Shown here: positions 1 to 64,000 of the stretch, one piece after another | Position numbering within the stretch: position 1 is the first letter of the stretch | How the letters are laid out: each line of letters starts with the position of its first letter | Assembly: GCA_027306505.1 (NCBI GenBank) | Contig: DAHUZP010000021.1 | Coordinates: 1 to 64,000, forward strand | Source: Thermoplasmata archaeon | Lineage (GTDB): Archaea > Thermoplasmatota > Thermoplasmata > Lutacidiplasmatales > UBA184 | Direction of reading: 5' to 3' | Length of the DNA: 64,000 bases | Made by a program: the position numbers and the translations under genes | The notes under the pieces: model-generated | What the model saw: only the letters and a program-made list of their open reading frames with translations | Told to the model about the DNA's origin: nothing | The model's database searches: none

Positions 1-537
1 GGGCGCGGGCGCGCCCGGGGCTGGGGGTGGAGCCGGGGGGGGAGGCGGTGAGTTCGCGGGTGGAGGAGGTGGCGGGGGTGGGGGTGGGGAGAGGGCCGAT
101 TGGAGCGGAGACGACGGAGGCGGGGGGGTGTTGGTCCCGGCCGAAGGGCGGGCCGAGAGCTTGGATGTGAGGTGTTGCCAGAAGTCCCAACGTTCCTGCG
201 ACCAGTCCCGCTCGTACTCGTGCCAGCTGATCGCGGCCCCGGCGACGGCCACCGGAAGGAGCAGGACGGCGACCACGACCCCGCCCGCCGCCACGTCCGA
301 GCGCACGTCCGCCCGGAAGCGGACCTGCACCGAGCAGCCGGACCCCGCGGGGAGGACCGTGATCGTGACCACGCGATGGATGCCCAGTTTCGACTGGAAC
401 GAGCGGCCCTGGAAGGTCTCCGGCCCGAGCGCGCTCAGCTGGTAGCCGCGCTGGCCCCAGAAGGTCCACGCCGATCCGAAGAGCTCCGCGGGTGCGGGCG
501 CGTCGAAGTTCCAGACCTCTTGCTTCTCGAACACCAT
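1..537 (-). CDS. small membrane protein with Pro-rich tail, C-terminus off the window
   Basis: The reading frame is open from an ATG at 537 to the left edge, so the C-terminus is missing. A GGTGA Shine-Dalgarno lies 7 nt before the ATG. The first 80 residues form a compact soluble domain with a WTFWGQRGY segment. One membrane span follows at about 83-103, then an aromatic, charged stretch (WHEYERDW), then a long run of prolines and small residues. In related genes of this window such Pro-rich linkers end in a zinc ribbon, so one may lie beyond the edge; this is inference. It starts 20 nt after the stop of the next gene and is probably co-transcribed with it. I do not recognise the N-terminal domain. 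Confidence 0.7.
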   Translation of the reverse strand, partial: MVFEKQEVWNFDAPAPAELFGSAWTFWGQRGYQLSALGPETFQGRSFQSKLGIHRVVTITVLPAGSGCSVQVRFRADVRSDVAAGGVVVAVLLLPVAVAGAAISWHEYERDWSQERWDFWQHLTSKLSARPSAGTNTPPPPSSPLQSALSPPPPPPPPPPANSPPPPPAPPPAPGAPAP

Positions 538-557
538 GTGGCATCACCTCAGGAGCA

Positions 558-1046
558 TCACTTTGCGCCGCTCTGCGGGCCCGCGGTCGCGGAGGAGCTC
601 GCGCCCCCATAGGGGGGCGGTGGAGGGACGGTGGAGGAACTGCCCATGCTGGAGGCGTCCGCGGAAGGGGGGGTGGAGCTTCCGTCCGACCATGGGAGCA
701 CCCGGACATAGACGAGGAGGAGGAGGATCCCCGGGACGACCCCGAAGAGGAGGCCCAAGACCCCCCAGAGCAGGAGCGGTTCCTTCAGGGACTGGTAGCG
801 AGCGGTCCGGACCTGTTCGGTCCACCCGCCGATCCTGGAGAGGATCATGAGGTCGATGAGGACCCAGATGACCGCGTAGGCGAGCCCGCCAAGTCCCCCG
901 CCAGGGAAGTGCAGGGCGAGGAGGGATAGGACGATCGAGAGGAGGTCCAGGAGAGCGACGAGCGCCCCGAGCAGGACCCAGATGAGCGTGAGGGTGCGGG
1001 TCGTGCCGAGGAACGAGACCAGGTTCGATCGCTCGACGTCCGTCAA
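558..1046 (-). CDS. three-span membrane protein of the pilus-tail family
   Basis: It has about three hydrophobic spans and a Ser/Pro-rich tail. The last span carries GVVPGILLLLVYVR, close to GGIVPGLLLLRVHR of the protein at 10956-11801 and GGILPGFFLHRALVRVHP of the one at 47291-48175, so I place it in the same family. Unlike them it has no C-terminal zinc ribbon. I prefer a TTG start at 1046 because GGAGGG lies 9 nt upstream. An in-frame GTG at 1127 has no ribosome site and would overlap the upstream gene. The role is unknown; a membrane accessory of the surface machinery is a guess from family members at the ends of both pilus loci. Confidence 0.7.
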   Translation of the reverse strand: MTDVERSNLVSFLGTTRTLTLIWVLLGALVALLDLLSIVLSLLALHFPGGGLGGLAYAVIWVLIDLMILSRIGGWTEQVRTARYQSLKEPLLLWGVLGLLFGVVPGILLLLVYVRVLPWSDGSSTPPSADASSMGSSSTVPPPPPYGGASSSATAGPQSGAK

Positions 1047-1107
1047 GAAGTGAATCCCTCCGGTCGACCCCACCTCTGCATCGCCGTATGATACTTGCGC
1101 GGCGACC

Positions 1108-2784
1108 TCACCCGACCACGGGACCACGGGACCGTCCCGAGAGGGACGTTCCGGACGCGGGCGGGGCCGCGGGGGGCTGCGCGGGAGGCGGTGAGGAGGG
1201 AGGAGGGGAGGCCCACGGGGTGACCCCTCCGCTGCCGGAGCCTCCTGGTGGGCTCGACGAGCCCCGAGGGGAGCCCCCGGAGCGGCCGCCGCGCTTGCGG
1301 AGGAGGAAGACCGCCACCACCGCCACCACGAAGATCGCCACGATGGCGAGAGCGATCAACATCAGCCCTCCGGAGGAGAGGATGTTCGCGCCCCCTCCGT
1401 TGCCGCCGGAGCCACCGGGCGTCCCGCCGCCGGGAGAACCCGAGGGGCCGTTCCCGCCGATCGCGGTCAAGATCCCGTTCGAGTTGACGACCCAGCAGAT
1501 GCCCGAGGCGACCGCCGGGCTCGCGTAGATGGGGGCTCCCGTCACGACCTTCCAGGCCTGCGCCCCGGTCGCGGTGTCGAACCCGTAGACGGAGCCGTCC
1601 TCGGAGGCCACGATGACCTCTCCGCCTACCACGACGGGGGAAGCGTCGATGGGTCCGCCGGTGGTCGCGTTCCACGCCCAGCTCCACGGCGAGCGCAGAG
1701 CGGCGGGGTTCAGGATGACGTGCGAGACCGTGCCCGCGCGGTCGGCGAAGTAGATCGACGCGGAGCCGCCCGTCACGACCACCGCCGGGGTGGAGCGCAC
1801 GCCCGCGTCGCCCGTGCCGAGCGCCGGGATGGTGAGCGAGAAGATCCCCTCACTGGGGGAGGAGACGTCCACCGCGTAGAGGTGGCTCGGGTTGCCGGTG
1901 CCGCCCTCTCCGCCGAAGATGGCCCAGGTGGAGGTGGTCCCCGTGCTCACGGTGAGGTTCACCAAGGCCGCCGAGGAGTAGAGCCGGTCGAGCGGCTGCG
2001 CGCTCGAGACCGGGAACCCCGGCAGGACCGTGCCCGCCGGGGTCCAGCCGTCCAGCGAGCGGTTGCCGCGGTCCGGCACGATCCAGGCCGGTCCCACCCC
2101 GGCCACCGTCCCGAAGGAGGGGGTGGCGAAGTACTGGGCCCGGGCGGGAGTGGTCGGGGCGCTCCAGAGACCGGGTCCCGAGGGAGAGGTCCAATAGAAC
2201 CCGCCGGCGAGGTCCGCGACGGCGAGCGACCCCGCCGACTCCACCACGGAGGCGGAGACCGGGTTGCCGCCGCCCGGCGAGGCGGACTGCCAGGCCATCG
2301 TACCGTTGTTGAGGTAGAGGGCCTCCAGGACGTTCGGGCCCCCGTCCTGGGCGAGGTAGACCAGCCCGTTCGCGATGAGAGGGCTGCCGACGACCGGCCC
2401 GCTGCCGGTCCCCCCGCTTAGGAGGCTCTTCCACTGGTAGGAGCCGTTGGAGGCCTGGAAGGAAAGGGCTTCGTTGTCGAGCACGACCACGACCCGTGAG
2501 CCGTCCGTCGACGGCGAGGCCTGGTAGGGATAGTCGTTCGCGAGAGGGGAGCCGACGGGCTGGCCCGTGTAGCGGGTCGCGTCCACGGTGTAGAGCACGG
2601 TCCCCCCCGGCGGGTTGCTCGAGGAGACGCCAGAGAGGCTAGGGTCGCCGCGGAACTGCGGCCAGCTCCCCGAGGGAGCACGGGGGGCGGCGAGAGCCGC
2701 GGCGGGGCCGGTGACCGAGAGGACGAGGAGAAGGGTGAGCCCGAGGAGACCGAGGAGGAACAAAGCCTGAGCGAGCGCGCGCAT
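1108..2784 (-). CDS. PQQ-type beta-propeller surface protein, C-terminal anchor
   Basis: A 558-residue secreted protein. A signal peptide (ALAQALFLLGLLGLTLLLVL) is followed by repeats of the form GSPLIANGLVYL, DGSVYGFDTATGAQAW and ASPAVASG, typical of PQQ/YncE-like propellers. These bind partners or cofactors outside the cell; no PQQ-dehydrogenase catalytic set was recognised. After a Gly/Ser linker a membrane span (LIALAIVAIFVVAVVAVFLL) and basic stop-transfer residues anchor it, with a Pro/Ser-rich cytosolic tail. I chose ATG 2784, with GGAG 4 nt before it and the signal peptide directly after. The frame is open up to 3093, but that extension lacks a ribosome site and would precede the signal peptide with about 100 low-complexity residues. 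Confidence 0.8.
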   Translation of the reverse strand: MRALAQALFLLGLLGLTLLLVLSVTGPAAALAAPRAPSGSWPQFRGDPSLSGVSSSNPPGGTVLYTVDATRYTGQPVGSPLANDYPYQASPSTDGSRVVVVLDNEALSFQASNGSYQWKSLLSGGTGSGPVVGSPLIANGLVYLAQDGGPNVLEALYLNNGTMAWQSASPGGGNPVSASVVESAGSLAVADLAGGFYWTSPSGPGLWSAPTTPARAQYFATPSFGTVAGVGPAWIVPDRGNRSLDGWTPAGTVLPGFPVSSAQPLDRLYSSAALVNLTVSTGTTSTWAIFGGEGGTGNPSHLYAVDVSSPSEGIFSLTIPALGTGDAGVRSTPAVVVTGGSASIYFADRAGTVSHVILNPAALRSPWSWAWNATTGGPIDASPVVVGGEVIVASEDGSVYGFDTATGAQAWKVVTGAPIYASPAVASGICWVVNSNGILTAIGGNGPSGSPGGGTPGGSGGNGGGANILSSGGLMLIALAIVAIFVVAVVAVFLLRKRGGRSGGSPRGSSSPPGGSGSGGVTPWASPPPSSPPPAQPPAAPPASGTSLSGRSRGPVVG

Positions 2785-3178
2785 GGAGCTCCGACCGCCG
2801 CGCGAGCGCTCCCCAGCCTGGCGGAACTCCCCGTTCCCGCCCCCCTGGCGGGGGGCGCGCCCCCCCCTCGTGCCGCCGTTCGCTGGAACCGTCGCCTCCT
2901 CCTTCATCGAGGAGGGTCCCCACCACCCCCTGATGGCGGGACTCCCTCTCGGGAGCAAGCCGCTCTCCGGGTGATCTTCCACCGAGGTGCCGCGCTGCTT
3001 GTAGGCCCAAAGTGTTCCCGGCTTGCTTGCTATCGTCGGCATCCCCCACGAGCTCCTGCGAGTGAAGGAAGGACCGTCGGACCATGACCTCACTTTTGGC
3101 GCAATCCCCGAACCGGGTGGCGCATGTCCCGAACCCTCGGCCGAAAGACCCTATACGTTCTGGGTGTGCCTGACCCCC
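2785..3178. other. 394-bp divergent intergenic region
   Basis: It separates the leftward propeller gene from the rightward membrane-protein/regulator pair. I see the rightward TATA element at 3151 and no convincing TATA box for the leftward gene. No tRNA-like fold, repeat or supported small gene was seen. Open frames here are extensions of the neighbouring frames. Confidence 0.5.
3145..3158 (+). promoter_or_regulatory. TATA box for a leaderless transcript
   Basis: CTATACGT at 3151-3158, preceded by the purine-rich BRE-like GAAAGAC, is centred about 25 nt before the ATG at 3179. That spacing puts the transcription start on the start codon. No Shine-Dalgarno precedes the ATG, which fits a leaderless mRNA. 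Confidence 0.6.
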
Positions 3179-3475
3179 ATGGAATGGCCGAGCGTCCTGC
3201 TGGCCGTGCTCCTCCTCGGTCTCTCGGGGACCCTGGGGGTGATCGCCCTTCGGGCCGGGCGAAGATACGCCGACCTCCGGATCGATATGGTGGGAGGGGG
3301 GTTCCTGGTCCTCGCTCTGGTGGGCCTGCTCGCGCTCCTCAACGCGATCTCCCCGCTCTATGGGGCGCTCTTCGACGTGGACCCGGTCCCGCTGCTGCTG
3401 CTCGTGGTGGCCTCCGGGCTCCTCTACGCATCAATGGTCCGAGGACGGACCCCCCGTTCGCCCACCCCCTCGTGA
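3179..3475 (+). CDS. small two- to three-span membrane protein paired with a wHTH regulator
   Basis: A 98-residue protein made almost entirely of hydrophobic segments: about 4-24, 41-60 and a shorter one at about 73-85. A short RTPRSPTP tail follows. ATG 3179 is chosen because a TATA box sits 25 nt upstream and the residues encoded before it look non-coding. Its stop is 3 nt before the ATG of the tandem winged-helix regulator, so the two should be made from one mRNA. Related regulators in archaea are often fused to membrane segments. This pair looks like a split version in which the membrane partner could tether or modulate the regulator; that role is inferred only from adjacency. Confidence 0.7.
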   Translation: MEWPSVLLAVLLLGLSGTLGVIALRAGRRYADLRIDMVGGGFLVLALVGLLALLNAISPLYGALFDVDPVPLLLLVVASGLLYASMVRGRTPRSPTPS

Positions 3476-3478
3476 AGC

Positions 3479-4003
3479 ATGGAGGACCTCCTTCAGCACC
3501 CGACGCGCCGGCGCCTCTACGAGGAGGTGCGGAAGCGACCGGGGATCAGCGCGCGTGAACTCCAACGCGCGCTGGAGATCGGCTGGGGAGAGGCGGCGCA
3601 CCACCTCCGGCAGCTCACCGATGCGGGATTGCTCCGACGGGAGCGCGGGGGACGGCGGGACTATTACTTCCTCCCCGAGATCACCTGGCAGGACCGCAAG
3701 ACCCTCCTCCTGCTGCGGAGCCCCGCCGAACGCATGATCCTGGTGGGGCTGGCTTCGAGCCCGGGCCTCTCCTTCCCCCAGGTGGTCTCCCACGCCGGGC
3801 TCAGCAAGTCCACGGTCTCCTTCCACATGCACCATATGATCGAGCTCGGCGTGGTGGAGGGGTACCGGGAGGACAACGTCCTCCGCTACCGACCGCAGGA
3901 CCGCGAGCGGCTCGCGGAGCTCCTCCGGCGTTACCGGGAAGGCTTCGACGACCGCCTGGTGGACCAGTTCGTCGGCGTCTGGAGCCAGCTGCTGCGGGAG
4001 TGA
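3479..4003 (+). CDS. tandem winged-helix transcriptional regulator
   Basis: A 174-residue cytosolic DNA-binding protein with two winged-helix modules. The first spans about 1-67 (HPTRRRLYEEV ... GISARELQRAL ... HHLRQLTDAGLLRRE ... RDYYFLPE). The second spans about 82-145 (ERMILVGLASSPGLSFPQVV ... SKSTVSFHMHHMIELGVVEG). The ArsR/MarR-like pattern of helix, recognition helix and wing is clear in both. A C-terminal helix (about 146-174) may dimerise. It starts 3 nt after the small membrane protein gene. It could control the surface genes to its right or the divergent propeller, but no operator repeat was found to support that. Confidence 0.85.
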   Translation: MEDLLQHPTRRRLYEEVRKRPGISARELQRALEIGWGEAAHHLRQLTDAGLLRRERGGRRDYYFLPEITWQDRKTLLLLRSPAERMILVGLASSPGLSFPQVVSHAGLSKSTVSFHMHHMIELGVVEGYREDNVLRYRPQDRERLAELLRRYREGFDDRLVDQFVGVWSQLLRE

Positions 4004-4126
4004 GACATGGACGGGGAGAGGCTCCAGAGGGGTGAGGACGTGCGGGTCTTGCGCCAGCCGGTTCGGAGCACGCACCAAAAGGGTTGGCTATCTCGGCCAC
4101 CGTATCCGCAACCGAGAGGGACGCCC

Positions 4127-5314
4127 ATGACACACCAAGGGGGTCGGGGGCAGCGATCGGTGGGACGGAGCGCTTGGTGGATGGCGACCTGGATGGTGGC
4201 CGTCCTGGCCTTTGGGGGGAGCGTGGGCCTCGCCTCCGCCGCCTCACCCTCCCACCTACCGGTCTCCTCCTCGGCCTTGGGGGGAACGGTTCATCCAGCG
4301 GACGACTCCCACCCTTCCCCGTTCGTCTGGTCGAACGGGGTGATTTCCCTCCGCTTCGGCGGAGAGCAGCCCGCCTTCTACGTCTCCTCGCTGCAGAGCG
4401 GGCAGACCAACGTCTCGGTCTCGGTGGTGGCCCTCGCCGAGGTCAATGCCTCCACCCAGGTCGTGGCGCTCGCCCCGCTCAACGAAGCGGAGCACCCCTG
4501 GACCCTCGGCTGGTCCAACGTCTCGGGTGGCGGTGTCGTCGTGACGCTCAACGTCTCCGCTCCCGTCTTCGCCGCGGACGGAGCGTGGAACTCGACCTCG
4601 CTGCCGAGCCCGTCGGACCCGCCCCTTGGCAACGCCCCGGTCCGGCTCACCTTCCACCTCTCCCCGTCCACCGGCACCTCGGCCTGGTCGGTCAAGTTCG
4701 ACCTCGGCGCCCAGGGATGGCCCTGGGTGTCGAGCGGGGACGGGCTCGGGCTCGCGCTCCGCGTACAGGCCGTGAGCTCGACCGAGATCTCCCCGGACCC
4801 GGGCCACGACGGGGTCACCGAGGGGGAGAGCGGCAACGGCACCCCGGTCGCTTCGTTGACCTGGGGACCCAACGCGACCGTGACCTACCCTTCCGGCTCC
4901 ACCGCCAACGCGCTCGTCTCCGCGCAGGTGCAGGTCTCCCAGGACCAGCAGAGCTCGGACGCGCGACTGCTCTTCACCGGCGTGGCGGGCGGGTACGGCT
5001 CGATCTACTACGACCCCACGGTGACGCTCAACGCCCACGCCTTCCCCGGGGCGGGACCGGTCGCCTGGCTCCTCAGCACGGACGGGCTCCTCGCGCTCAT
5101 CGTCGGCACGGTCCTGGTCGCCGTCCTGGCGGCCTCTGCCTGGAAGGCCCGGAGCGAGCAGCCGTCCGAGCCCCAGCTCGCCTCCTCTCGCCCGGCGCTG
5201 CCAAGCTCCGGGTCCAGGGGGCTCGGCCTCTGCCGCCGCTGCGGCGGTCCGCTGCACATCCCCGTGGGACCGGGCGTCCGCATCTTGAGCTGCGAGCGCT
5301 GCCAGCGGATCTAG
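4127..5314 (+). CDS. surface protein with cytosolic C-terminal zinc ribbon
   Basis: A 395-residue protein. The N-terminal hydrophobic segment (WMATWMVAVLAFGGSVGLAS) is a signal peptide or anchor. About 270 residues follow that are rich in Ser, Thr, Val and N-glycosylation sequons, as expected of a beta-rich exported domain. A membrane span (LLALIVGTVLVAVLAASAW) leads to a cytosolic tail ending in CRRCGG and, 16 residues after the second cysteine, CERC, a zinc ribbon. ATG 4127 has a weak GAGGG upstream; an in-frame ATG at 4007 would add 40 low-complexity residues. No enzymatic motif was recognised. Confidence 0.75.
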   Translation: MTHQGGRGQRSVGRSAWWMATWMVAVLAFGGSVGLASAASPSHLPVSSSALGGTVHPADDSHPSPFVWSNGVISLRFGGEQPAFYVSSLQSGQTNVSVSVVALAEVNASTQVVALAPLNEAEHPWTLGWSNVSGGGVVVTLNVSAPVFAADGAWNSTSLPSPSDPPLGNAPVRLTFHLSPSTGTSAWSVKFDLGAQGWPWVSSGDGLGLALRVQAVSSTEISPDPGHDGVTEGESGNGTPVASLTWGPNATVTYPSGSTANALVSAQVQVSQDQQSSDARLLFTGVAGGYGSIYYDPTVTLNAHAFPGAGPVAWLLSTDGLLALIVGTVLVAVLAASAWKARSEQPSEPQLASSRPALPSSGSRGLGLCRRCGGPLHIPVGPGVRILSCERCQRI

Positions 5315-5381
5315 TCCGAGGGGGGCCTCTTCCCCCGATTGCGGGAAGCTCCCCTCCTCTCGAGCTTCGGGGCGGGGCGAG

Positions 5382-5398
5382 CGTGGCCTGCGGCCACG
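5382..5398. terminator. hairpin between convergent genes
   Basis: CGTGGCC at 5382-5388 pairs with GGCCACG at 5392-5398 around a 3-nt loop. It lies in the 165-bp gap between two convergent stop codons. A terminating or mRNA-end role is inferred from position; no T-run follows. Confidence 0.35.
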
Positions 5399-5479
5399 TC
5401 CGTTGAGCGGGAGGAGCGAGCGCGCCCTGGAAGCAGACCCTGCCTGGGGCGGCCAGGGCGGCGCGCGCCTCCCTTGAGC

Positions 5480-8400
5480 TCAGAGCTCGGTCAGCGTTCC
5501 GCCGAACTCCCAGGTGCCGGGCGCTCCGCCCCCGATCAGGATCGTGGGAGAGTTCGACAGCCCGCCGCCGGTCCCCCCGAGGTCACCCTCGGAGAACGCG
5601 AGGTTCGAGGAGAGGTAGGCGTAGCTCGAGGGGACCGTCATGTCCCCGGTCTCCAAGGTCATGTTGCGGTAGACGAAGGTGAGGAGCTGCGGGCTCGCCG
5701 AGGCGAGCGTCGTCGGGTCCTGGGAGAGGCACCCCAAGCCGTAGGAGAGGGCGAGGTGGTTCACCTCGTACCACTGCAGGAAGGAGGAGACGTTCCCCTG
5801 CTGGACGGGGTCACCGAAGAGGCCGCCCGCCTCCTGGAGGGAGATCGAGAAGTTCGCGGCGAAGGAGGCCCCGGGAGCGGTCCCGTAGCGCAGCGCGGTC
5901 CCGTAGCCGAAGCCGGTCACCCCGGGGGCCGTGGACGACCCCATCTGGTCGTAGAGGAGCCCCGCCTGCCACTGCTGCTCCGCGACGTAGTTCGGGAAGA
6001 CGCCCGGGGAAGGCAGGTAGCCCTGGACGGCCGCGAGGAACGCCGAGCTTGCGACGCTCGGGAGCGCCCCCACCGCGCTCACGGAGAGGTCCGCAGGGTA
6101 GGCCCAGTTGGGACCGAGGTAGGGGACGGACAGGGAGGGGTAGTGGAGGCTCGTCGAGGTCTCGGTGGGAGCGAGCCTGGTGGGACTGCCGCTCAAGCCT
6201 AGGTGGTAGGGGGTCGCGAACTCCGCCCAATACCCCTGCAGGCTGTAGCTCCCGGCGGTCGCCCCGGCCGTGGAGCCGCAATAGGCGCTCTGCGCGGCGG
6301 AGGTCGGCCCCCAGCTGCCGCAGAACCCGTGCGCGGGCAACGCCGTGGGAGAGGCCCCGTTGAAGTTGTTGTCGACGTAGTAGCTCGCCCCCACCCGGCT
6401 CCCGCCGAAGGTGAGGTTGTACTGGAGCGAGTCGCCCCAGGTGGCGGTCCCGGGGTAGCCGTAGTAATTGAACTGCTGGGTCGTGAGGTCGAGCTGTCCC
6501 AGGTTGCCGTAGAAGGCGGGGGCCTTCCATGCGACGTTCGTGTAGGGCCCTCCGCGCGGCACCTTGGTGAGCTCGTAGTCGAGCGTCGCGAGGTTGGCCT
6601 GCACCGCGCCCATGTACGCGCCTGCGGTCGAGGCGAGGTCCGCGTTCGTGGTGTTCTCTAGGAGCGTCAGGTTCTGCGCCCACGGCGCGGAGGCGCCGAC
6701 CCCGCGGTCGGGCAGCGCCGCGAGCAGCCCCGCCTGGTCCCTCCCCTCCGCCGCGAGCACCTTGCCCACCGAGGTCGCCTGCGAGAGCAGGGAGTCCAGC
6801 GGCTGGCTCACGTAGGTCCCGGCGAGGAAGTTCGGAGAGGCGTGGTAGTCGTTCCCCGTGAGGCCGAGGAGGCTGCGGGTCTGCAGATAGGCGGGGTCCC
6901 CCGGGAGGGGCGTCGAGAGGCCGTCCCATCCGCTCCCCAGGTTCCACGGGGTGTAGATGGTGATCGGGAGGGCCATGCTGATTGGGACGGTCACGTTGAG
7001 CTGGGTGGGCGTGGGGTAGCCCTTCTGCTCCAAGGCCATCCGTGTCGAGGTCAGGTTGAGCGAGATCGACCCCTGGAGATCGATCGTCCAGGTGGAGCTC
7101 ATGCCCGAGATCCCCATGTTCGAGGTGTCGTTCTGGGGGTCCACCAGGTGGATCGTGTACTGGGGAAGCGACCAGGTGAAGGCGAGGCCGTTCCCCCGAA
7201 GGACGAGGCCCGCGCTACGGTTCGCGAGCGATTCGTTGAAAAGCTGCTGGTCGGCGACCTCGTTCGAGTAGTTCCCCTGCCAGAAGGTGTAGGGCACGCC
7301 GTTCTCGAGCCAGGGCTTGTCGATGACCGTGCTCTGGTTCGCCCCCTGCCAGATCTCCTGCTGCGAGGAGGCGTAGAGCTGGGAGAGCCAGCCGCCGGTC
7401 TGTCCCATGGACCGCATGTCGGAGAGGATCGGGGGAGCGACCGTGGTGAGGGTCCAGTTGGTGAAGTTCCCCGCGTCGTAGTTGGGGCAGAGGCCCACGT
7501 ACCCGCAGCCGAAGTAGGCGTCCCCGGTGTTGTTCTTGACGTTCCACCAGGACTGCCCCAACCCGACGCCCGGGGCCGTGTCGTAGTGGATGGAGTCCAG
7601 GCCCTGCGCGGCGGAGGCGCCCCCGCAACCGGGGTGGGTGGACCCCAGCAGCGCACAGGTGACGGCGCCCGCGACGTTGTTCCAGGTCCGGCTCGGGAGG
7701 CCGGTGCCCTCCTCGGTGTACCACTGGGCCCGGGCGGCGAGGAAGGCGCCGTACCCGCAGATCCCCGGGTTCCCGTTGGTGACGTAGGCGGGGTTGTAGA
7801 TGGTCGCGGAGAAGCCGCACTGGCCGAAACCGAAGCCGCTCTCAGGGCACGGCCCGCCGCCGCCGGTCCAGCCCATCCAGTTCATGACGGAGATGTAGGT
7901 CTCGTTCTGGACGTTGATCGCGAAGTCCGGCTCGTGGAAGGGATAGGGCGGGGAGTGCTGGACCCCCGGGCTCACGACGTTGTACTGTAGGGCGTCCATC
8001 AGGTTGTAGCTGATGGGGCCCACAGGCGAGGTGGGGATGACCCCCGCCGAGCCGTACCAGAGCATGTAGAGCTCCTGGAAGTACTCGCGGGCCGTGAGGC
8101 TCGCGATCTGGCTCATGGTCCACCAGTTGGTCGTGTCCGCGGTCGGCTGGTCCGGGCCCATGAGGTCCGGGTGGTCCGCGCCGTAGATCCAGGCGTTGTC
8201 CTGCCAGGTGGTGTTCGAGGCCTGCGTCGCGAGCTTCGCGAGCGCGGCGGCGAAAGGGCCGGAGAAGAGGGTGTTGGTCCCGTTGGTGAGGAGGCTGTAG
8301 GTCGGGCTGTAGAGCGCCTGGGCGAGCCCGGCGGCGGTGGTCAGGTCGGGGAGCCCTGCGCCCGCGAGGGTGTAGTTCCCCCCGTCCTTGTCGGCCTCGT

Positions 8401-10168
8401 AGGCGATGTAGTCGAGCAGCCCCTTGAGCTCGACCTGCGTCGAAATGGGGGACTTGTGGTCCATGCTCGCGTTGAGGCTCTGCAGCAGCGCGTAGAGCGT
8501 GGTCCGGAACGGGTCGCCCCCGGTCGGGGCGGGGCTCGGCACCGGCAGCGTGGGCGCCCCGTTGTTGGTGTACTGCCCGACGAAGGAGGAGTCGACGAGG
8601 TAGTAGCCCGCCTGCTCGTTGAGGTCGAACCAGTTCGCGCCTGCGTACGGGTCGGTGACCGTCACGTTCTCGAAGACGTTGAAGAGCTCGGGCGCGTAGG
8701 GATAGTTGATCCCGGTCCCGCCGTTGGTGCTGCCCAGGATGAGGTCCGCGATGTCGGGCACGTAGGTGTTCGACACCTCGATGGACCCTCCGGGGAAGAT
8801 CACGTAGTTGCAACCTCCCGCACCGCCCACCTCCGCCGGGATCTGGGCCGTCACGTCGTACTTGGGGATGGAGGTGATCGTGATCCCGAGCCAGTTCTGG
8901 TACTGGTGGAGCCACTGGGTCACCATGTTCACCGCGTACTGGTTGGACTGGGAAGCCAGCAGGTTCCAGGAGGTCACGGGCTCGGTGAGGGTGGGGTCCA
9001 CGGCCTGCTGGCCCCAGAACTGCTGGAAGAGATCGAACTTGTAGCGGTCGACGAAGGAGTAGGCCGCGCTCGCGAGCCCTGAGCCGGAGGCGATCCAGCC
9101 GTCGGACCAGCCGCCGGGGGTGGGGCCCAGGAGGAGCAGGAGGAGCGCCGCGCCGTCGACGACCCCGTTCGTGACGTAGGTCGAGAGCAGCGTCTGGTAG
9201 GGGCCCGGGCCGAGCGAGCTCAGGAACGCGTAGGTCGCGTTCGGGTCGTAGTTGCGGAAGTACTGCAGGCTCGCGAGCAGACTCGCGAGGGCGACCGCGT
9301 CGTGGATGTCCTCGCACGAGAGGATGCTGGGCGCGCTCGCGCCGCAGTTGTTGGAAGCGATCTGCGTCGTCTGCTGCAACCCGGGCCATCCGCCGGCGCC
9401 GTAGCCCGAGAGGGCCCGCAGCTCCCCGAGGGTGGTGGTGAGGTACTCGACGAGGTGCGCGAAGCCCCCGTCCTGGCCGAAGGAGGCGTCCGCGAACTGC
9501 GAGGTGCTGTCCTCCAGGAGCCCGAGGTCGCTCTGGACCGTCTCGGTGAAGGGCACGCTCTGCCAGCCGGACACCCCGGTCGCGGCGTCGACCGCGAAGA
9601 GGCTCACCTCCCCCACCGCCATGGGATAGACCGGTTCCTCGGTCTGGGCCATGGCGGTGGGGCGGCTCGCGTCGGCGACGCTCGCGAGGGGGAGGTTGGG
9701 GTCGACGAGCCCCGAGCGGAGCGAGACCTGGCTCACCGGGTCACGGACCTCGCCCTGGTCCCAGGTGAGATTGATCCCCCAGCTCTCCGCGTAGACGCGG
9801 ACGGTCCCGTCGAGGTACCCTTGCGGGGTGGTCAGATTGAGGAGACGCAAAGAGGTGGCGAAGTAGCTCCCTAACGTCCCGTTCAACTGGTCGATGGGAG
9901 GATTGGGGGTCTGGAGCAGGAGGGTCGACTCGGCCCTCATCAGGTCGAGGTAGGCCGCCTGCTGGACGCTGCGGGTCACGTCCGCGAAGGCGTTGTTGAC
10001 CTGCTCCGGGACGTTGAAGGCGCCCTGGTTGTTGGACCAGGTGACGGCCACCTCGAAGTAGGCGGTGAGGATGACCATGGCGGCCAGCACCACTACGCCG
10101 ACGAAGGCGTAGGGGAGACGGCCGCTCCGCGACCTGCGTCGGTGGGACGTCAGGTCGCGGCGGGACAC
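5480..10168 (-). CDS. giant membrane-anchored pilus-locus protein, copy A
   Basis: A 1562-residue protein. The start (RSRSGRLPYAF) leads into a membrane span at about 19-42; the rest looks extracellular, with many Tyr/Trp/Gly segments and sequons and no C-terminal span. It is a paralogue of the protein at 25780-30270. Shared blocks include TTLGELRALSGYGAGG against TTLAQLRALLGYGSGG and FWGQQAVDPTLTEPV against FWGPTTVDPTLREPV. The start is GTG with GGTGA 4 nt before it. It lies 26 nt downstream of the single pilin-like gene at the 3' end of pilus locus A. The R-[LV]-P-[YF]-A opening resembles large membrane proteins I recall from haloarchaeal Tad-like loci; this is unverified. It may be a tip or base component. 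Confidence 0.75.
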   Translation of the reverse strand: MSRRDLTSHRRRSRSGRLPYAFVGVVVLAAMVILTAYFEVAVTWSNNQGAFNVPEQVNNAFADVTRSVQQAAYLDLMRAESTLLLQTPNPPIDQLNGTLGSYFATSLRLLNLTTPQGYLDGTVRVYAESWGINLTWDQGEVRDPVSQVSLRSGLVDPNLPLASVADASRPTAMAQTEEPVYPMAVGEVSLFAVDAATGVSGWQSVPFTETVQSDLGLLEDSTSQFADASFGQDGGFAHLVEYLTTTLGELRALSGYGAGGWPGLQQTTQIASNNCGASAPSILSCEDIHDAVALASLLASLQYFRNYDPNATYAFLSSLGPGPYQTLLSTYVTNGVVDGAALLLLLLGPTPGGWSDGWIASGSGLASAAYSFVDRYKFDLFQQFWGQQAVDPTLTEPVTSWNLLASQSNQYAVNMVTQWLHQYQNWLGITITSIPKYDVTAQIPAEVGGAGGCNYVIFPGGSIEVSNTYVPDIADLILGSTNGGTGINYPYAPELFNVFENVTVTDPYAGANWFDLNEQAGYYLVDSSFVGQYTNNGAPTLPVPSPAPTGGDPFRTTLYALLQSLNASMDHKSPISTQVELKGLLDYIAYEADKDGGNYTLAGAGLPDLTTAAGLAQALYSPTYSLLTNGTNTLFSGPFAAALAKLATQASNTTWQDNAWIYGADHPDLMGPDQPTADTTNWWTMSQIASLTAREYFQELYMLWYGSAGVIPTSPVGPISYNLMDALQYNVVSPGVQHSPPYPFHEPDFAINVQNETYISVMNWMGWTGGGGPCPESGFGFGQCGFSATIYNPAYVTNGNPGICGYGAFLAARAQWYTEEGTGLPSRTWNNVAGAVTCALLGSTHPGCGGASAAQGLDSIHYDTAPGVGLGQSWWNVKNNTGDAYFGCGYVGLCPNYDAGNFTNWTLTTVAPPILSDMRSMGQTGGWLSQLYASSQQEIWQGANQSTVIDKPWLENGVPYTFWQGNYSNEVADQQLFNESLANRSAGLVLRGNGLAFTWSLPQYTIHLVDPQNDTSNMGISGMSSTWTIDLQGSISLNLTSTRMALEQKGYPTPTQLNVTVPISMALPITIYTPWNLGSGWDGLSTPLPGDPAYLQTRSLLGLTGNDYHASPNFLAGTYVSQPLDSLLSQATSVGKVLAAEGRDQAGLLAALPDRGVGASAPWAQNLTLLENTTNADLASTAGAYMGAVQANLATLDYELTKVPRGGPYTNVAWKAPAFYGNLGQLDLTTQQFNYYGYPGTATWGDSLQYNLTFGGSRVGASYYVDNNFNGASPTALPAHGFCGSWGPTSAAQSAYCGSTAGATAGSYSLQGYWAEFATPYHLGLSGSPTRLAPTETSTSLHYPSLSVPYLGPNWAYPADLSVSAVGALPSVASSAFLAAVQGYLPSPGVFPNYVAEQQWQAGLLYDQMGSSTAPGVTGFGYGTALRYGTAPGASFAANFSISLQEAGGLFGDPVQQGNVSSFLQWYEVNHLALSYGLGCLSQDPTTLASASPQLLTFVYRNMTLETGDMTVPSSYAYLSSNLAFSEGDLGGTGGGLSNSPTILIGGGAPGTWEFGGTLTEL

Positions 10169-10194
10169 GTGTCACCCCGGCGAGACCGCCGGAT

Positions 10195-10806
10195 CTAGCA
10201 GGACACCGGCGCCCCAGTGTTCGCGTTCTGGGACGGGGGTTCCACGTTGACGGTCTGGCTGCCCTGGGTGGTCACGCCCCCCGACGAGTAGGAGACCGAG
10301 ATGGTGATCTGGCCGCCGCCCTGGTCGTTCGGGGGCACCGTGCCGCTCAACTGGGTGAAGGTCACCTGGCCGTTGCCGTTGGTGGTTCCCGTGACCGAGG
10401 GGATCGCCGAGACACTGACGGTCACACCGGCGATCGTGACCGTGGCACCGCTCAGCGCGTGGCCGGACTTGTCATCGACGGTGACCACGAGGGCCGCGCC
10501 GCCGGACTGGGAGTTGACGGTGTACCCGCAGCTTCCGTCGTTGTTGGGCGTGAAGCATGCGGTGTAGGACGAGGGCGCGCAGGAGGGGTAACCGGAGTCC
10601 GAGATCGCGACGTCCGGGGAGCCCGCTCCACCGCTCGCGGTGTCGACAGCGAAGCTCACGTTCCCGACCGCAGGGTGTTGCAGCGTCGAAAGCCAGCCCA
10701 CCAGAATGGCCACCACGATAGCGGCCACCACAATCAGGATGATCAGGTAGAGTGGCAGTCCCTCAAGCGCTCCGCGCTGGCCGTGCATCCGCTGGAATCT
10801 TCGCAT
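10195..10806 (-). CDS. pilin-like protein (type 3 family), separate promoter
   Basis: A 203-residue protein with an archaeal class III (prepilin) N-terminus. A short basic leader ends in QRG, followed by ALEGLPLY and a 23-residue hydrophobic helix. Cleavage would fall between G and A. The LEG-x-P/G-L motif is shared with the proteins at 13022-13570 and 45531-46037, making it a third member of that family. The exported part is Ig-like (SGATVTIAGVTVSV ... TNGNGQVTF) with several cysteines, including one near the end, which could form disulfides. ATG 10806 has GGGGGA 6 nt before it and its own TATA box. An upstream ATG at 10845 lies next to that TATA box and is unlikely to be transcribed. Having its own promoter suggests an abundant structural pilin. 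Confidence 0.8.
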   Translation of the reverse strand: MRRFQRMHGQRGALEGLPLYLIILIVVAAIVVAILVGWLSTLQHPAVGNVSFAVDTASGGAGSPDVAISDSGYPSCAPSSYTACFTPNNDGSCGYTVNSQSGGAALVVTVDDKSGHALSGATVTIAGVTVSVSAIPSVTGTTNGNGQVTFTQLSGTVPPNDQGGGQITISVSYSSGGVTTQGSQTVNVEPPSQNANTGAPVSC

Positions 10807-10845
10807 CTTTGGTCCCCCGCGATTGGCCGTGTCAAACTCTGGCAT

Positions 10846-10852
10846 GTATAAA
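10846..10852 (-). promoter_or_regulatory. strong TATA box for the single pilin gene
   Basis: TTTATAC on the minus strand. Initiation about 26 nt away would give a leader of about 17 nt that still contains the GGGGGA ribosome site before ATG 10806. This is the clearest TATA element on the minus strand of locus A. Confidence 0.65.
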
Positions 10853-10955
10853 GGCTTGCGGTCGAAGGATTGCTTCCCCGTCTGTGGAAGCGGGCGAAGG
10901 GGGAGCGCCTTCCGCCCCGGCTCCGGTGGCGAGGCCCCTCGCGCGCGGACGGGCC

Positions 10956-11801
10956 TCAAGAGGGGAAGAACGCGCCACAGTTCGAACAGGAGACCTCCCC
11001 CGACCGACGGAGGTTCCCGCACTGGGGGCATGTGCGGGGGCCCAGGGGCTGTGAGGTCATCGGAGGAGGGGCGGGAGCGGGTGGCACCACCGTAGGGGCG
11101 GAGGACGGCCCGCCGTAACCACCCATGAGCGAGGGGGGAGGAGCGCCGGGCGCGACGTAGACGGGGCCCGGTGAGGCGGGAGCGAAGAGCGGGGCGGGGC
11201 TCGCAGGGGGGGGCGGGGGGGGCCCCGCCAAGGGCGCGACGGGACGCGCCGGCGCGGCCGGGGGCGGAGAGGAGGGAGGGACGGAGGGCGGGGAAGAGGA
11301 GCCGGGAGCGCCCGGGGTCGAGCGTCCCTCCGTCGGCGACCCACCGCTCGCGGGGAGGGCAGGTTCGGGCTCGGGGGGAGGCATCCCGTAGAAGGAGCGG
11401 TGGACCCTCAGCAGGAGCAACCCCGGGACGATCCCGCCGAGGAGCGTCCCCAGGATCGAAGCGAGGAGGGTGGGCTGGGAGAGGTGGAAGGCCTCCGACT
11501 CCTCCTCGACCGCGAGGAGCAGTCCCCCCGTGACCGGGATCGCGATGCCCAGGTCCACCATCGCCCCGATGGTCCACACGGCGAGGAAGACCCAGTACTG
11601 CAACCCCCAGTTCGGGAAGGCGGAGGAGCCGCTCCAAAAGACGAGGAAAAGGAGGACCCCCCACGCGGCGACCCCGACAAGGGACACCCAGCGGGCCAGC
11701 TGGATCTGCCGGACCAGGCGGTCCTTGGAAGGGGCGTCGTCCAACCAACCGGCCCGGGCGGGCAGCCCGGTGGAAGGGAGCACCGGCAACGCGGCGGCCA
11801 T
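10956..11801 (-). CDS. membrane protein with Pro-rich linker and zinc-ribbon tail, locus A
   Basis: A 281-residue protein. An amphipathic start precedes about four membrane spans, the last containing LGGIVPGLLLLRVHRSFYG. A proline/glycine/alanine-rich linker of about 100 residues ends in a zinc ribbon, CPQC-x10-CSNC, very near the C-terminus. It is the counterpart of 47291-48175 in locus B and occupies the same position, last after pilin-like 5. ATG 11801 has GGAGGAG about 8 nt upstream and lies 20 nt after the pilin-like 5 stop. The ribbon and linker would be cytosolic, a possible docking arm for the motor, whose ATPase carries a ribbon of the same spacing. That docking idea is inference. 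Confidence 0.8.
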   Translation of the reverse strand: MAAALPVLPSTGLPARAGWLDDAPSKDRLVRQIQLARWVSLVGVAAWGVLLFLVFWSGSSAFPNWGLQYWVFLAVWTIGAMVDLGIAIPVTGGLLLAVEEESEAFHLSQPTLLASILGTLLGGIVPGLLLLRVHRSFYGMPPPEPEPALPASGGSPTEGRSTPGAPGSSSPPSVPPSSPPPAAPARPVAPLAGPPPPPPASPAPLFAPASPGPVYVAPGAPPPSLMGGYGGPSSAPTVVPPAPAPPPMTSQPLGPRTCPQCGNLRRSGEVSCSNCGAFFPS

Positions 11802-11820
11802 GGTGCTGCTCCTCCTCCCC

Positions 11821-12396
11821 TCAGCAAGCGTTCGGCGCCGGCGTGTACCCGACGGGATAGAATAGAGTGAGGTAGGTGGGCGACGCGTCGACCCACACCT
11901 CGACCACCGAGACGGTGAACGGGATGCCGGCGCCGACCTCGATGCAGGCGTTCGCCTGGTCCCAGCCGTGAAGCTGGGCCTCTGTGGTCTGCATCCCCTG
12001 GGAGGAGAGCTGCTGGAGCACCGAGGGCCCAAAGAGGTGGACGGGGTTGTTGAAGGAGGAGGTGCGGGAGACGGTCCCTCCCGGGACGTTCGCGGAGACC
12101 TCGAGGAAATCCGGGGTCACGAGGAGCTGATAGTCGTAACCGTCCGCGGCGCTCGGCAGCGTGTCACCGGAACCTCCGGGGGCGATCACCGTCCCGTAGG
12201 TGAACGTCTCCTGGGTCGCCGCGAGGAGCCCCTCGTCGCGGTCCACGTGGGTCGCGATGGTCGTCGCGACGTCGTCCAGGGCGGAGGTGACCGCCTGCGA
12301 GCGGTCGATCGCGGCGACAGCGCCCGCCCCGACCAGCGCGAGCGTCAGGGCGACCATGCTCGCCACCACCAGGGAGACGACCCAGTCGAAGATCAA
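11821..12396 (-). CDS. pilin-like protein 5, locus A
   Basis: A 191-residue protein, exactly the length of its locus B counterpart. It begins MIFDW and then runs into a hydrophobic helix with almost no leader, so it lacks a normal prepilin leader. It may be inserted without processing, as a minor pilin-like or TadE/F-like subunit. The exported part keeps the PVHLF block and the C-terminal SPTYLTLFYP block of copy B. The start is TTG in a TTGA overlap with the stop of pilin-like 4, indicating translational coupling. Confidence 0.75.
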   Translation of the reverse strand: MIFDWVVSLVVASMVALTLALVGAGAVAAIDRSQAVTSALDDVATTIATHVDRDEGLLAATQETFTYGTVIAPGGSGDTLPSAADGYDYQLLVTPDFLEVSANVPGGTVSRTSSFNNPVHLFGPSVLQQLSSQGMQTTEAQLHGWDQANACIEVGAGIPFTVSVVEVWVDASPTYLTLFYPVGYTPAPNAC

Positions 12397-13025
12397 GTCG
12401 GGGGCACCCCCACGAGCACGTAGTCGAGGGTGCCTCCCCCGCTCATGGGGTAGGCCTTCTTCTCGAAGAAGAGGGTCGTGGAGTGGGAGAGGACGAAGCC
12501 CGTGGACCCCGCGAGGCTGAGGTTCGTGAGCGGGACGTTCTGCGAACCCGTGTCCGCGAGCTCGCTGTAGGTCGCGGACCCGGCGGTCCCCACGGTCCAG
12601 GCGGCGGAGGGATCGAAGTACCCGCCCGTGCCCAGGAGGTCAGCGCCGATCGTGACCTGGGCTCCCCCCGGGTTCACGGTGAGCAGGAGCGTCGTGTTGA
12701 GGTCGCCCTCGAAGGCCTGGACCGCGGTCCCGACAATGTCGTTCACGGCCACTTCCATCTGGTCCTGGGCCTGGAAGGAACGGAACGCGAGGAAGCCTCC
12801 GATGACGATCGGGAGGACGATCGCCAGGACGAGGACGATGATGGTGAGCTCGAGGGGCATCTCGATGACGCCCCGCCGCCCCCTCCGCAGCGGGAGACGG
12901 AACCTTACACGGGGGCCGCTGCGATCCGCCCCTCCCTCCGCGCCCGCCTGCCCCTCCGGGACGAGGCGGTCGCGGGGGAGGGGGCGGGGGCTGGGACGGG
13001 GTCGGGGGAAACGCGCGCCGGTCAT
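12393..13025 (-). CDS. pilin-like protein 4, locus A
   Basis: A 210-residue protein. An unusually long basic, Pro/Arg-rich leader of about 50 residues ends in RRG, followed by VIEMPLELTIIVLVLAIVLP, the pilin hydrophobic helix. The exported domain shares NTTLLLTV and later segments with copy B. The ATG at 13025 overlaps the pilin-like 3 stop by 4 nt (ATGA), exactly as in locus B, which supports this start and the long leader. It is predicted to be processed by an archaeal prepilin peptidase and assembled by the locus motor. Confidence 0.75.
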   Translation of the reverse strand: MTGARFPRPRPSPRPLPRDRLVPEGQAGAEGGADRSGPRVRFRLPLRRGRRGVIEMPLELTIIVLVLAIVLPIVIGGFLAFRSFQAQDQMEVAVNDIVGTAVQAFEGDLNTTLLLTVNPGGAQVTIGADLLGTGGYFDPSAAWTVGTAGSATYSELADTGSQNVPLTNLSLAGSTGFVLSHSTTLFFEKKAYPMSGGGTLDYVLVGVPPT

Positions 13026-13570
13026 GGGAAGTACACCACGAAGGAGGTCGAGCTCGTCTGGGGGGTCGCCTCTCCGATCGTCGCCGGGGGCGTGTAGGAC
13101 CCCGACACCGACATCGACGCGTAGGGGGAGTGCAAGGCGGGGACCGGCTGGAAGGAGAGGAGGACCGAGCCGTTCGTCCCCGTGGTCCCGACGGCCCCGG
13201 TGCCGCTGCCGGTGAGGGTCACCGAGACGCCGGGCAGCCCCGACCCGTGCTCATCGAGGGCGGATACCCAGACCTCGACCTCGGCGGAGCTCGCGATGAT
13301 GAGCGTGGTGGTCTTGCCGTTCACGCTCCGCACGGCGATGCCCGAGAGATGGTGCGACTCGGTGTAGGAGAGCCAGAGGAACATGCTCGAGACGCCCACG
13401 GCGGCGATGAGCAAGGAGACGACCAGCTCGAGCCCCATCCCTTCCAGGGTCCCCCGGCTGGTCCGAGCGCCTCGGGCGAACGACCGTCGCCGGCCCCGGG
13501 CCCGGGCGGACGTGGACGCGGAGGAGGGAGGGGGAGAGGGAGCCCCGACCCCGCGAGGAGGGGCGGCCAT
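13022..13570 (-). CDS. pilin-like protein 3, locus A
   Basis: A 182-residue protein with a basic leader (RARGRRRSF ... SRG), then TLEGMGLELVVSLLIAAVG, the hydrophobic pilin helix. A short Ig-like exported domain follows (SGLPGVSVTLTGSGTG ... TNGSVLLSF). It matches 45531-46037 in position and in the LEGM motif. I use ATG 13570; AGGAG is too close to it to be ideal, and an in-frame ATG at 13636 or a downstream GTG cannot be excluded. The gap to the platform gene is about 88 nt and contains no clear promoter. Confidence 0.75.
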   Translation of the reverse strand: MAAPPRGVGAPSPPPSSASTSARARGRRRSFARGARTSRGTLEGMGLELVVSLLIAAVGVSSMFLWLSYTESHHLSGIAVRSVNGKTTTLIIASSAEVEVWVSALDEHGSGLPGVSVTLTGSGTGAVGTTGTNGSVLLSFQPVPALHSPYASMSVSGSYTPPATIGEATPQTSSTSFVVYFP

Positions 13571-13658
13571 GCTCCTATGAGCGGGTCGGGCGACCTTTAC
13601 CCTTCCGAGGCAGGTAACGAGACCTGGACCGACCAACGCCCTCCTCCTCCCGCCCCTC

Positions 13659-15812
13659 TCAGCCCGCCCCGCTCCCCAGGGTGAGGACGCCGAGGATCGA
13701 GCCCACCGCGAAGACGGCCATCGCGATCCAGAGGAACTGTCCCACCAGGGTCCAGAAGCGGAGTCGGTCGCCGCCGGTCTCGATCCCGATCGAGAAGTGT
13801 CCGATGATGAAGACCATCTCGAGCAGGTAGGTCCCCATCACCGCGAAGAAGAGCACCGGCGGCACCGCGAGGGCCCCGGAAGCGAGCACCCCGGAGAGGA
13901 GCAGGTAGAGCGCCCCGGTCATGCCCATGACCACGGGGGCGAAGAAGAACGCGGAGCCCTTCATCATCTGGACCGTGCCACGGAGCGAGGTGCGGATCGC
14001 GGCGTCGGTGTTCCTGAGGTCCTTGAGATGCTGGGCCATCGGGATCACGGTGTCGGTCACGGCCTGGGGTCCCTTGGAGGCCGCCTCCAGGAGCGCCCGC
14101 AGCGACACCCGCATCTGCCGCGACGGGTAGCGCGCGAGGAGACCGGGCCCCCTCGCCGAGCCGAAGAGGGCCTGCTCGGGGGTTCCCCCGCTCACGCGGA
14201 GCACGTAGAGGAGACGGTCGAAGAACTTCGCGGACTCGGTCCCGCGCATGCCGGCGGTGGTCCGCTCGACGGCCCGCTCGAACCTCAGCCCCTCGCCCAT
14301 CCGGCTCGCGAGCTGGAAGAGGGTGTCGGGGAACTCGTTCTCGAGCTTCTGCAGAGCGTTCCCGACCTTCGCGAGGGCCCGGGTGCGCAGGTAGACGCCC
14401 ACCGAGAGGCCGACACCGATGCCCATGAGCGCGAAGACCGTCCAGGTGAGCGTCCCGGCGGTCCCGAGATAGCCGAGGTAGGCCGGCACCGCGACCGCCC
14501 CCGTCGCGACGCCCGCCACCAGGGCGAGGAGGACCGCCTCGGAGAGCGGCGGACGCTTCACGCTGCCCGCGGGAGGACGCGGAGGCGTCACGGTCCCCGG
14601 ACGTTTGGAGAGGATCTGTAAGGAGTAGAGCAGCGCGACGAAGGGGAAGCCGACGTCCATCGCAAGGACGAAGCCGATGATCGTGACGAGCCCCGTGCCG
14701 GTCGTGTTCGTCCCCGCGAGGCCCCCTCCTCCGGGGGTCGCGCCAGGGGAAGGGCCGGTCCCGGCCCCCAGGTTCCCCAGGTTCGCGAGGTTGGAGAGGA
14801 AGACCATCGGCAGCATCGCGCCGATGACGAGGGGGAGCAGGACCCCCAGCGCGAAGAAGACCGTGGTGGGACCGGAGAGGCTCGAGGAGAACTCCTCGAT
14901 CTTGCGCCGCGTGCCGGAGAGGACGATGTCCTGGGCCTTCTCGAGGTCCCGGGTGAGCCCCTCCGTGCTCTTCTCGTGGGTCGAGAGCCTCAGGGCGTAC
15001 ATCGAGCGCATGAAGTCCTCGTTCCAGTTCCCCCACTCGTCCGAGAAGTGGAGGAAGGACTCCTCGAGCGAGGCGTACTTGCGCGAGAGCACGTCCCATT
15101 GGACCTTCTTGAGCGCCGCCCCCAGGTTGCCCTCCACGTTCTCGGAGGCGAACCGGACCGCGAGCGGCAGCGACCGGTTGAGCCGCAGCGACATGGCCAT
15201 GTAGTGCACGGCCTCGGGCGCCCGCCCCAGGGTCTGCACGCGCAGCCGGCGCGCGAGGAGCCCCGGATAGTTGTACACGAAGACGTAGAAGGAGAGCGGA
15301 AGCACCCCGGTGAGGAGCGCGATCACCAGGAGGAAGACCGAGATGACGCCCGCGCTCGCGATGACGAGGACGACCAGGAGCGCGACGAGGGCGATGAAGG
15401 TGAGGAGGAAGGTCGCGAGGGCGGCGTAGTGGACCTCGTCCGGGGTGACCTCGAGCCCGGCGAAGTAGATCTCCCGCTTGAACCCCGTGCGCCGGACCGC
15501 CTCCTCCAGCCGCTCGGCCCGGCTGCCCGCCCGGGCGAGGCGGCGTTCCAGCCGCTCGCGCGTGGCCTCGCCCTGGGACTCCCCCGCTTCCTCCCGGGCG
15601 AGCGAGGCCGCCTGCTTCTGCCGGTCCGAGCGGGCGCGCTCGAGCGCGGCGGAGAGACGGGCCGTGCGGGCGGCGGGGTCCACGTACCCCAGCAGGGCGC
15701 GTCCGAGCAGGTGGACGAAGGAGACGTACCACCCCCCGGCCGTCTCCTCCTGCACCGTCGCGGCCCCTGGAGGCGGGGTCGCCCCCGCGAGATCGTCCGC
15801 CGCGCTAGCCAT
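13659..15812 (-). CDS. pilus assembly platform protein, two T2SSF domains, locus A
   Basis: A 717-residue inner-membrane platform of the FlaJ/TadBC type. The N-terminal 120 residues are a charged, probably coiled cytosolic region. The first T2SSF-like unit follows (about 180-370: LGRAPEAVHYMAMSLRLN ... FASENVEGNLG), with flanking spans. A second unit is at about 480-630 (FPDTLFQLASRMGEGL ... AVERTTAGM), with more spans to the C-terminus. It should convert ATPase movement into pilin extraction. The ATG overlaps the end of the ATPase gene by 8 nt (ATGGCTAG), the same arrangement as in locus B. Carrying both units in one chain is as in FlaJ-like archaeal platforms rather than separate TadB and TadC. 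Confidence 0.9.
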   Translation of the reverse strand: MASAADDLAGATPPPGAATVQEETAGGWYVSFVHLLGRALLGYVDPAARTARLSAALERARSDRQKQAASLAREEAGESQGEATRERLERRLARAGSRAERLEEAVRRTGFKREIYFAGLEVTPDEVHYAALATFLLTFIALVALLVVLVIASAGVISVFLLVIALLTGVLPLSFYVFVYNYPGLLARRLRVQTLGRAPEAVHYMAMSLRLNRSLPLAVRFASENVEGNLGAALKKVQWDVLSRKYASLEESFLHFSDEWGNWNEDFMRSMYALRLSTHEKSTEGLTRDLEKAQDIVLSGTRRKIEEFSSSLSGPTTVFFALGVLLPLVIGAMLPMVFLSNLANLGNLGAGTGPSPGATPGGGGLAGTNTTGTGLVTIIGFVLAMDVGFPFVALLYSLQILSKRPGTVTPPRPPAGSVKRPPLSEAVLLALVAGVATGAVAVPAYLGYLGTAGTLTWTVFALMGIGVGLSVGVYLRTRALAKVGNALQKLENEFPDTLFQLASRMGEGLRFERAVERTTAGMRGTESAKFFDRLLYVLRVSGGTPEQALFGSARGPGLLARYPSRQMRVSLRALLEAASKGPQAVTDTVIPMAQHLKDLRNTDAAIRTSLRGTVQMMKGSAFFFAPVVMGMTGALYLLLSGVLASGALAVPPVLFFAVMGTYLLEMVFIIGHFSIGIETGGDRLRFWTLVGQFLWIAMAVFAVGSILGVLTLGSGAG

Positions 15813-18150
15813 GGCTCAGGGCCCCCTGGAACCAGGCGGCCCACTCCTGGAACATCGCGTCATAGTCGGCCTTGTGCCGGGTGATCTCCTCGGCGTGCCG
15901 CTCCAGGATCTCCCAGAAGGCCGCGTTGGAGGAGGCGACCCACGGAGCGGAGAGGAGCTCGGAGCGGCCCCGTCGGGCCTCCTCGACGAGCCTCTCCCGG
16001 ATCCGGGCCCGCATCGAGATGTTCGCGAGCGCCTCCGCGTAGGTGATCCCCCACGCCTGCGCGATCCTCCGGATCCGGTCGGAGGACTCGAGCAGCGAGG
16101 GGGTCTCCTTCAGGCGGTCCTCCGCGTCATCGTGGACCATGAGCTCGCGGAAGGTCCCCGGCTCCGTCCCCTCCTCCTTCGCGAGCTCGCTGATCTCGAG
16201 CACCCGGCGTCGCTGGGTGCGCACCGAGCCACCGGGGTTCGTGAGACCGCTCACCACCACGACGTCCGTCGCGTTGAACGACGTGGGGGAGATGCCGATG
16301 TCGTGGACGACGCGCTCGAAGATCGCTCGCGAGGAGTTCCCGTGGATCGTGCCCAGGACCGCGCTGCCGGCGGTCCCCGCCCGCATCGCTTCGTAGAGCG
16401 TCCGGGCCTCCTGGCCCCGGACCTCGCCCAGCACGATCGCGCTCTCCCCCAGCCGCAGGGAGACCTTGAGCGCGTCCTCCGCGCTCATCTCCGACTCTCC
16501 GCCCACCGAGGAGCGCACGAAGATGGTCTGGACCTTGTAGCCGTACTGGCGCATCTCGACGCTGGGGAGCTCCAGCGTGTCCTCGATGGTGAGGATCCTC
16601 TGGGTCTTGGGGAACTCCAGCATGAGCGCCCCCACGAGGGAGGTCTTCCCCGCCCCTCGGGCCCCGGCGACCAGGATGGTGGAGCGGCCGTCGATGAGGA
16701 AGGAGAGGAGCCCCGCGCCCATCGGGGAGAGCGCTCCCAGGTGGACCAGCTTCGGGAGGGTCCAGGGGTCCGTCGCGTGGCGGCGGATCGCCATCGCGAT
16801 CCCGTCCGGGGAGAGCGGGCGCCCGATCACCGTCGCGCGTACCCCGTACTCGCGCAGGTCCGTCTCCAGCACGGGCATCGACTCGGAGAAGGGCCGCCCG
16901 CTCTCCACCAGGAGACGCGCGAGGATGGCCTCCGCCTCCTCGTCGGTCACCGTGACGTTCGTGAGGCACTTGTCGCCGATGTCCTGGCGTCCGAAGCCTC
17001 CCACGCGCAGGTGGACCCGGTTCTCCGAGGCCGGGGCGTCGACGTAGAGGTCCTGGATGTGGGGGTCGGTGAGCAGCACCTCGAGCACGCCCAACCCGAC
17101 CACGTGACGGGTGAGGATCTCCGCGAGCTGCTCGAGCTTCGCGAGACGCGCGGAGGAGCTCCCCGGCAGGAGCGTGCCGGTCTCCCTCGCGACCCGCTGG
17201 AGGAACCGGACCGAGAGCTCCTGCACCACGTGCCGGGTCTGGGAGAGGCGGTGGAGCTGCAGGTGCTTCGGGTAGTACTCGACGAGCTCGTCCCGCGTCC
17301 GGTGGAGGAGCTCCACCTCGGCGTCGGTGAGCCGGTAGTCCGCGAGGTCCAGGTGGTAGAGCAGATCGGTCTGCTCGGGGACCCGGTAGAGGCGCACCTG
17401 GCTCCGCCCCAGCGGGTACTCCATCAAGAGCTCCGCACCCTCCGGGGGGACCAGGTTGACCCAGCAGCCGGAGAAGCCCGGCCGGGTGAGCGTACCCCGA
17501 CGAAGGCGGCGCATGACCAGGCGCGAGAAGCGCGGAGGCACGCGGTCGATGGTCGCCTCGATCCCACGGAGCACCCCCGGCCGCTCCTCCAGCGGCAGCG
17601 CTCGGCCCGGCGGCAGCAGGGCGAGGGGGCCGCGCCCCAGCCCGGCAGGCCCTCCGAGGCCGCTCCCCACCACCGGGGCGAGGGCCGGGGGCGGCCGTGC
17701 GGTGATGGGAGCGCTCATGCCCGGACCTGGTGGGCCCGGCGAGGCCTCCGGTCCCGACGGCAAAGGCCCCGTCGCTGCCGTTCCCGCAGGCCCGGCAGAC
17801 GTTGAACCACCGCGGGCCCACGGGGGTGGGGTCGCCGCGGGACGGGGCGGTGTCGGAGGGGAGGACGGAGGTGGGGGCGCCGCCCCGGCGTACCTTGGAG
17901 GGGGTGGAGAAGGGGCGACGCTCGACATCGCTGGCGCCCTGGACGGCGGGGGCGGAGGCGGGGGCGGCGTCGCCGGTCGGGAGGGCGGGGGCGGCAGGGC
18001 GGAGGGCGGGAGCGGGGTCACGCTGGAAGGGAGGGGTGGGGCCTGGCCCGAGGTCGGCGGCATGCGGAGCTGTGTGATCTCGAGCCCGCAGCGAGAGCAG
18101 CGCGACGCCTCCTCCGGGAGGAAGGAGCCGCAACGAGGACACGAAGCCAT
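15805..18150 (-). CDS. secretion/pilus ATPase with N-terminal zinc ribbon, locus A
   Basis: A 781-residue TadA/FlaI/GspE-family hexameric ATPase powering assembly. The core (about 260-781) has Walker A GARGAGKTS (Lys about 502), an Asp box (IEDTLELP), Walker B VLGEVRG (Glu about 576) and a His box TIHGNS (about 603). All are intact. In front are a zinc ribbon CPRC-x10-CSRC at residues 4-21 and a long proline-rich linker, so it is much longer than a typical family member of around 500 residues. ATG 18150 has GGAGG 7 nt upstream. A TTG at 18189 in TTGA overlap with the previous gene is an alternative giving 794 residues. The paralogue is 41235-43403. Confidence 0.92.
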   Translation of the reverse strand: MASCPRCGSFLPEEASRCSRCGLEITQLRMPPTSGQAPPLPSSVTPLPPSALPPPPSRPATPPPPPPPPSRAPAMSSVAPSPPPPRYAGAAPPPPSSPPTPPRPAATPPPWARGGSTSAGPAGTAATGPLPSGPEASPGPPGPGMSAPITARPPPALAPVVGSGLGGPAGLGRGPLALLPPGRALPLEERPGVLRGIEATIDRVPPRFSRLVMRRLRRGTLTRPGFSGCWVNLVPPEGAELLMEYPLGRSQVRLYRVPEQTDLLYHLDLADYRLTDAEVELLHRTRDELVEYYPKHLQLHRLSQTRHVVQELSVRFLQRVARETGTLLPGSSSARLAKLEQLAEILTRHVVGLGVLEVLLTDPHIQDLYVDAPASENRVHLRVGGFGRQDIGDKCLTNVTVTDEEAEAILARLLVESGRPFSESMPVLETDLREYGVRATVIGRPLSPDGIAMAIRRHATDPWTLPKLVHLGALSPMGAGLLSFLIDGRSTILVAGARGAGKTSLVGALMLEFPKTQRILTIEDTLELPSVEMRQYGYKVQTIFVRSSVGGESEMSAEDALKVSLRLGESAIVLGEVRGQEARTLYEAMRAGTAGSAVLGTIHGNSSRAIFERVVHDIGISPTSFNATDVVVVSGLTNPGGSVRTQRRRVLEISELAKEEGTEPGTFRELMVHDDAEDRLKETPSLLESSDRIRRIAQAWGITYAEALANISMRARIRERLVEEARRGRSELLSAPWVASSNAAFWEILERHAEEITRHKADYDAMFQEWAAWFQGALSHG

Positions 18151-18185
18151 GGACCTCCCTCCTCGACCCTCTGCCGTGGCCCCGG

Positions 18186-19340
18186 TCAACCGCCCGACGG
18201 ACCGGGGGCCTGCAGGCCGCTCTCGCCCGGCGCTGCGGGTCGTCCTCGGGACCGGCCGCTTCCCGCGCTACGGACCCGGGAGACGAGCTCACCCAGCTCC
18301 TGGCTCACGAGCTCCAGATCGCTCACAGTGACGCCCAGGCAGCGGACGCACTCGGGCTCCGGCCGACCCGTCCCCAGGACCCGCACCTTCTCCCGTAGGT
18401 CGGAGAGGAAGTCGTCCCATCCGCGCCGGAGGCTCTCCTCCAGGTCGGGGAAGAACGTGCGGGGGTTGAAGGCGCATGTGGCGCAGTCGACCCTCTTCAA
18501 CCGACGGGCGAGGTTCCCCTTGTTCTGCTCGATGTAGTCGATCTTCTCGTCCGGGGTGAGCTCCCGTTCCTTGGAGGAGGGACCCGTTCGCCCCTGGGCG
18601 GGAGCGGGGGGGCTCCCTCCGGGGCTGGGCGGGGCCGTTTCGGTGGGCCGCAGCGGCGGCCCGCCAGGGGAGGGCAAGGTGGGTGGGTGGCCCCCTCCCC
18701 CCTGACCGCTGCCGAGCGACCCCGTGCCGACGACGCTCGCCGCTCCCGAGGGGCCTGAAAGGCCCGCCGACGCGCGGTCCGACGTCGAGGTCGCCCCGGG
18801 CGAGGGGCCCACCTGGACGGGGGGAGGGGCGGGCGGGGAGTGCCGACGGCCCGGGCCGAGCACCCGCCGCAGGTCCTCCTCGGCCTCCTCCTCCGCGTCG
18901 ACCTCGTCCACGGGGGCGCGGGCCGCCTCGATCTCCGACTGGCGGTCGAGGTCGTCCAGGAGCTCCTCCAGGTCGGCCCCGGGCACGACGATGCCGTCGA
19001 GGACCGGGAGCGGTGGGCGCGTGGAGAGCTGTTGGAGCAGCTTGTGCAGTTCGAGGATCCGGCGCAGCAGGAGCACCGTCTCGCCGGAGTACTGGCGCAT
19101 GGTCCGGCCCGCGAGGGTGAGCAGGTCCACGTGGTATTCCTCGCCGAGCGCCTGCAGCACGGCGGCGAGGCACCTCGGGTCCGCGATGGCGTCCGGGCCT
19201 TCGCAGGCGGCGCATCGGAGGATGAGGTTCGTCGCGCCCCCTGAGGAGCGGACCTCGTACTCGAACGGCGGGACCTCGACCGCTTCCGGCTCGCCCTGGT
19301 CACGCGACGGGCCCGGGGCGGGTCGGGACGGAGGGCTCAC
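18186..19340 (-). CDS. seven-cysteine pilus-locus protein, locus A
   Basis: A 384-residue cytosolic protein of no family I recognise. Conserved with copy B are the N-terminal motif FEYEV...LRCAAC (Cys 43, 46, 57; C-x2-C-x10-C), the MRQYSGETVLLLRRILEL helix, a DCATC motif (286, 289) followed by FNPRTFFPDLEESL, and ECVRCLGVTVSDLE (331, 334). The middle, about 150-265, is acidic then Pro/Gly-rich and is not conserved. Seven conserved cysteines suggest bound zinc or an Fe-S cluster. It lies directly upstream of the ATPase gene in both loci, so it is probably an ATPase partner or regulator. The start is GTG with GGAGG about 12 nt upstream. Confidence 0.75.
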   Translation of the reverse strand: MSPPSRPAPGPSRDQGEPEAVEVPPFEYEVRSSGGATNLILRCAACEGPDAIADPRCLAAVLQALGEEYHVDLLTLAGRTMRQYSGETVLLLRRILELHKLLQQLSTRPPLPVLDGIVVPGADLEELLDDLDRQSEIEAARAPVDEVDAEEEAEEDLRRVLGPGRRHSPPAPPPVQVGPSPGATSTSDRASAGLSGPSGAASVVGTGSLGSGQGGGGHPPTLPSPGGPPLRPTETAPPSPGGSPPAPAQGRTGPSSKERELTPDEKIDYIEQNKGNLARRLKRVDCATCAFNPRTFFPDLEESLRRGWDDFLSDLREKVRVLGTGRPEPECVRCLGVTVSDLELVSQELGELVSRVRSAGSGRSRGRPAAPGESGLQAPGPSGG

Positions 19341-19467
19341 GGGAGCGGCCCTCCTCCTTGGACGGGGAGCTCAGCGTCCGCACCGGCCTCGCGCTCCTCT
19401 CGAGCGGAGGACCGTGGGAGCTCTCTTGGGCCCGGTCCGCCCGGTAGCCTTCCCGCTCGCACGTGGT

Positions 19468-21414
19468 TCACCCGAACCCGGGAGGCAACCGGGAGCTACG
19501 CCCGGAGCGACGGCCCCGAGCACGGGAGGTCCTGGACCGGGAGGCACGGGCGGGGGCCCCGCGGTCCCCTCGACGCGAGGGGGACGGGGCCTCCTCCTCG
19601 TCCTCCCCTCCGGGAGGCGGGGACGGCGGAGAGGAGCGGAGCAGCACCGCGACCGACGCGACGACCCCAGCGAGGAAGAGCCCCGCGAACACGTAGTTCG
19701 CCCAGAGCAAGGGGTCGCTCACCGAGGGGGAGGGGAAGGTGGTCGCGGAGGCCACCTCCGTCTCCGAGTAGAGACCGTAGAAGGTGTGGAGCACGACCGT
19801 GAGGTTGTAGACGGTGCTGGGGGAGAGCCCCGTGTAGGTCTGCGAGGTGGTGGTCGCGGAGCCGACGGTGAGCAACCCTCCCCCGGTGGGGGCCGGCACC
19901 GCGTAGAGGTCGAACCCATCGAAGCCGGGGACGTCCTGACCGGCGAGCCCCCAGGCCAAGGTGAAGCCACCGGAGGAGACCCCGAAGACGTGGAGCGTGA
20001 AGGAGGGGGGCGCGGGAGCGCCGTGGTCGAAGACCACCTGGAGCTCCGGGAGGGAGGTCCCCGAGACGTGCTGCATGCCGACCGCCGTGACCGTGAGGTC
20101 GGCGGATCCTGAGGTGTCCAGCACCGTGCTGTTGAGCGGAACGGTCCGGTAGGGGGTGATGGAGGGCCCGAGCGCTTCGAACGGGGCGTAGTAGTACGAC
20201 AGCGTCGCTCCGGTCGTCGACGAGGAGACGAGGGAAAGGTAGGCCGGGTCGTCCTGGGAGAGCAGGACCTGCTGTGGGGCGGCCGGCAGGGAGAGGGTCC
20301 ACACCGCCGTGGAGTAGGCGTGCTGGGCGGAGGTGCCGCTCGCCGCCGCGTTGAACGCCTGGATCGTGCTTCCCACCTCCACGAGGAACTGGGTGCCGGA
20401 GGGATCGGTGAGGACCGCGGAGACGGCCCCGAAGGCGGGCGTACTGTTCCCCCCGTAGGACTGTCCATCGGCGGTGTTCCCCACATCGAACCCGCGCTGT
20501 CCTCCCAGGAAGACGTGGGTCCCGTCGGCGGAGAGCGCGGAGGCCTGCGCGGTGCCTGCGGGCGTCCCCGGGCCCGTGCAGTTCACGGTCGGGCTGCCGA
20601 AGTAGGGGAAGATCGTCGCCTGGGAGGTGGTCTGCCTCAGGTTGAGCGTGAGCGCGACCGTGGTCCCGTCCGGCGTCATCGCGACGCCCGCCCCGGTCGG
20701 CACCGCCCCGGCCGCCGCGACGTAGTGCCAGACCTCCGAGCCCTGCACCAGGTAGGCGAGCGCGACCGCCGCCTGACCGCTCAGCGTGAAGGAGGTGAGG
20801 ACCGCGAGCGTGCTCCCGTCGGCGCTGCTCGCGACCGCGCTGATGGCCGCCCCGGAGGCCTGGGTGCCGTAGGGAGTGAGGTCGTAGGTGAAGTTCCATG
20901 GGTTCGTCAAGCGTCCGGGGCCGGTGAGGTTGAGGACGTGGAGGGTCGGGCCCACCCCGGCGAAGACGAGGCTGGCCTCGCCCGGGGTCTCGCCCCGGGC
21001 GGCGATCGCGAGCACCGTCGGGGCCGCGCTGAGGGCGATCGATCCGAGCGGCTGATCGGAGGATACGTTGAACAGGTCGACGTCGCCGCTCTCCGTCGCG
21101 GCGGCCACGTACCCCGCGTCGCCGGCGACGGCGACGAGCGAGATGGACGAGGCATCGGGGGTGGTGAAGGTCCAGCCGGCCCCGGGTGGGAGGCCCTGCC
21201 CGGTCGCCGAGGGGCGGGAACTGCCGCCCTGGAGCAGGGGCGGGAGGGAGGGGGGCGCCCCGCGCTGCAGGTGGACCCCCGACGGGCCTGGCAGCGCGGC
21301 GGAGGCGGAGCCGACAGGGAGGAGGAGCAGGAGGCACAAGACCGCAGGGACGAGGAGCGCTCCGCCGCCGAGCCTCCTCGCCGCGGGCCTCCGGTCCGGG
21401 ATCGTCGTGTTCAT
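19468..21414 (-). CDS. beta-propeller/FnIII surface protein with C-terminal anchor, locus A
   Basis: A 648-residue exported protein. A signal peptide (LLVPAVLCLLLLLPVGSASA) precedes WD40/YncE-like blades (AGDAGYVAAATESGDVDLF, ISAVASSADGSTLAVLTSF). A fibronectin type III-like domain at about 500-590 ends in TYTGLSPSTVYNLTVVL. A membrane span (YVFAGLFLAGVVASVAVLL) and a basic cytosolic tail of about 70 residues close it. The ATG at 21414 overlaps the pilin-like 2 stop by 4 nt. It corresponds to 38448-40334 in locus B. A scaffold or adhesive role at the machine base is inferred. Confidence 0.8.
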   Translation of the reverse strand: MNTTIPDRRPAARRLGGGALLVPAVLCLLLLLPVGSASAALPGPSGVHLQRGAPPSLPPLLQGGSSRPSATGQGLPPGAGWTFTTPDASSISLVAVAGDAGYVAAATESGDVDLFNVSSDQPLGSIALSAAPTVLAIAARGETPGEASLVFAGVGPTLHVLNLTGPGRLTNPWNFTYDLTPYGTQASGAAISAVASSADGSTLAVLTSFTLSGQAAVALAYLVQGSEVWHYVAAAGAVPTGAGVAMTPDGTTVALTLNLRQTTSQATIFPYFGSPTVNCTGPGTPAGTAQASALSADGTHVFLGGQRGFDVGNTADGQSYGGNSTPAFGAVSAVLTDPSGTQFLVEVGSTIQAFNAAASGTSAQHAYSTAVWTLSLPAAPQQVLLSQDDPAYLSLVSSSTTGATLSYYYAPFEALGPSITPYRTVPLNSTVLDTSGSADLTVTAVGMQHVSGTSLPELQVVFDHGAPAPPSFTLHVFGVSSGGFTLAWGLAGQDVPGFDGFDLYAVPAPTGGGLLTVGSATTTSQTYTGLSPSTVYNLTVVLHTFYGLYSETEVASATTFPSPSVSDPLLWANYVFAGLFLAGVVASVAVLLRSSPPSPPPGGEDEEEAPSPSRRGDRGAPARASRSRTSRARGRRSGRSSRLPPGFG

Positions 21415-22004
21415 GGGCCCCAGAGCTCCACCCCTACCGTCACCGGGGCGTAGGAAGAACCCATCGCGGGGAGGACCGTCCAGGCCGTATAGACCGGGAC
21501 CTCGGTGTAGGGCGGGGCCGGGCCGAGGTCGAGGTGGACGGGCGTCCCGCACCCCGTGGAGTTCGAGGTGAGGGCGGCGAACGACCACCCCTGCGCCGTG
21601 GCTTGGAGCGCCGCGGCCACGTCGCCTCCCACGAAGCCCGGCTGCATAAGGTTCGAGGGCCCCACGGTAGAGCACGCGAGCCCTTGAAGGGTCTCGGCGA
21701 GGAGCTCGGAGACCGGGAGGTCCTCCAGCAGCGTCGCGCTCCCGGCGGTGGTCCCGGGAAGCTGCGTCGAGCGCAGCGTGGTCCGCATCAGGGTCGCGAG
21801 GGTCTGCTGGGCGTCGTGCTCTCCCACGAGGTTCTGAGTGGGCGCGGACACCGGGGAGAGCAGGATCGCGTCCACTACGACCACGGTGAGGGCGATGAGG
21901 GGAAGGAAGAGCACCGCGTCGAAGAGGGCCAGCTGCCCGCGCCGTCGGAGGGCGATCCCCCTGGGAGGAAGGGAGGGAGCGCCTCCCCGGCGGGACGGCC
22001 TCAT
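21411..22004 (-). CDS. pilin-like protein 2, locus A
   Basis: A 197-residue protein. A basic leader ends in RRRGQLALFDAVLFLPLIAL, a prepilin-like basic/hydrophobic junction shared with copy B (RGQRAEVAVFDIVLFVPLLL). Both copies end in LWGP. ATG 22004 forms an ATGA overlap with the pilin-like 1 stop and gives an MRP start like the MRS of copy B. An ATG two codons upstream (22010) is also possible. It is predicted to be a minor pilin or pseudopilin. Confidence 0.75.
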   Translation of the reverse strand: MRPSRRGGAPSLPPRGIALRRRGQLALFDAVLFLPLIALTVVVVDAILLSPVSAPTQNLVGEHDAQQTLATLMRTTLRSTQLPGTTAGSATLLEDLPVSELLAETLQGLACSTVGPSNLMQPGFVGGDVAAALQATAQGWSFAALTSNSTGCGTPVHLDLGPAPPYTEVPVYTAWTVLPAMGSSYAPVTVGVELWGP

Positions 22005-22486
22005 TCCCATATCGTCACCTCGACGATCGCGTTGTGGACCTCCACGTCGCTGACCCGGATCGAGACGGGCTCCTGCGCCACGTAGATCCCCTGGTGCAGG
22101 GAGGAGGTGACCGTGGGCACAGGCCCGTTGCCCACCACCCGGTCGTAGTGCAACGGATAGTCGGACACGTCGGTGATGTTCACCTGGAAGCCGTAGGAGG
22201 GGTGGAACTCCCAACTGATGTTGCTCTCGGTGAGGTTCATCACGCGGGAAGCTTCGAAGACCCCGTAGGTCCCCTGGTAGGTCAGGTTCCGGTAGCCGAG
22301 CAGCCCCTCGACCAGGGAAGAGGCCTGCGTAGCGAAGGTGGTCGAGCTCTCTCGGGAGGAGAGCGCCGAGAGGGCGACCGAGATCGCGGAGAAGAGGAGG
22401 AGGAAGGAGATGACCACGACCAGGAGGACAGGGATCTCCTCGAGGAAGCCCGCGATCGCACGCCGCGAACGCCTCGTCCGGTCCAT
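22001..22486 (-). CDS. pilin-like protein 1, first gene of locus A
   Basis: A 161-residue protein. The short basic leader MDRTRRSRRA is followed by IAGFLEEIPVLLVVVISFLL, the pilin helix with a conserved Glu pair. The exported part shares LVEGLLGYRNLTYQGTYGVF and FHPSYGFQVNITDVSDYPLHYD with copy B. It is the first gene of the leftward locus and is divergent from 22592. The ATG is preceded by a G-run but no strong ribosome site or TATA box, so the locus promoter is not well defined here. Confidence 0.8.
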   Translation of the reverse strand: MDRTRRSRRAIAGFLEEIPVLLVVVISFLLLFSAISVALSALSSRESSTTFATQASSLVEGLLGYRNLTYQGTYGVFEASRVMNLTESNISWEFHPSYGFQVNITDVSDYPLHYDRVVGNGPVPTVTSSLHQGIYVAQEPVSIRVSDVEVHNAIVEVTIWE

Positions 22487-22591
22487 CCCCCTGCCCTTAC
22501 ACGCGGCCCTCGGTTCTTAGCAGTTCGCATAGGCCCATCGACGGGCGCGGGGCTGAGGCTATTTCTGGACGGAACCCATCGAAGGGAGGGG

Positions 22592-25500
22592 ATGGAGGAG
22601 GCGCAGCCCGACCTGGGGTCGAACCTCGCCCGCCTCCCCTCGGGGACCGCGCACCTGGGCGCCTTCCATGACGGGCGGGCCCGGGCTCAGGCCCTGGACC
22701 ACCAGCCGCTCCAGGTCCTCGCCCTCTCGACCCTCCTGTTGCTCTCCTTCCTCGCCCTGGGGGCGCCTACCCGGTCCGATGCGGCAGGAAGCCCCTTCTC
22801 GGCGGCCGCTCTCGCTACCCCGGACCACCACGTCGACTCGTCCCCGACGCCTCTCCCGGGGACCGACCACGTGGGCGTGCTCCCCGGCACGGTCAACGTT
22901 TCCACCGATGATGCGCGGTTCAAAGGGAACACGCTCGTCGAGACCCAGCTCACGGTGCCCCACGGTCCTTGGGTCAGCTCCGACCTCTCCGTCTGGCTCG
23001 AGCAGCCCATCACCCCCACGGTGGTGGGGGCGGTCGGACTACGGGTCCAGGGAAGCCCCTCGGGCCCTTCCGCGTGGGGGACCTATGCGGTCTACAGCTC
23101 GGGCGTGCTCACCACGCTCGTGGTGAACCGCACCGGGTCCTTCGCTCCAGGAACGGTGGTGACGCTCGCCATCGCGGAGACCCAGGGGAGCTGGTGGACC
23201 TTCTCCGCTCAGGGAGTGCGGATCCAATCGACAGGGCAGAACGGGACGGTCGACCTCGGCGCATCCACGGCCGCCGCGATCGTTCCTGGGGAGCTCCCGG
23301 TGGGAGAGCCCACGCTCTCCGCCTCGAGCGACGGCAACACCACCTTCCCTGACCTCGCTTCGCCCCTCGTCTTCGGGGGCTGGCTCGGCGGGGCCCTCCT
23401 GGAGCCGGGCGACGGGATCGCCTCCTCCTCCGGAGGCGCGTGGGGTGTCCAAGGCTACGACCAGAACGCGTCGCTCCCGCTCGACGGCCTGGAGATGAAC
23501 GGCAGTTGGAGCCCCACGGCGACCGACACCTACCTCTGGGGGGTGGGAGGGCTCGGGTACGGCTCGCTCGCGAGCTGGACCTCGAGCTCCCCCTCCGCGC
23601 TCTCGGGTTCGGGGGCCTCCATGAGCGTCACGCTCCCCGCTTCCACGGGCACGAGCGGGGGCTCCCACGGGGACTTCTGCGCGGTGCTCTTCGAGCCGCT
23701 CGACCATGCGGTCGTGCTCGGCGTGGGGGCCTGCTGGCGCTCGGAGAGCGGCCTCGCCTCCGACTTCCTTTCCTATCAGGGGCCCGGCGGGGGCTACCAG
23801 GTGGCCCCGCTCGGACCACCCCCCGCTCCCGGCACCACGCCCACCCTCGCCTGGTCCAGCCGCGCGGGCGGGTACTGGCAAGCGACGCTGAACGGGGTCG
23901 TCCTCACGGTCCCCGGCACGAACGGGACCCTCTACGGTGGGAGCGCGCTCGCGAACGCGACCGTCGCTCCCCTGGGAGAGGTGTGGGGGGGCGGACCCGG
24001 CGGGGCGACCGCGACCGAGGTGGACCTCCCCCTCGCGCTCGCGGTCTCGACCGGCCCCGGCCTTCCCCCCAGCCCGGTCCCCTACGGGACGAGCGGCCCC
24101 GGGACCTCGAGCGCGGACCTCTTGGGCAACGCCCAGAACTGGTCGGTCGCACCGGGCTCGCTACGGGTCCTCACCGCCGGCCTGTCCACGCCTTCTGGGA
24201 CCGCCCTGTGGAACCTCACCTCGAACCCCGGGGTGGTGCTCTCCGTCCACGGTTGGAACGCCTCGTTCTCCTCCACCCAGGCGGTCCAGCTCTCCGTGTG
24301 GGCGAACCTTTCCGGCGGCGGGGCGGCGAACCCTTCGAAGCTCCTGTGGCAGTCCTTCCCCTATGCTCCCGTCACCGCGGTGTCCGTGGGGGCGGGGGCC
24401 TGGACGCTCCGACTGGTGGCGCCGGTCTACGGCCCCAACGTGAGCGCGCTCGCGCTCAACCTCACGGCGGCCGCCCCCGGGCGCGCACCTTCCAGCGACA
24501 ACGAGACCGCGACCCTGCTGCCGGGATCCCTGGTCGCCTCCGCCACTTCCCCCACGGGACCGCGCCTGCCCGATGACCTCCCTTCAGGGCTCACCATCTA
24601 CCTCAACGCTACGGGACCCTCGGGGGGTCTCGGCTCTCCCGTGACCCAGGCGTCGCTCTCGCTCGCCGCGACCGCCGGCGGGAACCTGTCGGTCCTCGCT
24701 GCCGCCGGTCCCGGGGTGTTCACCGGGACCTTCTCCCCCGTCCTGGTTTCGGGCCCGGTCAATGACAGCCTCGTGGGGAGCGCCTCCGCCCCCGGGTTCT
24801 ATCCGCTCGCCGTGAAGCTGCCCTTCCAGCTCGTCCCCACCCCGCTCTCCCTCTCCGTCCGCAACGAGAGCTCGCGACTTCCGACCGGGGCCAACGTGAC
24901 CGTGGTGGCATGGGTCAACGCGACCTCGGGCCCGGTGAGCTCCCCTGTTCTATCGGTGACGTGGTGGGGGGGAGCGAGCCCCTCCGGAGATCTGGTGCGC
25001 TCGGTGGGAGCGGTGCGGCCGGACGGAGGGCGCAACGTGACCTTCGCGCTTCCCCTGGAGCCCTCGACCACCTCTGGGATGCTCAGCTGGACGGTGAGCG
25101 CCTTCGGGCACACGACGGCCTCCAGCTCCTATCCGGTCCAGGTCGAGGTCGCCTCCCTCAACGTGTCCTTCGCACCCGTTCCGCCCGTCGTCGCAGGGGC
25201 GCCCGCGCAGGCGGTGGCCTTCCAAGCGGTCGGGGCGAACTCGACACCGATCGGCGGGGTCGAGGTCTCCCTCGTGCTCCCTCCGGGGGCCGGCTCGCTC
25301 GCCCAGAGCGTCGCGCGCACGGCGATGGACGGGACCGGGGCCTTCGAGTGGTTCCCTCCCCCGACCTCGGGGACCTGGCGGGTGACCTTCGTGGCGGGCC
25401 TGGTCGGGTACGCCTCGGTATCGGGAGGGTTCAACCTCACCGTCCGTCCGGCCTCCTCTTCGAGCGGCCCCCTGGGAGGGGCGTGGACCGAGGGCGCGAT

Positions 25501-25762
25501 CGGGGCCGCGGCCGTCGCCGCCTTCCTGCTCCTCTTCCTCCTCGTGGGCCATCAGCGATGGAAGGCCCGGGGCGGGAGGGAGGAGGGCGGGGACCGACGA
25601 GGCTCCGCCGCGCCGAGGTCCAGGTCGTCCCGCACGAAGACCCGGGAGGAGACCCGTTCCTCCGCCGCGAGCGACCCGGGCGCTCCGGGCAAGCCCCCCT
25701 CCACCTCTCCCGAGGACGCGACGGGGACGGCCAGGAGCGCAGGACCCGGATCGGGCCCGTGA
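22592..25762 (+). CDS. large anchored surface protein, copy 1
   Basis: A 1056-residue protein with an N-terminal hydrophobic export segment at about 42-58 (VLALSTLLLLSFLALG). A very long Ser/Thr/Gly-rich, sequon-rich exterior follows, probably lectin-like and Ig-like beta domains. A C-terminal span (AVAAFLLLFLLVG) precedes a long basic Ser/Thr-rich cytosolic tail. It is a paralogue of 48218-51688: VQGYDQNASLPL against VQGEDQNANLAI, and TDTYLWGVGGLGYGS against SGSWLWGLGGPGFQS. ATG 22592 sits in a GGAGGGGATG context, rather close to the ribosome site. It is divergent from locus A and its stop abuts the giant gene. An adhesin or S-layer role is inferred. Confidence 0.75.
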   Translation: MEEAQPDLGSNLARLPSGTAHLGAFHDGRARAQALDHQPLQVLALSTLLLLSFLALGAPTRSDAAGSPFSAAALATPDHHVDSSPTPLPGTDHVGVLPGTVNVSTDDARFKGNTLVETQLTVPHGPWVSSDLSVWLEQPITPTVVGAVGLRVQGSPSGPSAWGTYAVYSSGVLTTLVVNRTGSFAPGTVVTLAIAETQGSWWTFSAQGVRIQSTGQNGTVDLGASTAAAIVPGELPVGEPTLSASSDGNTTFPDLASPLVFGGWLGGALLEPGDGIASSSGGAWGVQGYDQNASLPLDGLEMNGSWSPTATDTYLWGVGGLGYGSLASWTSSSPSALSGSGASMSVTLPASTGTSGGSHGDFCAVLFEPLDHAVVLGVGACWRSESGLASDFLSYQGPGGGYQVAPLGPPPAPGTTPTLAWSSRAGGYWQATLNGVVLTVPGTNGTLYGGSALANATVAPLGEVWGGGPGGATATEVDLPLALAVSTGPGLPPSPVPYGTSGPGTSSADLLGNAQNWSVAPGSLRVLTAGLSTPSGTALWNLTSNPGVVLSVHGWNASFSSTQAVQLSVWANLSGGGAANPSKLLWQSFPYAPVTAVSVGAGAWTLRLVAPVYGPNVSALALNLTAAAPGRAPSSDNETATLLPGSLVASATSPTGPRLPDDLPSGLTIYLNATGPSGGLGSPVTQASLSLAATAGGNLSVLAAAGPGVFTGTFSPVLVSGPVNDSLVGSASAPGFYPLAVKLPFQLVPTPLSLSVRNESSRLPTGANVTVVAWVNATSGPVSSPVLSVTWWGGASPSGDLVRSVGAVRPDGGRNVTFALPLEPSTTSGMLSWTVSAFGHTTASSSYPVQVEVASLNVSFAPVPPVVAGAPAQAVAFQAVGANSTPIGGVEVSLVLPPGAGSLAQSVARTAMDGTGAFEWFPPPTSGTWRVTFVAGLVGYASVSGGFNLTVRPASSSSGPLGGAWTEGAIGAAAVAAFLLLFLLVGHQRWKARGGREEGGDRRGSAAPRSRSSRTKTREETRSSAASDPGAPGKPPSTSPEDATGTARSAGPGSGP

Positions 25763-25779
25763 GCAGGAGGAAGAGGGAT

Positions 25780-28700
25780 ATGGCGAGCTCCACGGGTGGA
25801 CCTTCGGGGGCCCGACGGTTCCGTCGGTCCCGTTCGGCTCGAGTGCCCTACGCCTTCGCCGCGCTGGTCGTCGGCTTCGCGTTGCTGCTGGTGGTCGCCT
25901 CCTTGCTCACCTCGGAGGTCGCCCTCACCGGGGGACTGCAAGGGCAGGAGCCCGTGCTGGTCGACCAGGCGATGCAGCAGGCGGCCTCGATGCTCGAGGA
26001 CAACGCGAGCAACGCGCTCGTGGGGGTGCTCGCCCACATGCTCGCCGGGACGGACCCCGCCCTCGGTGACCTCAACGCGTCGGTGGCCTCCGGGGTCCAG
26101 AGCTACGTGGCCTCCTCCTTCCGCTCCTCCCCCACCCCTTCCCCTCGGTGTCCCCTCGGGAGGCCCTTCGGGGATGTGACCGTCTGCGTCCTCTCCTACG
26201 CGGTCGACGTGACCTACCCTGGCTGGCAGACGACCGGCCTCCTGCCGCAGGTCGCTTCCGTCTCCCCATCGACGGTGAGCCACTGGCCGGCGGCGCCCCC
26301 GAACGAGCTGGATCCCTCCCGGCTCGCCGTCCCGGGAGGAGGCAACTCGACGCCGTTCCCGGCCGTCGTCGGGAACTTCACGCTCGTGGCGGTCGACCCT
26401 TCGGGGGTCACGACGCAGGGGACCTTCCCGTTCCTGCGGACGGAGACGACGCCCCTGGGGCTCCTGGTCTCCGCCTCCGACCTCTTCACGACGGACCTCT
26501 CCGGGCCCAACGGGGGCTTCGCTCGGCTCGCCCAGTACATCCTGACGACGCTGGCGCAGCTGCGGGCCCTCCTCGGGTACGGCAGCGGAGGCTACCCAGG
26601 ACCGGACTCCGGGGCGACGACGGGGGTCCGGGAGATCCTCACCAACGCGGACGTGGCCGACGCGGGCGCGCTCGCGGTCGCTCTGGAGACGCTCTACTCA
26701 TTCCACGCGACGGACCCGAACGTCGTGCCCTCCCTCTTCGGTAACACCCTCCCTCCGAGCTTCTCCGCGCTGCTCACCCAGGCCCTCGACGGCTACGTCG
26801 ACGGCGCGGCCCTCCTCCTCTTCCTGGAGAGCGCACCCCCCTCCGACTGGTCGAACGAGCTCGTCGCGCTCGGGGAGAGCCTCGCCCAGTCCATCTCCTC
26901 CTTCTCCGACCGGTTCACCTTCGACCTGCTCTACACCTTCTGGGGCCCCACCACCGTCGACCCCACCCTACGGGAACCCGTCGCCGACTGGAACTTCGTC
27001 CACTCCCTCTCCCAGCAGTGGGCGCTCAGCGAGCTCCAGACCTACATGGACGACTACCGGACCTGGATGGGCTCGCAGCTCCAGGGGCTCCCCAGCTTCA
27101 CCGGGCGGTCGAGCTTGCCCGTCCTTCAGGCGCAGGCGGACCAGGCGGCGACGCTCTTCGGGCCGGGCTACCTCCTGTGCTACGACGCGCTGGGGAACCC
27201 GGTCCCCGTCCCGGACACCTACACGCTCTTCCCCGGCGGGAGCTACTCCGCGACCACCCTCGCGGTGCCGGACCTCCTCTCCCTGGTCCTGGGCGACCCG
27301 AACGCGGCCTCCCCGTACCCGGGGGCCCCGTTCTCGGTGAGCACGGACGTGCAGGTCACGGGCTCCGCCCCCTACGTGAGCACCCTCGACTTCACCCTCA
27401 CGGACTCCTCGCTGCTCGGGGAGTACGCCTCCAGCTCCCCCACCCCGTCGATGGACACGATGACCTCGCTCCTCACCGACGTCTCCGAGAGCATGGACAC
27501 GCCAGCCGGGTCCGCCCTGAGCTCCCCGGGCTACGTGCCCTATGTCGCCACCTGGATGGATGGGCAGCTCCCTTCGAGCGTCACGACCACCACGGCCGGG
27601 GTCGCGGACCCCACCTCGGCCCAGCAGCTGGGACCGGGCGGGTCCTCCTCGACCTACCTCGGCGCCGGGGTCGACGCCCTGTACTCCGGCCCGTTCGCCT
27701 CCTCGCTCTCGACCTTCCAGAGCGATGCCGCGACGCAGAGCGGGAACTGGTTCGTCGCGGGGGCGGAGTACCCCTCGGGGGTGGTGGGGACCGGGCCGAC
27801 CGTGGGGACGCCCAACTCGCTCCTGGACATCGCCCGCCTCGCGGTGCGCCTCTGGGCGATGATGGACTACAATCTGTACTGGGGAGGGACCCGGGGCATC
27901 TCGAGCGGCTACAGCTTCGGCCCCGTCGCCTACCAGGCGCCCAACAACGAGTTGATCTCCGTTCCCCCGAAGAGCACGAACGGATTCCCCGACTTCTCCC
28001 AGAACCTCATGGTCTCGCTCTTCGATTACGTCTACTCGTGGGTCCAGCAGAACTCGGCCACCGGCAACCCGCTCCAGGACTGCCAGTGGGACTCCGCCTG
28101 CCTCACGAACTACGCGGGGCTGGGGCCCACCGCCTGTCCCAGCCCCTGGGGGCCCAACAGCGGGTACGCGAACGCGATCGCCGCGTACTTCTCGAACCCC
28201 CAGGGGCTCTGGAGCGCGCTATTGCCCTCCGCGCTCAAGGTCACCTCCGCGTCGGTCCAGCAGGTGGGTCCCCTCGCCCAGCTCCCGCTCCTCACCGCCT
28301 ACACGGACACCGGGAAGGGCCTCGCGATGTGGGGGCCCAAGTTCCAGGCCTGGGTCGAGAGCAACCTGGGGGGTCCCCGGGTCCTCCCGGACACCTTGAG
28401 CCTCGCCCAGAGCTGGGAGCCCGACCTCTACCAGAGCTCGGAGTCCTGGACCGCACGCAACGTCGACGAGCACGCGATCGTCGACCAGCCCTACCTGCAG
28501 GCGGGCCTGCCCTCCCAGTTCTGGCAGGGCAACCGCTCGCAAGCGCTCTCCTCCGGCTCGATCTACGACACGGGTCCTCCCGAGGTCTCCCTCGCGCTCT
28601 CCTCGGTGGTGGCGCTGAGGAGCCAGGCGACCGAGACGGTCCAACTGGTCGACCCCCAGGACCTCTCCTCGAACATGGGGACCTCCCCGTTCCAGACGAC

Positions 28701-30270
28701 GTGGGACGTCCGGTACTCCGCGACGGTGTCGGTGGTCCTCACCGATCCGACCTCGCCCATCCTTCCCGGTCCCTCCGGGCCGGAACCGACGAGGCTCGCC
28801 TTCACGGTCCCCCTCTACGCGGAGTTCCCGGTGACCGTGTTCACGCCCTGGCCGCTCGAGACCGGCGCCCTGGGGCTGCCGTCCGACCCGGTCCTCACCT
28901 ACACGCGAGGGCTCACCGGCATCGAGGGCTCCGACGTGAGGACCGCCTCCGCCCCGGACTATCTTCCCGGCACCTACATCTCCGGACCGCTCGTGGACCT
29001 GCTCTCCCGCGTGGGGACGGTCTCCCACACGGCGATGCAGGAGACGGCGGTCGACGCGTCGCTGCTGGGGAACCTGCCGGGGCAGGGGGCGCAGGGGGGG
29101 CCCCAACTCTCGAGCGCCCTCGCGGAGAGCGTCGACGGCTCCGCGCAGGCCTTCCTGGGGATCGCCCAGCAAGGGAACTCCGCCGCCGCCCGGGCGGACA
29201 TGAACACCCTCTCCACCGCCCTCTCCAGGATCGGCCTCCCCACGGGGCTGCTCTACCTCAACAACTACGCGTTCCTCGGCGACAACGTGACCTTGACGCT
29301 GCAGGGGAACTACGCCGCGACCTGGACGCAGGGATCGGCGACCGCGAGCGTGCTCGACGCTCAGATCGCCTTCTCGTCGAGCTCGCTCTCGCTGGTCCAC
29401 GTGGGCTACGACAACACCTACGGACCGTTCAGCTTCTCGATCGTCCACTCCCCCCTCCCCGGTTCGAGCCTGGGGGTCGGGGAGTACCTCGCGGCGGGCT
29501 GGACGCAATGGGGAGTGCCGAGCGTCCTCACCCTGTCCTCCCCTGTCGGGACGGGGCCCCTCCCCACCCCCACGAGCCCCGCTACCCCCCTGGGCTCCCT
29601 CTACGTACCGGCGATGGGCAGCACGCTCACCACGGCGGAGCTCTATGAGCTGGGGCAGCCCTCGCTGTCCTCGAGCGCGTCTGCCGCCTACCAGAGCTCC
29701 TCTGCCGCCTGGCTCACCGGGGTCGGCCCCGGCCATCCGCCCACCTTCGACACGCTGGTCTCCGCCGAGCAGTACGCGCTCGCGGACTACTTCGACGCTG
29801 TGCGCGCGAACGGGCTCTCCGGGAGCTTCTCCTCCTTCGACCTCGGGGTGAGCGCGGCGGAGGGCGACCAATGGTTCTCCTCCTCCCTCTCCTACCGGCC
29901 CAACGGGGCCCCGACCGCGGCCTCCCTCGAGACCTTCCTGGGATGGGCGGTCCAGGAGAGCCGTCCGCTCGGCTACGCGCTGGGGGACCCCACGCCGGAC
30001 GCGGCGGTCCTCTCCGAGATGCCCCGCTCGCTCCTCGGCACGACCTGGTGGAACGAGAGCGTGGGGGCCTGCCAAGGCTCCCTCGCGACCTGTCCGGGGG
30101 TGGGCGACGTCTACCTCAACACCCCTGGGGGCTACACCGCCGCGAACTTCGCCGCGATCCAGTGCGACCTGGGCGGGCTGGGTGGCGGGGCCTCCGACCA
30201 GCCCGCGGTCCTCTTCGGCGGTAGCGGCACCTCGGGGACCGACCCCTACGTCGCGGAGCTGAGCTACTGA
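25780..30270 (+). CDS. giant membrane-anchored pilus-locus protein, copy 2
   Basis: A 1496-residue paralogue of 5480-10168. The N-terminus is basic (RRFRRSRSARVPYAF) before a membrane span at about 22-45, then an all-exterior chain. Conserved blocks occur throughout, e.g. DRFTFDLLYTFWGPTTVDP and, much later, SNMGTS and TWW-containing segments. ATG 25780 has AGGAGG 9 nt upstream. However, a GTG at 25759 overlaps the previous stop (GTGA) and would begin MSRRK, like MSRRD in copy A, so 25759 is a strong alternative. It is co-transcribed with the anchored surface protein. No catalytic motif was recognised. Confidence 0.75.
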   Translation: MASSTGGPSGARRFRRSRSARVPYAFAALVVGFALLLVVASLLTSEVALTGGLQGQEPVLVDQAMQQAASMLEDNASNALVGVLAHMLAGTDPALGDLNASVASGVQSYVASSFRSSPTPSPRCPLGRPFGDVTVCVLSYAVDVTYPGWQTTGLLPQVASVSPSTVSHWPAAPPNELDPSRLAVPGGGNSTPFPAVVGNFTLVAVDPSGVTTQGTFPFLRTETTPLGLLVSASDLFTTDLSGPNGGFARLAQYILTTLAQLRALLGYGSGGYPGPDSGATTGVREILTNADVADAGALAVALETLYSFHATDPNVVPSLFGNTLPPSFSALLTQALDGYVDGAALLLFLESAPPSDWSNELVALGESLAQSISSFSDRFTFDLLYTFWGPTTVDPTLREPVADWNFVHSLSQQWALSELQTYMDDYRTWMGSQLQGLPSFTGRSSLPVLQAQADQAATLFGPGYLLCYDALGNPVPVPDTYTLFPGGSYSATTLAVPDLLSLVLGDPNAASPYPGAPFSVSTDVQVTGSAPYVSTLDFTLTDSSLLGEYASSSPTPSMDTMTSLLTDVSESMDTPAGSALSSPGYVPYVATWMDGQLPSSVTTTTAGVADPTSAQQLGPGGSSSTYLGAGVDALYSGPFASSLSTFQSDAATQSGNWFVAGAEYPSGVVGTGPTVGTPNSLLDIARLAVRLWAMMDYNLYWGGTRGISSGYSFGPVAYQAPNNELISVPPKSTNGFPDFSQNLMVSLFDYVYSWVQQNSATGNPLQDCQWDSACLTNYAGLGPTACPSPWGPNSGYANAIAAYFSNPQGLWSALLPSALKVTSASVQQVGPLAQLPLLTAYTDTGKGLAMWGPKFQAWVESNLGGPRVLPDTLSLAQSWEPDLYQSSESWTARNVDEHAIVDQPYLQAGLPSQFWQGNRSQALSSGSIYDTGPPEVSLALSSVVALRSQATETVQLVDPQDLSSNMGTSPFQTTWDVRYSATVSVVLTDPTSPILPGPSGPEPTRLAFTVPLYAEFPVTVFTPWPLETGALGLPSDPVLTYTRGLTGIEGSDVRTASAPDYLPGTYISGPLVDLLSRVGTVSHTAMQETAVDASLLGNLPGQGAQGGPQLSSALAESVDGSAQAFLGIAQQGNSAAARADMNTLSTALSRIGLPTGLLYLNNYAFLGDNVTLTLQGNYAATWTQGSATASVLDAQIAFSSSSLSLVHVGYDNTYGPFSFSIVHSPLPGSSLGVGEYLAAGWTQWGVPSVLTLSSPVGTGPLPTPTSPATPLGSLYVPAMGSTLTTAELYELGQPSLSSSASAAYQSSSAAWLTGVGPGHPPTFDTLVSAEQYALADYFDAVRANGLSGSFSSFDLGVSAAEGDQWFSSSLSYRPNGAPTAASLETFLGWAVQESRPLGYALGDPTPDAAVLSEMPRSLLGTTWWNESVGACQGSLATCPGVGDVYLNTPGGYTAANFAAIQCDLGGLGGGASDQPAVLFGGSGTSGTDPYVAELSY

Positions 30271-30297
30271 GAGAGGGCGGAAGAGCGAGGGAGCTCC

Positions 30298-30320
30298 GGG
30301 GGTGGGCGCGCGCCCCCCCG
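30298..30320. terminator. GC-rich inverted repeat between convergent genes
   Basis: A G-run ending GGGTGGGCGC is followed at once by GCGCCCCCCC, giving a stem of about 9 paired bases in the 91-bp gap between two convergent stops. It could be a bidirectional transcript end. The assignment is weak because local G+C is extreme. Confidence 0.25.
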
Positions 30321-30361
30321 GGGCCGCCTGGCCCCTCTTCCACGAGGAGGATGCACGGGTT

Positions 30362-33300
30362 TCAGTACGGGGGAGCCGTCTGTGTGCCGGGAAGCTCCGG
30401 TGGAGGGCCCGCGGGGGCGGGGCTGCTCTCCCCCGCGCCCGACATGTCGGGTGGAGAGGAGGGGCCTTCGGCCTCCGATGGGGGCCCGGAGGTCTTGCTG
30501 TCCTCTCCGCCGCTGCGAGAGCGACCGCGACCCGCGTGGCGTCGCCGGGTCTTGGAACGGAAGCGCACGTAGAAGAGGCTCCCCGCGACCGCGACGACCA
30601 CGAGCAGGGCCACGCCGAGGACCAGGGCCCCCGAGTTCCCTTGCAGCCAGCTGGGGAGCGGGCTCGACGAGCTCGGAGAGCCGCCGGTGCCCCCGCCGCC
30701 GCCTCCGCCACCCCCGCCGCCCCCACCTCCACCGCCGGAGCTGGTCTTGTTGACGGTGACCGACACGGCGGCCGCCGAGGCCCCGGCGCCGTTCGCGTCG
30801 GAGACGGAGACCGAGATCACGTAGGTGCCGGCGGCGCTGTAGGTGTGGGTGAGGGTCCCCGTGGGGTCCGCCGAGGTGGCGGTGGAGGTGTCACCGTAGG
30901 AGAGGACCACCGCGAAGGGTGCGAGGCCGCCCGATACGCTCCAGGAGACGGCGACGGTCAAGGGGACCGTGCCCGAACTGGGGCTAGCGGAGCTCGTGAG
31001 CGAGAGGGAGGAGGCGACGCTGACCGAACCGGAGATGTTGAGGACGGCCCCGAGGGCGTCATGGACGCTCACGGTGACGGGGTAGGTCCCCGGTCGCGTG
31101 AAGGTGAAGGCGACCGGGTCCCCCGAGAGGGAGCCTACCGGCGAGACGAACGTGGGGGTGGAGTAGGGGGCGACCCCGCCGCTCAGTCCCTGCAGGGAGA
31201 AGGTGAAGTTGGCGGGGGCGTCCAACGAGCCCGCGTTGGCCATGAGCGACCCGGAGAGCGCCGGAGGGAGCTCGACCAGGTCCGCGGTGCCGTTCATGTC
31301 CCCCTCCCCGATCCACAGGTCGCCGTTCGCGGCGAGCGTCGTGGGGACGGACTGCCAGAGGAGCCCGATCCCGAGGGTGAGGTCCACCTGCGAGACCGCG
31401 TTCACCCCCTGGAACACGACCGGGGTGGAGAGCACCGTCTGCTCGAACCCCAAGCCCCCCAGGAGGTAGGTGGGCCCCATCGCGGAGAGGGTCGTGATCG
31501 CGTTCACGTTGTAGGGGACGGGCAGCGAGGCGGTGAGGTCGAAGGCCCCCTGGCCTCCCAGCGTCCAGTTCACCAGGCCCGCGCCTCCTCCCACCCAGAA
31601 GGTGGTCCCGTTCCAGGTCGAGGACTGAGGCACGCCGACGAAGGAGGCGAAGTCGGGCGTCACGTTGGTGAGCGCGGGGGTCCCGCCGGGAACGTAGGAG
31701 AAGAAGTCCCCTACCCCGGAGAACTCGGGCTGCTGCGCCCCGCCGAGGAGCGCGGCCCCGGCGCTGTCCACCGCGATGGTCGTGACGGAGGAGACCGTGA
31801 GGAGGCTCGCGGAGAGGTTGGTCCAGCTCGAGGTGGAGGGGGCGTAGGAGTAGAGCCCGCCCCCGTAGCTCGCGCTCTGGTTCACCTGGATCGTTCCGCC
31901 GACCAGGAGGTCGCCGGAGAAGGTGGCGAGGGAAGAGATGGCGAGATCGGGGGCGAGCCCGCTCGTGATGTTCTGGATCGCGCCGGTCGCTCGATCGAGC
32001 AAGAGCACGCTCGCACCGTCCGAGAGGTAGACCTTCCCGCCCGAGCTCGCCGCGAGGGAGAGGTCGCCGAGGCCCGGAGGGAGCGAGGGCGTGAGGTCCG
32101 CGACGGTGCCGTTGGTGAGGTCGAGCGCGAGGAGGCTCCCCGCGCTCCCGTTCGTCCCCGCGACGTAGAGGTGCCCCTGCGAGAGCGCGAGCGCGCTCGC
32201 CGCGACGAAGCCCGTGGGGAAGGTCGCGGAGGTCCGCACGAACCCACCGGCGGAGGTCCAGGTGCCGAGCTCGGCCATGCCCAGGGCGTCCGAGCCCCCG
32301 GCGAGGAGGGTCGAGCCGGGCTCCCAGGTGAGGGCCAGGGGGCTGAACCCCGTGGGCCACGGGGAGCTCGCGAAGGGGGTCACGGCCCCCGTGGACCCGA
32401 GCAGCGAGACCGCGCCCTTGGGCGAGGCGACGGTCCAGCCGAAGAGCGTGGAGGGGTCGGGGCATGCGACGGTGGGGAGCCCGAGGAGCGGAGCGAGGGC
32501 GGTCGTCACGTTGTCGAAGGGCCCTCCGCTCAGGTTGAGGATGCCCGTGTAGCCCTGGGCGGACTCGACCAGGACGTAGTGGCTCGCCGCGGCGAGCGGG
32601 GTGAGCGGCATGCCGAAGCTCGCGGGGACGAGCGAGGTGAGGTTGGTGAACGACCAGACCCCGAGGGAGTAGTTGAGCAGCCCCGCCGTGCCGTTGACGC
32701 TGCTGCCGGTGACGAGGATCCCCCACGGGTCCGAGATCGCCCCGACGAGGGCGCCGAACCCCGTCGGCACTCCCGTGTAGGGCGTGAACCCGACCGACCC
32801 GTTGTAGGTCGCGACCTCGGGCAGTGCTACCCCGGTGGAGTAGTTGCCCCCCACGAGAGCGACCTGACCACCGAGGGTCCCGCCCCCGCCCAGGACGCCC
32901 AAGGTCTGCGGGGTGAACCCGAGGGCCGGCTGATAGAGGCCCGAGGTGAGGTTCTGCTCCATGAGCTCGGGGGCGCCGCTGCCCTGTCCCCAGAGATAGA
33001 CGGTGGGGTAGGTCCCGAGCACGACTGACCCGGTCTGCAGCGCGCCGATGTCGTCGGTGGGCGCCACCGCGCTGAAGTTGCCGGTGCGGTCCACGAGCGA
33101 AGCGGGGGGCCCTAGGGCGAGCGTCCCCAGCTTCGGCCCGGTGAAGGTGTCCGCGCCGAGCACGTCCACCGATCCGCCCGGCAGGTTCAGCAACTGGTCC
33201 ACCGCGCTCCACGAACCGCCAGGGACCTGGGGCAGGAGGCTCGCGAAGGAGTGGGGGGGGGAGGGCGTGGAGTTGGTCGCGAGCGTCACGCTCGCGCCCG

Positions 33301-33559
33301 TAGAGAGCCCCCGGGCCGTCCCGGGCAAGGTCCCCGCCGCTCGAGCGGCCCCAGGGGCCGCACCCGCGGGGGGGCGCCCGTGGAGAGGGCTTGCGCTCCC
33401 ACCGAGGGGATAGGCGAGCAGCATCATGAGGAGAAGGAGTCCCACCGCGATCATCGGCCCGGGTCCACCCCGGGCACCATCCCCTCGCTCGCTCCTGCTC
33501 TTCCCCATGCGCTTCACAGGTCCCCTACGTTCCTCCGATCGAACCGGAGAAGATTCCAT
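30362..33559 (-). CDS. PKD/propeller surface protein with poly-Gly linker and anchor
   Basis: A protein of up to 1065 residues. A signal peptide (MIAVGLLLLMMLLAYPLGG) is followed by about 650 residues of kelch/propeller-like repeats. Two PKD-like domains follow (GTYPVTVSVHDALGAV; SAAGTYVISVSVSDANGAG), then a run of about 15 glycines, a membrane span (LVLGVALLVVVAVAGSLFYV) and a basic cytosolic tail. PKD domains usually mediate protein or glycan contacts outside the cell. The start is uncertain: ATG 33559 has no ribosome site, and ATG 33508, 17 codons later, still precedes the signal peptide. It is followed on the same strand by the convergent giant gene and preceded by the hydrolase-like gene. 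Confidence 0.75.
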   Translation of the reverse strand: MESSPVRSEERRGPVKRMGKSRSERGDGARGGPGPMIAVGLLLLMMLLAYPLGGSASPLHGRPPAGAAPGAARAAGTLPGTARGLSTGASVTLATNSTPSPPHSFASLLPQVPGGSWSAVDQLLNLPGGSVDVLGADTFTGPKLGTLALGPPASLVDRTGNFSAVAPTDDIGALQTGSVVLGTYPTVYLWGQGSGAPELMEQNLTSGLYQPALGFTPQTLGVLGGGGTLGGQVALVGGNYSTGVALPEVATYNGSVGFTPYTGVPTGFGALVGAISDPWGILVTGSSVNGTAGLLNYSLGVWSFTNLTSLVPASFGMPLTPLAAASHYVLVESAQGYTGILNLSGGPFDNVTTALAPLLGLPTVACPDPSTLFGWTVASPKGAVSLLGSTGAVTPFASSPWPTGFSPLALTWEPGSTLLAGGSDALGMAELGTWTSAGGFVRTSATFPTGFVAASALALSQGHLYVAGTNGSAGSLLALDLTNGTVADLTPSLPPGLGDLSLAASSGGKVYLSDGASVLLLDRATGAIQNITSGLAPDLAISSLATFSGDLLVGGTIQVNQSASYGGGLYSYAPSTSSWTNLSASLLTVSSVTTIAVDSAGAALLGGAQQPEFSGVGDFFSYVPGGTPALTNVTPDFASFVGVPQSSTWNGTTFWVGGGAGLVNWTLGGQGAFDLTASLPVPYNVNAITTLSAMGPTYLLGGLGFEQTVLSTPVVFQGVNAVSQVDLTLGIGLLWQSVPTTLAANGDLWIGEGDMNGTADLVELPPALSGSLMANAGSLDAPANFTFSLQGLSGGVAPYSTPTFVSPVGSLSGDPVAFTFTRPGTYPVTVSVHDALGAVLNISGSVSVASSLSLTSSASPSSGTVPLTVAVSWSVSGGLAPFAVVLSYGDTSTATSADPTGTLTHTYSAAGTYVISVSVSDANGAGASAAAVSVTVNKTSSGGGGGGGGGGGGGGGGTGGSPSSSSPLPSWLQGNSGALVLGVALLVVVAVAGSLFYVRFRSKTRRRHAGRGRSRSGGEDSKTSGPPSEAEGPSSPPDMSGAGESSPAPAGPPPELPGTQTAPPY

Positions 33560-33723
33560 GCTGGGGGAGGGTTAAGCCCCTTCGGACCCCGGGGGCGCGG
33601 GGTCGACGGCGCCGAGGGACGCGACGCTCCCGCGCGAAGGTCCCCCGGGAGCAAGGCCATTCGAGCTCCCGGACGGACCACCGACGACAGAATCAGGACC
33701 TCGCTGCGAGGGAAGACCGAAGC

Positions 33724-36700
33724 CTACGACCTCGAGCTCGAAGAGGTCCCCGCTGCCCGCCCGCTGCGGGGCATGGAGGAGCGCTCGGGGAGCTCTTCCG
33801 CTGACCCCAGGCCGTATCGGCGGGAGAAGAGGCCCACCCCGAGCACCAGGAGGAGGAGCTCCATGACGAACATCGGGGAGGCGATGGGGGTGAGGACGAG
33901 GGGCATCGATGCTCCGGTCGCGACGAACCCGCTCGCGATCGTCCCCAGCCCGACCGGCCCGACCAGCCCGAGGGTGGGGGCGAGGGAAGGCGCCACCGAG
34001 AAGGCCCCGCTCGAGCCCACGGAGGGCGCGGAGGGGGAGGAGGGGGCGCTCGAGGGGTTGGCCGAGGACGTCGAGGCCACCACCACGAAGGGCAGCTTGC
34101 TCTTCATGTGGACCAGGACCCAGGGACCCATGCCGCTCCCCATGCTCCAGCCCACCGCGCGCTGGGAGCCGGTGTGGGCGTCCACGAGGGGACCGCCGCT
34201 GCCGGTGGAGACCACCATCGCGACGTGCTGGACGGTGCCCGTCCCTTCGTAGTAGCCGACGACATCGCCCGGGGCGAGCTGGCTCGCACCGGTCACCTTG
34301 GTCGCGAAGCCCCAGCCGAGGAGGTAGTTCACGAGGTCCTGCGCGTTCACGTCACCCGTGATCGCGCCGCCGTAGCGGTAGGGGTCGCGAGAGAAGGAGA
34401 CCCCTCCCGCCGCGAGCGAGCTCGAGACGAAGTGCGCGCAGTCCACGCCATGGGACATGAGACAGGTGCCCTGGAGCGAGTGCCCCGAGCCCAGGTGCGC
34501 GGGGTAGCCTGGCCCCGCGGGGCACAGGCTGTCCCAGAAGAAGTAGCCGTCCGAGACCGCTTCGTCCCAGTACTGGTTCGCGTAGCCCACCGCCTTGCTG
34601 GCGCAGTAGTTCCCGGAGGTGCAGCCGCTTCCGCCGCCGCCGCCCCCCCCGCCCCCGCTGCCGCTTCCGGCGAGGAAAGAGGCGATGGTGGGCCAGAGCC
34701 CGCTCGGCATCGCGGCAGGCCCGTCGTCCAGGGCCCAGTAGGCGAGGAAGTGGACGCCGTCGCTCTGGGTCTTCTGGACCTCGGACTGGAGGTCGCTGAG
34801 CTCGCCGGAGGCTCCCGCACAGTACTCCGGGTCCAGCGCGAGCCCCAGGTGGGAGGCCGAGATGGAGCGGAGGGAGGTGGAGGCGGCGGAGCTGAACTGG
34901 CTCAACGAGCAGGTGTAGTCCATCAGCACCCAGACGTCGACCGAGCTGCGGGACATGTCCCCCAGGTTCCAGAAGCCGGGGCTCCAGAGGGCGAAGTCGC
35001 CCTGGAGCTTCATGCCGTGGGAGTGGAGGGCGGAAGCGAACTGGCCCATGAACTGGGCATAGGCCCCTCCGTCCGCGCCGTTCACCGATCCGCCGCCGCA
35101 GGAGGCGGAGGTGTCCGGCTCGAAGTCCACGTTGTAGCCCGCGTAGCCGTCCGACCTGGCCGTGGTGACCGCCTGGTCGATGAACGGTTGCCAGAGGCCC
35201 TGGGTCGCGAGGAAGTAGTTGAGCGAGGGGACGTTGCACGACGTCACCATGGGATACATGTGGCTCCCATGCTGCTTCGCCCAGGAGGTGAGGTCGTTCG
35301 AGGTCCCCGCGTAGCCCCGCGAGGTGAAGGAACCGCCGCTGGAGAGGTAGTAGGACTCCTCCGAGATGGAGGGGATGTCCTTCGTGACCCCTGAGTACTC
35401 CTTGCCGAAGGCGCTGGAGGAGCCGGACCAGGCGCAGAACTGGCAGACCCAGGGCATGAAGGTGTTCGCGGAGCTTCCGCCGCCCCCGCCGCCTCCTCCA
35501 CCGCCACCGCCGCCGGAGGAGCCGCCGGTGCAGACCTTCCCCGAGGTGTAGGGGATGCAGAGGTACCAGTTCGCGCTGATCACGTTCGGGTTCGAGATCC
35601 CGTCCTTGCTCGCGATGAGCGTGTAGAGGTTCGAGTTCCCGTAGGCGCGGGACGCGATCGCGCTCAGTGAGTCGCCCGAGCGGATCTGGTACCAGTCGCC
35701 CTGCTTGGGAGTGGAGGAGAGCGGGGTGCACTGCTTCGGACCGTAGAGGTTGCAGTTGCCGCTGCCGCCGCCGCCCCCGCTCCCGCCGCTCCCGCTCGAG
35801 GAGCAGGAGTTGCCGTTCGTGTGCGGGATGCACAGGTAGTAGCCGGACTGGATCACGTTCGGGTTGGAGATGTGGTCCACCCTCGCGATGAGGGTGTAGA
35901 GGCTCGACTTCCCGTAGGCCCGGGAGGCGATCCCGCTGAGGGAGTCACCGGACCGGATGTGGTACCAGTTGCCCTGGGAGGGGTTCGTGGTGAGCGGGTG
36001 GCAGACGTTCGGCCCGTAGAGGTTGCAGTTGCCGCTGCCGCCCCCTCCTCCTCCGCCACCGCCTCCCCCGCTGCTGGAGCAGACGTCATTCGGGCAGACG
36101 GTGCTCCAGGGGAGGTTCGCCTGGTTCTGGTTGTAGCCGGAGCAGGTGACCCAGCCGGTGCCGCCGAAGCCGTTCGGGGCCCAGCGGCAGTAGGCGCCAG
36201 AGAGGTAGCTGCCCCAGAAGTTGTAGCTGTTCGCGTGGTAGTAGTCGATCGCCCACTGGAAGGAGCAGGTGGGGTTGAAGTAGACCGGACCCCAGTTGGA
36301 GCCCCCGCCGTAGCTGCTGCAGGTCGAAGGGTTGTACCCGCCGATGGGGAACGGGTTCCCCTGGGGCGGGTATTGACCGCCGGTCCCCTCCTGGAGGATC
36401 CCCTCCGCGTAGTAGACCGGTTCGATGGCCGCCGGATTGAAGCTGCTCTCCTGGTAGGCCATGGAGACGAAGGTGATCGTGAGGCTGCCGGTGAAGCCGG
36501 CGTGAAGGGCGCAGTCGACGACGTCCTGGAGGGAGAGGGTCATAGGATGCCCGTACTCGTTCGCGTTGGGACAGGAGGCGGAGGAAGTCGCGGCGGGAGC
36601 GACCGCGGCAGGGGCCGCCCGGGGCAGGGCGACCTGACCCACCGGCTGGAGCGTCGCGCCCCCCAGGCCCGAGACCCCCAGTCCGATGGGGGTCCCCGGG

Positions 36701-36855
36701 AGCACCATGAGCGCGACGACCCCGACGGCGAGCGAGGCGACCAGCCAGGAGGTGACCCGCCCGAGGTCCCGCCGGGAGGCCGAGGGGGAGGACCCCGACC
36801 AGGGTTCGACGCGAGTGGCGTGGGGTTCGCCTTGCTCTCCGGCAGGAACACGCAT
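33724..36855 (-). CDS. multi-domain cell-wall-hydrolase-like protein
   Basis: A 1043-residue exported protein: N-terminal span (35-58); lysozyme/transglycosylase-like domain (about 97-260) with AYQESSFNPAA (Glu 136); Gly linker; two LysM repeats (298-343 and 389-433, both with RSGDSLS-x-IASRAYG); Gly linker; a GH18-like domain (about 465-730) with YNVDFEPD (574-581, Glu 579 as possible acid); Gly linker; an amidase_6/NlpC-P60-like domain (about 745-925) with DCAHFVSSSL (Cys 806), QHVAMVVS (His 877) and DAHT (His 894); C-terminal span near 1000 and a basic tail. LysM binds GlcNAc polymers and the catalytic folds cut glycan or peptide bonds of peptidoglycan or chitin. ATG 36855 is chosen by the TATA box at 36894 and the signal segment. 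Confidence 0.82.
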   Translation of the reverse strand: MRVPAGEQGEPHATRVEPWSGSSPSASRRDLGRVTSWLVASLAVGVVALMVLPGTPIGLGVSGLGGATLQPVGQVALPRAAPAAVAPAATSSASCPNANEYGHPMTLSLQDVVDCALHAGFTGSLTITFVSMAYQESSFNPAAIEPVYYAEGILQEGTGGQYPPQGNPFPIGGYNPSTCSSYGGGSNWGPVYFNPTCSFQWAIDYYHANSYNFWGSYLSGAYCRWAPNGFGGTGWVTCSGYNQNQANLPWSTVCPNDVCSSSGGGGGGGGGGGSGNCNLYGPNVCHPLTTNPSQGNWYHIRSGDSLSGIASRAYGKSSLYTLIARVDHISNPNVIQSGYYLCIPHTNGNSCSSSGSGGSGGGGGSGNCNLYGPKQCTPLSSTPKQGDWYQIRSGDSLSAIASRAYGNSNLYTLIASKDGISNPNVISANWYLCIPYTSGKVCTGGSSGGGGGGGGGGGGGSSANTFMPWVCQFCAWSGSSSAFGKEYSGVTKDIPSISEESYYLSSGGSFTSRGYAGTSNDLTSWAKQHGSHMYPMVTSCNVPSLNYFLATQGLWQPFIDQAVTTARSDGYAGYNVDFEPDTSASCGGGSVNGADGGAYAQFMGQFASALHSHGMKLQGDFALWSPGFWNLGDMSRSSVDVWVLMDYTCSLSQFSSAASTSLRSISASHLGLALDPEYCAGASGELSDLQSEVQKTQSDGVHFLAYWALDDGPAAMPSGLWPTIASFLAGSGSGGGGGGGGGSGCTSGNYCASKAVGYANQYWDEAVSDGYFFWDSLCPAGPGYPAHLGSGHSLQGTCLMSHGVDCAHFVSSSLAAGGVSFSRDPYRYGGAITGDVNAQDLVNYLLGWGFATKVTGASQLAPGDVVGYYEGTGTVQHVAMVVSTGSGGPLVDAHTGSQRAVGWSMGSGMGPWVLVHMKSKLPFVVVASTSSANPSSAPSSPSAPSVGSSGAFSVAPSLAPTLGLVGPVGLGTIASGFVATGASMPLVLTPIASPMFVMELLLLVLGVGLFSRRYGLGSAEELPERSSMPRSGRAAGTSSSSRS

Positions 36856-36893
36856 GGTCAAGACATATCGCTCCTGGGAGATTAGGCCTGAGA

Positions 36894-36900
36894 GTATACA
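36894..36900 (-). promoter_or_regulatory. TATA box of the hydrolase-like gene
   Basis: TGTATAC on the minus strand. Its centre lies about 42 nt before ATG 36855, giving a predicted leader of about 16 nt. It is one of the few AT-rich patches in the region. Confidence 0.5.
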
Positions 36901-37207
36901 TACAGCCGAAGGCGCACTTCTTCGCCTCCTCACGGGTGGTCCCGACAGACGGTGGACGGGAGAGGGAGCGGAGGCGCTCCCCTCGACCGGAGCGGCCCCT
37001 GCCGCCCGAAGGTACCTCGGTCCGCAGGCGGAGAGGCGAGGGTGCCTGGGCGCACCGCGATGGGGGACCGACGGACGCGGCCATCCCCCCCCCTCCCCCA
37101 GGCCCTCATGGGAGGGTCCCCGCGGGGCGGCCCCCTGCTCACCTTGCACGGACCCGCGTGAGGGGGCCCCTGGCCGACGGGCCTTCGAGATTCGCCCCGG
37201 GGCCACA

Positions 37208-37215
37208 CTTATATG
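37208..37215 (+). promoter_or_regulatory. TATA box of pilus locus B, leaderless start
   Basis: CTTATATG is centred about 29 nt before the ATG at 37241, so transcription would start at or within a few bases of the start codon. No Shine-Dalgarno is present. This is the best plus-strand promoter in the window and should drive all ten genes of locus B. Confidence 0.65.
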
Positions 37216-37240
37216 AGACCCCCCCGTGGGGGGCTTTGGC

Positions 37241-37735
37241 ATGCGGAACCACCGCCTGGGGAGACGGGGGGTCGCGGGGTTCTTTGAGGAGATCCCGGCG
37301 GCCTCCGTGGCGATCATCTCGCTCCTCCTGTTCTTCAGTGGGATGCTGGTCGCGATCACGAACTACTCCGACCGCCAGCAGTCGAGCCAGTTCGCCCAGG
37401 AGGCCCAGACCTTCCTCGAAGGCCTGCTCGGCTACGCGAACCTGACCTATCTGGGCCAGTACGGTGTGTTCGACGTCTACTCGATGACGGCGCTCACGCT
37501 CAACGACCTCACCTACGATTTCCACCCCTCCTTCCAGTACAGCATCACCATCACCGACACCTCGCTCTACCCCGTCCACTACGACAAGACGCTCGCCACC
37601 GGCAACCTCCCCTCCGGCCCGAGCTCCCTCCAGAACGGCTACGTCAGCGACTCCACCTCGGTCGACCTGTGGGTCTTCAACTTCCCTGACACCGAGTACC
37701 ACGCGGCCACGCTCACGGTGGTGATCTGGTCGTGA
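37241..37735 (+). CDS. pilin-like protein 1, first gene of locus B
   Basis: A 164-residue protein. The leader MRNHRLGRRG is followed by VAGFFEEIPAASVAIISLLL, the pilin helix with the same FxEE motif as copy A. The exterior shares FLEGLLGYANLTYLGQYGVF and FHPSFQY with copy A. ATG 37241 is preferred over a GTG at 37226 because the TATA spacing fits a leaderless mRNA and the leader length matches copy A. Confidence 0.82.
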   Translation: MRNHRLGRRGVAGFFEEIPAASVAIISLLLFFSGMLVAITNYSDRQQSSQFAQEAQTFLEGLLGYANLTYLGQYGVFDVYSMTALTLNDLTYDFHPSFQYSITITDTSLYPVHYDKTLATGNLPSGPSSLQNGYVSDSTSVDLWVFNFPDTEYHAATLTVVIWS

Positions 37736-38424
37736 GGTCTAGGAACGGGGCCCGGGGGGCGCTCCACGCCCCGAGAGCGGCCCGCCGCCTCCGGGGCCAA
37801 CGCGCCGAGGTCGCGGTCTTCGACATCGTCCTCTTCGTTCCGCTCCTGCTGGTGGGACTGCTCTTCCTCAACTCGATCGTGACCCTCCCCACGTCGACCG
37901 TCGCGGAGAACGTCAACTCCTCGAGGTACGCGGCGGAGGGGATGGCGACGACCCTCCAGGCGACCGTGCCCCACGCGAGGACCTACCTGTGGGAGCCCCC
38001 GTGGTGGGGATGCCCGTTCGGCTGCTGGGTCCGGGCGAACGTGGAGGACTGGACCGTCTACGACCTGGTCCTCTGGGACGTCTACTTGGTGAGCTGCGGG
38101 GTCTCGACCCAGGCCCAGCTCGACAACCGCCCCTGGATGGGCTACTACATCGCGCTCACGGCGGCCGAGGTCGCCCAGGGTGCGCTCGCGCCGACCCCGC
38201 CGACGACCTACGCCAACTACTACTTCGAGTTCAACGGCACCGCGAACGGGTTCGCCGGACCTGGGTGCTACGGTCCGGTGACGCCGGTGCGCGATTACGA
38301 CTCGAACCTAGCTTCTTATCCTGCCTCACCTAGCACGCAGCTGTACACCTGGTCCACGGTCCTCCAGCCCGATCAACCGGGCGAGGGGCCGGTCATGGTC
38401 CAGTTGGGGTTGTGGGGGCCGTAG
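37732..38424 (+). CDS. pilin-like protein 2, locus B
   Basis: A 230-residue protein that starts with GTG in a GTGA overlap with the pilin-like 1 stop. The basic leader ends in RLRGQRAEVAVF, followed by DIVLFVPLLLVGLLFLN, the hydrophobic helix. The exterior has Cys and Trp clusters (PPWWGCPFGCW) absent from copy A and ends in LWGP as copy A does. It is probably a minor pilin whose exposed part has diverged between the two machines. Confidence 0.78.
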   Translation: MRSRNGARGALHAPRAARRLRGQRAEVAVFDIVLFVPLLLVGLLFLNSIVTLPTSTVAENVNSSRYAAEGMATTLQATVPHARTYLWEPPWWGCPFGCWVRANVEDWTVYDLVLWDVYLVSCGVSTQAQLDNRPWMGYYIALTAAEVAQGALAPTPPTTYANYYFEFNGTANGFAGPGCYGPVTPVRDYDSNLASYPASPSTQLYTWSTVLQPDQPGEGPVMVQLGLWGP

Positions 38425-38447
38425 ACGTGAGAGGAGCAGAGGTTCCG

Positions 38448-40334
38448 ATGAGATCGTGGGGTCCTGTGAAGAAGGTCGGCGCGCGGCGAACGGCGGGCAT
38501 CGCAGGGTTGGGGGGGCTCGTGCTCCTTGGAGCCTTGGTGCTCCTCTCCTCCTTCGCTCCGATGGTCCTGGGTCTGACCTCCCCCACGAGCAGCGCGTCC
38601 CTCCTCTCTCAGGCGACCTCCCCCACCCCTCGGTCTGCGTGCTCGAACTGCACGTGGACCAACTACACCACCAACCCGGCCGACGTGGTGCTGGTCGCCT
38701 CCTCCCCCAACGGCGCCTACGTCGCGGCTGCGACGAACGACCGACGGGTGTTCGTCTTCTCGACGAACCCCTCGCTCCCCGCCCCCCTGGGCACCTACAC
38801 GCTGCCCACCGGCGCGGGCGCGACGACCCTCGCCCTCTCCGACACCTCGGCGACGGGCTCCCCGCTCGTCCTGGTGGGCTGGGCGGGCCCGGGCGCGGGC
38901 TCGACCGGCCTCTCGGCCTGGAACATCACCACCTCGGGGGTCTTCACAGGCTCCCCGGCCTGGAGCCTCAACGCGGGGAGCTTCGTGCTCCCCCACAGCT
39001 CTCTCGCCTGGATCCGTCAGGCCGTGATCTCGGACGACGGCAGCGTGGTCATGGTGATGACCGGGTTCAGCTTCTCCGGTAGCTCCGGCACCAACATCAG
39101 CTACTTCGCCCACGGCCAGACGAGCTGCGGGACCTCTTCGCCGCTCCAGTACTGCTGGGGGATGAACTTCTCCACCGATCGGCCCGTCTCGCTCTCCATG
39201 AGCGTCGACGGCACGAGGGCCGTGGCCGCCGTCCAGGGCAGCCTGCCGGAGCTCCTCATCTTCGACGCCTTCGGTCAGACCGGCATCTGGACCGCTCCGG
39301 CGGGCGGGGAGATGTACACCGGGGCGATCTCCGGCAACGGGCTCATGATGTACATGTCCACCTCGGCGGACTTCTACATCGGCAACGCGAACACGGGGAA
39401 CACGAACAAGACCATCCCCACGAGCGCGCTCAACACCCCGACGCAGATCTCGCCCTCCTTCGACGGGACGACCTTCCTGGTCAGCAGCCAGATCCCCTCG
39501 CAGGCGAGCTACTACCGCTGGTCGACCGGGACGAACTGGAGCTCCCTATGGACGCTCTCGTTCCCGGCCGCGACCCCGATCGACAACGCTACCCTCTCGC
39601 TCTACGACCCCTCCTACTTCGTGATCAGCTCGGTGTCCACCGCCCAGATGTTCTACTACTACCCCGGGATGCCGGAGAGCACCAGCTCAGCCTATCGCAC
39701 CATCTCCACGGTGGGGCCCCTGCGCGACCTCGCGGTCTCCTCCCACCGCGGGACCCTGGTCATGGGCAGCGGGTACATCACGGGCGGCAAGGACGAGTTC
39801 ACGCTCGTCACGGACGGCGGGATCCCGACGCCCGCGGCGCCCATCGTGGTGATGCAGGCGGTCTCGCCCTCCCCGGGGGACACCTCCGCCTCGCTCCAGA
39901 TCTCCTGGACCAACCCCGGGAACGTCCCGATCACCGGCACGATCGTCGCCTTCGAGCTCACCCCCGGTCAGTCGACCTCCGGGAGCCTCCCCGCGACCAA
40001 GAGCTTCGTCGGGACCGGGTCCTCGCCCCTCACCGTGAGCGGGTTCAGCTTCGGCACCAACTACACGGTCACGATCACGGTGCAGGCCTTCGGGGGCGCT
40101 TCCAGCGCGACCTCGACCCCGGTCGCCCGCTCGACCGACAACGCCCCCGCGGTGGTGGACCCCTTCCTGGGTCCGGAGATCGCGGCGGCGGTGCTCCTGG
40201 TCGTGGGCCTCCTCGCCTTCGTCCTGTTCCGCCGGCGCGGGACCGTGCCCAAGGAGCTCCAGGGCGCGGGCGCTCCGCCCTCCAACTACCCCTCCGGCCC
40301 CACGCCTCCCCAGGGAGGTGGAGCGGGCCGCTGA
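38448..40334 (+). CDS. beta-propeller/FnIII surface protein with C-terminal anchor, locus B
   Basis: A 628-residue protein: signal segment (LGGLVLLGALVLLSSF), propeller-like blades (SSPNGAYVAAATNDRRVFVF, closely matching copy A), a CSNC motif near the mature N-terminus, a fibronectin type III-like domain at about 475-560 (TVSGFSFGTNYTVTITV), then a span (AAAVLLVVGLLAFVLF) and a basic tail. ATG 38448 has GAGGT 5 nt before it and lies 23 nt after pilin-like 2. It is the positional and sequence counterpart of 19468-21414. Likely an exterior scaffold. Confidence 0.8.
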   Translation: MRSWGPVKKVGARRTAGIAGLGGLVLLGALVLLSSFAPMVLGLTSPTSSASLLSQATSPTPRSACSNCTWTNYTTNPADVVLVASSPNGAYVAAATNDRRVFVFSTNPSLPAPLGTYTLPTGAGATTLALSDTSATGSPLVLVGWAGPGAGSTGLSAWNITTSGVFTGSPAWSLNAGSFVLPHSSLAWIRQAVISDDGSVVMVMTGFSFSGSSGTNISYFAHGQTSCGTSSPLQYCWGMNFSTDRPVSLSMSVDGTRAVAAVQGSLPELLIFDAFGQTGIWTAPAGGEMYTGAISGNGLMMYMSTSADFYIGNANTGNTNKTIPTSALNTPTQISPSFDGTTFLVSSQIPSQASYYRWSTGTNWSSLWTLSFPAATPIDNATLSLYDPSYFVISSVSTAQMFYYYPGMPESTSSAYRTISTVGPLRDLAVSSHRGTLVMGSGYITGGKDEFTLVTDGGIPTPAAPIVVMQAVSPSPGDTSASLQISWTNPGNVPITGTIVAFELTPGQSTSGSLPATKSFVGTGSSPLTVSGFSFGTNYTVTITVQAFGGASSATSTPVARSTDNAPAVVDPFLGPEIAAAVLLVVGLLAFVLFRRRGTVPKELQGAGAPPSNYPSGPTPPQGGGAGR

Positions 40335-40385
40335 GCGCCTCGACCAGCCGGATGAGATCGCACCGAAGGAGCCTCCTATAGGACC

Positions 40386-41234
40386 ATGATACCGCCCCGA
40401 GTCGCCGCACAGGTCGCGAACCCCCTGACCAACCTGCCCGAGTACGAGTACGAGCTCAGGACCGAAGGTCGGGCGCTCAACCTTGTCGTCCGGTGCCCGG
40501 CCTGCCAGGGCCCCGAGGGGATCCTGAACCCCCAGTGCCTCGCGGTGGTGCTCCGGATCCTCTCCACCGAGTCCTTCGCCGACCTCGTGACCTTCACCGG
40601 CATCACCCAGCGGCAGTACGGCGGCCAGGCGGTGGAACTGCTGAAGCGCCTGGTCAGCTTCTCGAAGCTCCTGGACCAGCTCTCCGGCCGGCAGCCGCTC
40701 CCCTACAGCGGCGGGGTCGTCTTCCCCGACGGACAGGTGGACGAGGTCATCGCGGACCTGGAGAAGGTCGCCTCGACCCCCGGGGCGCTCCCGGGGCCGC
40801 TCCTCACCGTCGAAGGGAACCCGCAGAACCTGACGCCGCCCGTCGCGGCCGAGCTCGCTCGGAACGCGCGCGCTCAGCGGGCGAACATCCAGCGCCACCT
40901 GCGCCGGCTCGACTGCGCGCACTGCGCCTACAGCCCACGCAACCTCTTCCCGAACCTCAAGAACCTGCTCCTGACCGACCTTCGGGCCTTCGCGCTCGAC
41001 CTGCGGCAGAGGGCCCAGGTGCTGGCCCAGGGTCCCCCGGACGAGGGCTGCAGCCGCTGCCTCGGCTTCACCTTGTCCGACCTCGAGTACCTCGCGGACC
41101 AGCTCGTGGAGCTCGATGGCTTCGTCCGAAGCCGCGGCGCGGGAGAGACCGGCGGTCCCGGGGCGAACCTGGGACGCGGCCCGGCGAACCCCCCGGCCCA
41201 GCCCGCCCACGCCGCCGCGGGGGGGAGCCACTAG
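40386..41234 (+). CDS. seven-cysteine pilus-locus protein, locus B
   Basis: A 282-residue cytosolic protein, the short form of 18186-19340 without the long acidic/Pro-rich middle. The cysteines are at 37, 40, 51 (RCPAC-x10-C), 177, 180 (DCAHC followed by AYSPRNLFPNL) and 222, 225 (GCSRCLGFTLSDLE). QRQYGGQAVELLKRLV matches the helix in copy A. Its TAG stop is immediately followed by the ATPase ATG, so both products should be made in step. I infer a metal-binding partner of the ATPase and do not recognise a named family. Confidence 0.78.
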   Translation: MIPPRVAAQVANPLTNLPEYEYELRTEGRALNLVVRCPACQGPEGILNPQCLAVVLRILSTESFADLVTFTGITQRQYGGQAVELLKRLVSFSKLLDQLSGRQPLPYSGGVVFPDGQVDEVIADLEKVASTPGALPGPLLTVEGNPQNLTPPVAAELARNARAQRANIQRHLRRLDCAHCAYSPRNLFPNLKNLLLTDLRAFALDLRQRAQVLAQGPPDEGCSRCLGFTLSDLEYLADQLVELDGFVRSRGAGETGGPGANLGRGPANPPAQPAHAAAGGSH

Positions 41235-43403
41235 ATGGTCGCTCAGAGCGCGACCACCTCCATCGGCACGTGCACCAACTGCGGCGCTCCGCTCTCCGGC
41301 AAGACCCGGTTCTGCGGCAGCTGCGGCACCCCCATCCCGGTGGGCCGCCCCTCCTCGGGCCGCCCGGGCGCCTCCGCCTCGCCCGCCCCCGCCGCCGCCC
41401 GCAAGAGCATCGACGAGATCGCCCCCATGCCTCCCCCCGCGGTCGCTCCTCCCCCCTCCCCCGCGCCGTCGCTCCCGCGCAGCGCCCCGCCCCCCCGGGC
41501 GGCCCCGCACCCGCGTGACACGATCGCACCGACCCCGCCCCCTCCCGCCGCGGCCTACCGCCCGGCGACCGCGCCCTCGCTCTCGCAACGCTACCGGCGC
41601 CCGATGAGCCCCGAGCTCGGCCCGAGCGCGATCGGCAAGGTGCTCCACTCCATGGACCGCCTGCCCGTGGACGACATGGTCCGCGGCGCGGGGCGTATCC
41701 TAGGACGCGGGATGCTGACGCGGCCTGGGTTCTCCGGCTGCTGGGTCACCCCGGCGGTCCCCGAGAACGGCGAGCTCCTCTTCCAGTACCCGCTCGGCCG
41801 AAGCCGCGTGCTCCTCTACCGGATCCCGAACGAGGTCGACATCCTCTACCACCTGGACCTCGCGGACTACCGGGTGCCGCCCCAGTACGTGCAGCTCATC
41901 GAGTGGACGCGCGAGGAATTGGTCCACTGGTACCCGAAGCAGTTCAAGCTCACGTTCCTGGGACAGACGCGCCAGTACGTCCAGGACCTCTCCGAGCGCC
42001 TGATGCACCGGATCGCGAAGGAGCGCGGGATCTCCCTGGGTCCCACCACCGCCGCCTCCTCGGCGCGCCTCAAGGAGCTCTCCGAGATCCTCGCCCGCCA
42101 TGTGGCGGGGTTGGGCGTCATCGAGCTCCTGCTCGAGGACCCGCACATCCAGGATGTCTACGTGGACGCCCCGGCCTCCGAGAACCGCGTGCACCTGCGG
42201 GTCGCGGGCTTTCCCGATGAGCGCGTGGGCGACAAGGCCCTCACCAACATCATCGTGACCGACGAGGAGACGGAGGCCATCCTCTCCCGGTTCCGGATCG
42301 AGAGCGGGCGGCCGTTCTCGGAAGCGATGCCCGTCCTGGAGACGGACCTCAAGGAGTACAACACCCGTGCGTCCGTGATCGGCCGGCCGCTCTCCCCCGA
42401 CGGGATCGCGATCGCGCTACGGCGGCACGCGACGGACCCGTGGACGCTCCTCAAGTTCCTCTATTTCCGCTCGCTCTCCCCCTTCTCGGCGGGACTGCTC
42501 TCCTTCCTGGTGGACGGACGCAGTTCGATCCTTGTCTCGGGGGCGCGCAGCGCGGGGAAGACCTCGCTCGTCGCGGCGCTCATGCTCGAGTTCCCCAAGA
42601 CCCAACGCATCCTTACCATCGAGGACACGCTCGAGCTGCCGAGCCTCGAGATGCGTCAGCTGGGCTACAAGGTCCAGACCATCTTCGTCCGGAGCGCCCT
42701 GGGCGGGCAGGCCGGGGAGATGACCACCGACGACGCCCTCAAGGTCTCGCTGCGTCTGGGCGAGAGCGCGATCGTGCTCGGGGAGGTGCGTGGCCAGGAG
42801 GCCCGTACCCTCTATGAGGCGATGCGCGCAGGGACGGCCGGCAGCGCGGTGCTGGGGACCATCCACGGCAACAGCGCCCACGCGGTGTACGAGCGGGTCG
42901 TCCACGACCTCGGGATCTCCCCCACCTCCTTCAACGCGACGGACATCGTGGTCATCGCGGGGCTCACGAGCCCTGGCGGCTCGGTGCGCACCCAGCACCG
43001 GCGGCTGCTCCAGCTGAGCGAGCTCGACAAGAACGCCCCGGACCCGGGGACCTTCGAGGACCTGCTCAACTACGACGAGGCGAACGACGCGCTCCTCGAG
43101 TCCCCGCGCGTCGCGCAGGGTTCGCTCCGGATCTCCACCATCGCCGAAGCGTGGGGCATGACCTACCCTGAGGCGATCGAGAACATCCGGGTGCGCGGCG
43201 CCTACAAGGAGCACATCGTGAAGTACGCGGAAGCGACCGGGCGCTTGGACCTATTGACCGCCCCGTGGGTCGGCGCGACGAACGCCGCCTTCTGGGAGAT
43301 CATGGAGCGCTACAAGGACCAGGTCCACGACCACACCCTGTCCTACGACACGGTCCTTCAGGAGTGGAAGGACTGGTTCGCGAAGACCGTGCGTTATGGC
43401 TGA
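41235..43403 (+). CDS. secretion/pilus ATPase with N-terminal zinc ribbon, locus B
   Basis: A 722-residue TadA/FlaI-type ATPase. The zinc ribbon CTNC-x10-CGSC is at 13-30, a Pro-rich linker reaches about 125, and the core follows with Walker A ARSAGKTS (Lys about 442), IEDTLELP, Walker B VLGEVRG (Glu about 517) and His box TIHGNS (His about 544). Long stretches are identical to copy A, e.g. DVYVDAPASENRVHLRV against DLYVDAPASENRVHLRV. The start abuts the previous stop. The last 8 nt overlap the platform gene. Confidence 0.92.
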   Translation: MVAQSATTSIGTCTNCGAPLSGKTRFCGSCGTPIPVGRPSSGRPGASASPAPAAARKSIDEIAPMPPPAVAPPPSPAPSLPRSAPPPRAAPHPRDTIAPTPPPPAAAYRPATAPSLSQRYRRPMSPELGPSAIGKVLHSMDRLPVDDMVRGAGRILGRGMLTRPGFSGCWVTPAVPENGELLFQYPLGRSRVLLYRIPNEVDILYHLDLADYRVPPQYVQLIEWTREELVHWYPKQFKLTFLGQTRQYVQDLSERLMHRIAKERGISLGPTTAASSARLKELSEILARHVAGLGVIELLLEDPHIQDVYVDAPASENRVHLRVAGFPDERVGDKALTNIIVTDEETEAILSRFRIESGRPFSEAMPVLETDLKEYNTRASVIGRPLSPDGIAIALRRHATDPWTLLKFLYFRSLSPFSAGLLSFLVDGRSSILVSGARSAGKTSLVAALMLEFPKTQRILTIEDTLELPSLEMRQLGYKVQTIFVRSALGGQAGEMTTDDALKVSLRLGESAIVLGEVRGQEARTLYEAMRAGTAGSAVLGTIHGNSAHAVYERVVHDLGISPTSFNATDIVVIAGLTSPGGSVRTQHRRLLQLSELDKNAPDPGTFEDLLNYDEANDALLESPRVAQGSLRISTIAEAWGMTYPEAIENIRVRGAYKEHIVKYAEATGRLDLLTAPWVGATNAAFWEIMERYKDQVHDHTLSYDTVLQEWKDWFAKTVRYG

Positions 43404-45510
43404 GCTCCATCCCTCCTCCCCCGACGCCCTCAGCACCGGGTGGTACTCCTCGCTCTGCCGCAGCGTGGGAGGCTCCTTCCAGGGCCTGTTCCCGCCGGCG
43501 AAGCGAGCCTCGCGCCTGCAGGCGCGCTACGAGCAGGTCCGCCTGCAGCTCCGGGAGGCCGAAGGGGCGGTGACCCGGGCGGAAGCGACCGAGTCCCGAC
43601 GCTCCGTCCGACTGCGGCAGGCCGAGCGGAAGGTCCACGGGCTCCAGCGCAAGCTGGACGCCATCGACCGGCTGCTCAAGAGGGTCGAGCTGCGGCGGGA
43701 GCTCTACTTCGCCGGGCTCGACGTGACCCCGGACGAGATCCACACCACCGCGCTCGCGGTCTTCCTCGTGAGCTTCCTCATGCTGGCCGCCCTCCTGGGG
43801 ACGGAGTTCGGGCTGTCGAACCCCTTCGGGATGGTGGACCCGATCTCCACCACCATCACGGTGATCGCCCTCGCGATCCTCCCCTTGTTGCTCTTCCTCT
43901 ACATCTACAACTACCCACAGTGGACCGCCGGACGCCTGCGCGTCCAGACCCTGGGCCGGGCGCCCGAGGCCGTCCACTACATGGTCATGTCCATGCGGCT
44001 CAACCCGTCCCTCGACCGGGCGGTCCGCTTCGCGGCGGAGAACGTGGAGGGCCCGCTCTCCTCGAGCCTGAGGAAGGTGCTCTGGGACGTCCACACGCGC
44101 AACCACCCGTCGATCGAGCAGTCGTTCATGGCCTTCGCCGAGGAGTGGGGGCACTGGAACGAGGACTTCAAGCGCTCCCTCTACTCCATCCGGATGGCGA
44201 CGCTCGAGCGCACCGACGAGGGGCTCGCGAAGAACCTGGAGAAGGCCCTGGACTCGGTCCTCCAGGGGACGAAGAAGAAGATCGAGAACTTCGCGGCGGG
44301 GCTGCAGAGCCCGACCACGGTCCTCTTCGGTCTCGGGGTCCTGCTGCCCATGATCATCGGGGCGATGCTGCCCATGATCTTCCTCGCCGGCCTCGGCAAC
44401 GCGATCTCGAACCCGGGCGGGCTCTCGAGCGGGACCGCCGGCAACCCGCTGCAGACCACGACGCTCTCGACCAACGACCAGTTGATCGCGAACATCGGCT
44501 TCGCCCTCTTGCTCGACATCGCCTTCCCCATCGGTGCCCTGGCCTACGCGTCGAGCATCCTCGCGAAGCGCCCCGGGACGGTCGTCCCCCCTGAGGCTCC
44601 CGAGGTCGAGCCCATCTTCTCCCCCACGGTGAACCTCCTGCTCGCCTTCGTCATCGCATCCGGGATCGGCGCTCTCGCCTACCCCGCCGTGCTCGGGTAC
44701 CTCGGAGCCTTGGTCCAGCCGGCCTGGGAGCTGCTGCCGGTCCTCGGGTTCGCGGTGGGGGTCTCGGTCTACTTCGTCCTCGACGTCTGGCCGCGCAACC
44801 ACGCCCGCAAGGCGATGGAGCGGCTCGAGGCGGAGTTCCCGGACGCGCTCTTCCAGGTGGGCAACCGCATGGCGGAGGGGCTGCCCCTGGAGCGGGCCCT
44901 GGACCGGACCGCGGACGCCATGAGCGGGACGGAGACCTCGACGTTCTTCCGACGCATCCTCCACGCGATGCGCGTCACCGGCCAGACCCCCGAGCAGGTC
45001 ATCTTCGGCGGCCCCCACGGACAGGGCCTCCTGCGGATCTACCCCTCGAGGATGGTCGCGGTGTCCATGCGCGCGCTCCTGGAGGCCGTGACCAAGGGCC
45101 CTGAGGCGGTCGGGCACACCATCGTCCCGATGGCCCAGTACCTCAAGGAGCTGCGCGACGTCGACCAGTCGCTGCGGACCGCCCTCAAGCCCACCGTCTC
45201 GATGATGAACGGCACGGCGATCGTCTTCTCCCCGCTCGTGCTCGGCATGACGGGAGCGCTCTACGTGCTGCTCTCGACCGTCCTCGCGGGCGGGAGCCTC
45301 ATCGTCTCCATCCCGGTGTTCATGCTGGTCATCGGCATCTACCTGGTCGAGATGGTGACCGTGATCTCCTTCTTCACCGTGGGCGTCGATCGCGGCGGGG
45401 ACTCCACCTCCCTCCGCGTCCAGCTGGGCATGTTCCTGGGGCTCTCGGTCGCGATCTTCGTCGCGGCCGCGATGCTGGGGCTCTACGTGGTCACGAGCAG
45501 CGTGGTGTAG
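43396..45510 (+). CDS. pilus assembly platform protein, two T2SSF domains, locus B
   Basis: A 704-residue FlaJ/TadBC-like membrane platform. The N-terminal charged region to about 110 (many Arg/Glu/Gln) is probably coiled. T2SSF unit 1 is at about 180-370 (LGRAPEAVHYMVMSMRLNPS, RFAAENVEGPL). T2SSF unit 2 is at about 475-620 (FPDALFQVGNRMAEGLPLER). Several spans lie between and after. The ATG sits in the ATGGCTGA overlap with the ATPase, as in copy A. It would anchor the ATPase and feed pilin-like subunits into the fibre. Confidence 0.9.
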   Translation: MAELHPSSPDALSTGWYSSLCRSVGGSFQGLFPPAKRASRLQARYEQVRLQLREAEGAVTRAEATESRRSVRLRQAERKVHGLQRKLDAIDRLLKRVELRRELYFAGLDVTPDEIHTTALAVFLVSFLMLAALLGTEFGLSNPFGMVDPISTTITVIALAILPLLLFLYIYNYPQWTAGRLRVQTLGRAPEAVHYMVMSMRLNPSLDRAVRFAAENVEGPLSSSLRKVLWDVHTRNHPSIEQSFMAFAEEWGHWNEDFKRSLYSIRMATLERTDEGLAKNLEKALDSVLQGTKKKIENFAAGLQSPTTVLFGLGVLLPMIIGAMLPMIFLAGLGNAISNPGGLSSGTAGNPLQTTTLSTNDQLIANIGFALLLDIAFPIGALAYASSILAKRPGTVVPPEAPEVEPIFSPTVNLLLAFVIASGIGALAYPAVLGYLGALVQPAWELLPVLGFAVGVSVYFVLDVWPRNHARKAMERLEAEFPDALFQVGNRMAEGLPLERALDRTADAMSGTETSTFFRRILHAMRVTGQTPEQVIFGGPHGQGLLRIYPSRMVAVSMRALLEAVTKGPEAVGHTIVPMAQYLKELRDVDQSLRTALKPTVSMMNGTAIVFSPLVLGMTGALYVLLSTVLAGGSLIVSIPVFMLVIGIYLVEMVTVISFFTVGVDRGGDSTSLRVQLGMFLGLSVAIFVAAAMLGLYVVTSSVV

Positions 45511-45530
45511 CGATCTGGAGGAAGGGACGC

Positions 45531-46037
45531 ATGTCAGCAGCGTGGGGTCGGGGCGAGACCGGTCGGCGCCGCCCTCGGGCCCGACGGCTCCACCGGCGCC
45601 TCGGCTCGCGCCGTGCGGTGCTGGAGGGGATGCCCCTCTCGATGCTCATCTCGATCCTCATCATCGCCATCGGGACCATCGTCATCGTCTCGCTCTACGC
45701 CTACGCCCAGGTGACGAACCTCTCCTCGGTCACGGTCTACACGACGGTAGGGCAGGCGTCCGGCTTCCTGCCGGCGACGCCGACGCAGCTGCGGGTCACC
45801 GCCTGGACGCAGAACGGCGGGACCATGGGCGGGGTCACGATCGTCCTCAACGGGAGCGGGATCAGCGAGCGGGGGCAGACCTCGGGGAACGGCTCCGCCT
45901 ACTTCTGGATCGAACCGGTGCTCCACAACCATGCGACGAGCGGCGTGCTGAACATCTTCGCGACCTACACGCCCACCGTCTCGCTGGTCGCGCCCGCGCA
46001 CCAGAGCTATCAGGTCACGTTGTCGGTGCTCTCATGA
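45531..46037 (+). CDS. pilin-like protein 3, locus B
   Basis: A 168-residue protein. The Arg-rich leader (RRRPRARRLHRRLGSRRA) is followed by VLEGMPLSMLISILIIAIG, the pilin helix with the LEGMP motif shared with 10195-10806 and 13022-13570. The exterior is a small Ig-like domain (MGGVTIVLNGSGI). GGAGG lies about 10 nt before the ATG, giving independent initiation 20 nt after the platform gene. It is a likely structural subunit. Confidence 0.8.
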   Translation: MSAAWGRGETGRRRPRARRLHRRLGSRRAVLEGMPLSMLISILIIAIGTIVIVSLYAYAQVTNLSSVTVYTTVGQASGFLPATPTQLRVTAWTQNGGTMGGVTIVLNGSGISERGQTSGNGSAYFWIEPVLHNHATSGVLNIFATYTPTVSLVAPAHQSYQVTLSVLS

Positions 46038-46675
46038 ACGACCCCGAGCTACGATCGCTTGAGCTCCAGCGGGCCCGGCTCGGCCGCCGGCGGCCCCGAG
46101 CGCTCTCCGGTCGCCGAGGGGTGACGGACGTCCCGCTCGAGCTGCTCATCATCATCATCATCCTCGCGATCGTGATCCCGATCATCGTTGCGGCGCTCAT
46201 CGAGTACACGACGGCCCAGACCGCGCTCTCGGTCCAGCAGCAGGCCTCCAACGTCCGGGACGTCGCGGTCCAGGTCTATGACGACGGCATCAACACGACC
46301 CTGTTGGTGACGCTGGACCTGCCGGGCTCGGGCCACGTAGGGGCCGGCGCCTCGATCTGGCTGCGCGGCGGCGTGGTCAACTGGTACGGCGCGACCAAGA
46401 TCTACTACACGGTGGGCACGGCCTCCCCCTCGAACCTCCTCGTGGACAACGGGGCCTCCAACGTCCTGCTCGGCAACATCACCTGCACCTACCCGGTCAT
46501 CAGCTGGGCGCAGAGCTGCTCCACCCGGGTCTTCTCGATCGCCTCCGGCGTCCAGACCGAGATCGCGCTCACGAAGATCTCCCCGGGGGGGTTCTTCATG
46601 TGGGGCGGACAGGTGCTCCCGGACCCCACCAACCTCACCGCGGGGTTCGTGGAGGTCCACGAGGTGTACCCATGA
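46034..46675 (+). CDS. pilin-like protein 4, locus B
   Basis: A 213-residue protein. A leader of about 29 residues rich in Arg/Leu ends in RRG, then VTDVPLELLIIIIILAIVIP, the hydrophobic helix. The exterior contains INTTLLVTLDLP, like copy A. The ATG overlaps the pilin-like 3 stop by 4 nt. Two cysteines (ITCTYP; QSCSTRVF) could form a disulfide. Probably a minor pilin. Confidence 0.78.
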   Translation: MNDPELRSLELQRARLGRRRPRALSGRRGVTDVPLELLIIIIILAIVIPIIVAALIEYTTAQTALSVQQQASNVRDVAVQVYDDGINTTLLVTLDLPGSGHVGAGASIWLRGGVVNWYGATKIYYTVGTASPSNLLVDNGASNVLLGNITCTYPVISWAQSCSTRVFSIASGVQTEIALTKISPGGFFMWGGQVLPDPTNLTAGFVEVHEVYP

Positions 46676-47247
46676 TGCTGGACTGGGCCGTGAGCATCCT
46701 CCTCGTGAGCCTGATCGTCTTCGGTCTCACGGTGGTCTCCCTCGACTTCTTCCAGAACGTCGACCACGACTACGTGCTGAGGGACGCGCTCTCCTCCTCG
46801 GCGCACACCGTCGCGGACCAGGTGGACCGGGTGGAGGCGCTCCCGGCGACCATCAACCAGGGGTTCTTCTACAACGAATCGGTCACCACCACAGGGAGCA
46901 CCGAGTACGGCGTGCCCATGCCAGGGACCCTCGCGGGGAGCCGCTACTCCGTCGACTTCACCCACGACTTCGTGGTCACGGTCTCGAACGGCTCGGGCTC
47001 GGTGGTGGGGAGCTACGTCGACCTCACGAAGCCGGTTCACCTCTTCCCCGAGAACATGACCCACGACATGGAGCGGTTCGGCACCTCGAGCTACCACCTG
47101 CACGTGGAGGACCAGCTCCACGACTGCTGGGCCTTCCCGTCCGGGACGAACTTCAACGCGTCCGTCTCCCTGGTGTACGTGGACGGTTACCCCACCTACC
47201 TCACCTTCGTGTACGCGATGAACGGCATGAGCTACCCGTGCAGTTGA
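46672..47247 (+). CDS. pilin-like protein 5, locus B
   Basis: A 191-residue protein, the same length as copy A. It begins MMLDWAVSILLVSLIVFGL with no basic leader, so the hydrophobic helix starts almost at residue 1. The conserved blocks are KPVHLFPENM and PTYLTFVYAMN. The ATGA overlap with pilin-like 4 mirrors the TTGA overlap in copy A. It probably acts in the membrane without leader cleavage, or as a non-canonical minor pilin. Confidence 0.75.
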   Translation: MMLDWAVSILLVSLIVFGLTVVSLDFFQNVDHDYVLRDALSSSAHTVADQVDRVEALPATINQGFFYNESVTTTGSTEYGVPMPGTLAGSRYSVDFTHDFVVTVSNGSGSVVGSYVDLTKPVHLFPENMTHDMERFGTSSYHLHVEDQLHDCWAFPSGTNFNASVSLVYVDGYPTYLTFVYAMNGMSYPCS

Positions 47248-47290
47248 CCCCCAAGAACGACCGAAGAAGCAAAGGAGTGGAGAGAGCAGC

Positions 47291-48175
47291 ATGATCCGAG
47301 GAGGAAGAGGCGGAGGGTCCCCGAGCGACACGATGGAGCCAGTGGCGGGTCCACTGCCTGTGGAGGCCGAAGAGGCGAAGGGGCAGGTCCGGATCGGCAT
47401 CGTCGTCGCGCTCGTGCTGGGGATCGTCTTCCTGGCGCTCATGGGCTTCATGGCCTACACCGCCGCGACCACCCCGGGCTTCCCGTACCTCTTCCCCGCC
47501 CTCGCCATGGCCTACTTCGGCGCGGCGGGCGTCTCCGACCTCGCGGTGGGCCTCACCGCCGAGCGCGGCACCGTGAAGCTCTGGCGGGAAGGGAAGTACG
47601 AGGAGAGCGACAAGTTCCTGCGCCACTGGCGCATGGTGATCGGCTTCGTCCCGGGCGGCATCCTCCCGGGCTTCTTCCTCCACCGCGCGCTCGTCCGCGT
47701 CCACCCCCTGGTGCAGCTCGAGAAGGGCGGCGTGCCGACCCCCGGAGCCCAGCGGGGAGCCCCCGTCGCGGGCCCTGCGGAGTACCCGGGCCAGGGTCAC
47801 CCAGCCTCCGGCTACCCGGACCCTTCCCCCTACGGGAGCGCTCCGGCCGCCCCGGCCGCGCCCTCCCAGTACGCTCCCTACACGCCCACCCCGGCGACCT
47901 CCGACCGCGTCGCTCCGGACCCGTTCGGTGGCGCCCACTCGCCGGCCCCGGCGACGCCGGGCGGGACCGCGGTCCCCGGCGGCCCGGCGGCGGTCTGGTC
48001 GCGCCCAGGGGCCTACGCGGCGGGGTCGTCCCCCGGCAGCGCCCCGCCCGCGATGGGCAGCTACGGTGGGACACCCGTCGGCCCCGCTCCGATGCGGAGC
48101 TGCCCCACCTGCCACGCGACGCTCGAGGGTGACTCGCGCTTCTGCAAGCACTGCGGCGCCGCGGTCCCAGCCTAG
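47291..48175 (+). CDS. membrane protein with Pro-rich linker and zinc-ribbon tail, locus B
   Basis: A 294-residue protein with about three membrane spans in the first 140 residues (GIVVALVLGIVFLALMGF; a second at about 56-76; GGILPGFFLHRALVRV). A Pro/Ala/Gly/Tyr-rich linker follows, then a C-terminal zinc ribbon CPTC-x10-CKHC. It is last in locus B, as its relative 10956-11801 follows pilin-like 5 in locus A. The ATG is preceded by AAGGAGTGG. The tail should be cytosolic; interaction with the motor is inferred from repeated co-occurrence. Confidence 0.8.
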   Translation: MIRGGRGGGSPSDTMEPVAGPLPVEAEEAKGQVRIGIVVALVLGIVFLALMGFMAYTAATTPGFPYLFPALAMAYFGAAGVSDLAVGLTAERGTVKLWREGKYEESDKFLRHWRMVIGFVPGGILPGFFLHRALVRVHPLVQLEKGGVPTPGAQRGAPVAGPAEYPGQGHPASGYPDPSPYGSAPAAPAAPSQYAPYTPTPATSDRVAPDPFGGAHSPAPATPGGTAVPGGPAAVWSRPGAYAAGSSPGSAPPAMGSYGGTPVGPAPMRSCPTCHATLEGDSRFCKHCGAAVPA

Positions 48176-48210
48176 GGCCCTCGCACCTTTGTCATTCGGT
48201 GCAGGGGCCC
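48175..48210. terminator. strong hairpin between convergent genes
   Basis: GGGCCCTCGCACC at 48175-48187 pairs with GGTGCAGGGGCCC at 48198-48210, with 11 of 13 bases complementary and a 10-nt AT-rich loop. It fills most of the 42-bp gap between two facing stop codons, so it can serve as the transcript end for both. Confidence 0.55.
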
Positions 48211-48217
48211 TCGGATC

Positions 48218-51200
48218 TCAGTCGCCGCCCGGGTCGGGTCCCTCAGGAGCGGGGTCGCTCCCCTCGGGTTCGGCGGGCCCCTGCCCCTTGCCCTCCGAGG
48301 GCGGGCCGGCCTTCTGCGAGAGGGACGGTGAGCGGGTCGTTCCCGCCCCGGCCTCGTCCTTCGAGGCGGAGCCCGAGGCCCCGCGAGGCTTCCGACCGAA
48401 GGGGCTCACCCTCTTCGGCGTGGCCTCTTCCTCCGGCTTCGGCGGAGGGGCGTCCTTCGGGACCTGGGTCTGCGGGGGAGGCAGGCCGAGGCTGTCCATC
48501 GGGAGGAAGGTCGCCGGCCCCTCCCCCTCCTTCTCGGGAGCAGCGGCGGCTTCAGGGACCTGGGGAGGGCTCGGGTGGAGAGGTGGACGCGCCGGGCCCG
48601 CCCGGCGCCGACCCCAGAGGAAGAGGACCAGGAAGACCGCGAGGACCGCGAGCGGGGAGAGCAGGAGCCAGTCGGACCTCGGCACGTTCAAGGGGCCGGT
48701 CCCCACCCCCAGGGTGATCGAGAGCGTGAGGTTCCTCCCGTAGTAGCCGGCATCGGAGACCGTGAGCACGATACGGAACGTGCCCGGACCGGCGGGAGGG
48801 GCCCACAGGAACTCCCCGGAGCCGTTGGGGTCGGTGCTCACCGTCGCTGGGGAGATCGTGCCGGAGCCGCTGAAGGCCTGCACGAGGGCGCCCTCCAGAG
48901 GCGCCGTCGAGTTGCTCACCTCGACCGAGACCAGGTAGGCTCCGGAGCCGGTCTCCGCGAGGCTCCCCCGAAGCTCGAGGGGCATCTCGACGACCTCGAC
49001 CGAGGTCTCGAGGTAGACCGGCGCGAAGCCCGTGACGAGCGCCTCGACGACGACCACGACGCTGCCGTTCTGCGCGGTGAGCGGGACGGGCAGGGTGAAG
49101 CGGTACTCCCCGGGAGCGAGTTCGCTCGTGGGCACGGAGGGAGGCAAGGGGAGCAGCCCGAAGGTGCCCGAGAGGGTCGCCCCGCCCTCCGCCCCTCCGT
49201 CGCTGGCGTTGACCCATGCCATGAAGGACGCCGATCCTCCGCTCGGTACCGGGGAGCCCAGGGCGCGGACCACGAGCGTGAGCGCCTTCGGGCGCAGCGG
49301 CACGCTGAGGGCCCCGGCGGCCGGGACGAACCCCACCACGTCCACCTGGACCGTGACCGTGTCGTTGGTGGGTTGGCCCACGTAGGGGGCCCCGTAGGGC
49401 ACGGTGTAGGTCATGGTCGACGGGTCGAAGGCGACCGCGCCGAGGAGGGCCCCCGCCGCGCTGCGGAGCTGGATCGTCGCGTTGGAGAGGGGTCCTGCCC
49501 CGTCGGTCGCGTTGGTCCACACGGTGAGCGTCGCGTTCTCGCCGGGGAGGAGGGGCCCCGCATCGACGCGGACCTCGACCGAGAGGTTCCCCGGCACGAG
49601 CCAGGGGGTGAGGGTCGCGCTCCCCACCGACCAGCCCGGGGCGACCCCTTCCACCGTGAGCGAGAGCTGGTTCGGACTGACCGTGAGCGGGAAGGTGAGG
49701 TTCACCAGGGCCCCCCCGGTGGGGAGGTACCAGGGAGAGGAGGCACTGACGCCGGAGGGAAGGAGGAGGCTCACCTCTTCTCCGGCGAGCGCCCCGGTCG
49801 TCCCGTTGACGGCGATCGAGATAGGGAGACGGGCGAGCGATCCCACCTGCGAGGGCAGGCCTCGCACGCTCACGTGGGCGGAAGGTCCCGGAGGACCGCT
49901 CCAGAGCAAGGTGCCCTGAGCGAGGGCGGTGAGCCCGTCCTCCCACTGGAGGTCGTCGGGGCCGAGGAACAGGTCCTGCGCGTTCCCCTCCACGGGCACC
50001 GGACCGCAGTTACCGCAGCCCGGTGGCGGGCTGCCCACGCTCCCCTGGGAAGGACGGGTCCAGGTCCCCGACACGTTCATCTCGATCGCGGGGCCGAGGA
50101 GCAACGGCGTGGCGACGGTGGGGGAGGGGAGCGCCTCCTCGACCGTGAGCTCCGGAGGCGCGTTCGCGAGGGTGGTGGGGGAGCCCGTGACGACCGTTCC
50201 GTTCGCCTGCGTACCGAGGATGGGAGCGCCGCCGGCGAAGAACGACCAGTTGCCGCCGGGGGAGGCGAGGGCGGACAACGTGAGGTCGCTCGCGCGGGTC
50301 AACCTCGTCGCGTCCCCGGGGAAGTAGGTGAGCACCCCGGACCGGTTGGTCTCGTAGAACGGAAGGACGGTCACCCCGGGGGCGTTGACCCAGGCCCCGA
50401 CCCATAGCCAGGACCCGGGGGAGACCTCCATGCCCAGCGACACCGCGAAGGAGGTGGCGTTCCTTCCGGTCCCCGCTCCGGGGCCGAGCGTGCCGTTGAG
50501 GGTGAACGTGAAACCGGTCGCGCTTCCGAGAGGGGAGCTCGTGACGTTCCCCCGGCTCTGGAAGCCGGGGCCCCCGAGCCCCCAGAGCCAGGACCCGCTC
50601 GAGGGTCCGCTCGGGAGCGAGAGCCCGACCTTGAGCGATCCTATCGCGAGGTTGGCGTTCTGGTCCTCGCCCTGGACCTGCCATCCCGCGTCGGAAGCCT
50701 CCCATATCCCGTTGGAGGGCACGACCAGGGCCCCCGCTTCCTCCACCGCGAGGGCGACCGGCGCGCTGAGGGTCCCCGGGAAGCTCGTCGAGTTCCCTTC
50801 GAGGAGGAGCGTGGGGGAGCTGAACGACGCGGCGGTGGGGGAGGTCCCTAGGGCCCTGGAGGTCCGAAGGTCCACCGTGCCGTTCCCTGCGCTTCCCGTG
50901 AGGTTGAGCCCGTTGATGGAGGCCTCCCACCACGTGCCGTGGACCCACGAGAAGCCCAAGGTGACCGTCGAGCCGGGTAGGTAGTCGAAGGTCGTGTTGC
51001 GGACGACCGTCACGCCCGGCCCGCTCACGTTCCAGAGCTCGTAGAACCCGAGCCAGTCGGGAGCGGCCCCTACCTCGGTGCCTTCGATCCCGACCCCGAT
51101 CGCCTCGCTGGAGGTGACCGGCTCCGCGACGAGCAGGGTCCAGTTCTCCCCGGAGGGGATGGTCGCGTTCGGAAGGTACAGAGTCGAGGAGATCCCCTGG

Positions 51201-51688
51201 TTCGAGACCGTCGACAGGTCGGTGGTGACCACCCGTCCGTCGTAGGTGGGGAGAGCGGGCGGGGCAAGGGGGGAGAGGCGAGGAGGATGGCGCGGAAGGG
51301 GCGGAAGGGGCGGAAGGCGCCCCAGGTGCGGTGGGAGCGACCTCGAAGAGGGATGGATGGGCGTCCGGAGGACGCTCGCGGAGGGCGCGGGGGGGAAGTG
51401 AGGGTGGAGCGTCCCGTTCGCCGGAGAGGCGAGGACGGGACCACCAGGGAGCAGCAGGAGGACCGTCGCCACCGTGAGGACGGACACCAGGAGCTCGAGG
51501 AGGGCGGGGCGGGGGCGGTCGGCTCGCTCCGAACGCAGCGAACGGAAGGGCGGGCCGGTCCGACCCTGAGGAGCTGTTTCTCCGAGAGCGGGAGGCAGGG
51601 CTCCCCGAGGCGGGATGGGGCGCCCGCTGGGAGGTCGCGGGACCAGAGGGCCCGCGACGATCCCCGAGGCACGCGTGGAGCCCCTCAT
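48218..51688 (-). CDS. large anchored surface protein, copy 2
   Basis: A 1156-residue paralogue of 22592-25762. A hydrophobic export segment at about 63-81 (LLELLVSVLTVATVLLLL) precedes a long sequon-rich beta-type exterior. A C-terminal span (LLSPLAVLAVFLVLFLW) follows, then a charged Pro/Ser/Lys-rich cytosolic tail. Shared blocks include GNGTVDL near residue 290 and SGSWLWGLGGPGFQS. The ATG at 51688 overlaps the nitrilase stop by 4 nt, so the two are coupled. It faces locus B across the 48175 hairpin. Confidence 0.75.
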   Translation of the reverse strand: MRGSTRASGIVAGPLVPRPPSGRPIPPRGALPPALGETAPQGRTGPPFRSLRSERADRPRPALLELLVSVLTVATVLLLLPGGPVLASPANGTLHPHFPPAPSASVLRTPIHPSSRSLPPHLGRLPPLPPLPRHPPRLSPLAPPALPTYDGRVVTTDLSTVSNQGISSTLYLPNATIPSGENWTLLVAEPVTSSEAIGVGIEGTEVGAAPDWLGFYELWNVSGPGVTVVRNTTFDYLPGSTVTLGFSWVHGTWWEASINGLNLTGSAGNGTVDLRTSRALGTSPTAASFSSPTLLLEGNSTSFPGTLSAPVALAVEEAGALVVPSNGIWEASDAGWQVQGEDQNANLAIGSLKVGLSLPSGPSSGSWLWGLGGPGFQSRGNVTSSPLGSATGFTFTLNGTLGPGAGTGRNATSFAVSLGMEVSPGSWLWVGAWVNAPGVTVLPFYETNRSGVLTYFPGDATRLTRASDLTLSALASPGGNWSFFAGGAPILGTQANGTVVTGSPTTLANAPPELTVEEALPSPTVATPLLLGPAIEMNVSGTWTRPSQGSVGSPPPGCGNCGPVPVEGNAQDLFLGPDDLQWEDGLTALAQGTLLWSGPPGPSAHVSVRGLPSQVGSLARLPISIAVNGTTGALAGEEVSLLLPSGVSASSPWYLPTGGALVNLTFPLTVSPNQLSLTVEGVAPGWSVGSATLTPWLVPGNLSVEVRVDAGPLLPGENATLTVWTNATDGAGPLSNATIQLRSAAGALLGAVAFDPSTMTYTVPYGAPYVGQPTNDTVTVQVDVVGFVPAAGALSVPLRPKALTLVVRALGSPVPSGGSASFMAWVNASDGGAEGGATLSGTFGLLPLPPSVPTSELAPGEYRFTLPVPLTAQNGSVVVVVEALVTGFAPVYLETSVEVVEMPLELRGSLAETGSGAYLVSVEVSNSTAPLEGALVQAFSGSGTISPATVSTDPNGSGEFLWAPPAGPGTFRIVLTVSDAGYYGRNLTLSITLGVGTGPLNVPRSDWLLLSPLAVLAVFLVLFLWGRRRAGPARPPLHPSPPQVPEAAAAPEKEGEGPATFLPMDSLGLPPPQTQVPKDAPPPKPEEEATPKRVSPFGRKPRGASGSASKDEAGAGTTRSPSLSQKAGPPSEGKGQGPAEPEGSDPAPEGPDPGGD

Positions 51689-52485
51689 GGAGGACGGGCC
51701 GCCACGTCCCGGAGGACCGGACGCATGGGGCGCCAGAGCGGGGCGTCTTCCAGGGAGAGGTCGTAGCTCAGGATGCGGTCCTCCTCCCCCAGCTGGGTGG
51801 TCCTGGGAGGGGCCAGCTCGCCGCGAATGTCCCACAGGCCGGAGCCCCCGGCGAAGACCATGCCGTCCTCCACCCCGGTCCGGTTGCAATAGGCGACGGG
51901 GACCCCGTTCTCCACCGCGCGGGCCGGCAGGAGCTTCTCGAACAGGCGGCGCGAAGAGACCGGGGAGGCCGAGATGATGACCAGGAGCTCCGCCCCTCCG
52001 AGGCTGAGCTGGCGGCTCACCTCGGGGAAGAAGACCTCGTAGCAGATCGCCAACCCGACCTTCCCGAGGGGCGTGGAGAAGACCTCGCTGCGGTCGCCCG
52101 GGGAGAGGTTCACCGCCTCTTCGAACGGACCGAACGTGGGCAGGTAGCGTTTGGGTTGGACCCGCACCGACCCGTCGGGCCCGACAAGGAGCGCCACGTT
52201 CTGCGTCTCCCCCTTGCGGTCCGGATGGGTCCAGGGGGCCCCGACCACCAGGTGGGCGCCGGCCCCTCGGGAGATCGCCCGGAGACGGTCCAGGGAGGAT
52301 GAGGAGGGCCCGAGCGCCATCCGGTGGATGCGTTCGCCCACCCGGTAGCCCGAGAGGTAGAGCTCGGGAAGCACCAGGAGGTCAGAGGGCGGGCTCTGAC
52401 GGACGGCCTTCTCCAACAGGGAGAGGTTCTTCGAAACGTCGCCCCGCGCCGGGGCGAGCTCGAGCAGTCCCAGGCGGAGCGTCAT
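51685..52485 (-). CDS. carbon-nitrogen hydrolase (nitrilase superfamily)
   Basis: A 266-residue cytosolic enzyme with the full nitrilase triad: Glu 41 in LPELYLSGY, Lys 112 in QPKRYLPTFGPFEE, and Cys 148 in LAICYEVFFPE. Length and motifs fit amidase or omega-amidase-like members that hydrolyse small amides. The exact substrate cannot be read from sequence. GGGGAGG precedes ATG 52485. It overlaps the large surface protein gene by 4 nt, an unexpected pairing of a metabolic enzyme with an exported protein. Confidence 0.9.
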   Translation of the reverse strand: MTLRLGLLELAPARGDVSKNLSLLEKAVRQSPPSDLLVLPELYLSGYRVGERIHRMALGPSSSSLDRLRAISRGAGAHLVVGAPWTHPDRKGETQNVALLVGPDGSVRVQPKRYLPTFGPFEEAVNLSPGDRSEVFSTPLGKVGLAICYEVFFPEVSRQLSLGGAELLVIISASPVSSRRLFEKLLPARAVENGVPVAYCNRTGVEDGMVFAGGSGLWDIRGELAPPRTTQLGEEDRILSYDLSLEDAPLWRPMRPVLRDVAARPP

Positions 52486-52579
52486 GCCTCCCCTCCCCTC
52501 CTCATGGAACTTCTTCGTCCCTGTGCGCGGTCCCGAAGCCCCTCGGTGTCCCTCGGTTCCGAACGACCTCGCCTGGCCC

Positions 52580-53041
52580 TCAGCTGAAGCTCTTGCGAAC
52601 GGCGAGGAGATAGACGAACAGCCCCAGGAGCACGAAGAAGAGATAGGTGAACGGGAGGAAGAAGAAGAAGATCACCGCCTCTGCGGCGAAGAGGGCAACG
52701 GCGCAGAGCGCGAGCGCCCAGAGCTCCTGGTGCCATAGCCCGTTCGCGACGGAGAGCAGGATGAACCCTCCGAGGAACATCCCCGCGCCACCGAGGGGGC
52801 CGACCGTGAAGACGTTCTCCCCGAAGATCGTGACGAGCCCTCCAAGGGGCCCCAGCGCGACCGTCGGGGCGAGCAGGACGATGAGCCCGATGACGAGGGC
52901 CCCCACCCCGATCAGGACGACGAGGACGGAGAGGATCGCGACACCGATGGGCCGGTGAGGGTGTCCGAAGCCCGCGTGCACGGCGACGGTGCCGGGCATG
53001 GGGCGCATCGGAGGGGCGTGGTAGGGCGGCCGGACGCTCAT
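52580..53041 (-). CDS. small four-span membrane protein
   Basis: A 153-residue protein with a His/Pro-rich N-terminus (HAPPMRPMPG, HAGFGHPHRP). Four hydrophobic segments follow: about 33-58, 68-96, 105-122 and 124-145. GGAGGT lies 8 nt before ATG 53041. No family recognised. It is separated by 94 nt from the nitrilase and by 224 nt from the zinc-ribbon/RGG gene. Confidence 0.7.
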   Translation of the reverse strand: MSVRPPYHAPPMRPMPGTVAVHAGFGHPHRPIGVAILSVLVVLIGVGALVIGLIVLLAPTVALGPLGGLVTIFGENVFTVGPLGGAGMFLGGFILLSVANGLWHQELWALALCAVALFAAEAVIFFFFLPFTYLFFVLLGLFVYLLAVRKSFS

Positions 53042-53265
53042 CGGACCGACCTCCGGTCCCCCGCCCTCGACGAGGAAGGTGGTGGGTGGGTTGGGACCAT
53101 CCTTGCAGGCTCCTCAGGGGGCCTTGCGGCCCGAGAGAGGGGGCCCCTCCATGAGCCTTTCCCCGACCCCCGGGGGTCCAGGGTCGGGCCCCGCTGGACG
53201 GCCGTCAGGCTTCGGGCGCGGTCGACGTGGTCCCAGGGGCGTGATGCCCCTCGGCGAGGACCCAT

Positions 53266-54285
53266 CTATTCGTCGCGGGGACGGCGCCGGCGTCGCCGGT
53301 CGTCGTCGGAGTCATCGCGCCGCTCGAAGCGGCCGCCGCCTCCGCCGCCACCGCGGCCGCCGAAGCCGCCGCCACCGCCACGGCCGCCGTAGCCGCCGCC
53401 ACCGCCGCGGCCGCCGTAGCCGCCGCCACCGCGGGAGAACCGGCCGCCCCCGCCACCGCCTCCGCCCCCGCGACGACCACCGTAGCCGCCGCCACCGCCG
53501 CGGCCGCCGTAGCCGCCGCCACCGCCACGGCCGCCGTAGCCGCCGCCACCGCCACGGCCACCGTAGCCGCCGCCACCGCCACGGCCACCGTAGCCGCCGC
53601 CACCGCCGCCGCCCTCACGCGGAGGGAGGGTGAACTCGTTCGAGCAGGACGTGCAACGGCCCGTCACCGAGCCGTCAGCGTTCGCGTTGAACTCGAGGGG
53701 AGCACCGCACTGCCGGCAGCCCTTGGCGCGTGGGCCCATGTCGCGACCCCCTCCTCCGAAGGAGCGGGGACCGCGGGGACCACGGGGTCCGCCGCCGAAG
53801 CGACCTCCGCCACCCATGGCCGGCGGGCGCCGACCGGCGAGGTGGAAAGAGAAGGTCTTCCCGCACTGCTCGCAGGTACCGATGACGATGCCCTCTTCGT
53901 TCTCCTCGAAGGTGAGCGCGGACCCGCACGAGCGACAACCGCGGGTGGGAGCCTCTTCGGCCTCCTCCTCGTCGTCCTCGTCGTCGTCCTCATCATCGTC
54001 ATCGTCGTCGTCATCATCGCCCTCGCCCTTGGCGGCGCCCTTCGTGCCTTCGCTTCGGCGGTGCGAGGAGCGCTCCTCCTCGTCCTCGGGTGCCTCTTCG
54101 TCCTCGGCACCCTCGGCGGCTTGCCGCTTCCCTTCCGCGGGACGGGCTTCGGCCCCGGCATCGCGACCCTCTTCAGCGCTCATCGAAATCTCGTACCCAC
54201 AGCTCTCGCACGTCCCTAGGACGCTACCATCCGGGTGAAAGGAGAAGTTGAGCTCCGCCCCGCACTCCGCGCAGACCTTGGCCAT
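53266..54285 (-). CDS. three-zinc-ribbon protein with acidic linker and RGG tail
   Basis: A 339-residue protein with three repeats of one zinc ribbon, each C-x2-C-x17-C-x2-C (CAEC...CESC, CRSC...CEQC, CRQC...CTSC). The first and second are separated by a Lys/Glu then poly-Asp/Glu stretch. The second and third are joined by a Gly/Arg/Pro linker. After the third comes a long GGYGGRGGGG repeat and a short charged C-terminus (RRRRRPRDE). RGG/GYGG tails usually bind RNA, so a nucleic-acid-binding or RNA-chaperone role is likely. ATG 54285 lies about 28 nt after a TATA element and is probably leaderless. I know no archaeal family with this exact layout. Confidence 0.82.
   Translation of the reverse strand: MAKVCAECGAELNFSFHPDGSVLGTCESCGYEISMSAEEGRDAGAEARPAEGKRQAAEGAEDEEAPEDEEERSSHRRSEGTKGAAKGEGDDDDDDDDDEDDDEDDEEEAEEAPTRGCRSCGSALTFEENEEGIVIGTCEQCGKTFSFHLAGRRPPAMGGGGRFGGGPRGPRGPRSFGGGGRDMGPRAKGCRQCGAPLEFNANADGSVTGRCTSCSNEFTLPPREGGGGGGGYGGRGGGGGYGGRGGGGGYGGRGGGGGYGGRGGGGGYGGRRGGGGGGGGGRFSRGGGGYGGRGGGGGYGGRGGGGGFGGRGGGGGGGRFERRDDSDDDRRRRRRPRDE
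53340..53620 (-). repeat. in-gene repeat encoding GGYGGRGGGG units
   Basis: About ten near-identical copies of a roughly 27-bp unit (plus strand GCCGCCACCGCCACGGCCGC and variants), interrupted once by RRGGGG and SRGG segments. The repeat is coding and in frame, so it is a protein low-complexity tail rather than an intergenic array. Confidence 0.8.
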
Positions 54286-54310
54286 GTCGGAGTAGGCTCC
54301 CCCATCGCTC

Positions 54311-54317
54311 TTAAAGG
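54311..54317 (-). promoter_or_regulatory. TATA element for the zinc-ribbon/RGG gene
   Basis: CTTTAAG on the minus strand, centred about 29 nt before ATG 54285. There is no ribosome site next to the ATG, which suggests a leaderless transcript. Confidence 0.5.
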
Positions 54318-54487
54318 GGAGGGGGGAGCCTTTCGGGGCGTTCCGGCCCCGTCCGGGGGGGACGACCCCTCCCGAAGGCACCCTCCCAGCGAGCCCCCCA
54401 TAGGCGGGGACGCAAGGCCAACGGGGGGTCCTCCTGCCTCGCGTATCCCCTGTTGCCCACCCCCCCGGGGGGGTGTCGGGGCACCCT

Positions 54488-55534
54488 TCAGAACCGACGG
54501 GTCACGACGCCGTTCGCGATCTGCTCCAGGAGCGACTTGTACGGTCCGTTGGGGAGGGGGGCGAGAGCTTCTAGCGCCCGCCGGACCAGATGGTCCGCTT
54601 CCTGGACGCTCCTCGCGTGGGCGTCCGTCCGGTCGGTGAGCTCCTTGAGACGCATGAGGTCCGCGGGGCGCTTCCTGCGGATCAAGAAGAGCCGCTCGAA
54701 CTCCGTGCGCTCCCGCCCGTCGAGGGCGGCGTGCGCGTCCAGGGAGAGGAGCGTGGGGAGCCCCTCCCTCCAGTCGGAGAAGAGCGGCTTGCCGGTGATG
54801 TCGGGGTCCCCGTAGACGTCCAGGAGGTCGTCCTGGATCTGGAAGGCGACCCCCACCGCCTTCCCGTACTCCTCGAGGCCCTCCACGACCTCGCGGGGGG
54901 CCCCGGCGACCATGCCGCAGGAGGCGACGCCGGCGGAGACGATGCTCGCGGTCTTCATCACCATGATCCGGACGTAGCGGTCCCGGCCGAAGGTGAGGTC
55001 GTAGCGGGAGTTCTCCTGCATCATCTCGCCCTGCGCGAGCTCGGCGCAGGCCTCTCCGCAGCGCAGGATGATCTCGGGGGAGTAGCGCGCGGCGAGCTGG
55101 AAGGCCCGCACGAAGAGGTAGTCCCCCGCGACGATAGCGGCGGTAATCCCGAAGGCCCGGGGCACGGAGGGCTTGCCCCTCCTCAGGTCCGCCCGGTCGA
55201 TGACGTCGTCGTGCACGAGCGTCGCCGTGTGGATGAGCTGGAAGGCGGCCGCGAGCGGCTGGATGAGCCGGGTGTCCGGCGCGCCGAGGGCACGGTAGGC
55301 CGCCGCCATGAGCAGCGGGCGCACGCGCTTGCCGCCCGAGTCCGTCGCGTAGGTCGCAGCTTCGGCGAGGAACGGATAGGAGGCTCGGAGCGAGGCGCGC
55401 AGGTGCTCCTCGACGTCGGCGACGTCCTGCGCGAGGGTGGGCAGGAGCTCCTGGAAGCTCGACGCTTCCTCGGAACCCAGCACGGAGCGGACGAGGCTGC
55501 GCAGCGGCGCCTCATGCTCGGGAGGCGCGGTCAA
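54488..55534 (-). CDS. geranylgeranyl diphosphate synthase (polyprenyl synthetase)
   Basis: A 348-residue trans-prenyltransferase that builds GGPP (or a longer prenyl chain) from IPP for archaeal ether lipids. The first Asp-rich motif is HDDVIDRADLRRG (109-113) and the second is QIQDDLLDVYGD (235-239). GGKRVRP and FQLIHTATLVH are intact. I prefer a TTG start at 55534: GGAGG lies 4 nt upstream and TTGA overlaps the stop of the reductase. An ATG at 55570 has no ribosome site and would overlap by 40 nt. It is the last gene of the complex I/lipid run. Confidence 0.93.
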   Translation of the reverse strand: MTAPPEHEAPLRSLVRSVLGSEEASSFQELLPTLAQDVADVEEHLRASLRASYPFLAEAATYATDSGGKRVRPLLMAAAYRALGAPDTRLIQPLAAAFQLIHTATLVHDDVIDRADLRRGKPSVPRAFGITAAIVAGDYLFVRAFQLAARYSPEIILRCGEACAELAQGEMMQENSRYDLTFGRDRYVRIMVMKTASIVSAGVASCGMVAGAPREVVEGLEEYGKAVGVAFQIQDDLLDVYGDPDITGKPLFSDWREGLPTLLSLDAHAALDGRERTEFERLFLIRRKRPADLMRLKELTDRTDAHARSVQEADHLVRRALEALAPLPNGPYKSLLEQIANGVVTRRF

Positions 55535-56646
55535 GCTTCCTCCCCCCGGTGCGGCCAGCGAGAGGGCCATCGGAGCCGGATCATCGCATCGAGTCCCCTG
55601 GTACCCAGGTAGCGCATCCCGAGGGCGACCAGCACGTCGTGCCGTAGCCAGCGGTCCGCCGCCCGCTTCATCCTCCAAGCTCGGAGAAGCGGGGAGTACA
55701 TATGGTCCCGCCACCGCCGGTCATAGTCCCCCAGGGGCTTCCCCTCGTTGAGGTGCGCCGCGGCGGCCTTCCCCGCGTCCATCCCCGAGATCATGGCGGG
55801 CGGGATCCCCCCGCCGTTGGTCGCCATGACCAGGTTCGCCGCATCCCCCGCGACGAGCACCCGTCCCCGGACCGCCGAGGCGGGAGGAGGGCCCAGGGGC
55901 ACCCACCAGCGGGTGTAGCTGTGGGGCGCGGGAAGGCCCGCGTGCTTCGCGAACTTCGTCAGGAGCGAGGAGAGGGTCTCCCCCGGGGGCAGGCATGTCG
56001 CGCCGAGGCCCACGTTGGCTTCCCGCCCCTTGGGGATGATCCAGGCGTACCCCCCAGGGGCGAGGCGACCGAAGAAGAGCTCTAGGCGGTCCGCGAAGGA
56101 GACGTCCGAGGTCGCCGTGATCATCCGGTACATCTGACGCTCCGCCTGGAACCCGACCGCCCGGCCCACTTCGGTGAGCGGGCCGTCCGCCGCGACGACG
56201 ACCCGCGATTCTACCTCCTGGCCGCCCGCGAGCTGGAGCCGGGCCCCGCCGTCCTTGACGCCGACCACGCTCAGGGGGAAGCGGAGCTCCGCCCCGGCCG
56301 CTTCGGCCCGCAGGGCGAGCACCTTGTCGAAGGAGCGCCGGGAGACGGAGTAGCCGTCGACGCCAAAGGTGTAGCGGCCCCCCTTGGGGGAGACGCAGAC
56401 CATCTCATGGGTCCTCTGCAGGACGCTCGTCTCCGGGACCTGGAAGACCTCCTCGAAGCCCTGGTGGTTCGGGAAGAGGTCGCAGAGCTCCTCCAGGGTG
56501 GGGAGGAACTCCCCGCACTGCACCGGCTGGCCGAGCTCCGCCCTTCGGTCCACGAGCAGGGTGCGCGCCCCTCCCCGGGCGGCGAAGAGGGCGGCGGAGC
56601 TGCCCGCCGGTCCTGCCCCCACCACCACGACGTCGAAGCGTTCCAT
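55531..56646 (-). CDS. geranylgeranyl reductase (FAD-dependent)
   Basis: A 371-residue flavoprotein that saturates the isoprenoid chains of archaeal lipids. The N-terminal dinucleotide motif is VVGAGPAGSSAA (G10, G12, G15). A QCGEF segment near 45 and GDAANLV near 285, which contacts FAD, are typical of the family, and the length is typical. ATG 56646 is preceded by GGGGGGT. It lies 47 nt after nuoN and overlaps the GGPP synthase start, so the substrate-making and saturating enzymes are co-expressed. Confidence 0.93.
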   Translation of the reverse strand: MERFDVVVVGAGPAGSSAALFAARGGARTLLVDRRAELGQPVQCGEFLPTLEELCDLFPNHQGFEEVFQVPETSVLQRTHEMVCVSPKGGRYTFGVDGYSVSRRSFDKVLALRAEAAGAELRFPLSVVGVKDGGARLQLAGGQEVESRVVVAADGPLTEVGRAVGFQAERQMYRMITATSDVSFADRLELFFGRLAPGGYAWIIPKGREANVGLGATCLPPGETLSSLLTKFAKHAGLPAPHSYTRWWVPLGPPPASAVRGRVLVAGDAANLVMATNGGGIPPAMISGMDAGKAAAAHLNEGKPLGDYDRRWRDHMYSPLLRAWRMKRAADRWLRHDVLVALGMRYLGTRGLDAMIRLRWPSRWPHRGEEA

Positions 56647-56693
56647 CCCGACCCCCCTCTTCGCCCTGGGCGACCCTCGCCCCCGTCCCGCCC

Positions 56694-58391
56694 CTACGGC
56701 AGGCCCGAGAAGAAGGAGTTCGCCGCGTGGTTCGCGAGGTCGATGAGCGGGGTAGGGTAGATCCCCAGGATGATCGTGAGCGCGGCGCAGAGCACGATCG
56801 CCGTCCAGCGGGCGATCCCGATGGTACGGACCTCGTCGCGCAGGCGCATCCCGAGGTTGCTGCGGGAGAGCGGGGTGATGGGGTCGAGGGAGCGGGCGGC
56901 TTCCTTCGCGGGAGCCCTGGGGGTGCTCTCGCCCACCGCGACGGCCGCCGAGGGGGCGGAGCTCGGGGGGGCCGACGGGTCGTTCCCCGGGTCCGCGAGG
57001 TGGGCGACCGCGGGGGTCCACCGCCGCTCGGAGGTCGCTTCCGCCGGGGGCTCCACCATGTACATGATGCGCAGCACCCGCGCGTAGTAGAACACCGAGG
57101 CCGCGCTGTTGAGCAACCCCGCGATCGCGAGGACCACGAAGAGCCCCGGCTTCTCCACGGCGGAAGCGAAGAGGTAGAACTTCCCCACGAACCCCAGGGT
57201 GAGCGGGATGCCCGCGAGGGAGAGGAGCAGGACCGCGAAGGAGGCCGTGGTGACGGGGTGGGAGTGCCCCAGGCCCCGGTAGTCCTCGATGCGGCTCCCG
57301 ATGCCCAGCGTGGCCATCGCCGCGACGAAGAGGAAAGCACCTCCCTTCATCAGCACGTGCGCGACGGCCTGGATGGTCGCTCCCGCGAGCCCCGCTGGGG
57401 AAGCGACCGCGAGCCCGATGAGCAGGTAGCCTGCCTGGGAGATGGAGGAGTAGGCGAGCATCCGCTTCATGGTGCGCTGCTGCAGCGCGAGGATGTTCCC
57501 CACCGTCATGGTGACCAGGGCGAGGCCGCCGAGCGCGACGTAGAGCGCCCAGGCGCTGCTCGCGGTGTAGACCACGTCCTCCGCCGCGACGAAGACGACG
57601 ATCATCGCGAAGATGCCCATCTTCTTCGAGCCCGCGGCGAGGAAGGCCGAGACGTGGTCCGGGGCGCCATCGTACACGTCCACCGCCCACATGTGGAAGG
57701 GGACCGCGGTGACCTTGAACCCCAGGCCCACCATGAGGAGCCCCAGCCCCACGAGCGCCATCTGCGTCCCGTTGCCCCCCGGTGGGATGTCCGCGAGTCG
57801 GGCGAGCGCGGTCGACCCGTACGCCCCGTAGATGAGGCTCGCTCCGAAGAAGCTGATCGCGGTCGACAGCGCGCCGATGAGGTAGAACTTCATCGAGGCC
57901 TCCAGCGCCCGGGGGTCCTTCCGGGCGTAGGCGACGAGCACGTAGGTGGAGATGCCCGTGATCTCGACCGAGAGCAAGAGGAAGATGAGGTCCGCGGAGA
58001 GCGTCACGAGGAGCATGCCCAGCGTCGCGAGCGCGAGCAGTCCGTAGAAGATCGGGACCTCGCGGTCCCCCTCCGCTTCGGAGAGGGAGGCGAAGGCGAC
58101 GAGCAGGGCCGCCGAGAGCAGGATCGCCTGCCAGAGCAGGCCCAGCGGGGTGAACTGGATGGGCCCCACCGCGCCCGCGGAGAGCAGGCTCGAGGGGACC
58201 GTCGCGAAGAGGGTGAAGGGCACGACCGAGAGGTCGCCCAGGACCGAGAGGAGCGCGAGGCTGTAGAAGAGGACGGAGAAGCCCCCGACGACGGAGCGCT
58301 GCCGGACCCCGGCCGCGTCCATGAGGAAGGTGAGGAGCGCCCCGGCGAGCGCGAGCGCTTCCGGCAGGTAGGCTGAGATGGGGACGATCAT
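56694..58391 (-). CDS. nuoN: complex I subunit N (antiporter-like)
   Basis: A 565-residue polytopic protein of the respiratory proton-pumping oxidoreductase. Family residues are seen in LLSVEITGISTYVLVAY (Glu), EASMKFYLIGA (Lys), GLGFKVTAVPFHMW (Lys) and AAGSKKMGIF. A soluble Pro/Ala/Ser-rich insertion of about 75 residues (about 445-520) precedes the last span, making it longer than the usual 480-500. AGGAG lies before ATG 58391. It follows nuoM by 27 nt. Confidence 0.93.
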   Translation of the reverse strand: MIVPISAYLPEALALAGALLTFLMDAAGVRQRSVVGGFSVLFYSLALLSVLGDLSVVPFTLFATVPSSLLSAGAVGPIQFTPLGLLWQAILLSAALLVAFASLSEAEGDREVPIFYGLLALATLGMLLVTLSADLIFLLLSVEITGISTYVLVAYARKDPRALEASMKFYLIGALSTAISFFGASLIYGAYGSTALARLADIPPGGNGTQMALVGLGLLMVGLGFKVTAVPFHMWAVDVYDGAPDHVSAFLAAGSKKMGIFAMIVVFVAAEDVVYTASSAWALYVALGGLALVTMTVGNILALQQRTMKRMLAYSSISQAGYLLIGLAVASPAGLAGATIQAVAHVLMKGGAFLFVAAMATLGIGSRIEDYRGLGHSHPVTTASFAVLLLSLAGIPLTLGFVGKFYLFASAVEKPGLFVVLAIAGLLNSAASVFYYARVLRIMYMVEPPAEATSERRWTPAVAHLADPGNDPSAPPSSAPSAAVAVGESTPRAPAKEAARSLDPITPLSRSNLGMRLRDEVRTIGIARWTAIVLCAALTIILGIYPTPLIDLANHAANSFFSGLP

Positions 58392-58418
58392 GGACGCTCC
58401 TTCGACCTCTCCCAGGAC

Positions 58419-59981
58419 CTACCACTGGAAGCTGGTGCAGGCCCCTCCGATGAGCCCGTTATGGAGCGGACCGGCCGAGCAGGCGACCGAAAAGAGCGCG
58501 GAGACCGGGATCACCTGCTCGATGAGGAACGGCAGGATCCCGTAGAGCACGATGAGCCCCACCAGGAGGCTCATGCCCATCACCTCGGGGAACGACAGGT
58601 CGTGGGCCTTCTCGGGGATGCCTTTGGGGGGCCCGAAAGCCAACCGCTGGAGCATCCACAGGTAGAAGGCGGCCGTCACCACGAGGGCCATGAGCGGGAG
58701 CAGGACCCAATAGCCGAGCCCGTTCCACGCCGCGAGGAACGCGGAGAACTCCGCGGGGAAGCTCACGAGCGCGGGCAGGCCGAGCGACGCCAGCGAGCCG
58801 ATCATGAGCATCGTCGAGAGCACCGGGGTGCGCGCGGTGAGGCCCCCCACCGACGGGATGTCCCGGGTGCCGAAGGTGTGGTGCATCGACCCGGAGACCA
58901 TGAAGAGGAGGGCGCTCACGAGCCCGTGGGCGAACATGAGCAGGACCGCCGCCATCACGCCCAGCTGCGTCCAGAGGGCGATCGCGAGGAGCACGATGCC
59001 CATGTGGTTGATCGAGGAGTAGGCGACGACGCGCTTCAGGTCCCTCTGGGCGAGGGAGAGGTAGGCGCCCCAGACGATGGAGGCGAAGGCGAGGAAGAGC
59101 ATCACGGGGGTGAGGAGCTCCCGGCCCGTGGGCAGGAGAGGGGAAGCGAGCCGCAGGAGCCCGTAGCCTCCCAGCTTGAGCAGGATGCCCGCGAGGAGGA
59201 CCGAGCCCCCTGTGGGAGCCTCCACATGCGCGTCGGGGAGCCAGGTGTGGAAGGGGACCATCGGCAGCTTCACGCCGAAGCCGAAGAGGAGGGAGCCGAA
59301 CAGGAGGGCCTGGACGATGGGATTGAGGTAGGCATCCTGGGACTGCCGGCCGAAGGTGTTGACGAAGTCGAAGGAGTGCCAGTCCCCGAGGAAGACCATG
59401 GCGAGCAGCGCGACGAACATCGTCACGCTCGCGACGTGGGTGTAGACGAAGAACTTGAGCGCGGCGTAGTGGCGGCGCGGCCCGCCCCAGTGCCCGATGA
59501 GGAAGAACATCGGGATGAGGACGATCTCCCAGAAGACGAAGAACAGCAGGACGTCCAGCGAGACGAAGACGCCGATGCAGCCCGCGTTGGTGAGGAGCAT
59601 GAGCCCGAAGAACCCGTGAGGGTCCTTCTTCTCCTCCCAGTGATAGACCACGGCCGCGATGGTCACGATCGCCGAGAGCAGGATGAGCGGGAGCGAGATC
59701 CCGTCGATACCGACCAGGTAGTCCACCGAGAAGCCGCCACCGGGCGCCGCATAGGTGAACCAGGTGTGCAGCTCGCAGAACTGGAAGCCGCCCTGCTGGC
59801 AGTAGCCGGGGCCGTTCACGTTCACGCTGGGCTGGAACTCCATCATGATCGCGAGGACGGTCACGAGGGTCGCGAGGGAGACCCCGAGCGCCGCCCAGCG
59901 GGCGTAGCGCCCGGTCAAGAAGGTCACGAAGGCGCCCACGAGGGAGATCGCCAGGAGCGCGGAGAGCCAGGGCATCGACAT
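58419..59981 (-). CDS. nuoM: complex I subunit M (antiporter-like)
   Basis: A 520-residue proton channel subunit. Key residues are present: Glu in FFVFWEIVLIPMFFLIG, Lys in GFGVKLPMVPFHTWLPDAH, Lys in ILLKLGGYG and the C-terminal Glu in LVSFPAEFSAF. AGGAGG lies 5 nt before the ATG. It starts 30 nt after nuoL. A short Cys-containing exterior loop near residue 60 (YCQQGGFQFCELH) is unusual. Confidence 0.95.
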   Translation of the reverse strand: MSMPWLSALLAISLVGAFVTFLTGRYARWAALGVSLATLVTVLAIMMEFQPSVNVNGPGYCQQGGFQFCELHTWFTYAAPGGGFSVDYLVGIDGISLPLILLSAIVTIAAVVYHWEEKKDPHGFFGLMLLTNAGCIGVFVSLDVLLFFVFWEIVLIPMFFLIGHWGGPRRHYAALKFFVYTHVASVTMFVALLAMVFLGDWHSFDFVNTFGRQSQDAYLNPIVQALLFGSLLFGFGVKLPMVPFHTWLPDAHVEAPTGGSVLLAGILLKLGGYGLLRLASPLLPTGRELLTPVMLFLAFASIVWGAYLSLAQRDLKRVVAYSSINHMGIVLLAIALWTQLGVMAAVLLMFAHGLVSALLFMVSGSMHHTFGTRDIPSVGGLTARTPVLSTMLMIGSLASLGLPALVSFPAEFSAFLAAWNGLGYWVLLPLMALVVTAAFYLWMLQRLAFGPPKGIPEKAHDLSFPEVMGMSLLVGLIVLYGILPFLIEQVIPVSALFSVACSAGPLHNGLIGGACTSFQW

Positions 59982-60011
59982 CGTTCCTCCTTCCTCCCTG
60001 TACCTTCGCCT

Positions 60012-62357
60012 TCAGAGCCCCGGGGTCGGCGGTAGGTGGAAGCCTCCCACGAGCCAGGGCACCACGTAGAGGAAGAAGACCAGGAACGCGAGCAGGCCCA
60101 CGACGACCCACGCGGCGTAGCTCGAGACGATCCCGGTCTGCAGCCGGCGGCCGGACTTGGAGGCCTGGGAGAAGAGCTCCTCGATGCCCCGGATCGTGCC
60201 GTCGATGATGTAACGGTCGACCCAGTCCGCGCCCCGGGCGAGGCCCAGGATGACGTGGGTCGCGAGGCCGTCGTAGAGCTCGTCGAAGTAGTACTTGTGG
60301 AGCAGCACCGAGTGCACCCCCAGGAGGGGGCTGTCCTTGGGCAGCCGGTAGACCTTCCCGTTCCCCCAGAACGCGTAGGCGGTCAGGATGCCGAGGCCGG
60401 CGAAGGCGAGGGAGGCGCTCCCCAGGAGGGCGTCGGTCAGGTCGAAGGAGGAGCCGGCCCCGCAGTTCGTGACGCACTTCCCCAGGACGGTCCAGGAGAG
60501 CCCGGGCAGCAGGTGGCCGACCCCGGGGATGAGCGGTAGGAACCCGGCCGCTACGGCGAGCGTCGCCAGGACCACCAGGGGGACGGTCATGATCCAGCTG
60601 GGGTCGTGTCCGCCCGCGTGCCCTCCGTCATGGGCCCCGCTCGCGGAGGGGGCGGAGGAGGAGGTGGAGGAGGCGAGCGGCAATGCCGCCGCGGGGGCGT
60701 CGTGAGCGTGGCTCGAGCTGGAAGAGGACGAAGTGGAGGAAGCAAAGGGAGCGGAGGTGGGTGCGGCCGGGGCCGGTGCACCGTGCGACGCGGCGGGCGC
60801 CTCTCCCCGTGACCGGTCGCCGCTGAAGGCGAGGAACCAGAGCCGGAAGATGTAGAGGGCCGTGATGAAGACCGCCATCAGGGCGAGCGCGAAGAAGACG
60901 TAGAGGAGCGGGCTCCCGTTCTGCGTCGATTCGAGCGTCGCCGCTTGCCAGGTCAGGGAGAGCAGGTCGTCCTTGGAGAAGAACCCCGAGAATGGCGGGA
61001 TCCCGGAGAGGGCGAGCGCGCCCACCAGCATGGTGATCGACGTGATGGGCATGCGTTTGCGCAGCCCTCCCATCTGGAAGAGGTCCTGCGTGCCCACGGC
61101 GTGGATGACCGCTCCCGCCGTCAGGAACAGCAACGCCTTGAAGAAAGCGTGGGAGAAGAGGTGGAACATCGCGACCCCGGTGAAGGTGTTGAGGACCGGC
61201 GTGCCGTTCACCAGCGAGTAGGTGGGCGTGAGGTCCGAGATCACCGCGGCCGCTCCCACGGCCATCGCCATGTAGCCCAGCTGGGAGATGGTGGAGTAGG
61301 CGATGACCCGCTTGATGTCCGGGGCGACGATGCCCATCGTCCCGGCGAAGAGCGAGGTGAACCCCCCGATCCCCACGATGACGATCGCCGCCGTGAGCGT
61401 GAAGCCGAAGTAGATGTCCGTGATCGCGAGGAGGTAGATCCCGGCGGCGACCATCGTCGCCGCGTGGATGAGGGCGCTCACCGTTGTCGGGCCCTCCATC
61501 GCATCGGGGAGCCAGGTGTGGAGGGGGAACTGCGCGCTCTTGCCCGCCGCTCCCCCGAGGATGAGGAGGCCCGCGAGCGTGGGGAGCCAGCTCGAGCCCC
61601 CGAAGTTCGAGGCTTCGATCGCCGCGTTCGCCGGGAGGAAGGGGACGGACGAGTTCGTGTTGGGAGGGGTGAAGGTGAAGCCGAGGCACGACCAGTGCAG
61701 CACCCCGCCGGGGCAGGTGGTGCCCGCGTAGGCGGTCGCGGGGGTCGCGGAGGAGAGGTCACCCAGGGAGGAGAACAGGATGAAGACCCCGAGGAAGAAG
61801 AGCACGTCGCCGACGCGCGTCACGATGAAGGCCTTCTTCGCGGCGGAGGCCGCGGAGGGCTTCTTCCAGAAGAAGCCGATGAGCAGGTAGGAGCAGAGCC
61901 CCACCAGCTCCCACATGAGGATGAACTCGAGGTAGTTGTCCGCGAGGACGAGCCCGTTCATCGCGGAGAGGAAGAGCATGAGCTCCGCGTAGTAGCGCGG
62001 CAGCCCCTCCTCGTGGGCCATGTACTCGTTGGAGTAGAGGACCACCAGGAAGCCCACCACGTTCACGACGACCAGCATGAGGGCACCGAGCGGGCTCACG
62101 AGCGTGCCCATGACGAAGTTCGTACCATCGGGCAGGCCTAGCCAGACGAAGCTCGCGTCGTGGTAGAGCTGTGAGGCGGAGGCTTCCGTCACCGCGATCC
62201 AGAGCCCCACCCCGAGCGCCGCCGCCTCGAAGGCGGCCGCGATCCAGCCGTGGAACTTGCCGAGCGACCGGCCGCCCAGCCCGAGGAGGACGAAGGCGAC
62301 CGCCGGGAAGAGCGGGACCAGGAAGGCGAGCTCGAAGGGGAGCGCGAGAGAGCTCAG
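60012..62357 (-). CDS. nuoL: complex I subunit L, non-canonical start
   Basis: Proton-pumping subunit with Glu in LMWELVGLCSYLLIGFFW, Lys in GKSAQFPLHTWLPDAMEGP, HAATMVAAG, and a C-terminal amphipathic region plus final span consistent with the lateral helix. The first ATG/GTG/TTG in frame is GTG 62210, but the frame continues upstream through FELAFLVPLFPAVAFVLL, the expected first membrane helix. I therefore propose a CTG start at 62357 (781 residues) after GGGGTGG, or a lost base in the G7 run at 62364-62370 that would join the ATG at 62401. A His/Ser-rich loop of about 75 residues sits between late spans. Confidence 0.85.
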   Translation of the reverse strand: MSSLALPFELAFLVPLFPAVAFVLLGLGGRSLGKFHGWIAAAFEAAALGVGLWIAVTEASASQLYHDASFVWLGLPDGTNFVMGTLVSPLGALMLVVVNVVGFLVVLYSNEYMAHEEGLPRYYAELMLFLSAMNGLVLADNYLEFILMWELVGLCSYLLIGFFWKKPSAASAAKKAFIVTRVGDVLFFLGVFILFSSLGDLSSATPATAYAGTTCPGGVLHWSCLGFTFTPPNTNSSVPFLPANAAIEASNFGGSSWLPTLAGLLILGGAAGKSAQFPLHTWLPDAMEGPTTVSALIHAATMVAAGIYLLAITDIYFGFTLTAAIVIVGIGGFTSLFAGTMGIVAPDIKRVIAYSTISQLGYMAMAVGAAAVISDLTPTYSLVNGTPVLNTFTGVAMFHLFSHAFFKALLFLTAGAVIHAVGTQDLFQMGGLRKRMPITSITMLVGALALSGIPPFSGFFSKDDLLSLTWQAATLESTQNGSPLLYVFFALALMAVFITALYIFRLWFLAFSGDRSRGEAPAASHGAPAPAAPTSAPFASSTSSSSSSSHAHDAPAAALPLASSTSSSAPSASGAHDGGHAGGHDPSWIMTVPLVVLATLAVAAGFLPLIPGVGHLLPGLSWTVLGKCVTNCGAGSSFDLTDALLGSASLAFAGLGILTAYAFWGNGKVYRLPKDSPLLGVHSVLLHKYYFDELYDGLATHVILGLARGADWVDRYIIDGTIRGIEELFSQASKSGRRLQTGIVSSYAAWVVVGLLAFLVFFLYVVPWLVGGFHLPPTPGL

Positions 62358-62430
62358 GAGCCACCCCCCCTTCCGTGCTCGGAACGACCTCGGACCGACA
62401 TGCGAACCTCTCCCTCGGAATCGTTGCGAC

Positions 62431-62754
62431 CTAGAGCTTGAGCTGGATCGCTTCGGCGACGTTCAGCGTGCCCCGCAGGCGGTTCAACGCGAGGACGATC
62501 GCGAGCCCGACCGCGACCTCGGTCGCAGCGAGCCCGATCAGGATGACGGCGATGCTCTGCCCGGGGATGCCGCCCGCCGCGGGGCCCGGGGAGAAGAGCG
62601 AGAAAGCGACGAAGTTGAGGATCGCGGCGTTCATGATCACCTCGACCGAGATCAGGATGAGGATGAAGTTGCGCCGGGTGAGGACCCCGAAGAGCCCGAG
62701 CGCGAAGAGCGCCCCGGAGAGGGAGAGCAGGTCCACCAGCGGGATCGTCGTCAT
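62431..62754 (-). CDS. nuoK: complex I subunit K
   Basis: A 107-residue, three-span protein with the conserved membrane glutamates Glu 38 (LISVEVIMNAA) and Glu 79 (LAATEVAVGLAI) of the E-channel. The length is normal. It starts 7 nt after nuoJ with GAGGCGAG upstream. A gap of about 70 nt separates it from the proposed nuoL start. Confidence 0.95.
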   Translation of the reverse strand: MTTIPLVDLLSLSGALFALGLFGVLTRRNFILILISVEVIMNAAILNFVAFSLFSPGPAAGGIPGQSIAVILIGLAATEVAVGLAIVLALNRLRGTLNVAEAIQLKL

Positions 62755-62761
62755 GCTCGCC

Positions 62762-63298
62762 TCAGTCCTCCCGGATCTTCCGGACCGCGGGGGTCCGCCA
62801 CTCCCGGGCGAGGTGGACCGCGCCCGCGAGCGCGCTCAGCATCACGAACCCCAGCAGCAGGAGCCAGCCGCCGTTGTCGAGGAAGAGGTTCTGGGCGAGG
62901 AGCGAGACGCAGTAGGGGTCACTCGCCGGGCAGGCGGGGGCGGAAGCGTAGGCCGGCACCCGTTGGGCGAGGTCGAGGAGCACCGCCCCGACCAGCAAGG
63001 CGAGGATGAAGGTGGGGGCCTTGATCCCCAGCACGGCCTCCCGCGCGAAGATCCTCCGTTTGATCACCATCACCGCGAACATGAGCAGGATCGTGACGGC
63101 CCCCGCGTAGACCGCGAGCTGAAGGAGCCCCAGGAAGGGGGCGGAGAGGAGGAAGTAGACGACCCCCAGCGAGGCGAAGAACCCGCCGATGTAGATGACC
63201 GTGTGCACGATCTCCCGCGAGAGGAGCGCGAGGGCACCGGCGAGGAAGGCGGCGATCCCCACGAGGAGGAACGCGAGGGTGGCGGCGTCCACGCTCAA
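62762..63298 (-). CDS. nuoJ: complex I subunit J
   Basis: A 178-residue membrane protein with about five spans. The third-helix signature LLQLAVYAGAVTILLMFAVMV is typical of NuoJ and holds the pi-bulge region. The start is TTG 63298 in a TTGA overlap with the nuoI stop, giving MSVDAATLAF and a normal N-terminus. A Cys-containing exterior loop (APACPASDPYCVS) precedes the last span. Confidence 0.92.
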   Translation of the reverse strand: MSVDAATLAFLLVGIAAFLAGALALLSREIVHTVIYIGGFFASLGVVYFLLSAPFLGLLQLAVYAGAVTILLMFAVMVIKRRIFAREAVLGIKAPTFILALLVGAVLLDLAQRVPAYASAPACPASDPYCVSLLAQNLFLDNGGWLLLLGFVMLSALAGAVHLAREWRTPAVRKIRED

Positions 63299-64000
63299 CC
63301 GTGGGACCCCCAGTAGAGACAGTCCTTGGGGCAGACCGAGATGCAGGTCCCGCACCGGACACAGTCCTCGTCGTTCACGCTCGGCTCCTTCCAGATCCTC
63401 TTCGGGAGCTTCTCCCCCGGCTTCGCCGCTCCCGGCTTGGGGATCTCGATCATCGTGATGCACTTGGTCGGGCAGTCGCGGGCGCAGGCGTTGCAGCCGA
63501 TGCACAGGTCCTGGTCCAGGAGGATGTTGTCCTCGTTCTCCGGCCGCGCGAGCCGGACCGGGTTCATCGGGAGCTTCGTCTTGTAGACGGTGTACAACAT
63601 CTCGGGCGAGTAGACCATGTGGTGCCGGTCGTTCGTCGTGAGGGTGTAGCGGGCCGTCATGGACAGGCACCCCTCGGGGCACGCGTCCGAGCAGAAGCCG
63701 CAGAACGAGCACTTGCCGTAGTCGATCTCGGGGCACTTCTTCGCCTTGCCGTCCGGCCCCTCCGTCGTGACCATCTCGATGCAGGTGTCCGGGCAGCTGA
63801 ACATGCAGAGGTTGCAGGAGATGCAGGTCCGGACGTTGAGCGCGTGGACCCCCCGGTAGTTGTCCCAGATCTCCCCCACGCCGAGGGGAGCCCCGGAGCG
63901 GATCCCGACCTCCTTGCGGAAGGCGGGGCTCTCCAGGCGCTCCGTCGTCTTCCCGAAGGGGGTCTTGTACGGGTAGACGATGGTCGAGGGCCTCCAGAGG
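63295..64000 (-). CDS. nuoI: complex I ferredoxin-like subunit I, four 4Fe-4S motifs, N-terminus off the window
   Basis: The frame is open to the right edge (at least 235 residues), so the start is missing; a GTG at 63879 is internal. Four complete cluster motifs are visible: CISCNLCMFSCP, CSFCGFCSDACP, CIGCNACARDCP and CVRCGTCISVCP. NuoI normally carries two clusters, which relay electrons to the quinone site. Here the ferredoxin unit appears doubled. The N-terminal part (TIVYPYKTPFG ... RLESPAFRK) fits the membrane-facing arm. It overlaps nuoJ by 4 nt. Confidence 0.88.
   Translation of the reverse strand, partial: LWRPSTIVYPYKTPFGKTTERLESPAFRKEVGIRSGAPLGVGEIWDNYRGVHALNVRTCISCNLCMFSCPDTCIEMVTTEGPDGKAKKCPEIDYGKCSFCGFCSDACPEGCLSMTARYTLTTNDRHHMVYSPEMLYTVYKTKLPMNPVRLARPENEDNILLDQDLCIGCNACARDCPTKCITMIEIPKPGAAKPGEKLPKRIWKEPSVNDEDCVRCGTCISVCPKDCLYWGSHG

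Follow-up and report, generated by a model that had tools for sequence, protein, structure and literature searches.

We read loci A and B of the window, a stretch of 64,000 nucleotides from an uncultured Thermoplasmata archaeon, as two complete paralogous type IV pilus loci that arose by tandem duplication, were kept by selection and are each predicted to build a filament of their own, and we give this reading a probability of about 0.8. All 20 open reading frames that an earlier note had placed in the two loci are present at about those positions (Table 1), and its claim that A and B share ten genes in a common order is borne out; every gene pair is homologous. BLASTP identities between A and B are 44% for gene 1, 27% for genes 2 and 3, 47% and 45% in two blocks for gene 4, 64% over 594 aa for gene 5, 47% over 701 aa for gene 6, and 29%, 37%, and 32% for genes 7, 8, and 9; gene 10 has 31% (E = 5e-19). 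When profiles of A-type and B-type orthologues are compared for genes 1, 2, 3, 7, 8, 9, and 10, E ranges from 5e-18 to 1e-58, so that the homology cannot be due to chance. By Pfam, gene 5 has T2SSE and a zinc ribbon, gene 10 a zinc ribbon as well, and gene 6 T2SSF, with both domains recovered in B6 but a single one in A6; fn3 in gene 3 passes the cut-off in B3 only. The fibronectin half of the "propeller/FnIII" label given to gene 3 is recovered, but the propeller half depends on a weak WD40 match in B3 (E = 0.01).

Table 1. Features of the two duplicated units in the window. TM, transmembrane segment; "A/B profiles", comparison of A-type with B-type orthologue profiles.
Feature	Description	Position	Strand	Evidence or remark
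Locus A	ten genes	10956-22486	-	
Locus B	ten genes, ordered as in locus A	37241-48175	+	
A1	pilin-like	22001..22486	-	N-terminus RRAIAG/FLEEIP, TM next
A2	pilin-like	21411..22010	-	alternative start 22004; A/B profiles E=4e-24; motif RRGQLALFDAVLFLP
A3	secreted fn3 protein, C-terminal TM, putative adhesin	19468..21414	-	fn3 E=0.003; A/B profiles E=2e-48; TM at 19 and 574
A4	cytoplasmic seven-Cys protein, putative ATPase adaptor	18186..19340	-	fused to ATPase N-terminus in relatives
A5	assembly ATPase, N-terminal zinc ribbon	15805..18150	-	T2SSE E=7e-20; Walker A, Walker B, His box intact
A6	double-T2SSF platform	13659..15812	-	T2SSF E=3e-6
A7	pilin-like, Ig-like head	13022..13570	-	Big_1 E=0.007; A/B profiles E=3e-27
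A8	pilin-like	12393..13025	-	A/B profiles E=2e-30
A9	pilin-like, N-terminal TM right at start	11821..12396	-	A/B profiles E=4e-32
A10	membrane protein, zinc-ribbon tail	10956..11801	-	A/B profiles E=5e-18; C259 C262 C273 C276
B1	pilin-like	37241..37735	+	structure model pilin-shaped
B2	pilin-like	37732..38424	+	sequence motifs; A/B profiles
B3	secreted fn3 protein (weak WD40), C-terminal TM	38448..40334	+	fn3 E=2e-5
B4	seven-Cys protein	40386..41234	+	invariant Cys
B5	assembly ATPase with zinc ribbon	41235..43403	+	T2SSE E=2e-21; best solved relative CpaF E=1e-28
B6	double-T2SSF platform	43396..45510	+	two T2SSF domains; 8-nt overlap with B5
B7	pilin-like	45531..46037	+	sequence motifs; A/B profiles
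B8	pilin-like	46034..46675	+	sequence motifs; A/B profiles; 4-nt overlap with B7
B9	pilin-like	46672..47247	+	sequence motifs; A/B profiles; 4-nt overlap with B8
B10	membrane protein, zinc-ribbon tail	47291..48175	+	Zn_Ribbon_1 E=3e-5
11A	giant N-terminally anchored secreted protein, A unit	25780..30270	+	orthology
11B	giant protein, B unit by orthology	5480..10168	-	displaced, adjoins A10 here
12A	surface protein, C-terminal TM, A unit	22592..25762	+	displaced upstream of A1 here
12B	surface protein, B unit	48218..51688	-	convergent with B10

In nearly all loci sampled, gene 5 is followed by gene 6. As for the overlaps proposed earlier, these two genes overlap by 8 nt in both copies of the window and in the genus; in the sister genus, one B copy has the 8-nt form, the A copies overlap by 11 nt, and the other B copies do not overlap. 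Genes 7 and 8 share 4 nt in nearly all loci, and genes 8 and 9 do so in most. The cores are "near-identical in places" as proteins (B5 residues 500-547 form a stretch of 48 consecutive identical residues) but not as DNA, where the longest exact run between A and B is 30 nt. With no tract of DNA above 75% identity and no exact run above this length, recent gene conversion of the cores is rejected.

The duplicated unit is larger than the ten genes and comprises about twelve, since it also takes in genes 11 and 12, whose A and B members are likewise homologous by pairwise and profile comparison. The 11A protein is 58-59% identical to the protein encoded upstream of gene 1 in the A-type loci of the genus (tree support 100), and 11B is 58-66% identical to its counterpart upstream of gene 1 in the B-type loci of the genus. 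In A-type loci, orthologues of 12A are found downstream of gene 10, and 12B shares 42-49% identity with orthologues downstream of B10 in relatives. Relative to these genomes, 12A and 11B are relocated in the window genome. Between the linked pilus loci there is also a conserved neighbor, which codes for a secreted LysM/Amidase_6 protein.

A-type and B-type loci with this gene order recur in the three further genomes of the genus as well as in the sister genus, where the two types stand in tandem on one contig; linked tandem copies occur in G006 and G007, on one contig each. In trees of the ATPase and platform, support is 100/100 for A, 97/96 for B, and 100/100 for A and B together, and the pair is nested in a single-copy lineage of Thermoplasmata, nearest to f3 and f2 and then to other Thermoplasmata. 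The trees of genes 1, 2, 3, 7, 9, 10, 11, and 12 separate A from B with SH-aLRT values of 94-100, and those of genes 6 and 8 support the B side with 100 and 99. Instead of falling in unrelated clades, the subunits of A and B are therefore the products of a segmental tandem duplication that copied a block of ~12 genes in an ancestor of the genus and its sister genus, and of the two origins that had been offered, ancient whole-locus duplication and transfer of a second copy, the trees, order, and linkage in two genera uphold the former. The locus is missing from most other genera of the family, which makes a gain by horizontal transfer from another lineage conceivable in this branch, yet such an origin is highly improbable: A and B are fully supported sisters within the family, beside families of the same order, dS between species is similar for both, and they are linked in tandem in two genera. 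One genome of the sister genus (G004, 98% complete) showed the B type only, A being either dispensable there or missed. An artefact of assembly or binning could be suspected in a draft metagenome-assembled genome of 87 contigs in which 12A and 11B are not placed as in relatives, but it is scarcely credible when both types recur in independent genomes of two genera and share one contig in G006 and in G007. The pair is a clear-cut example of an entire multi-gene envelope machine being duplicated, with linkage kept in two genera, and it allows one to trace gene by gene how motor and surface parts co-evolve.

Both copies are kept by purifying selection (dN/dS of 0.09-0.72 across all 24 genes). The duplication had also been linked to a specialisation of the outer surface, and A/B identity indeed runs from 27-37% in the exposed proteins, the lowest values, to 64% in the ATPase, the highest. 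If exposed parts had been specially accelerated after duplication by neofunctionalisation, one would expect an excess over the divergence between orthologues. However, orthologues show the same gradient: exposed proteins diverge faster, yet by the same factor. For genes 4-6, the A/B distance divided by the distance between sister-genus orthologues is 1.17-1.31, and for the rest of genes 1-10 it is 1.01-1.47, that is, 1.0-1.5 overall with no clear excess. Hence, a special specialisation of the outer surface is not supported, and the acceleration is unlikely. The two pili presumably differ in binding target or in the timing of their production.

Judging from its genes, the twelve-gene block probably builds a surface pilus. 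The pilin-like proteins have the sequence motifs of a short basic leader and a long N-terminal hydrophobic helix, and the model of the gene 1 family (B1, pLDDT 83) is pilin-shaped, with a helix at 10-63 and a beta-rich head, although it has no significant fold match in the PDB. None of genes 1, 2, 8, and 9 reaches the cut-off for a pilin family, and a Pfam scan of gene 1 orthologues gives sub-threshold matches only (best DUF7285, E = 0.039); no papers were found on DUF7283-7287 or DUF7311. A PibD/FlaK-like prepilin peptidase with the D and GGAD motifs is encoded on contig C78 (Arc_PepC_II), with no match to PF01478. The ATPase is of the VirB11/T2SSE family, with intact Walker and His motifs, and the T2SSF membrane platform is encoded beside it.

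The gene 4 family of the A/B loci has exactly seven invariant cysteines, as the earlier note had it. In five sampled loci, from several lineages, gene 4 is fused to the N-terminus of the ATPase, which suggests that its product is probably an ATPase-bound adaptor and gives this protein a testable role as partner of the ATPase. Its model has no significant fold match in the PDB. A strong profile match to the haloarchaeal ATPase (E = 4e-46) was due to two fused sequences in the seed; with clean profiles, the similarity to the N-terminus of the Haloterrigena ATPase is weak (hhalign E = 7e-4).

In the predicted assembly, a PibD/FlaK-like peptidase would trim pilin-like proteins 1, 2, 7, 8, and 9, and perhaps giant protein 11, and the ATPase (5) would power the double-T2SSF platform (6) so that pilins are pushed into a helical fiber, each copy most likely assembling its own surface filament. 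The gene fusions suggest that the Cys-rich protein (4) would sit on the N-terminus of the ATPase as a metal-binding adaptor; adhesion at the exposed surface would fall to the fn3 protein (3), the gene 12 product, and giant protein 11, while the membrane protein with the zinc tail (10) may be an accessory of the inner face. The same duplicated machine might instead form a short pseudopilus, that is, a device for secretion or surface display resembling the type II secretion system, for example for giant proteins 11 and 12. Consistent with this are the variety of pilin-like proteins, none of them obviously an abundant major pilin, the linkage and co-duplication of genes for very large secreted proteins, and the conserved LysM/amidase neighbor. 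Nevertheless, the gene 11 protein has a pilin-like N-terminal TM segment and does not look like obvious cargo, and those relatives in archaea whose function is known are pili for adhesion or motility, which makes a pseudopilus unlikely. We consider it very unlikely that the linked pilus loci and the LysM/Amidase_6 protein form one contact-dependent apparatus with which an acidophilic archaeon grips and attacks bacteria, the two pili being adapted to different targets.

The term "Tad-like" used for these loci is only partly apt. The ATPase is nearest to TadA/CpaF among solved and curated families (its best NCBIfam match is the TadA/CpaF equivalog TIGR03819, E = 1e-36, with 126 bits against a cut-off of 373), and there are several small pilin-like proteins. 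Yet, the platform of Tad and Epd is made of two proteins with one domain each, and both systems have a TadZ-like protein (Denise 2019, PMC6668835), whereas in A and B one platform protein of 704-717 aa carries both T2SSF domains, and the ten proteins of either locus contain no Pfam match to TadZ, Flp pilin, or secretin. Hence, on these sequence features, the loci are not members of Tad and are better named archaeal type IV pili with a fused double-T2SSF platform. They combine a VirB11-family ATPase, a TadC-like platform, and several pilins, as do euryarchaeal type IV pili including the Haloferax PilB4 type; lineage-specific duplications of type IV pilus loci have been described, and the PilB4 ATPase carries additional domains at its N- and C-termini (Makarova 2016, PMC4858521). 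In contrast with these pili, gene 4 is separate here, a zinc ribbon is present in the ATPase, and the loci also include genes 3, 10, 11, and 12. Outside Thermoplasmatota, the nearest ATPase/platform pair found is on two Haloterrigena plasmids (41% over the core), and gene 7 resembles the DUF7382 neighbor of that ATPase at the N-terminus only (E = 1e-3). No previously named system was found to combine all ten parts, and the machine belongs to a widespread, hardly described archaeal pilus lineage. The lineage, with its seven- or eight-Cys protein, ATPase, and double platform, extends across Thermoplasmatota and is present in three metagenome-assembled genomes assigned to Methanomassiliicoccus, for which a census gave no secretion ATPase (Makarova 2016, PMC4858521). 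The CdiP pilus of Cuniculiplasma divulgatum is also a Thermoplasmatota pilus with ATPase and T2SSF platform, but it has two ATPases and a split platform (PMC12448462), whereas A and B each have one ATPase gene and one double-T2SSF platform. The window genome has two more loci, on C23 and C53, each with two ATPase and two T2SSF regions and with ATPases on a distant branch.

The two loci lie on contig C60, which is the window, in a MAG of 2.96 Mb (88% complete, Thermoplasmata), and the ten collinear gene pairs reported in the earlier note were recovered by ORF calling and BLASTP (see table). Identity between A and B is highest for the ATPase (gene 5, 64%), then the platform protein (gene 6, 47%), and lowest for genes 2, 3, 7, and 10 (about 27–31%); profile–profile comparison links the weaker pairs with E values of 5e-18 or better. 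Domain searches identify T2SSE and a zinc ribbon in gene 5, T2SSF in gene 6 (two domains in B6), fn3 in gene 3, and a zinc ribbon in gene 10. Gene 4 has no family match; its seven cysteines are invariant in 14 relatives, and an eighth (position 20 of B4) is usual in the wider Thermoplasmata set. The junction overlaps, previously described as conserved, are mostly kept but vary in the sister genus.

Features of the window, with nucleotide positions
Feature	Position	Strand	Remark
PQQ/BamB-like beta-propeller protein	1108-3093	minus	
Gene 11B	5480-10168		placement unlike all relatives examined
Locus A, genes 1 to 10	22486 down to 10956	minus	
Gene 12A	22592-25762		
Region including 12A	22592-30270		placement unlike all relatives examined
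Secreted PKD-domain protein	30362-33559	minus	C-terminal TM
Secreted LysM/Amidase_6 protein	33724-36855	minus	C-terminal TM
Locus B, genes 1 to 10	37241 to 48175	plus	

The duplicated unit includes two further paralogous pairs. The product of gene 11 is of giant size, about 1500 aa, and its N-terminal TM is pilin-like (motif RVPYAF); that of gene 12 is a secreted protein of 1056–1156 aa with a C-terminal TM. Relatives within the genus have gene 11 upstream of gene 1, in divergent orientation, and gene 12 downstream of gene 10, in convergent orientation. Orthology shows that 11B and 12A are displaced in the window, through either rearrangement or assembly error.

Among 106 same-order genomes, gene 4 is present in all four of the source genus and in five of the sister genus, whereas the family's other genera essentially lack it, two near-threshold matches aside. 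Two other families contribute three genomes with a single copy each. The sister genus has both A-type and B-type loci, and in two of its genomes (G006 and G007) one contig carries A and B as a tandem pair, separated by genes 11, 12A, 13, and 14. In the ATPase tree (69 rows) and in a second, careful tree of ATPase and platform, A and B are sister clades (support in the latter 100/100 for A, 97/96 for B, and 100/100 for A+B). Two other families of the order, f3 and f2, branch outside them, followed by other Thermoplasmata; the remaining trees examined, built from other genes, likewise support separating A from B. A single tandem duplication of the whole locus therefore came before the split of the two genera. 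Transfer of a second copy, the alternative once proposed, is unneeded, as A and B are sister to each other within their own family. The whole-locus duplication is real and well supported. Makarova 2016 (PMC4858521) already describes archaeal pilus loci duplicated in particular lineages, which makes it less surprising; the pilus type is poorly described. In G010, a genome of the genus, contig C48 has a third, diverged copy (L036), truncated by the contig end, which falls on the A side of the tree.

Purifying selection acts on both copies, with dN/dS of 0.09–0.72 across all 24 genes. The A–B distance is 1.0–1.5 times the between-genera orthologue distance for genes 1–10, core and exposed alike, and 1.8 times for gene 11, from B-type data only. 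Hence, the suggested specialisation of the outer surface is unsupported: the exposed proteins are just faster-evolving, with no extra acceleration after duplication evident from these distances.

Walker A, Asp box, Walker B, and His box are all intact in the ATPase, whose closest solved relative is CpaF, followed by an archaeal type II secretion ATPase and FlaI. No NCBIfam match reaches its cut-off; the best is to the TadA family. The pilin-like genes 1, 2, 7, 8, and 9 code for a short basic leader and a hydrophobic N-terminal helix (gene 9 starting almost at the TM), and the predicted model of gene 1 combines a 54-residue helix with a beta head, with no significant Foldseek match in PDB. Contig C78 of the same genome codes for a PibD/FlaK-like peptidase with both Asp motifs. 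Given these motifs, N-termini, and peptidase, the most likely identity is an archaeal type IV pilus. The earlier label "Tad-like" does not fit the features tested: in contrast with Tad, the platform is undivided, and TadZ, Flp, and secretin were not seen in the loci.

The core of genes 4-5-6 recurs across Thermoplasmata, often alongside divergent genes 1-2, and occurs in three MAGs named Methanomassiliicoccus, a genus where Makarova 2016 (PMC4858521) found no secretion ATPase; the ATPase extends to further classes of the phylum. In five loci (L060, L063, L066, L068, and L080) gene 4 is fused to the ATPase N-terminus, an argument for binding between the two proteins. Outside the phylum, the nearest ATPase/platform pair among those found is on Haloterrigena plasmids, where the ATPase N-terminus weakly resembles gene 4. 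In the inferred mechanism, proteins 5 and 6 would extrude the filament, with protein 4 as a metal-binding adaptor of the ATPase, proteins 3, 11, and 12 as exposed adhesive parts, and protein 10 as an accessory.

Genes of the LysM/Amidase_6 type adjoin pilus loci in both genera. The one in the window combines two LysM domains with an Amidase_6/NlpC domain, resembling peptidoglycan hydrolases, and adjoins the PKD-domain gene, a neighbour that is kept beside it in both genera. Bacteria-killing archaeal peptidoglycan hydrolases have been reported (PMC12352652); a link of this protein to the pili is conjecture. The source genome has two more pilus-type loci (L050 and L051, on contigs C23 and C53), with 76–87% DNA identity to each other, which are either true paralogues or derived from a contaminating relative. 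Each has two ATPase and two T2SSF regions, a layout reminiscent of the CdiP pilus.

Follow-up and report, generated by a model that had tools for sequence, protein, structure and literature searches.

A probable wall-degrading surface protein of a Thermoplasmata archaeon with three catalytic module types and its linkage to a Tad-like pilus locus

Introduction

Modular peptidoglycan hydrolases have been reported from 175 of 3,706 archaeal genomes and are prominent in Thermoplasmatota (Strock et al. 2025, PMC12352652), and the exported GH25 muramidase of the archaeon Aciduliprofundum boonei kills bacteria (Metcalf et al. 2014, PMC4241558). Predation, necrotrophy and scavenging have been named as possible roles of archaeal peptidoglycan hydrolases (PMC12356512). 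The general idea of such enzymes is already published, also for this phylum.

Here we describe the modules, the residue conservation, the accompanying arsenal and the pilus linkage of a hydrolase gene located in a 64,000-nucleotide stretch of Thermoplasmata DNA (the window), and we consider it probable, at roughly 0.7, that the encoded protein is a cell-surface peptidoglycan hydrolase acting on bacterial walls.

Results

Composition of the chain

The gene and its modules are located as follows.

33724..36855, minus strand: modular hydrolase gene, ATG at 36855, stop codon included, 1043 aa
36700..36756, minus strand: N-terminal hydrophobic segment, residues 34-52, export signal or anchor (Kyte-Doolittle 2.32)
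36046..36591, minus strand: lysozyme/SLT-like N-domain, residues 89-270, with Glu136 and eight Cys invariant in 24/24
35824..35964, minus strand: LysM 1 (Pfam)
35551..35691, minus strand: LysM 2 (Pfam)
34654..35481, minus strand: GH18 domain, residues 459-734, with Asp577 and Glu579 (family profiles and AlphaFold model)
34132..34608, minus strand: Amidase_6/NlpC-P60-like domain with Cys806, His877 and His894 (Pfam and conservation)
33829..33885, minus strand: C-terminal membrane segment, residues 991-1009 (Kyte-Doolittle 2.19)

From the N- to the C-terminus the chain carries a hydrophobic segment, the lysozyme/SLT-like domain, the two LysM, the GH18 domain, the Amidase_6/NlpC-P60 domain and a membrane segment, with Gly-rich linkers between the modules. 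The GC content of the window is 70% and long antisense ORFs are common there; that this ORF is not a chance frame follows from its Pfam matches and from its homologues in other genomes. An earlier note on this DNA had claimed four module types for the chain, which Pfam, family profiles, fold matches and profile-profile comparison together bear out. It had also proposed an exported, probably anchored chain with poly-Gly linkers, in agreement with the linkers and with the predicted hydrophobic segments at residues 34-52 and 991-1009. The C-terminal segment is absent from 16 of 37 complete homologues, including the g3 hydrolases L035, L049 and L050, and therefore anchoring is not general.

LysM, Amidase_6 and GH18 modules

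Domain searches with Pfam, one of the checks that had been suggested, revealed LysM and Amidase_6 while Pfam alone showed neither GH18 nor SLT. The two LysM were detected at 2.8e-12 (46.8 bits against a cut-off of 20.9) and Amidase_6 at 6.4e-12 (46.3 bits against 23.2), while NLPC_P60 stayed under its own Pfam cut-off (20.1 against 23 bits). Cys806 and His877 are kept in 17/17 amidase domains, and comparison of the amidase profile with PDB sequences gave weak NlpC/P60 matches only, the best at 0.03. With a score above the Amidase_6 cut-off and the catalytic Cys and His both conserved, the amidase_6/NlpC-P60-like assignment stands.

Up to an E of 1, no Pfam family covered residues 459-734, and GH18 was also missed by NCBIfam; PF00704 was not found in the genome at E up to 0.001, and its best match in a relative (L036) was 0.084. 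A profile of nine family members matched solved GH18 enzymes (4q6t at 1.9e-10, YdhD at 6.6e-4), and a profile of 17 members matched 4q6t at 1.9e-17, 5jh8 at 4.3e-8 and YdhD at 2.1e-6. The AlphaFold model of the domain has a pLDDT of 86.6 and a pTM of 0.89. Foldseek searches with this model ranked the Pseudomonas class V chitinase 4q6t (2.0e-11) and the Bacillus SleL 4s3k (2.2e-11) first, and the first five rows of VIA-align gave Z from 25.6 to 24.5 and rmsd 2.3-2.6 over 244-252 aligned residues. Both profiles and fold matches thus indicate homology to the GH18 TIM barrel, and the GH18-like domain recognised from YNVDFEPD is confirmed by the family profiles, the model and the presence of Asp577 and Glu579.

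Alignment of the GH domains revealed that the DxE end of the GH18 motif DxxDxDxE is present, with Asp577 in 17/17 and Glu579 in 15/17 of them. Glu579 is replaced by Ala in L035 and by Thr in L050, and both Tyr647 and Trp707 are changed to Phe in L035, L049 and L050, all of them multi-module hydrolases of genus g3; catalysis by the GH18 module may be lost or changed in these three, where the module perhaps only binds. In the protein of the window Thr648 takes the place of a later Asp that is typical of GH18 (MxYD).

The lysozyme/SLT-like N-domain

The N-domain is present in 24 distinct proteins, in which the surrounding AYQES and GILQ stretches are nearly invariant. In the Pfam scan of the complete protein, residues 89-270 had no match with an E of 1 or lower, and NCBIfam showed no SLT there either; Pfam SLT against this N-domain alone gave an E of 0.12. 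When the 24 N-domains were scanned singly, SLT matched ten (best 0.0018), Phage_lysozyme2 nine and SLT_3 six, with one stray match; these weak matches (SLT, Phage_lysozyme2, SLT_3) are all lysozyme-like by name, and the PF01464 cut-off was not reached (12.4 against 21.3 bits). Profile-profile comparison with seven SLT domains (five E. coli transglycosylase domains and two archaeal SLT domains) gave a score of 40.2 and an E of 6.9e-6, while none of 200 column-shuffled controls reached 40.2 (best 19.3), the reversed profile scored 10.1, and comparison of the N-domain with the profiles of GH18 and amidase gave 18.4 and 15.7. Searches of PDB sequences with N-domain profiles built from 5 or 24 rows gave no match. 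Structure prediction, which had also been suggested, gave a good barrel model for GH18 and for the N-domain, from a 5-row alignment, a model with a pLDDT of only 33.

Probable homology to the SLT/lysozyme superfamily, a candidate catalytic Glu and a GLMQ-like motif are thus found together. The N-domain shares with PF01464 the profile-profile match and the ES...GLMQ-like motif around the Glu, while it is longer, has eight invariant Cys and stays below the Pfam cut-off. We regard it as a probable distant relative of SLT that may work in the same way, although its score leaves it outside PF01464. The transglycosylase-like domain that had been read from AYQESSFNP therefore holds as a profile-profile link to SLT and not as a Pfam assignment; its chemistry may be that of a hydrolase or of a lytic transglycosylase.

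Genomic context and pilus loci

The genes surrounding the hydrolase in the window are the following.

11824..22014, minus strand: pilus locus A, with an ATPase at 15805-18189 and, at 13659-15812, a paralogue of the locus B T2SSF protein
24910..30270, plus strand: convergent giant secreted protein, conserved neighbour, with a hydrophobic segment near 25852
30362..33559, minus strand: exported PKD protein with a C-terminal membrane segment, downstream, conserved neighbour
37226..45510, plus strand: pilus locus B, divergent from the hydrolase, with a pilin-like gene at 37226-37735, a T2SSE ATPase at 41235-43403 and T2SSF at 43396-45510

The true start of the giant secreted protein is probably a little upstream of 25852. 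Loci A and B are paralogous, with 66% identity between the ATPases and 43% between the membrane proteins. Their ATPases scored 130.8 and 126.4 bits against the TadA model TIGR03819, whose cut-off is 373 and which is still the best-scoring model.

Pilus-type genes divergent from the hydrolase, as described in the earlier note, are present from 37226 onwards. The pilus idea drawn there from locus B calls for correction, since no homologue of locus B was found upstream of the hydrolase within 7.8 kb in G001, 9.3 kb in G002 and 1.8 kb (to the contig end) in G003. In these three congeners hydrolase, PKD protein, giant protein and locus A follow one another as in the window, with an ATPase about 85% identical; locus B was dropped as the conserved partner in favour of locus A. 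Part of the congener genes were called by codon-position GC, a heuristic by which genes are missed, among them probably the pilin-like one in locus A. A second copy in G003 (L031, contig C115) has neither the conserved neighbours nor an ATPase on its contig.

In g3, the GH-N-AM hydrolases L035 and L049 lie beside homologues of the PKD protein (32-34%), of the giant protein (29-31%) and of the pilin-like protein at 37226 (45-46%), and homologues of the PKD and giant proteins also adjoin L050, which lies on a shorter stretch. The hydrolases of G005 and G015 are placed between two T2SSE ATPases, the same as in the window. A T2SSE ATPase occurs within 25 kb of 6/9 GH+AM hydrolases and of 1/42 other arsenal genes (Fisher 3e-5; nine genomes), and within 30 kb of 2/42 of the latter (1e-4), p-values that are only a guide because the 25 kb limit and the GH+AM class were picked after the data had been seen and the genes are related; the count leaves out G019 as well as Amidase_6-only genes outside the genome of the window, PF12671 having been searched in that genome only. 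The contigs of the other three GH+AM genes carry no ATPase (G003 C115, 133 kb; G020 C80, 13 kb; G024 C259). The pilus linkage is real, and in the three congeners it is kept with locus A rather than with the divergent locus B.

Distribution, arsenal and exchange of modules

Of 121 related genomes, 14 proved to contain homologues of the hydrolase, and a search for close relatives among genome contigs gave eight loci, all from Thermoplasmata. The N-domain occurs in 10 of 400 genomes of the class sample and 10 of the 103 of the family, and GH25 is found in exactly the same ten family genomes (four g1, five g3 and one g7). The g7 genome, G019, has 7% contamination, and its N-domain shares 98-99% identity with the G001 and G002 domains, so the true count may be nine rather than ten. 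Among the 24 relatives searched outside the family, three also carry GH25. With 27/400 class genomes, the GH18 module is spread more widely than the N-domain. A LysM scan of 73 relatives, with E up to 0.001, gave matches in four, all of them congeners (g1), and in this protein type only. Such a distribution suggests that gain and spread took place within a single clade. Comparison with PHROGs yielded endolysin and tail matches for the hydrolase, driven by LysM, and no relative was found on viral contigs (three queries) or in plasmids and phages (one 646 aa query without the amidase module).

The genome of the window encodes at least six exported proteins of wall-hydrolase type, on contigs C60, C11, C5, C41, C73 and C36; the paralogues combine N-domain, amidase and PKD (C11), N-domain and PKD (C5), amidase and PKD (C41), and GH25 and PKD (C73, C36). 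An N-terminal hydrophobic segment is present in all six and a C-terminal one in five.

Analysis of the congener chains revealed three LysM in L032-L034 and a different N-terminal part in L031. The GH18 domain of the window is 69-76% identical to those of L031-L034. The amidase module is 72% identical to that of L031 and 32-33% identical to those of L032-L034, which show 64-66% identity to the amidase module of the C11 paralogue. The amidase identities are at odds with those of GH18, and we therefore conclude that modules have been exchanged between paralogues. Other fusions in relatives are N-domain with GH25 (L052) and Amidase_6 with Glucosaminidase and SH3_3 (L062).

Discussion

Three features favour bacterial peptidoglycan over chitin as the target: the Amidase_6/NlpC domain of the chain, its SLT-like domain and the GH25 muramidases that co-occur with it; of the two substrates offered in the earlier note, bacterial wall is thus retained and chitin is less favoured. 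GH18 and LysM by themselves would fit chitin too. Digestion of chitin as food, for example from fungal walls, with GH18 as the chitinase, would agree with the many chitinases among the GH18 matches and with the ability of LysM to bind chitin (Strock et al. 2025, PMC12352652; also a LysM review), but it is improbable, since chitin has no peptide for the Amidase_6/NlpC domain, an SLT-like domain sits in the same chain, GH25 muramidases co-occur, and relatives combine these modules with GH25 or Glucosaminidase.

We give as little credence to a protein that is mainly an adhesin, with modules that bind wall glycan and in part lack catalysis. The catalytic Glu of GH18 is gone in 2/17 relatives, Tyr647/Trp707 are altered in three, and the neighbours are PKD proteins and pilus loci, but Glu136, Asp577, Glu579, Cys806 and His877 are all present in the protein of the window, and the family shows no variation at Glu136, Cys806 or His877.

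A single match to Mur_ligase_M was found in the genome, which is 88% complete, and its HITGSKGKGS motif is one that we take to be FolC-like. By this one marker, at that completeness, the host seems to have no peptidoglycan-type wall of its own, and the statement in the earlier note that archaea of this type lack peptidoglycan is upheld to that extent. Remodelling of its own envelope, such as a pseudomurein-like or other glycan layer, is accordingly disfavoured by the FolC-like character of the sole match, and the absence of N-domain and GH25 from 93 of the 103 family genomes argues against a general envelope function; this reading is quite unlikely, although bacteria use such modules mostly on their own wall (Strock et al. 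2025, PMC12352652). That the gene is a bacterial contaminant is hardly credible: bacteria are the best-known source of every module type and the assembly is fragmented (87 contigs), but three separately assembled Thermoplasmata congeners carry full-length relatives flanked by the same neighbours, and a suspect copy is confined to one genome, G019 (7% contamination).

For the preferred reading, a cell-surface peptidoglycan hydrolase acting on bacterial walls, the topology and the bonds cut are predicted as follows, and killing or feeding may result. The N-terminal signal would export the chain and the C-terminal membrane segment would keep it outside; the two LysM would bind glycan that contains GlcNAc. 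Cleavage of the glycan would fall to the lysozyme/SLT-like domain, through Glu136, and to the GH18 domain, through Glu579, and the stem peptide or its amide link would be cut by the Amidase_6/NlpC domain through Cys806 and His877. The hydrolase is kept near a Tad-like pilus locus and may thus act at cell contacts. Attack, feeding and defence, all three raised in the earlier note, cannot be separated by sequence alone. Contact-dependent killing, in which the Tad-like pilus brings the archaeon to a bacterium and the three-cutter chain with the GH25 muramidases opens the wall for predation, is a speculative extension that we rate as rather doubtful.

In the literature searched on Thermoplasmatota wall hydrolases, archaeal predation and pili, supplements aside, we did not find the present three-catalyst chain, its clade-restricted lysozyme-like domain or its pilus linkage, and none of the titles found on archaeal type IV pili and contact-dependent hydrolases dealt with killing by archaea. 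New here are the three catalytic types in one chain, the clade-restricted lysozyme-like family and the pilus linkage. The lysozyme-like family was found in one archaeal family only, with an all-or-none arsenal in 10/103 genomes. Few archaeal enzymes against bacteria have been tested, and this locus is a defined candidate; given its conserved pilus linkage, predation by archaea through cell contact can be put forward as a direct hypothesis.

Comparison with known systems

In SleL the domain order is LysM-LysM-GH18. The spore cortex enzymes SleL/YaaH (4s3j, 4s3k) resemble the centre of our chain in this order and in the GH18 fold, SleL being among the best fold matches, while the identity in fold alignments is 11-16% and the archaeal protein adds SLT-like and amidase modules and a membrane segment; LysM-LysM-GH18 is thus not the whole protein here.

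Set against the definition of a modular archaeal peptidoglycan hydrolase given by Strock et al. (2025, PMC12352652), our protein has Amidase_6 and LysM above the Pfam cut-offs, and it shares with theirs archaeal origin, export and the pairing of catalytic and wall-binding domains. The enzymes tested in that study are haloarchaeal and combine M23 with PG_binding_1, while the present chain has three catalytic types, LysM, a membrane segment and a pilus linkage. The A. boonei muramidase (PMC4241558) is likewise an exported archaeal wall hydrolase and GH25-family proteins accompany the hydrolase here; the enzyme there is itself of GH25 type, while the hydrolase described here has no GH25 and carries SLT-like, GH18 and Amidase_6 modules.

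The myxobacterial Kil system (PMC12075869, PMC8460266) shares with our locus a Tad-like pilus, for which we propose a role at bacterial contact, and is the closest model for the contact hypothesis, by analogy only. A KilP-like pilin and the killing of prey are features of Kil, and peptidoglycan hydrolases do not figure in the available part of the Kil account (PMC12075869). If contact-dependent killing were true, pilus and hydrolase would form an archaeal counterpart of the Kil system, built by the swapping of wall-hydrolase modules.

Genes surrounding the hydrolase

The hydrolase block is flanked on both sides by paralogous Tad/T4P-like loci, one at window 11824-22014(-) (locus A) and the other at 37226-47244(+), and each includes one member of a pair of paralogous proteins:

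Window 40386-41234, protein without a Pfam family, in the 37226-47244 locus
Window 18189-19370, its paralogue, also without a Pfam family, in the 11824-22014 locus

Window genes 24910-30270(+) and 5480-10168(-) encode giant secreted proteins that are paralogous (~32% identical). Both have an N-terminal hydrophobic segment. The 24910-30270 protein matched no Pfam family at E values up to 0.01. The pair are candidate pilus components, either giant pilin-like proteins or proteins of the pilus tip. Window 54488-63879(-) carries genes resembling those for complex I subunits N, M, L and I, along with one that resembles a prenyl diphosphate synthase gene.

Related loci in other genomes

Locus L047 (genome G002, contig C48) contains a further GH18-module protein of 1539 aa at 3284-7900(-). 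A pilus membrane protein homologue lies 0.8 kb from this gene and a pilus-type ATPase, ~55% identical to locus A, lies 3.9 kb from it.

At locus L052 (G020, C8), the gene for a protein combining the lysozyme/SLT-like N-domain with GH25, 3029-6691(-), is followed at 327-2846 by a homologue (33%) of the window PKD protein, indicating that the PKD neighbour recurs beside another wall hydrolase.

In the second hydrolase copy of a congener (L031, 8996-12346(+)), the SLT-like domain is replaced by an unrelated N-terminal part, the first 320 residues, which matched no Pfam family at E values up to 0.5. The C-termini of the paralogues L039, L041 and L042, which carry both the N-domain and the Amidase_6/NlpC-P60 module, finish with GGVFTFGSAVFYG-type repeats in place of a membrane segment, and these repeats are similar to those in secreted actinobacterial proteins.
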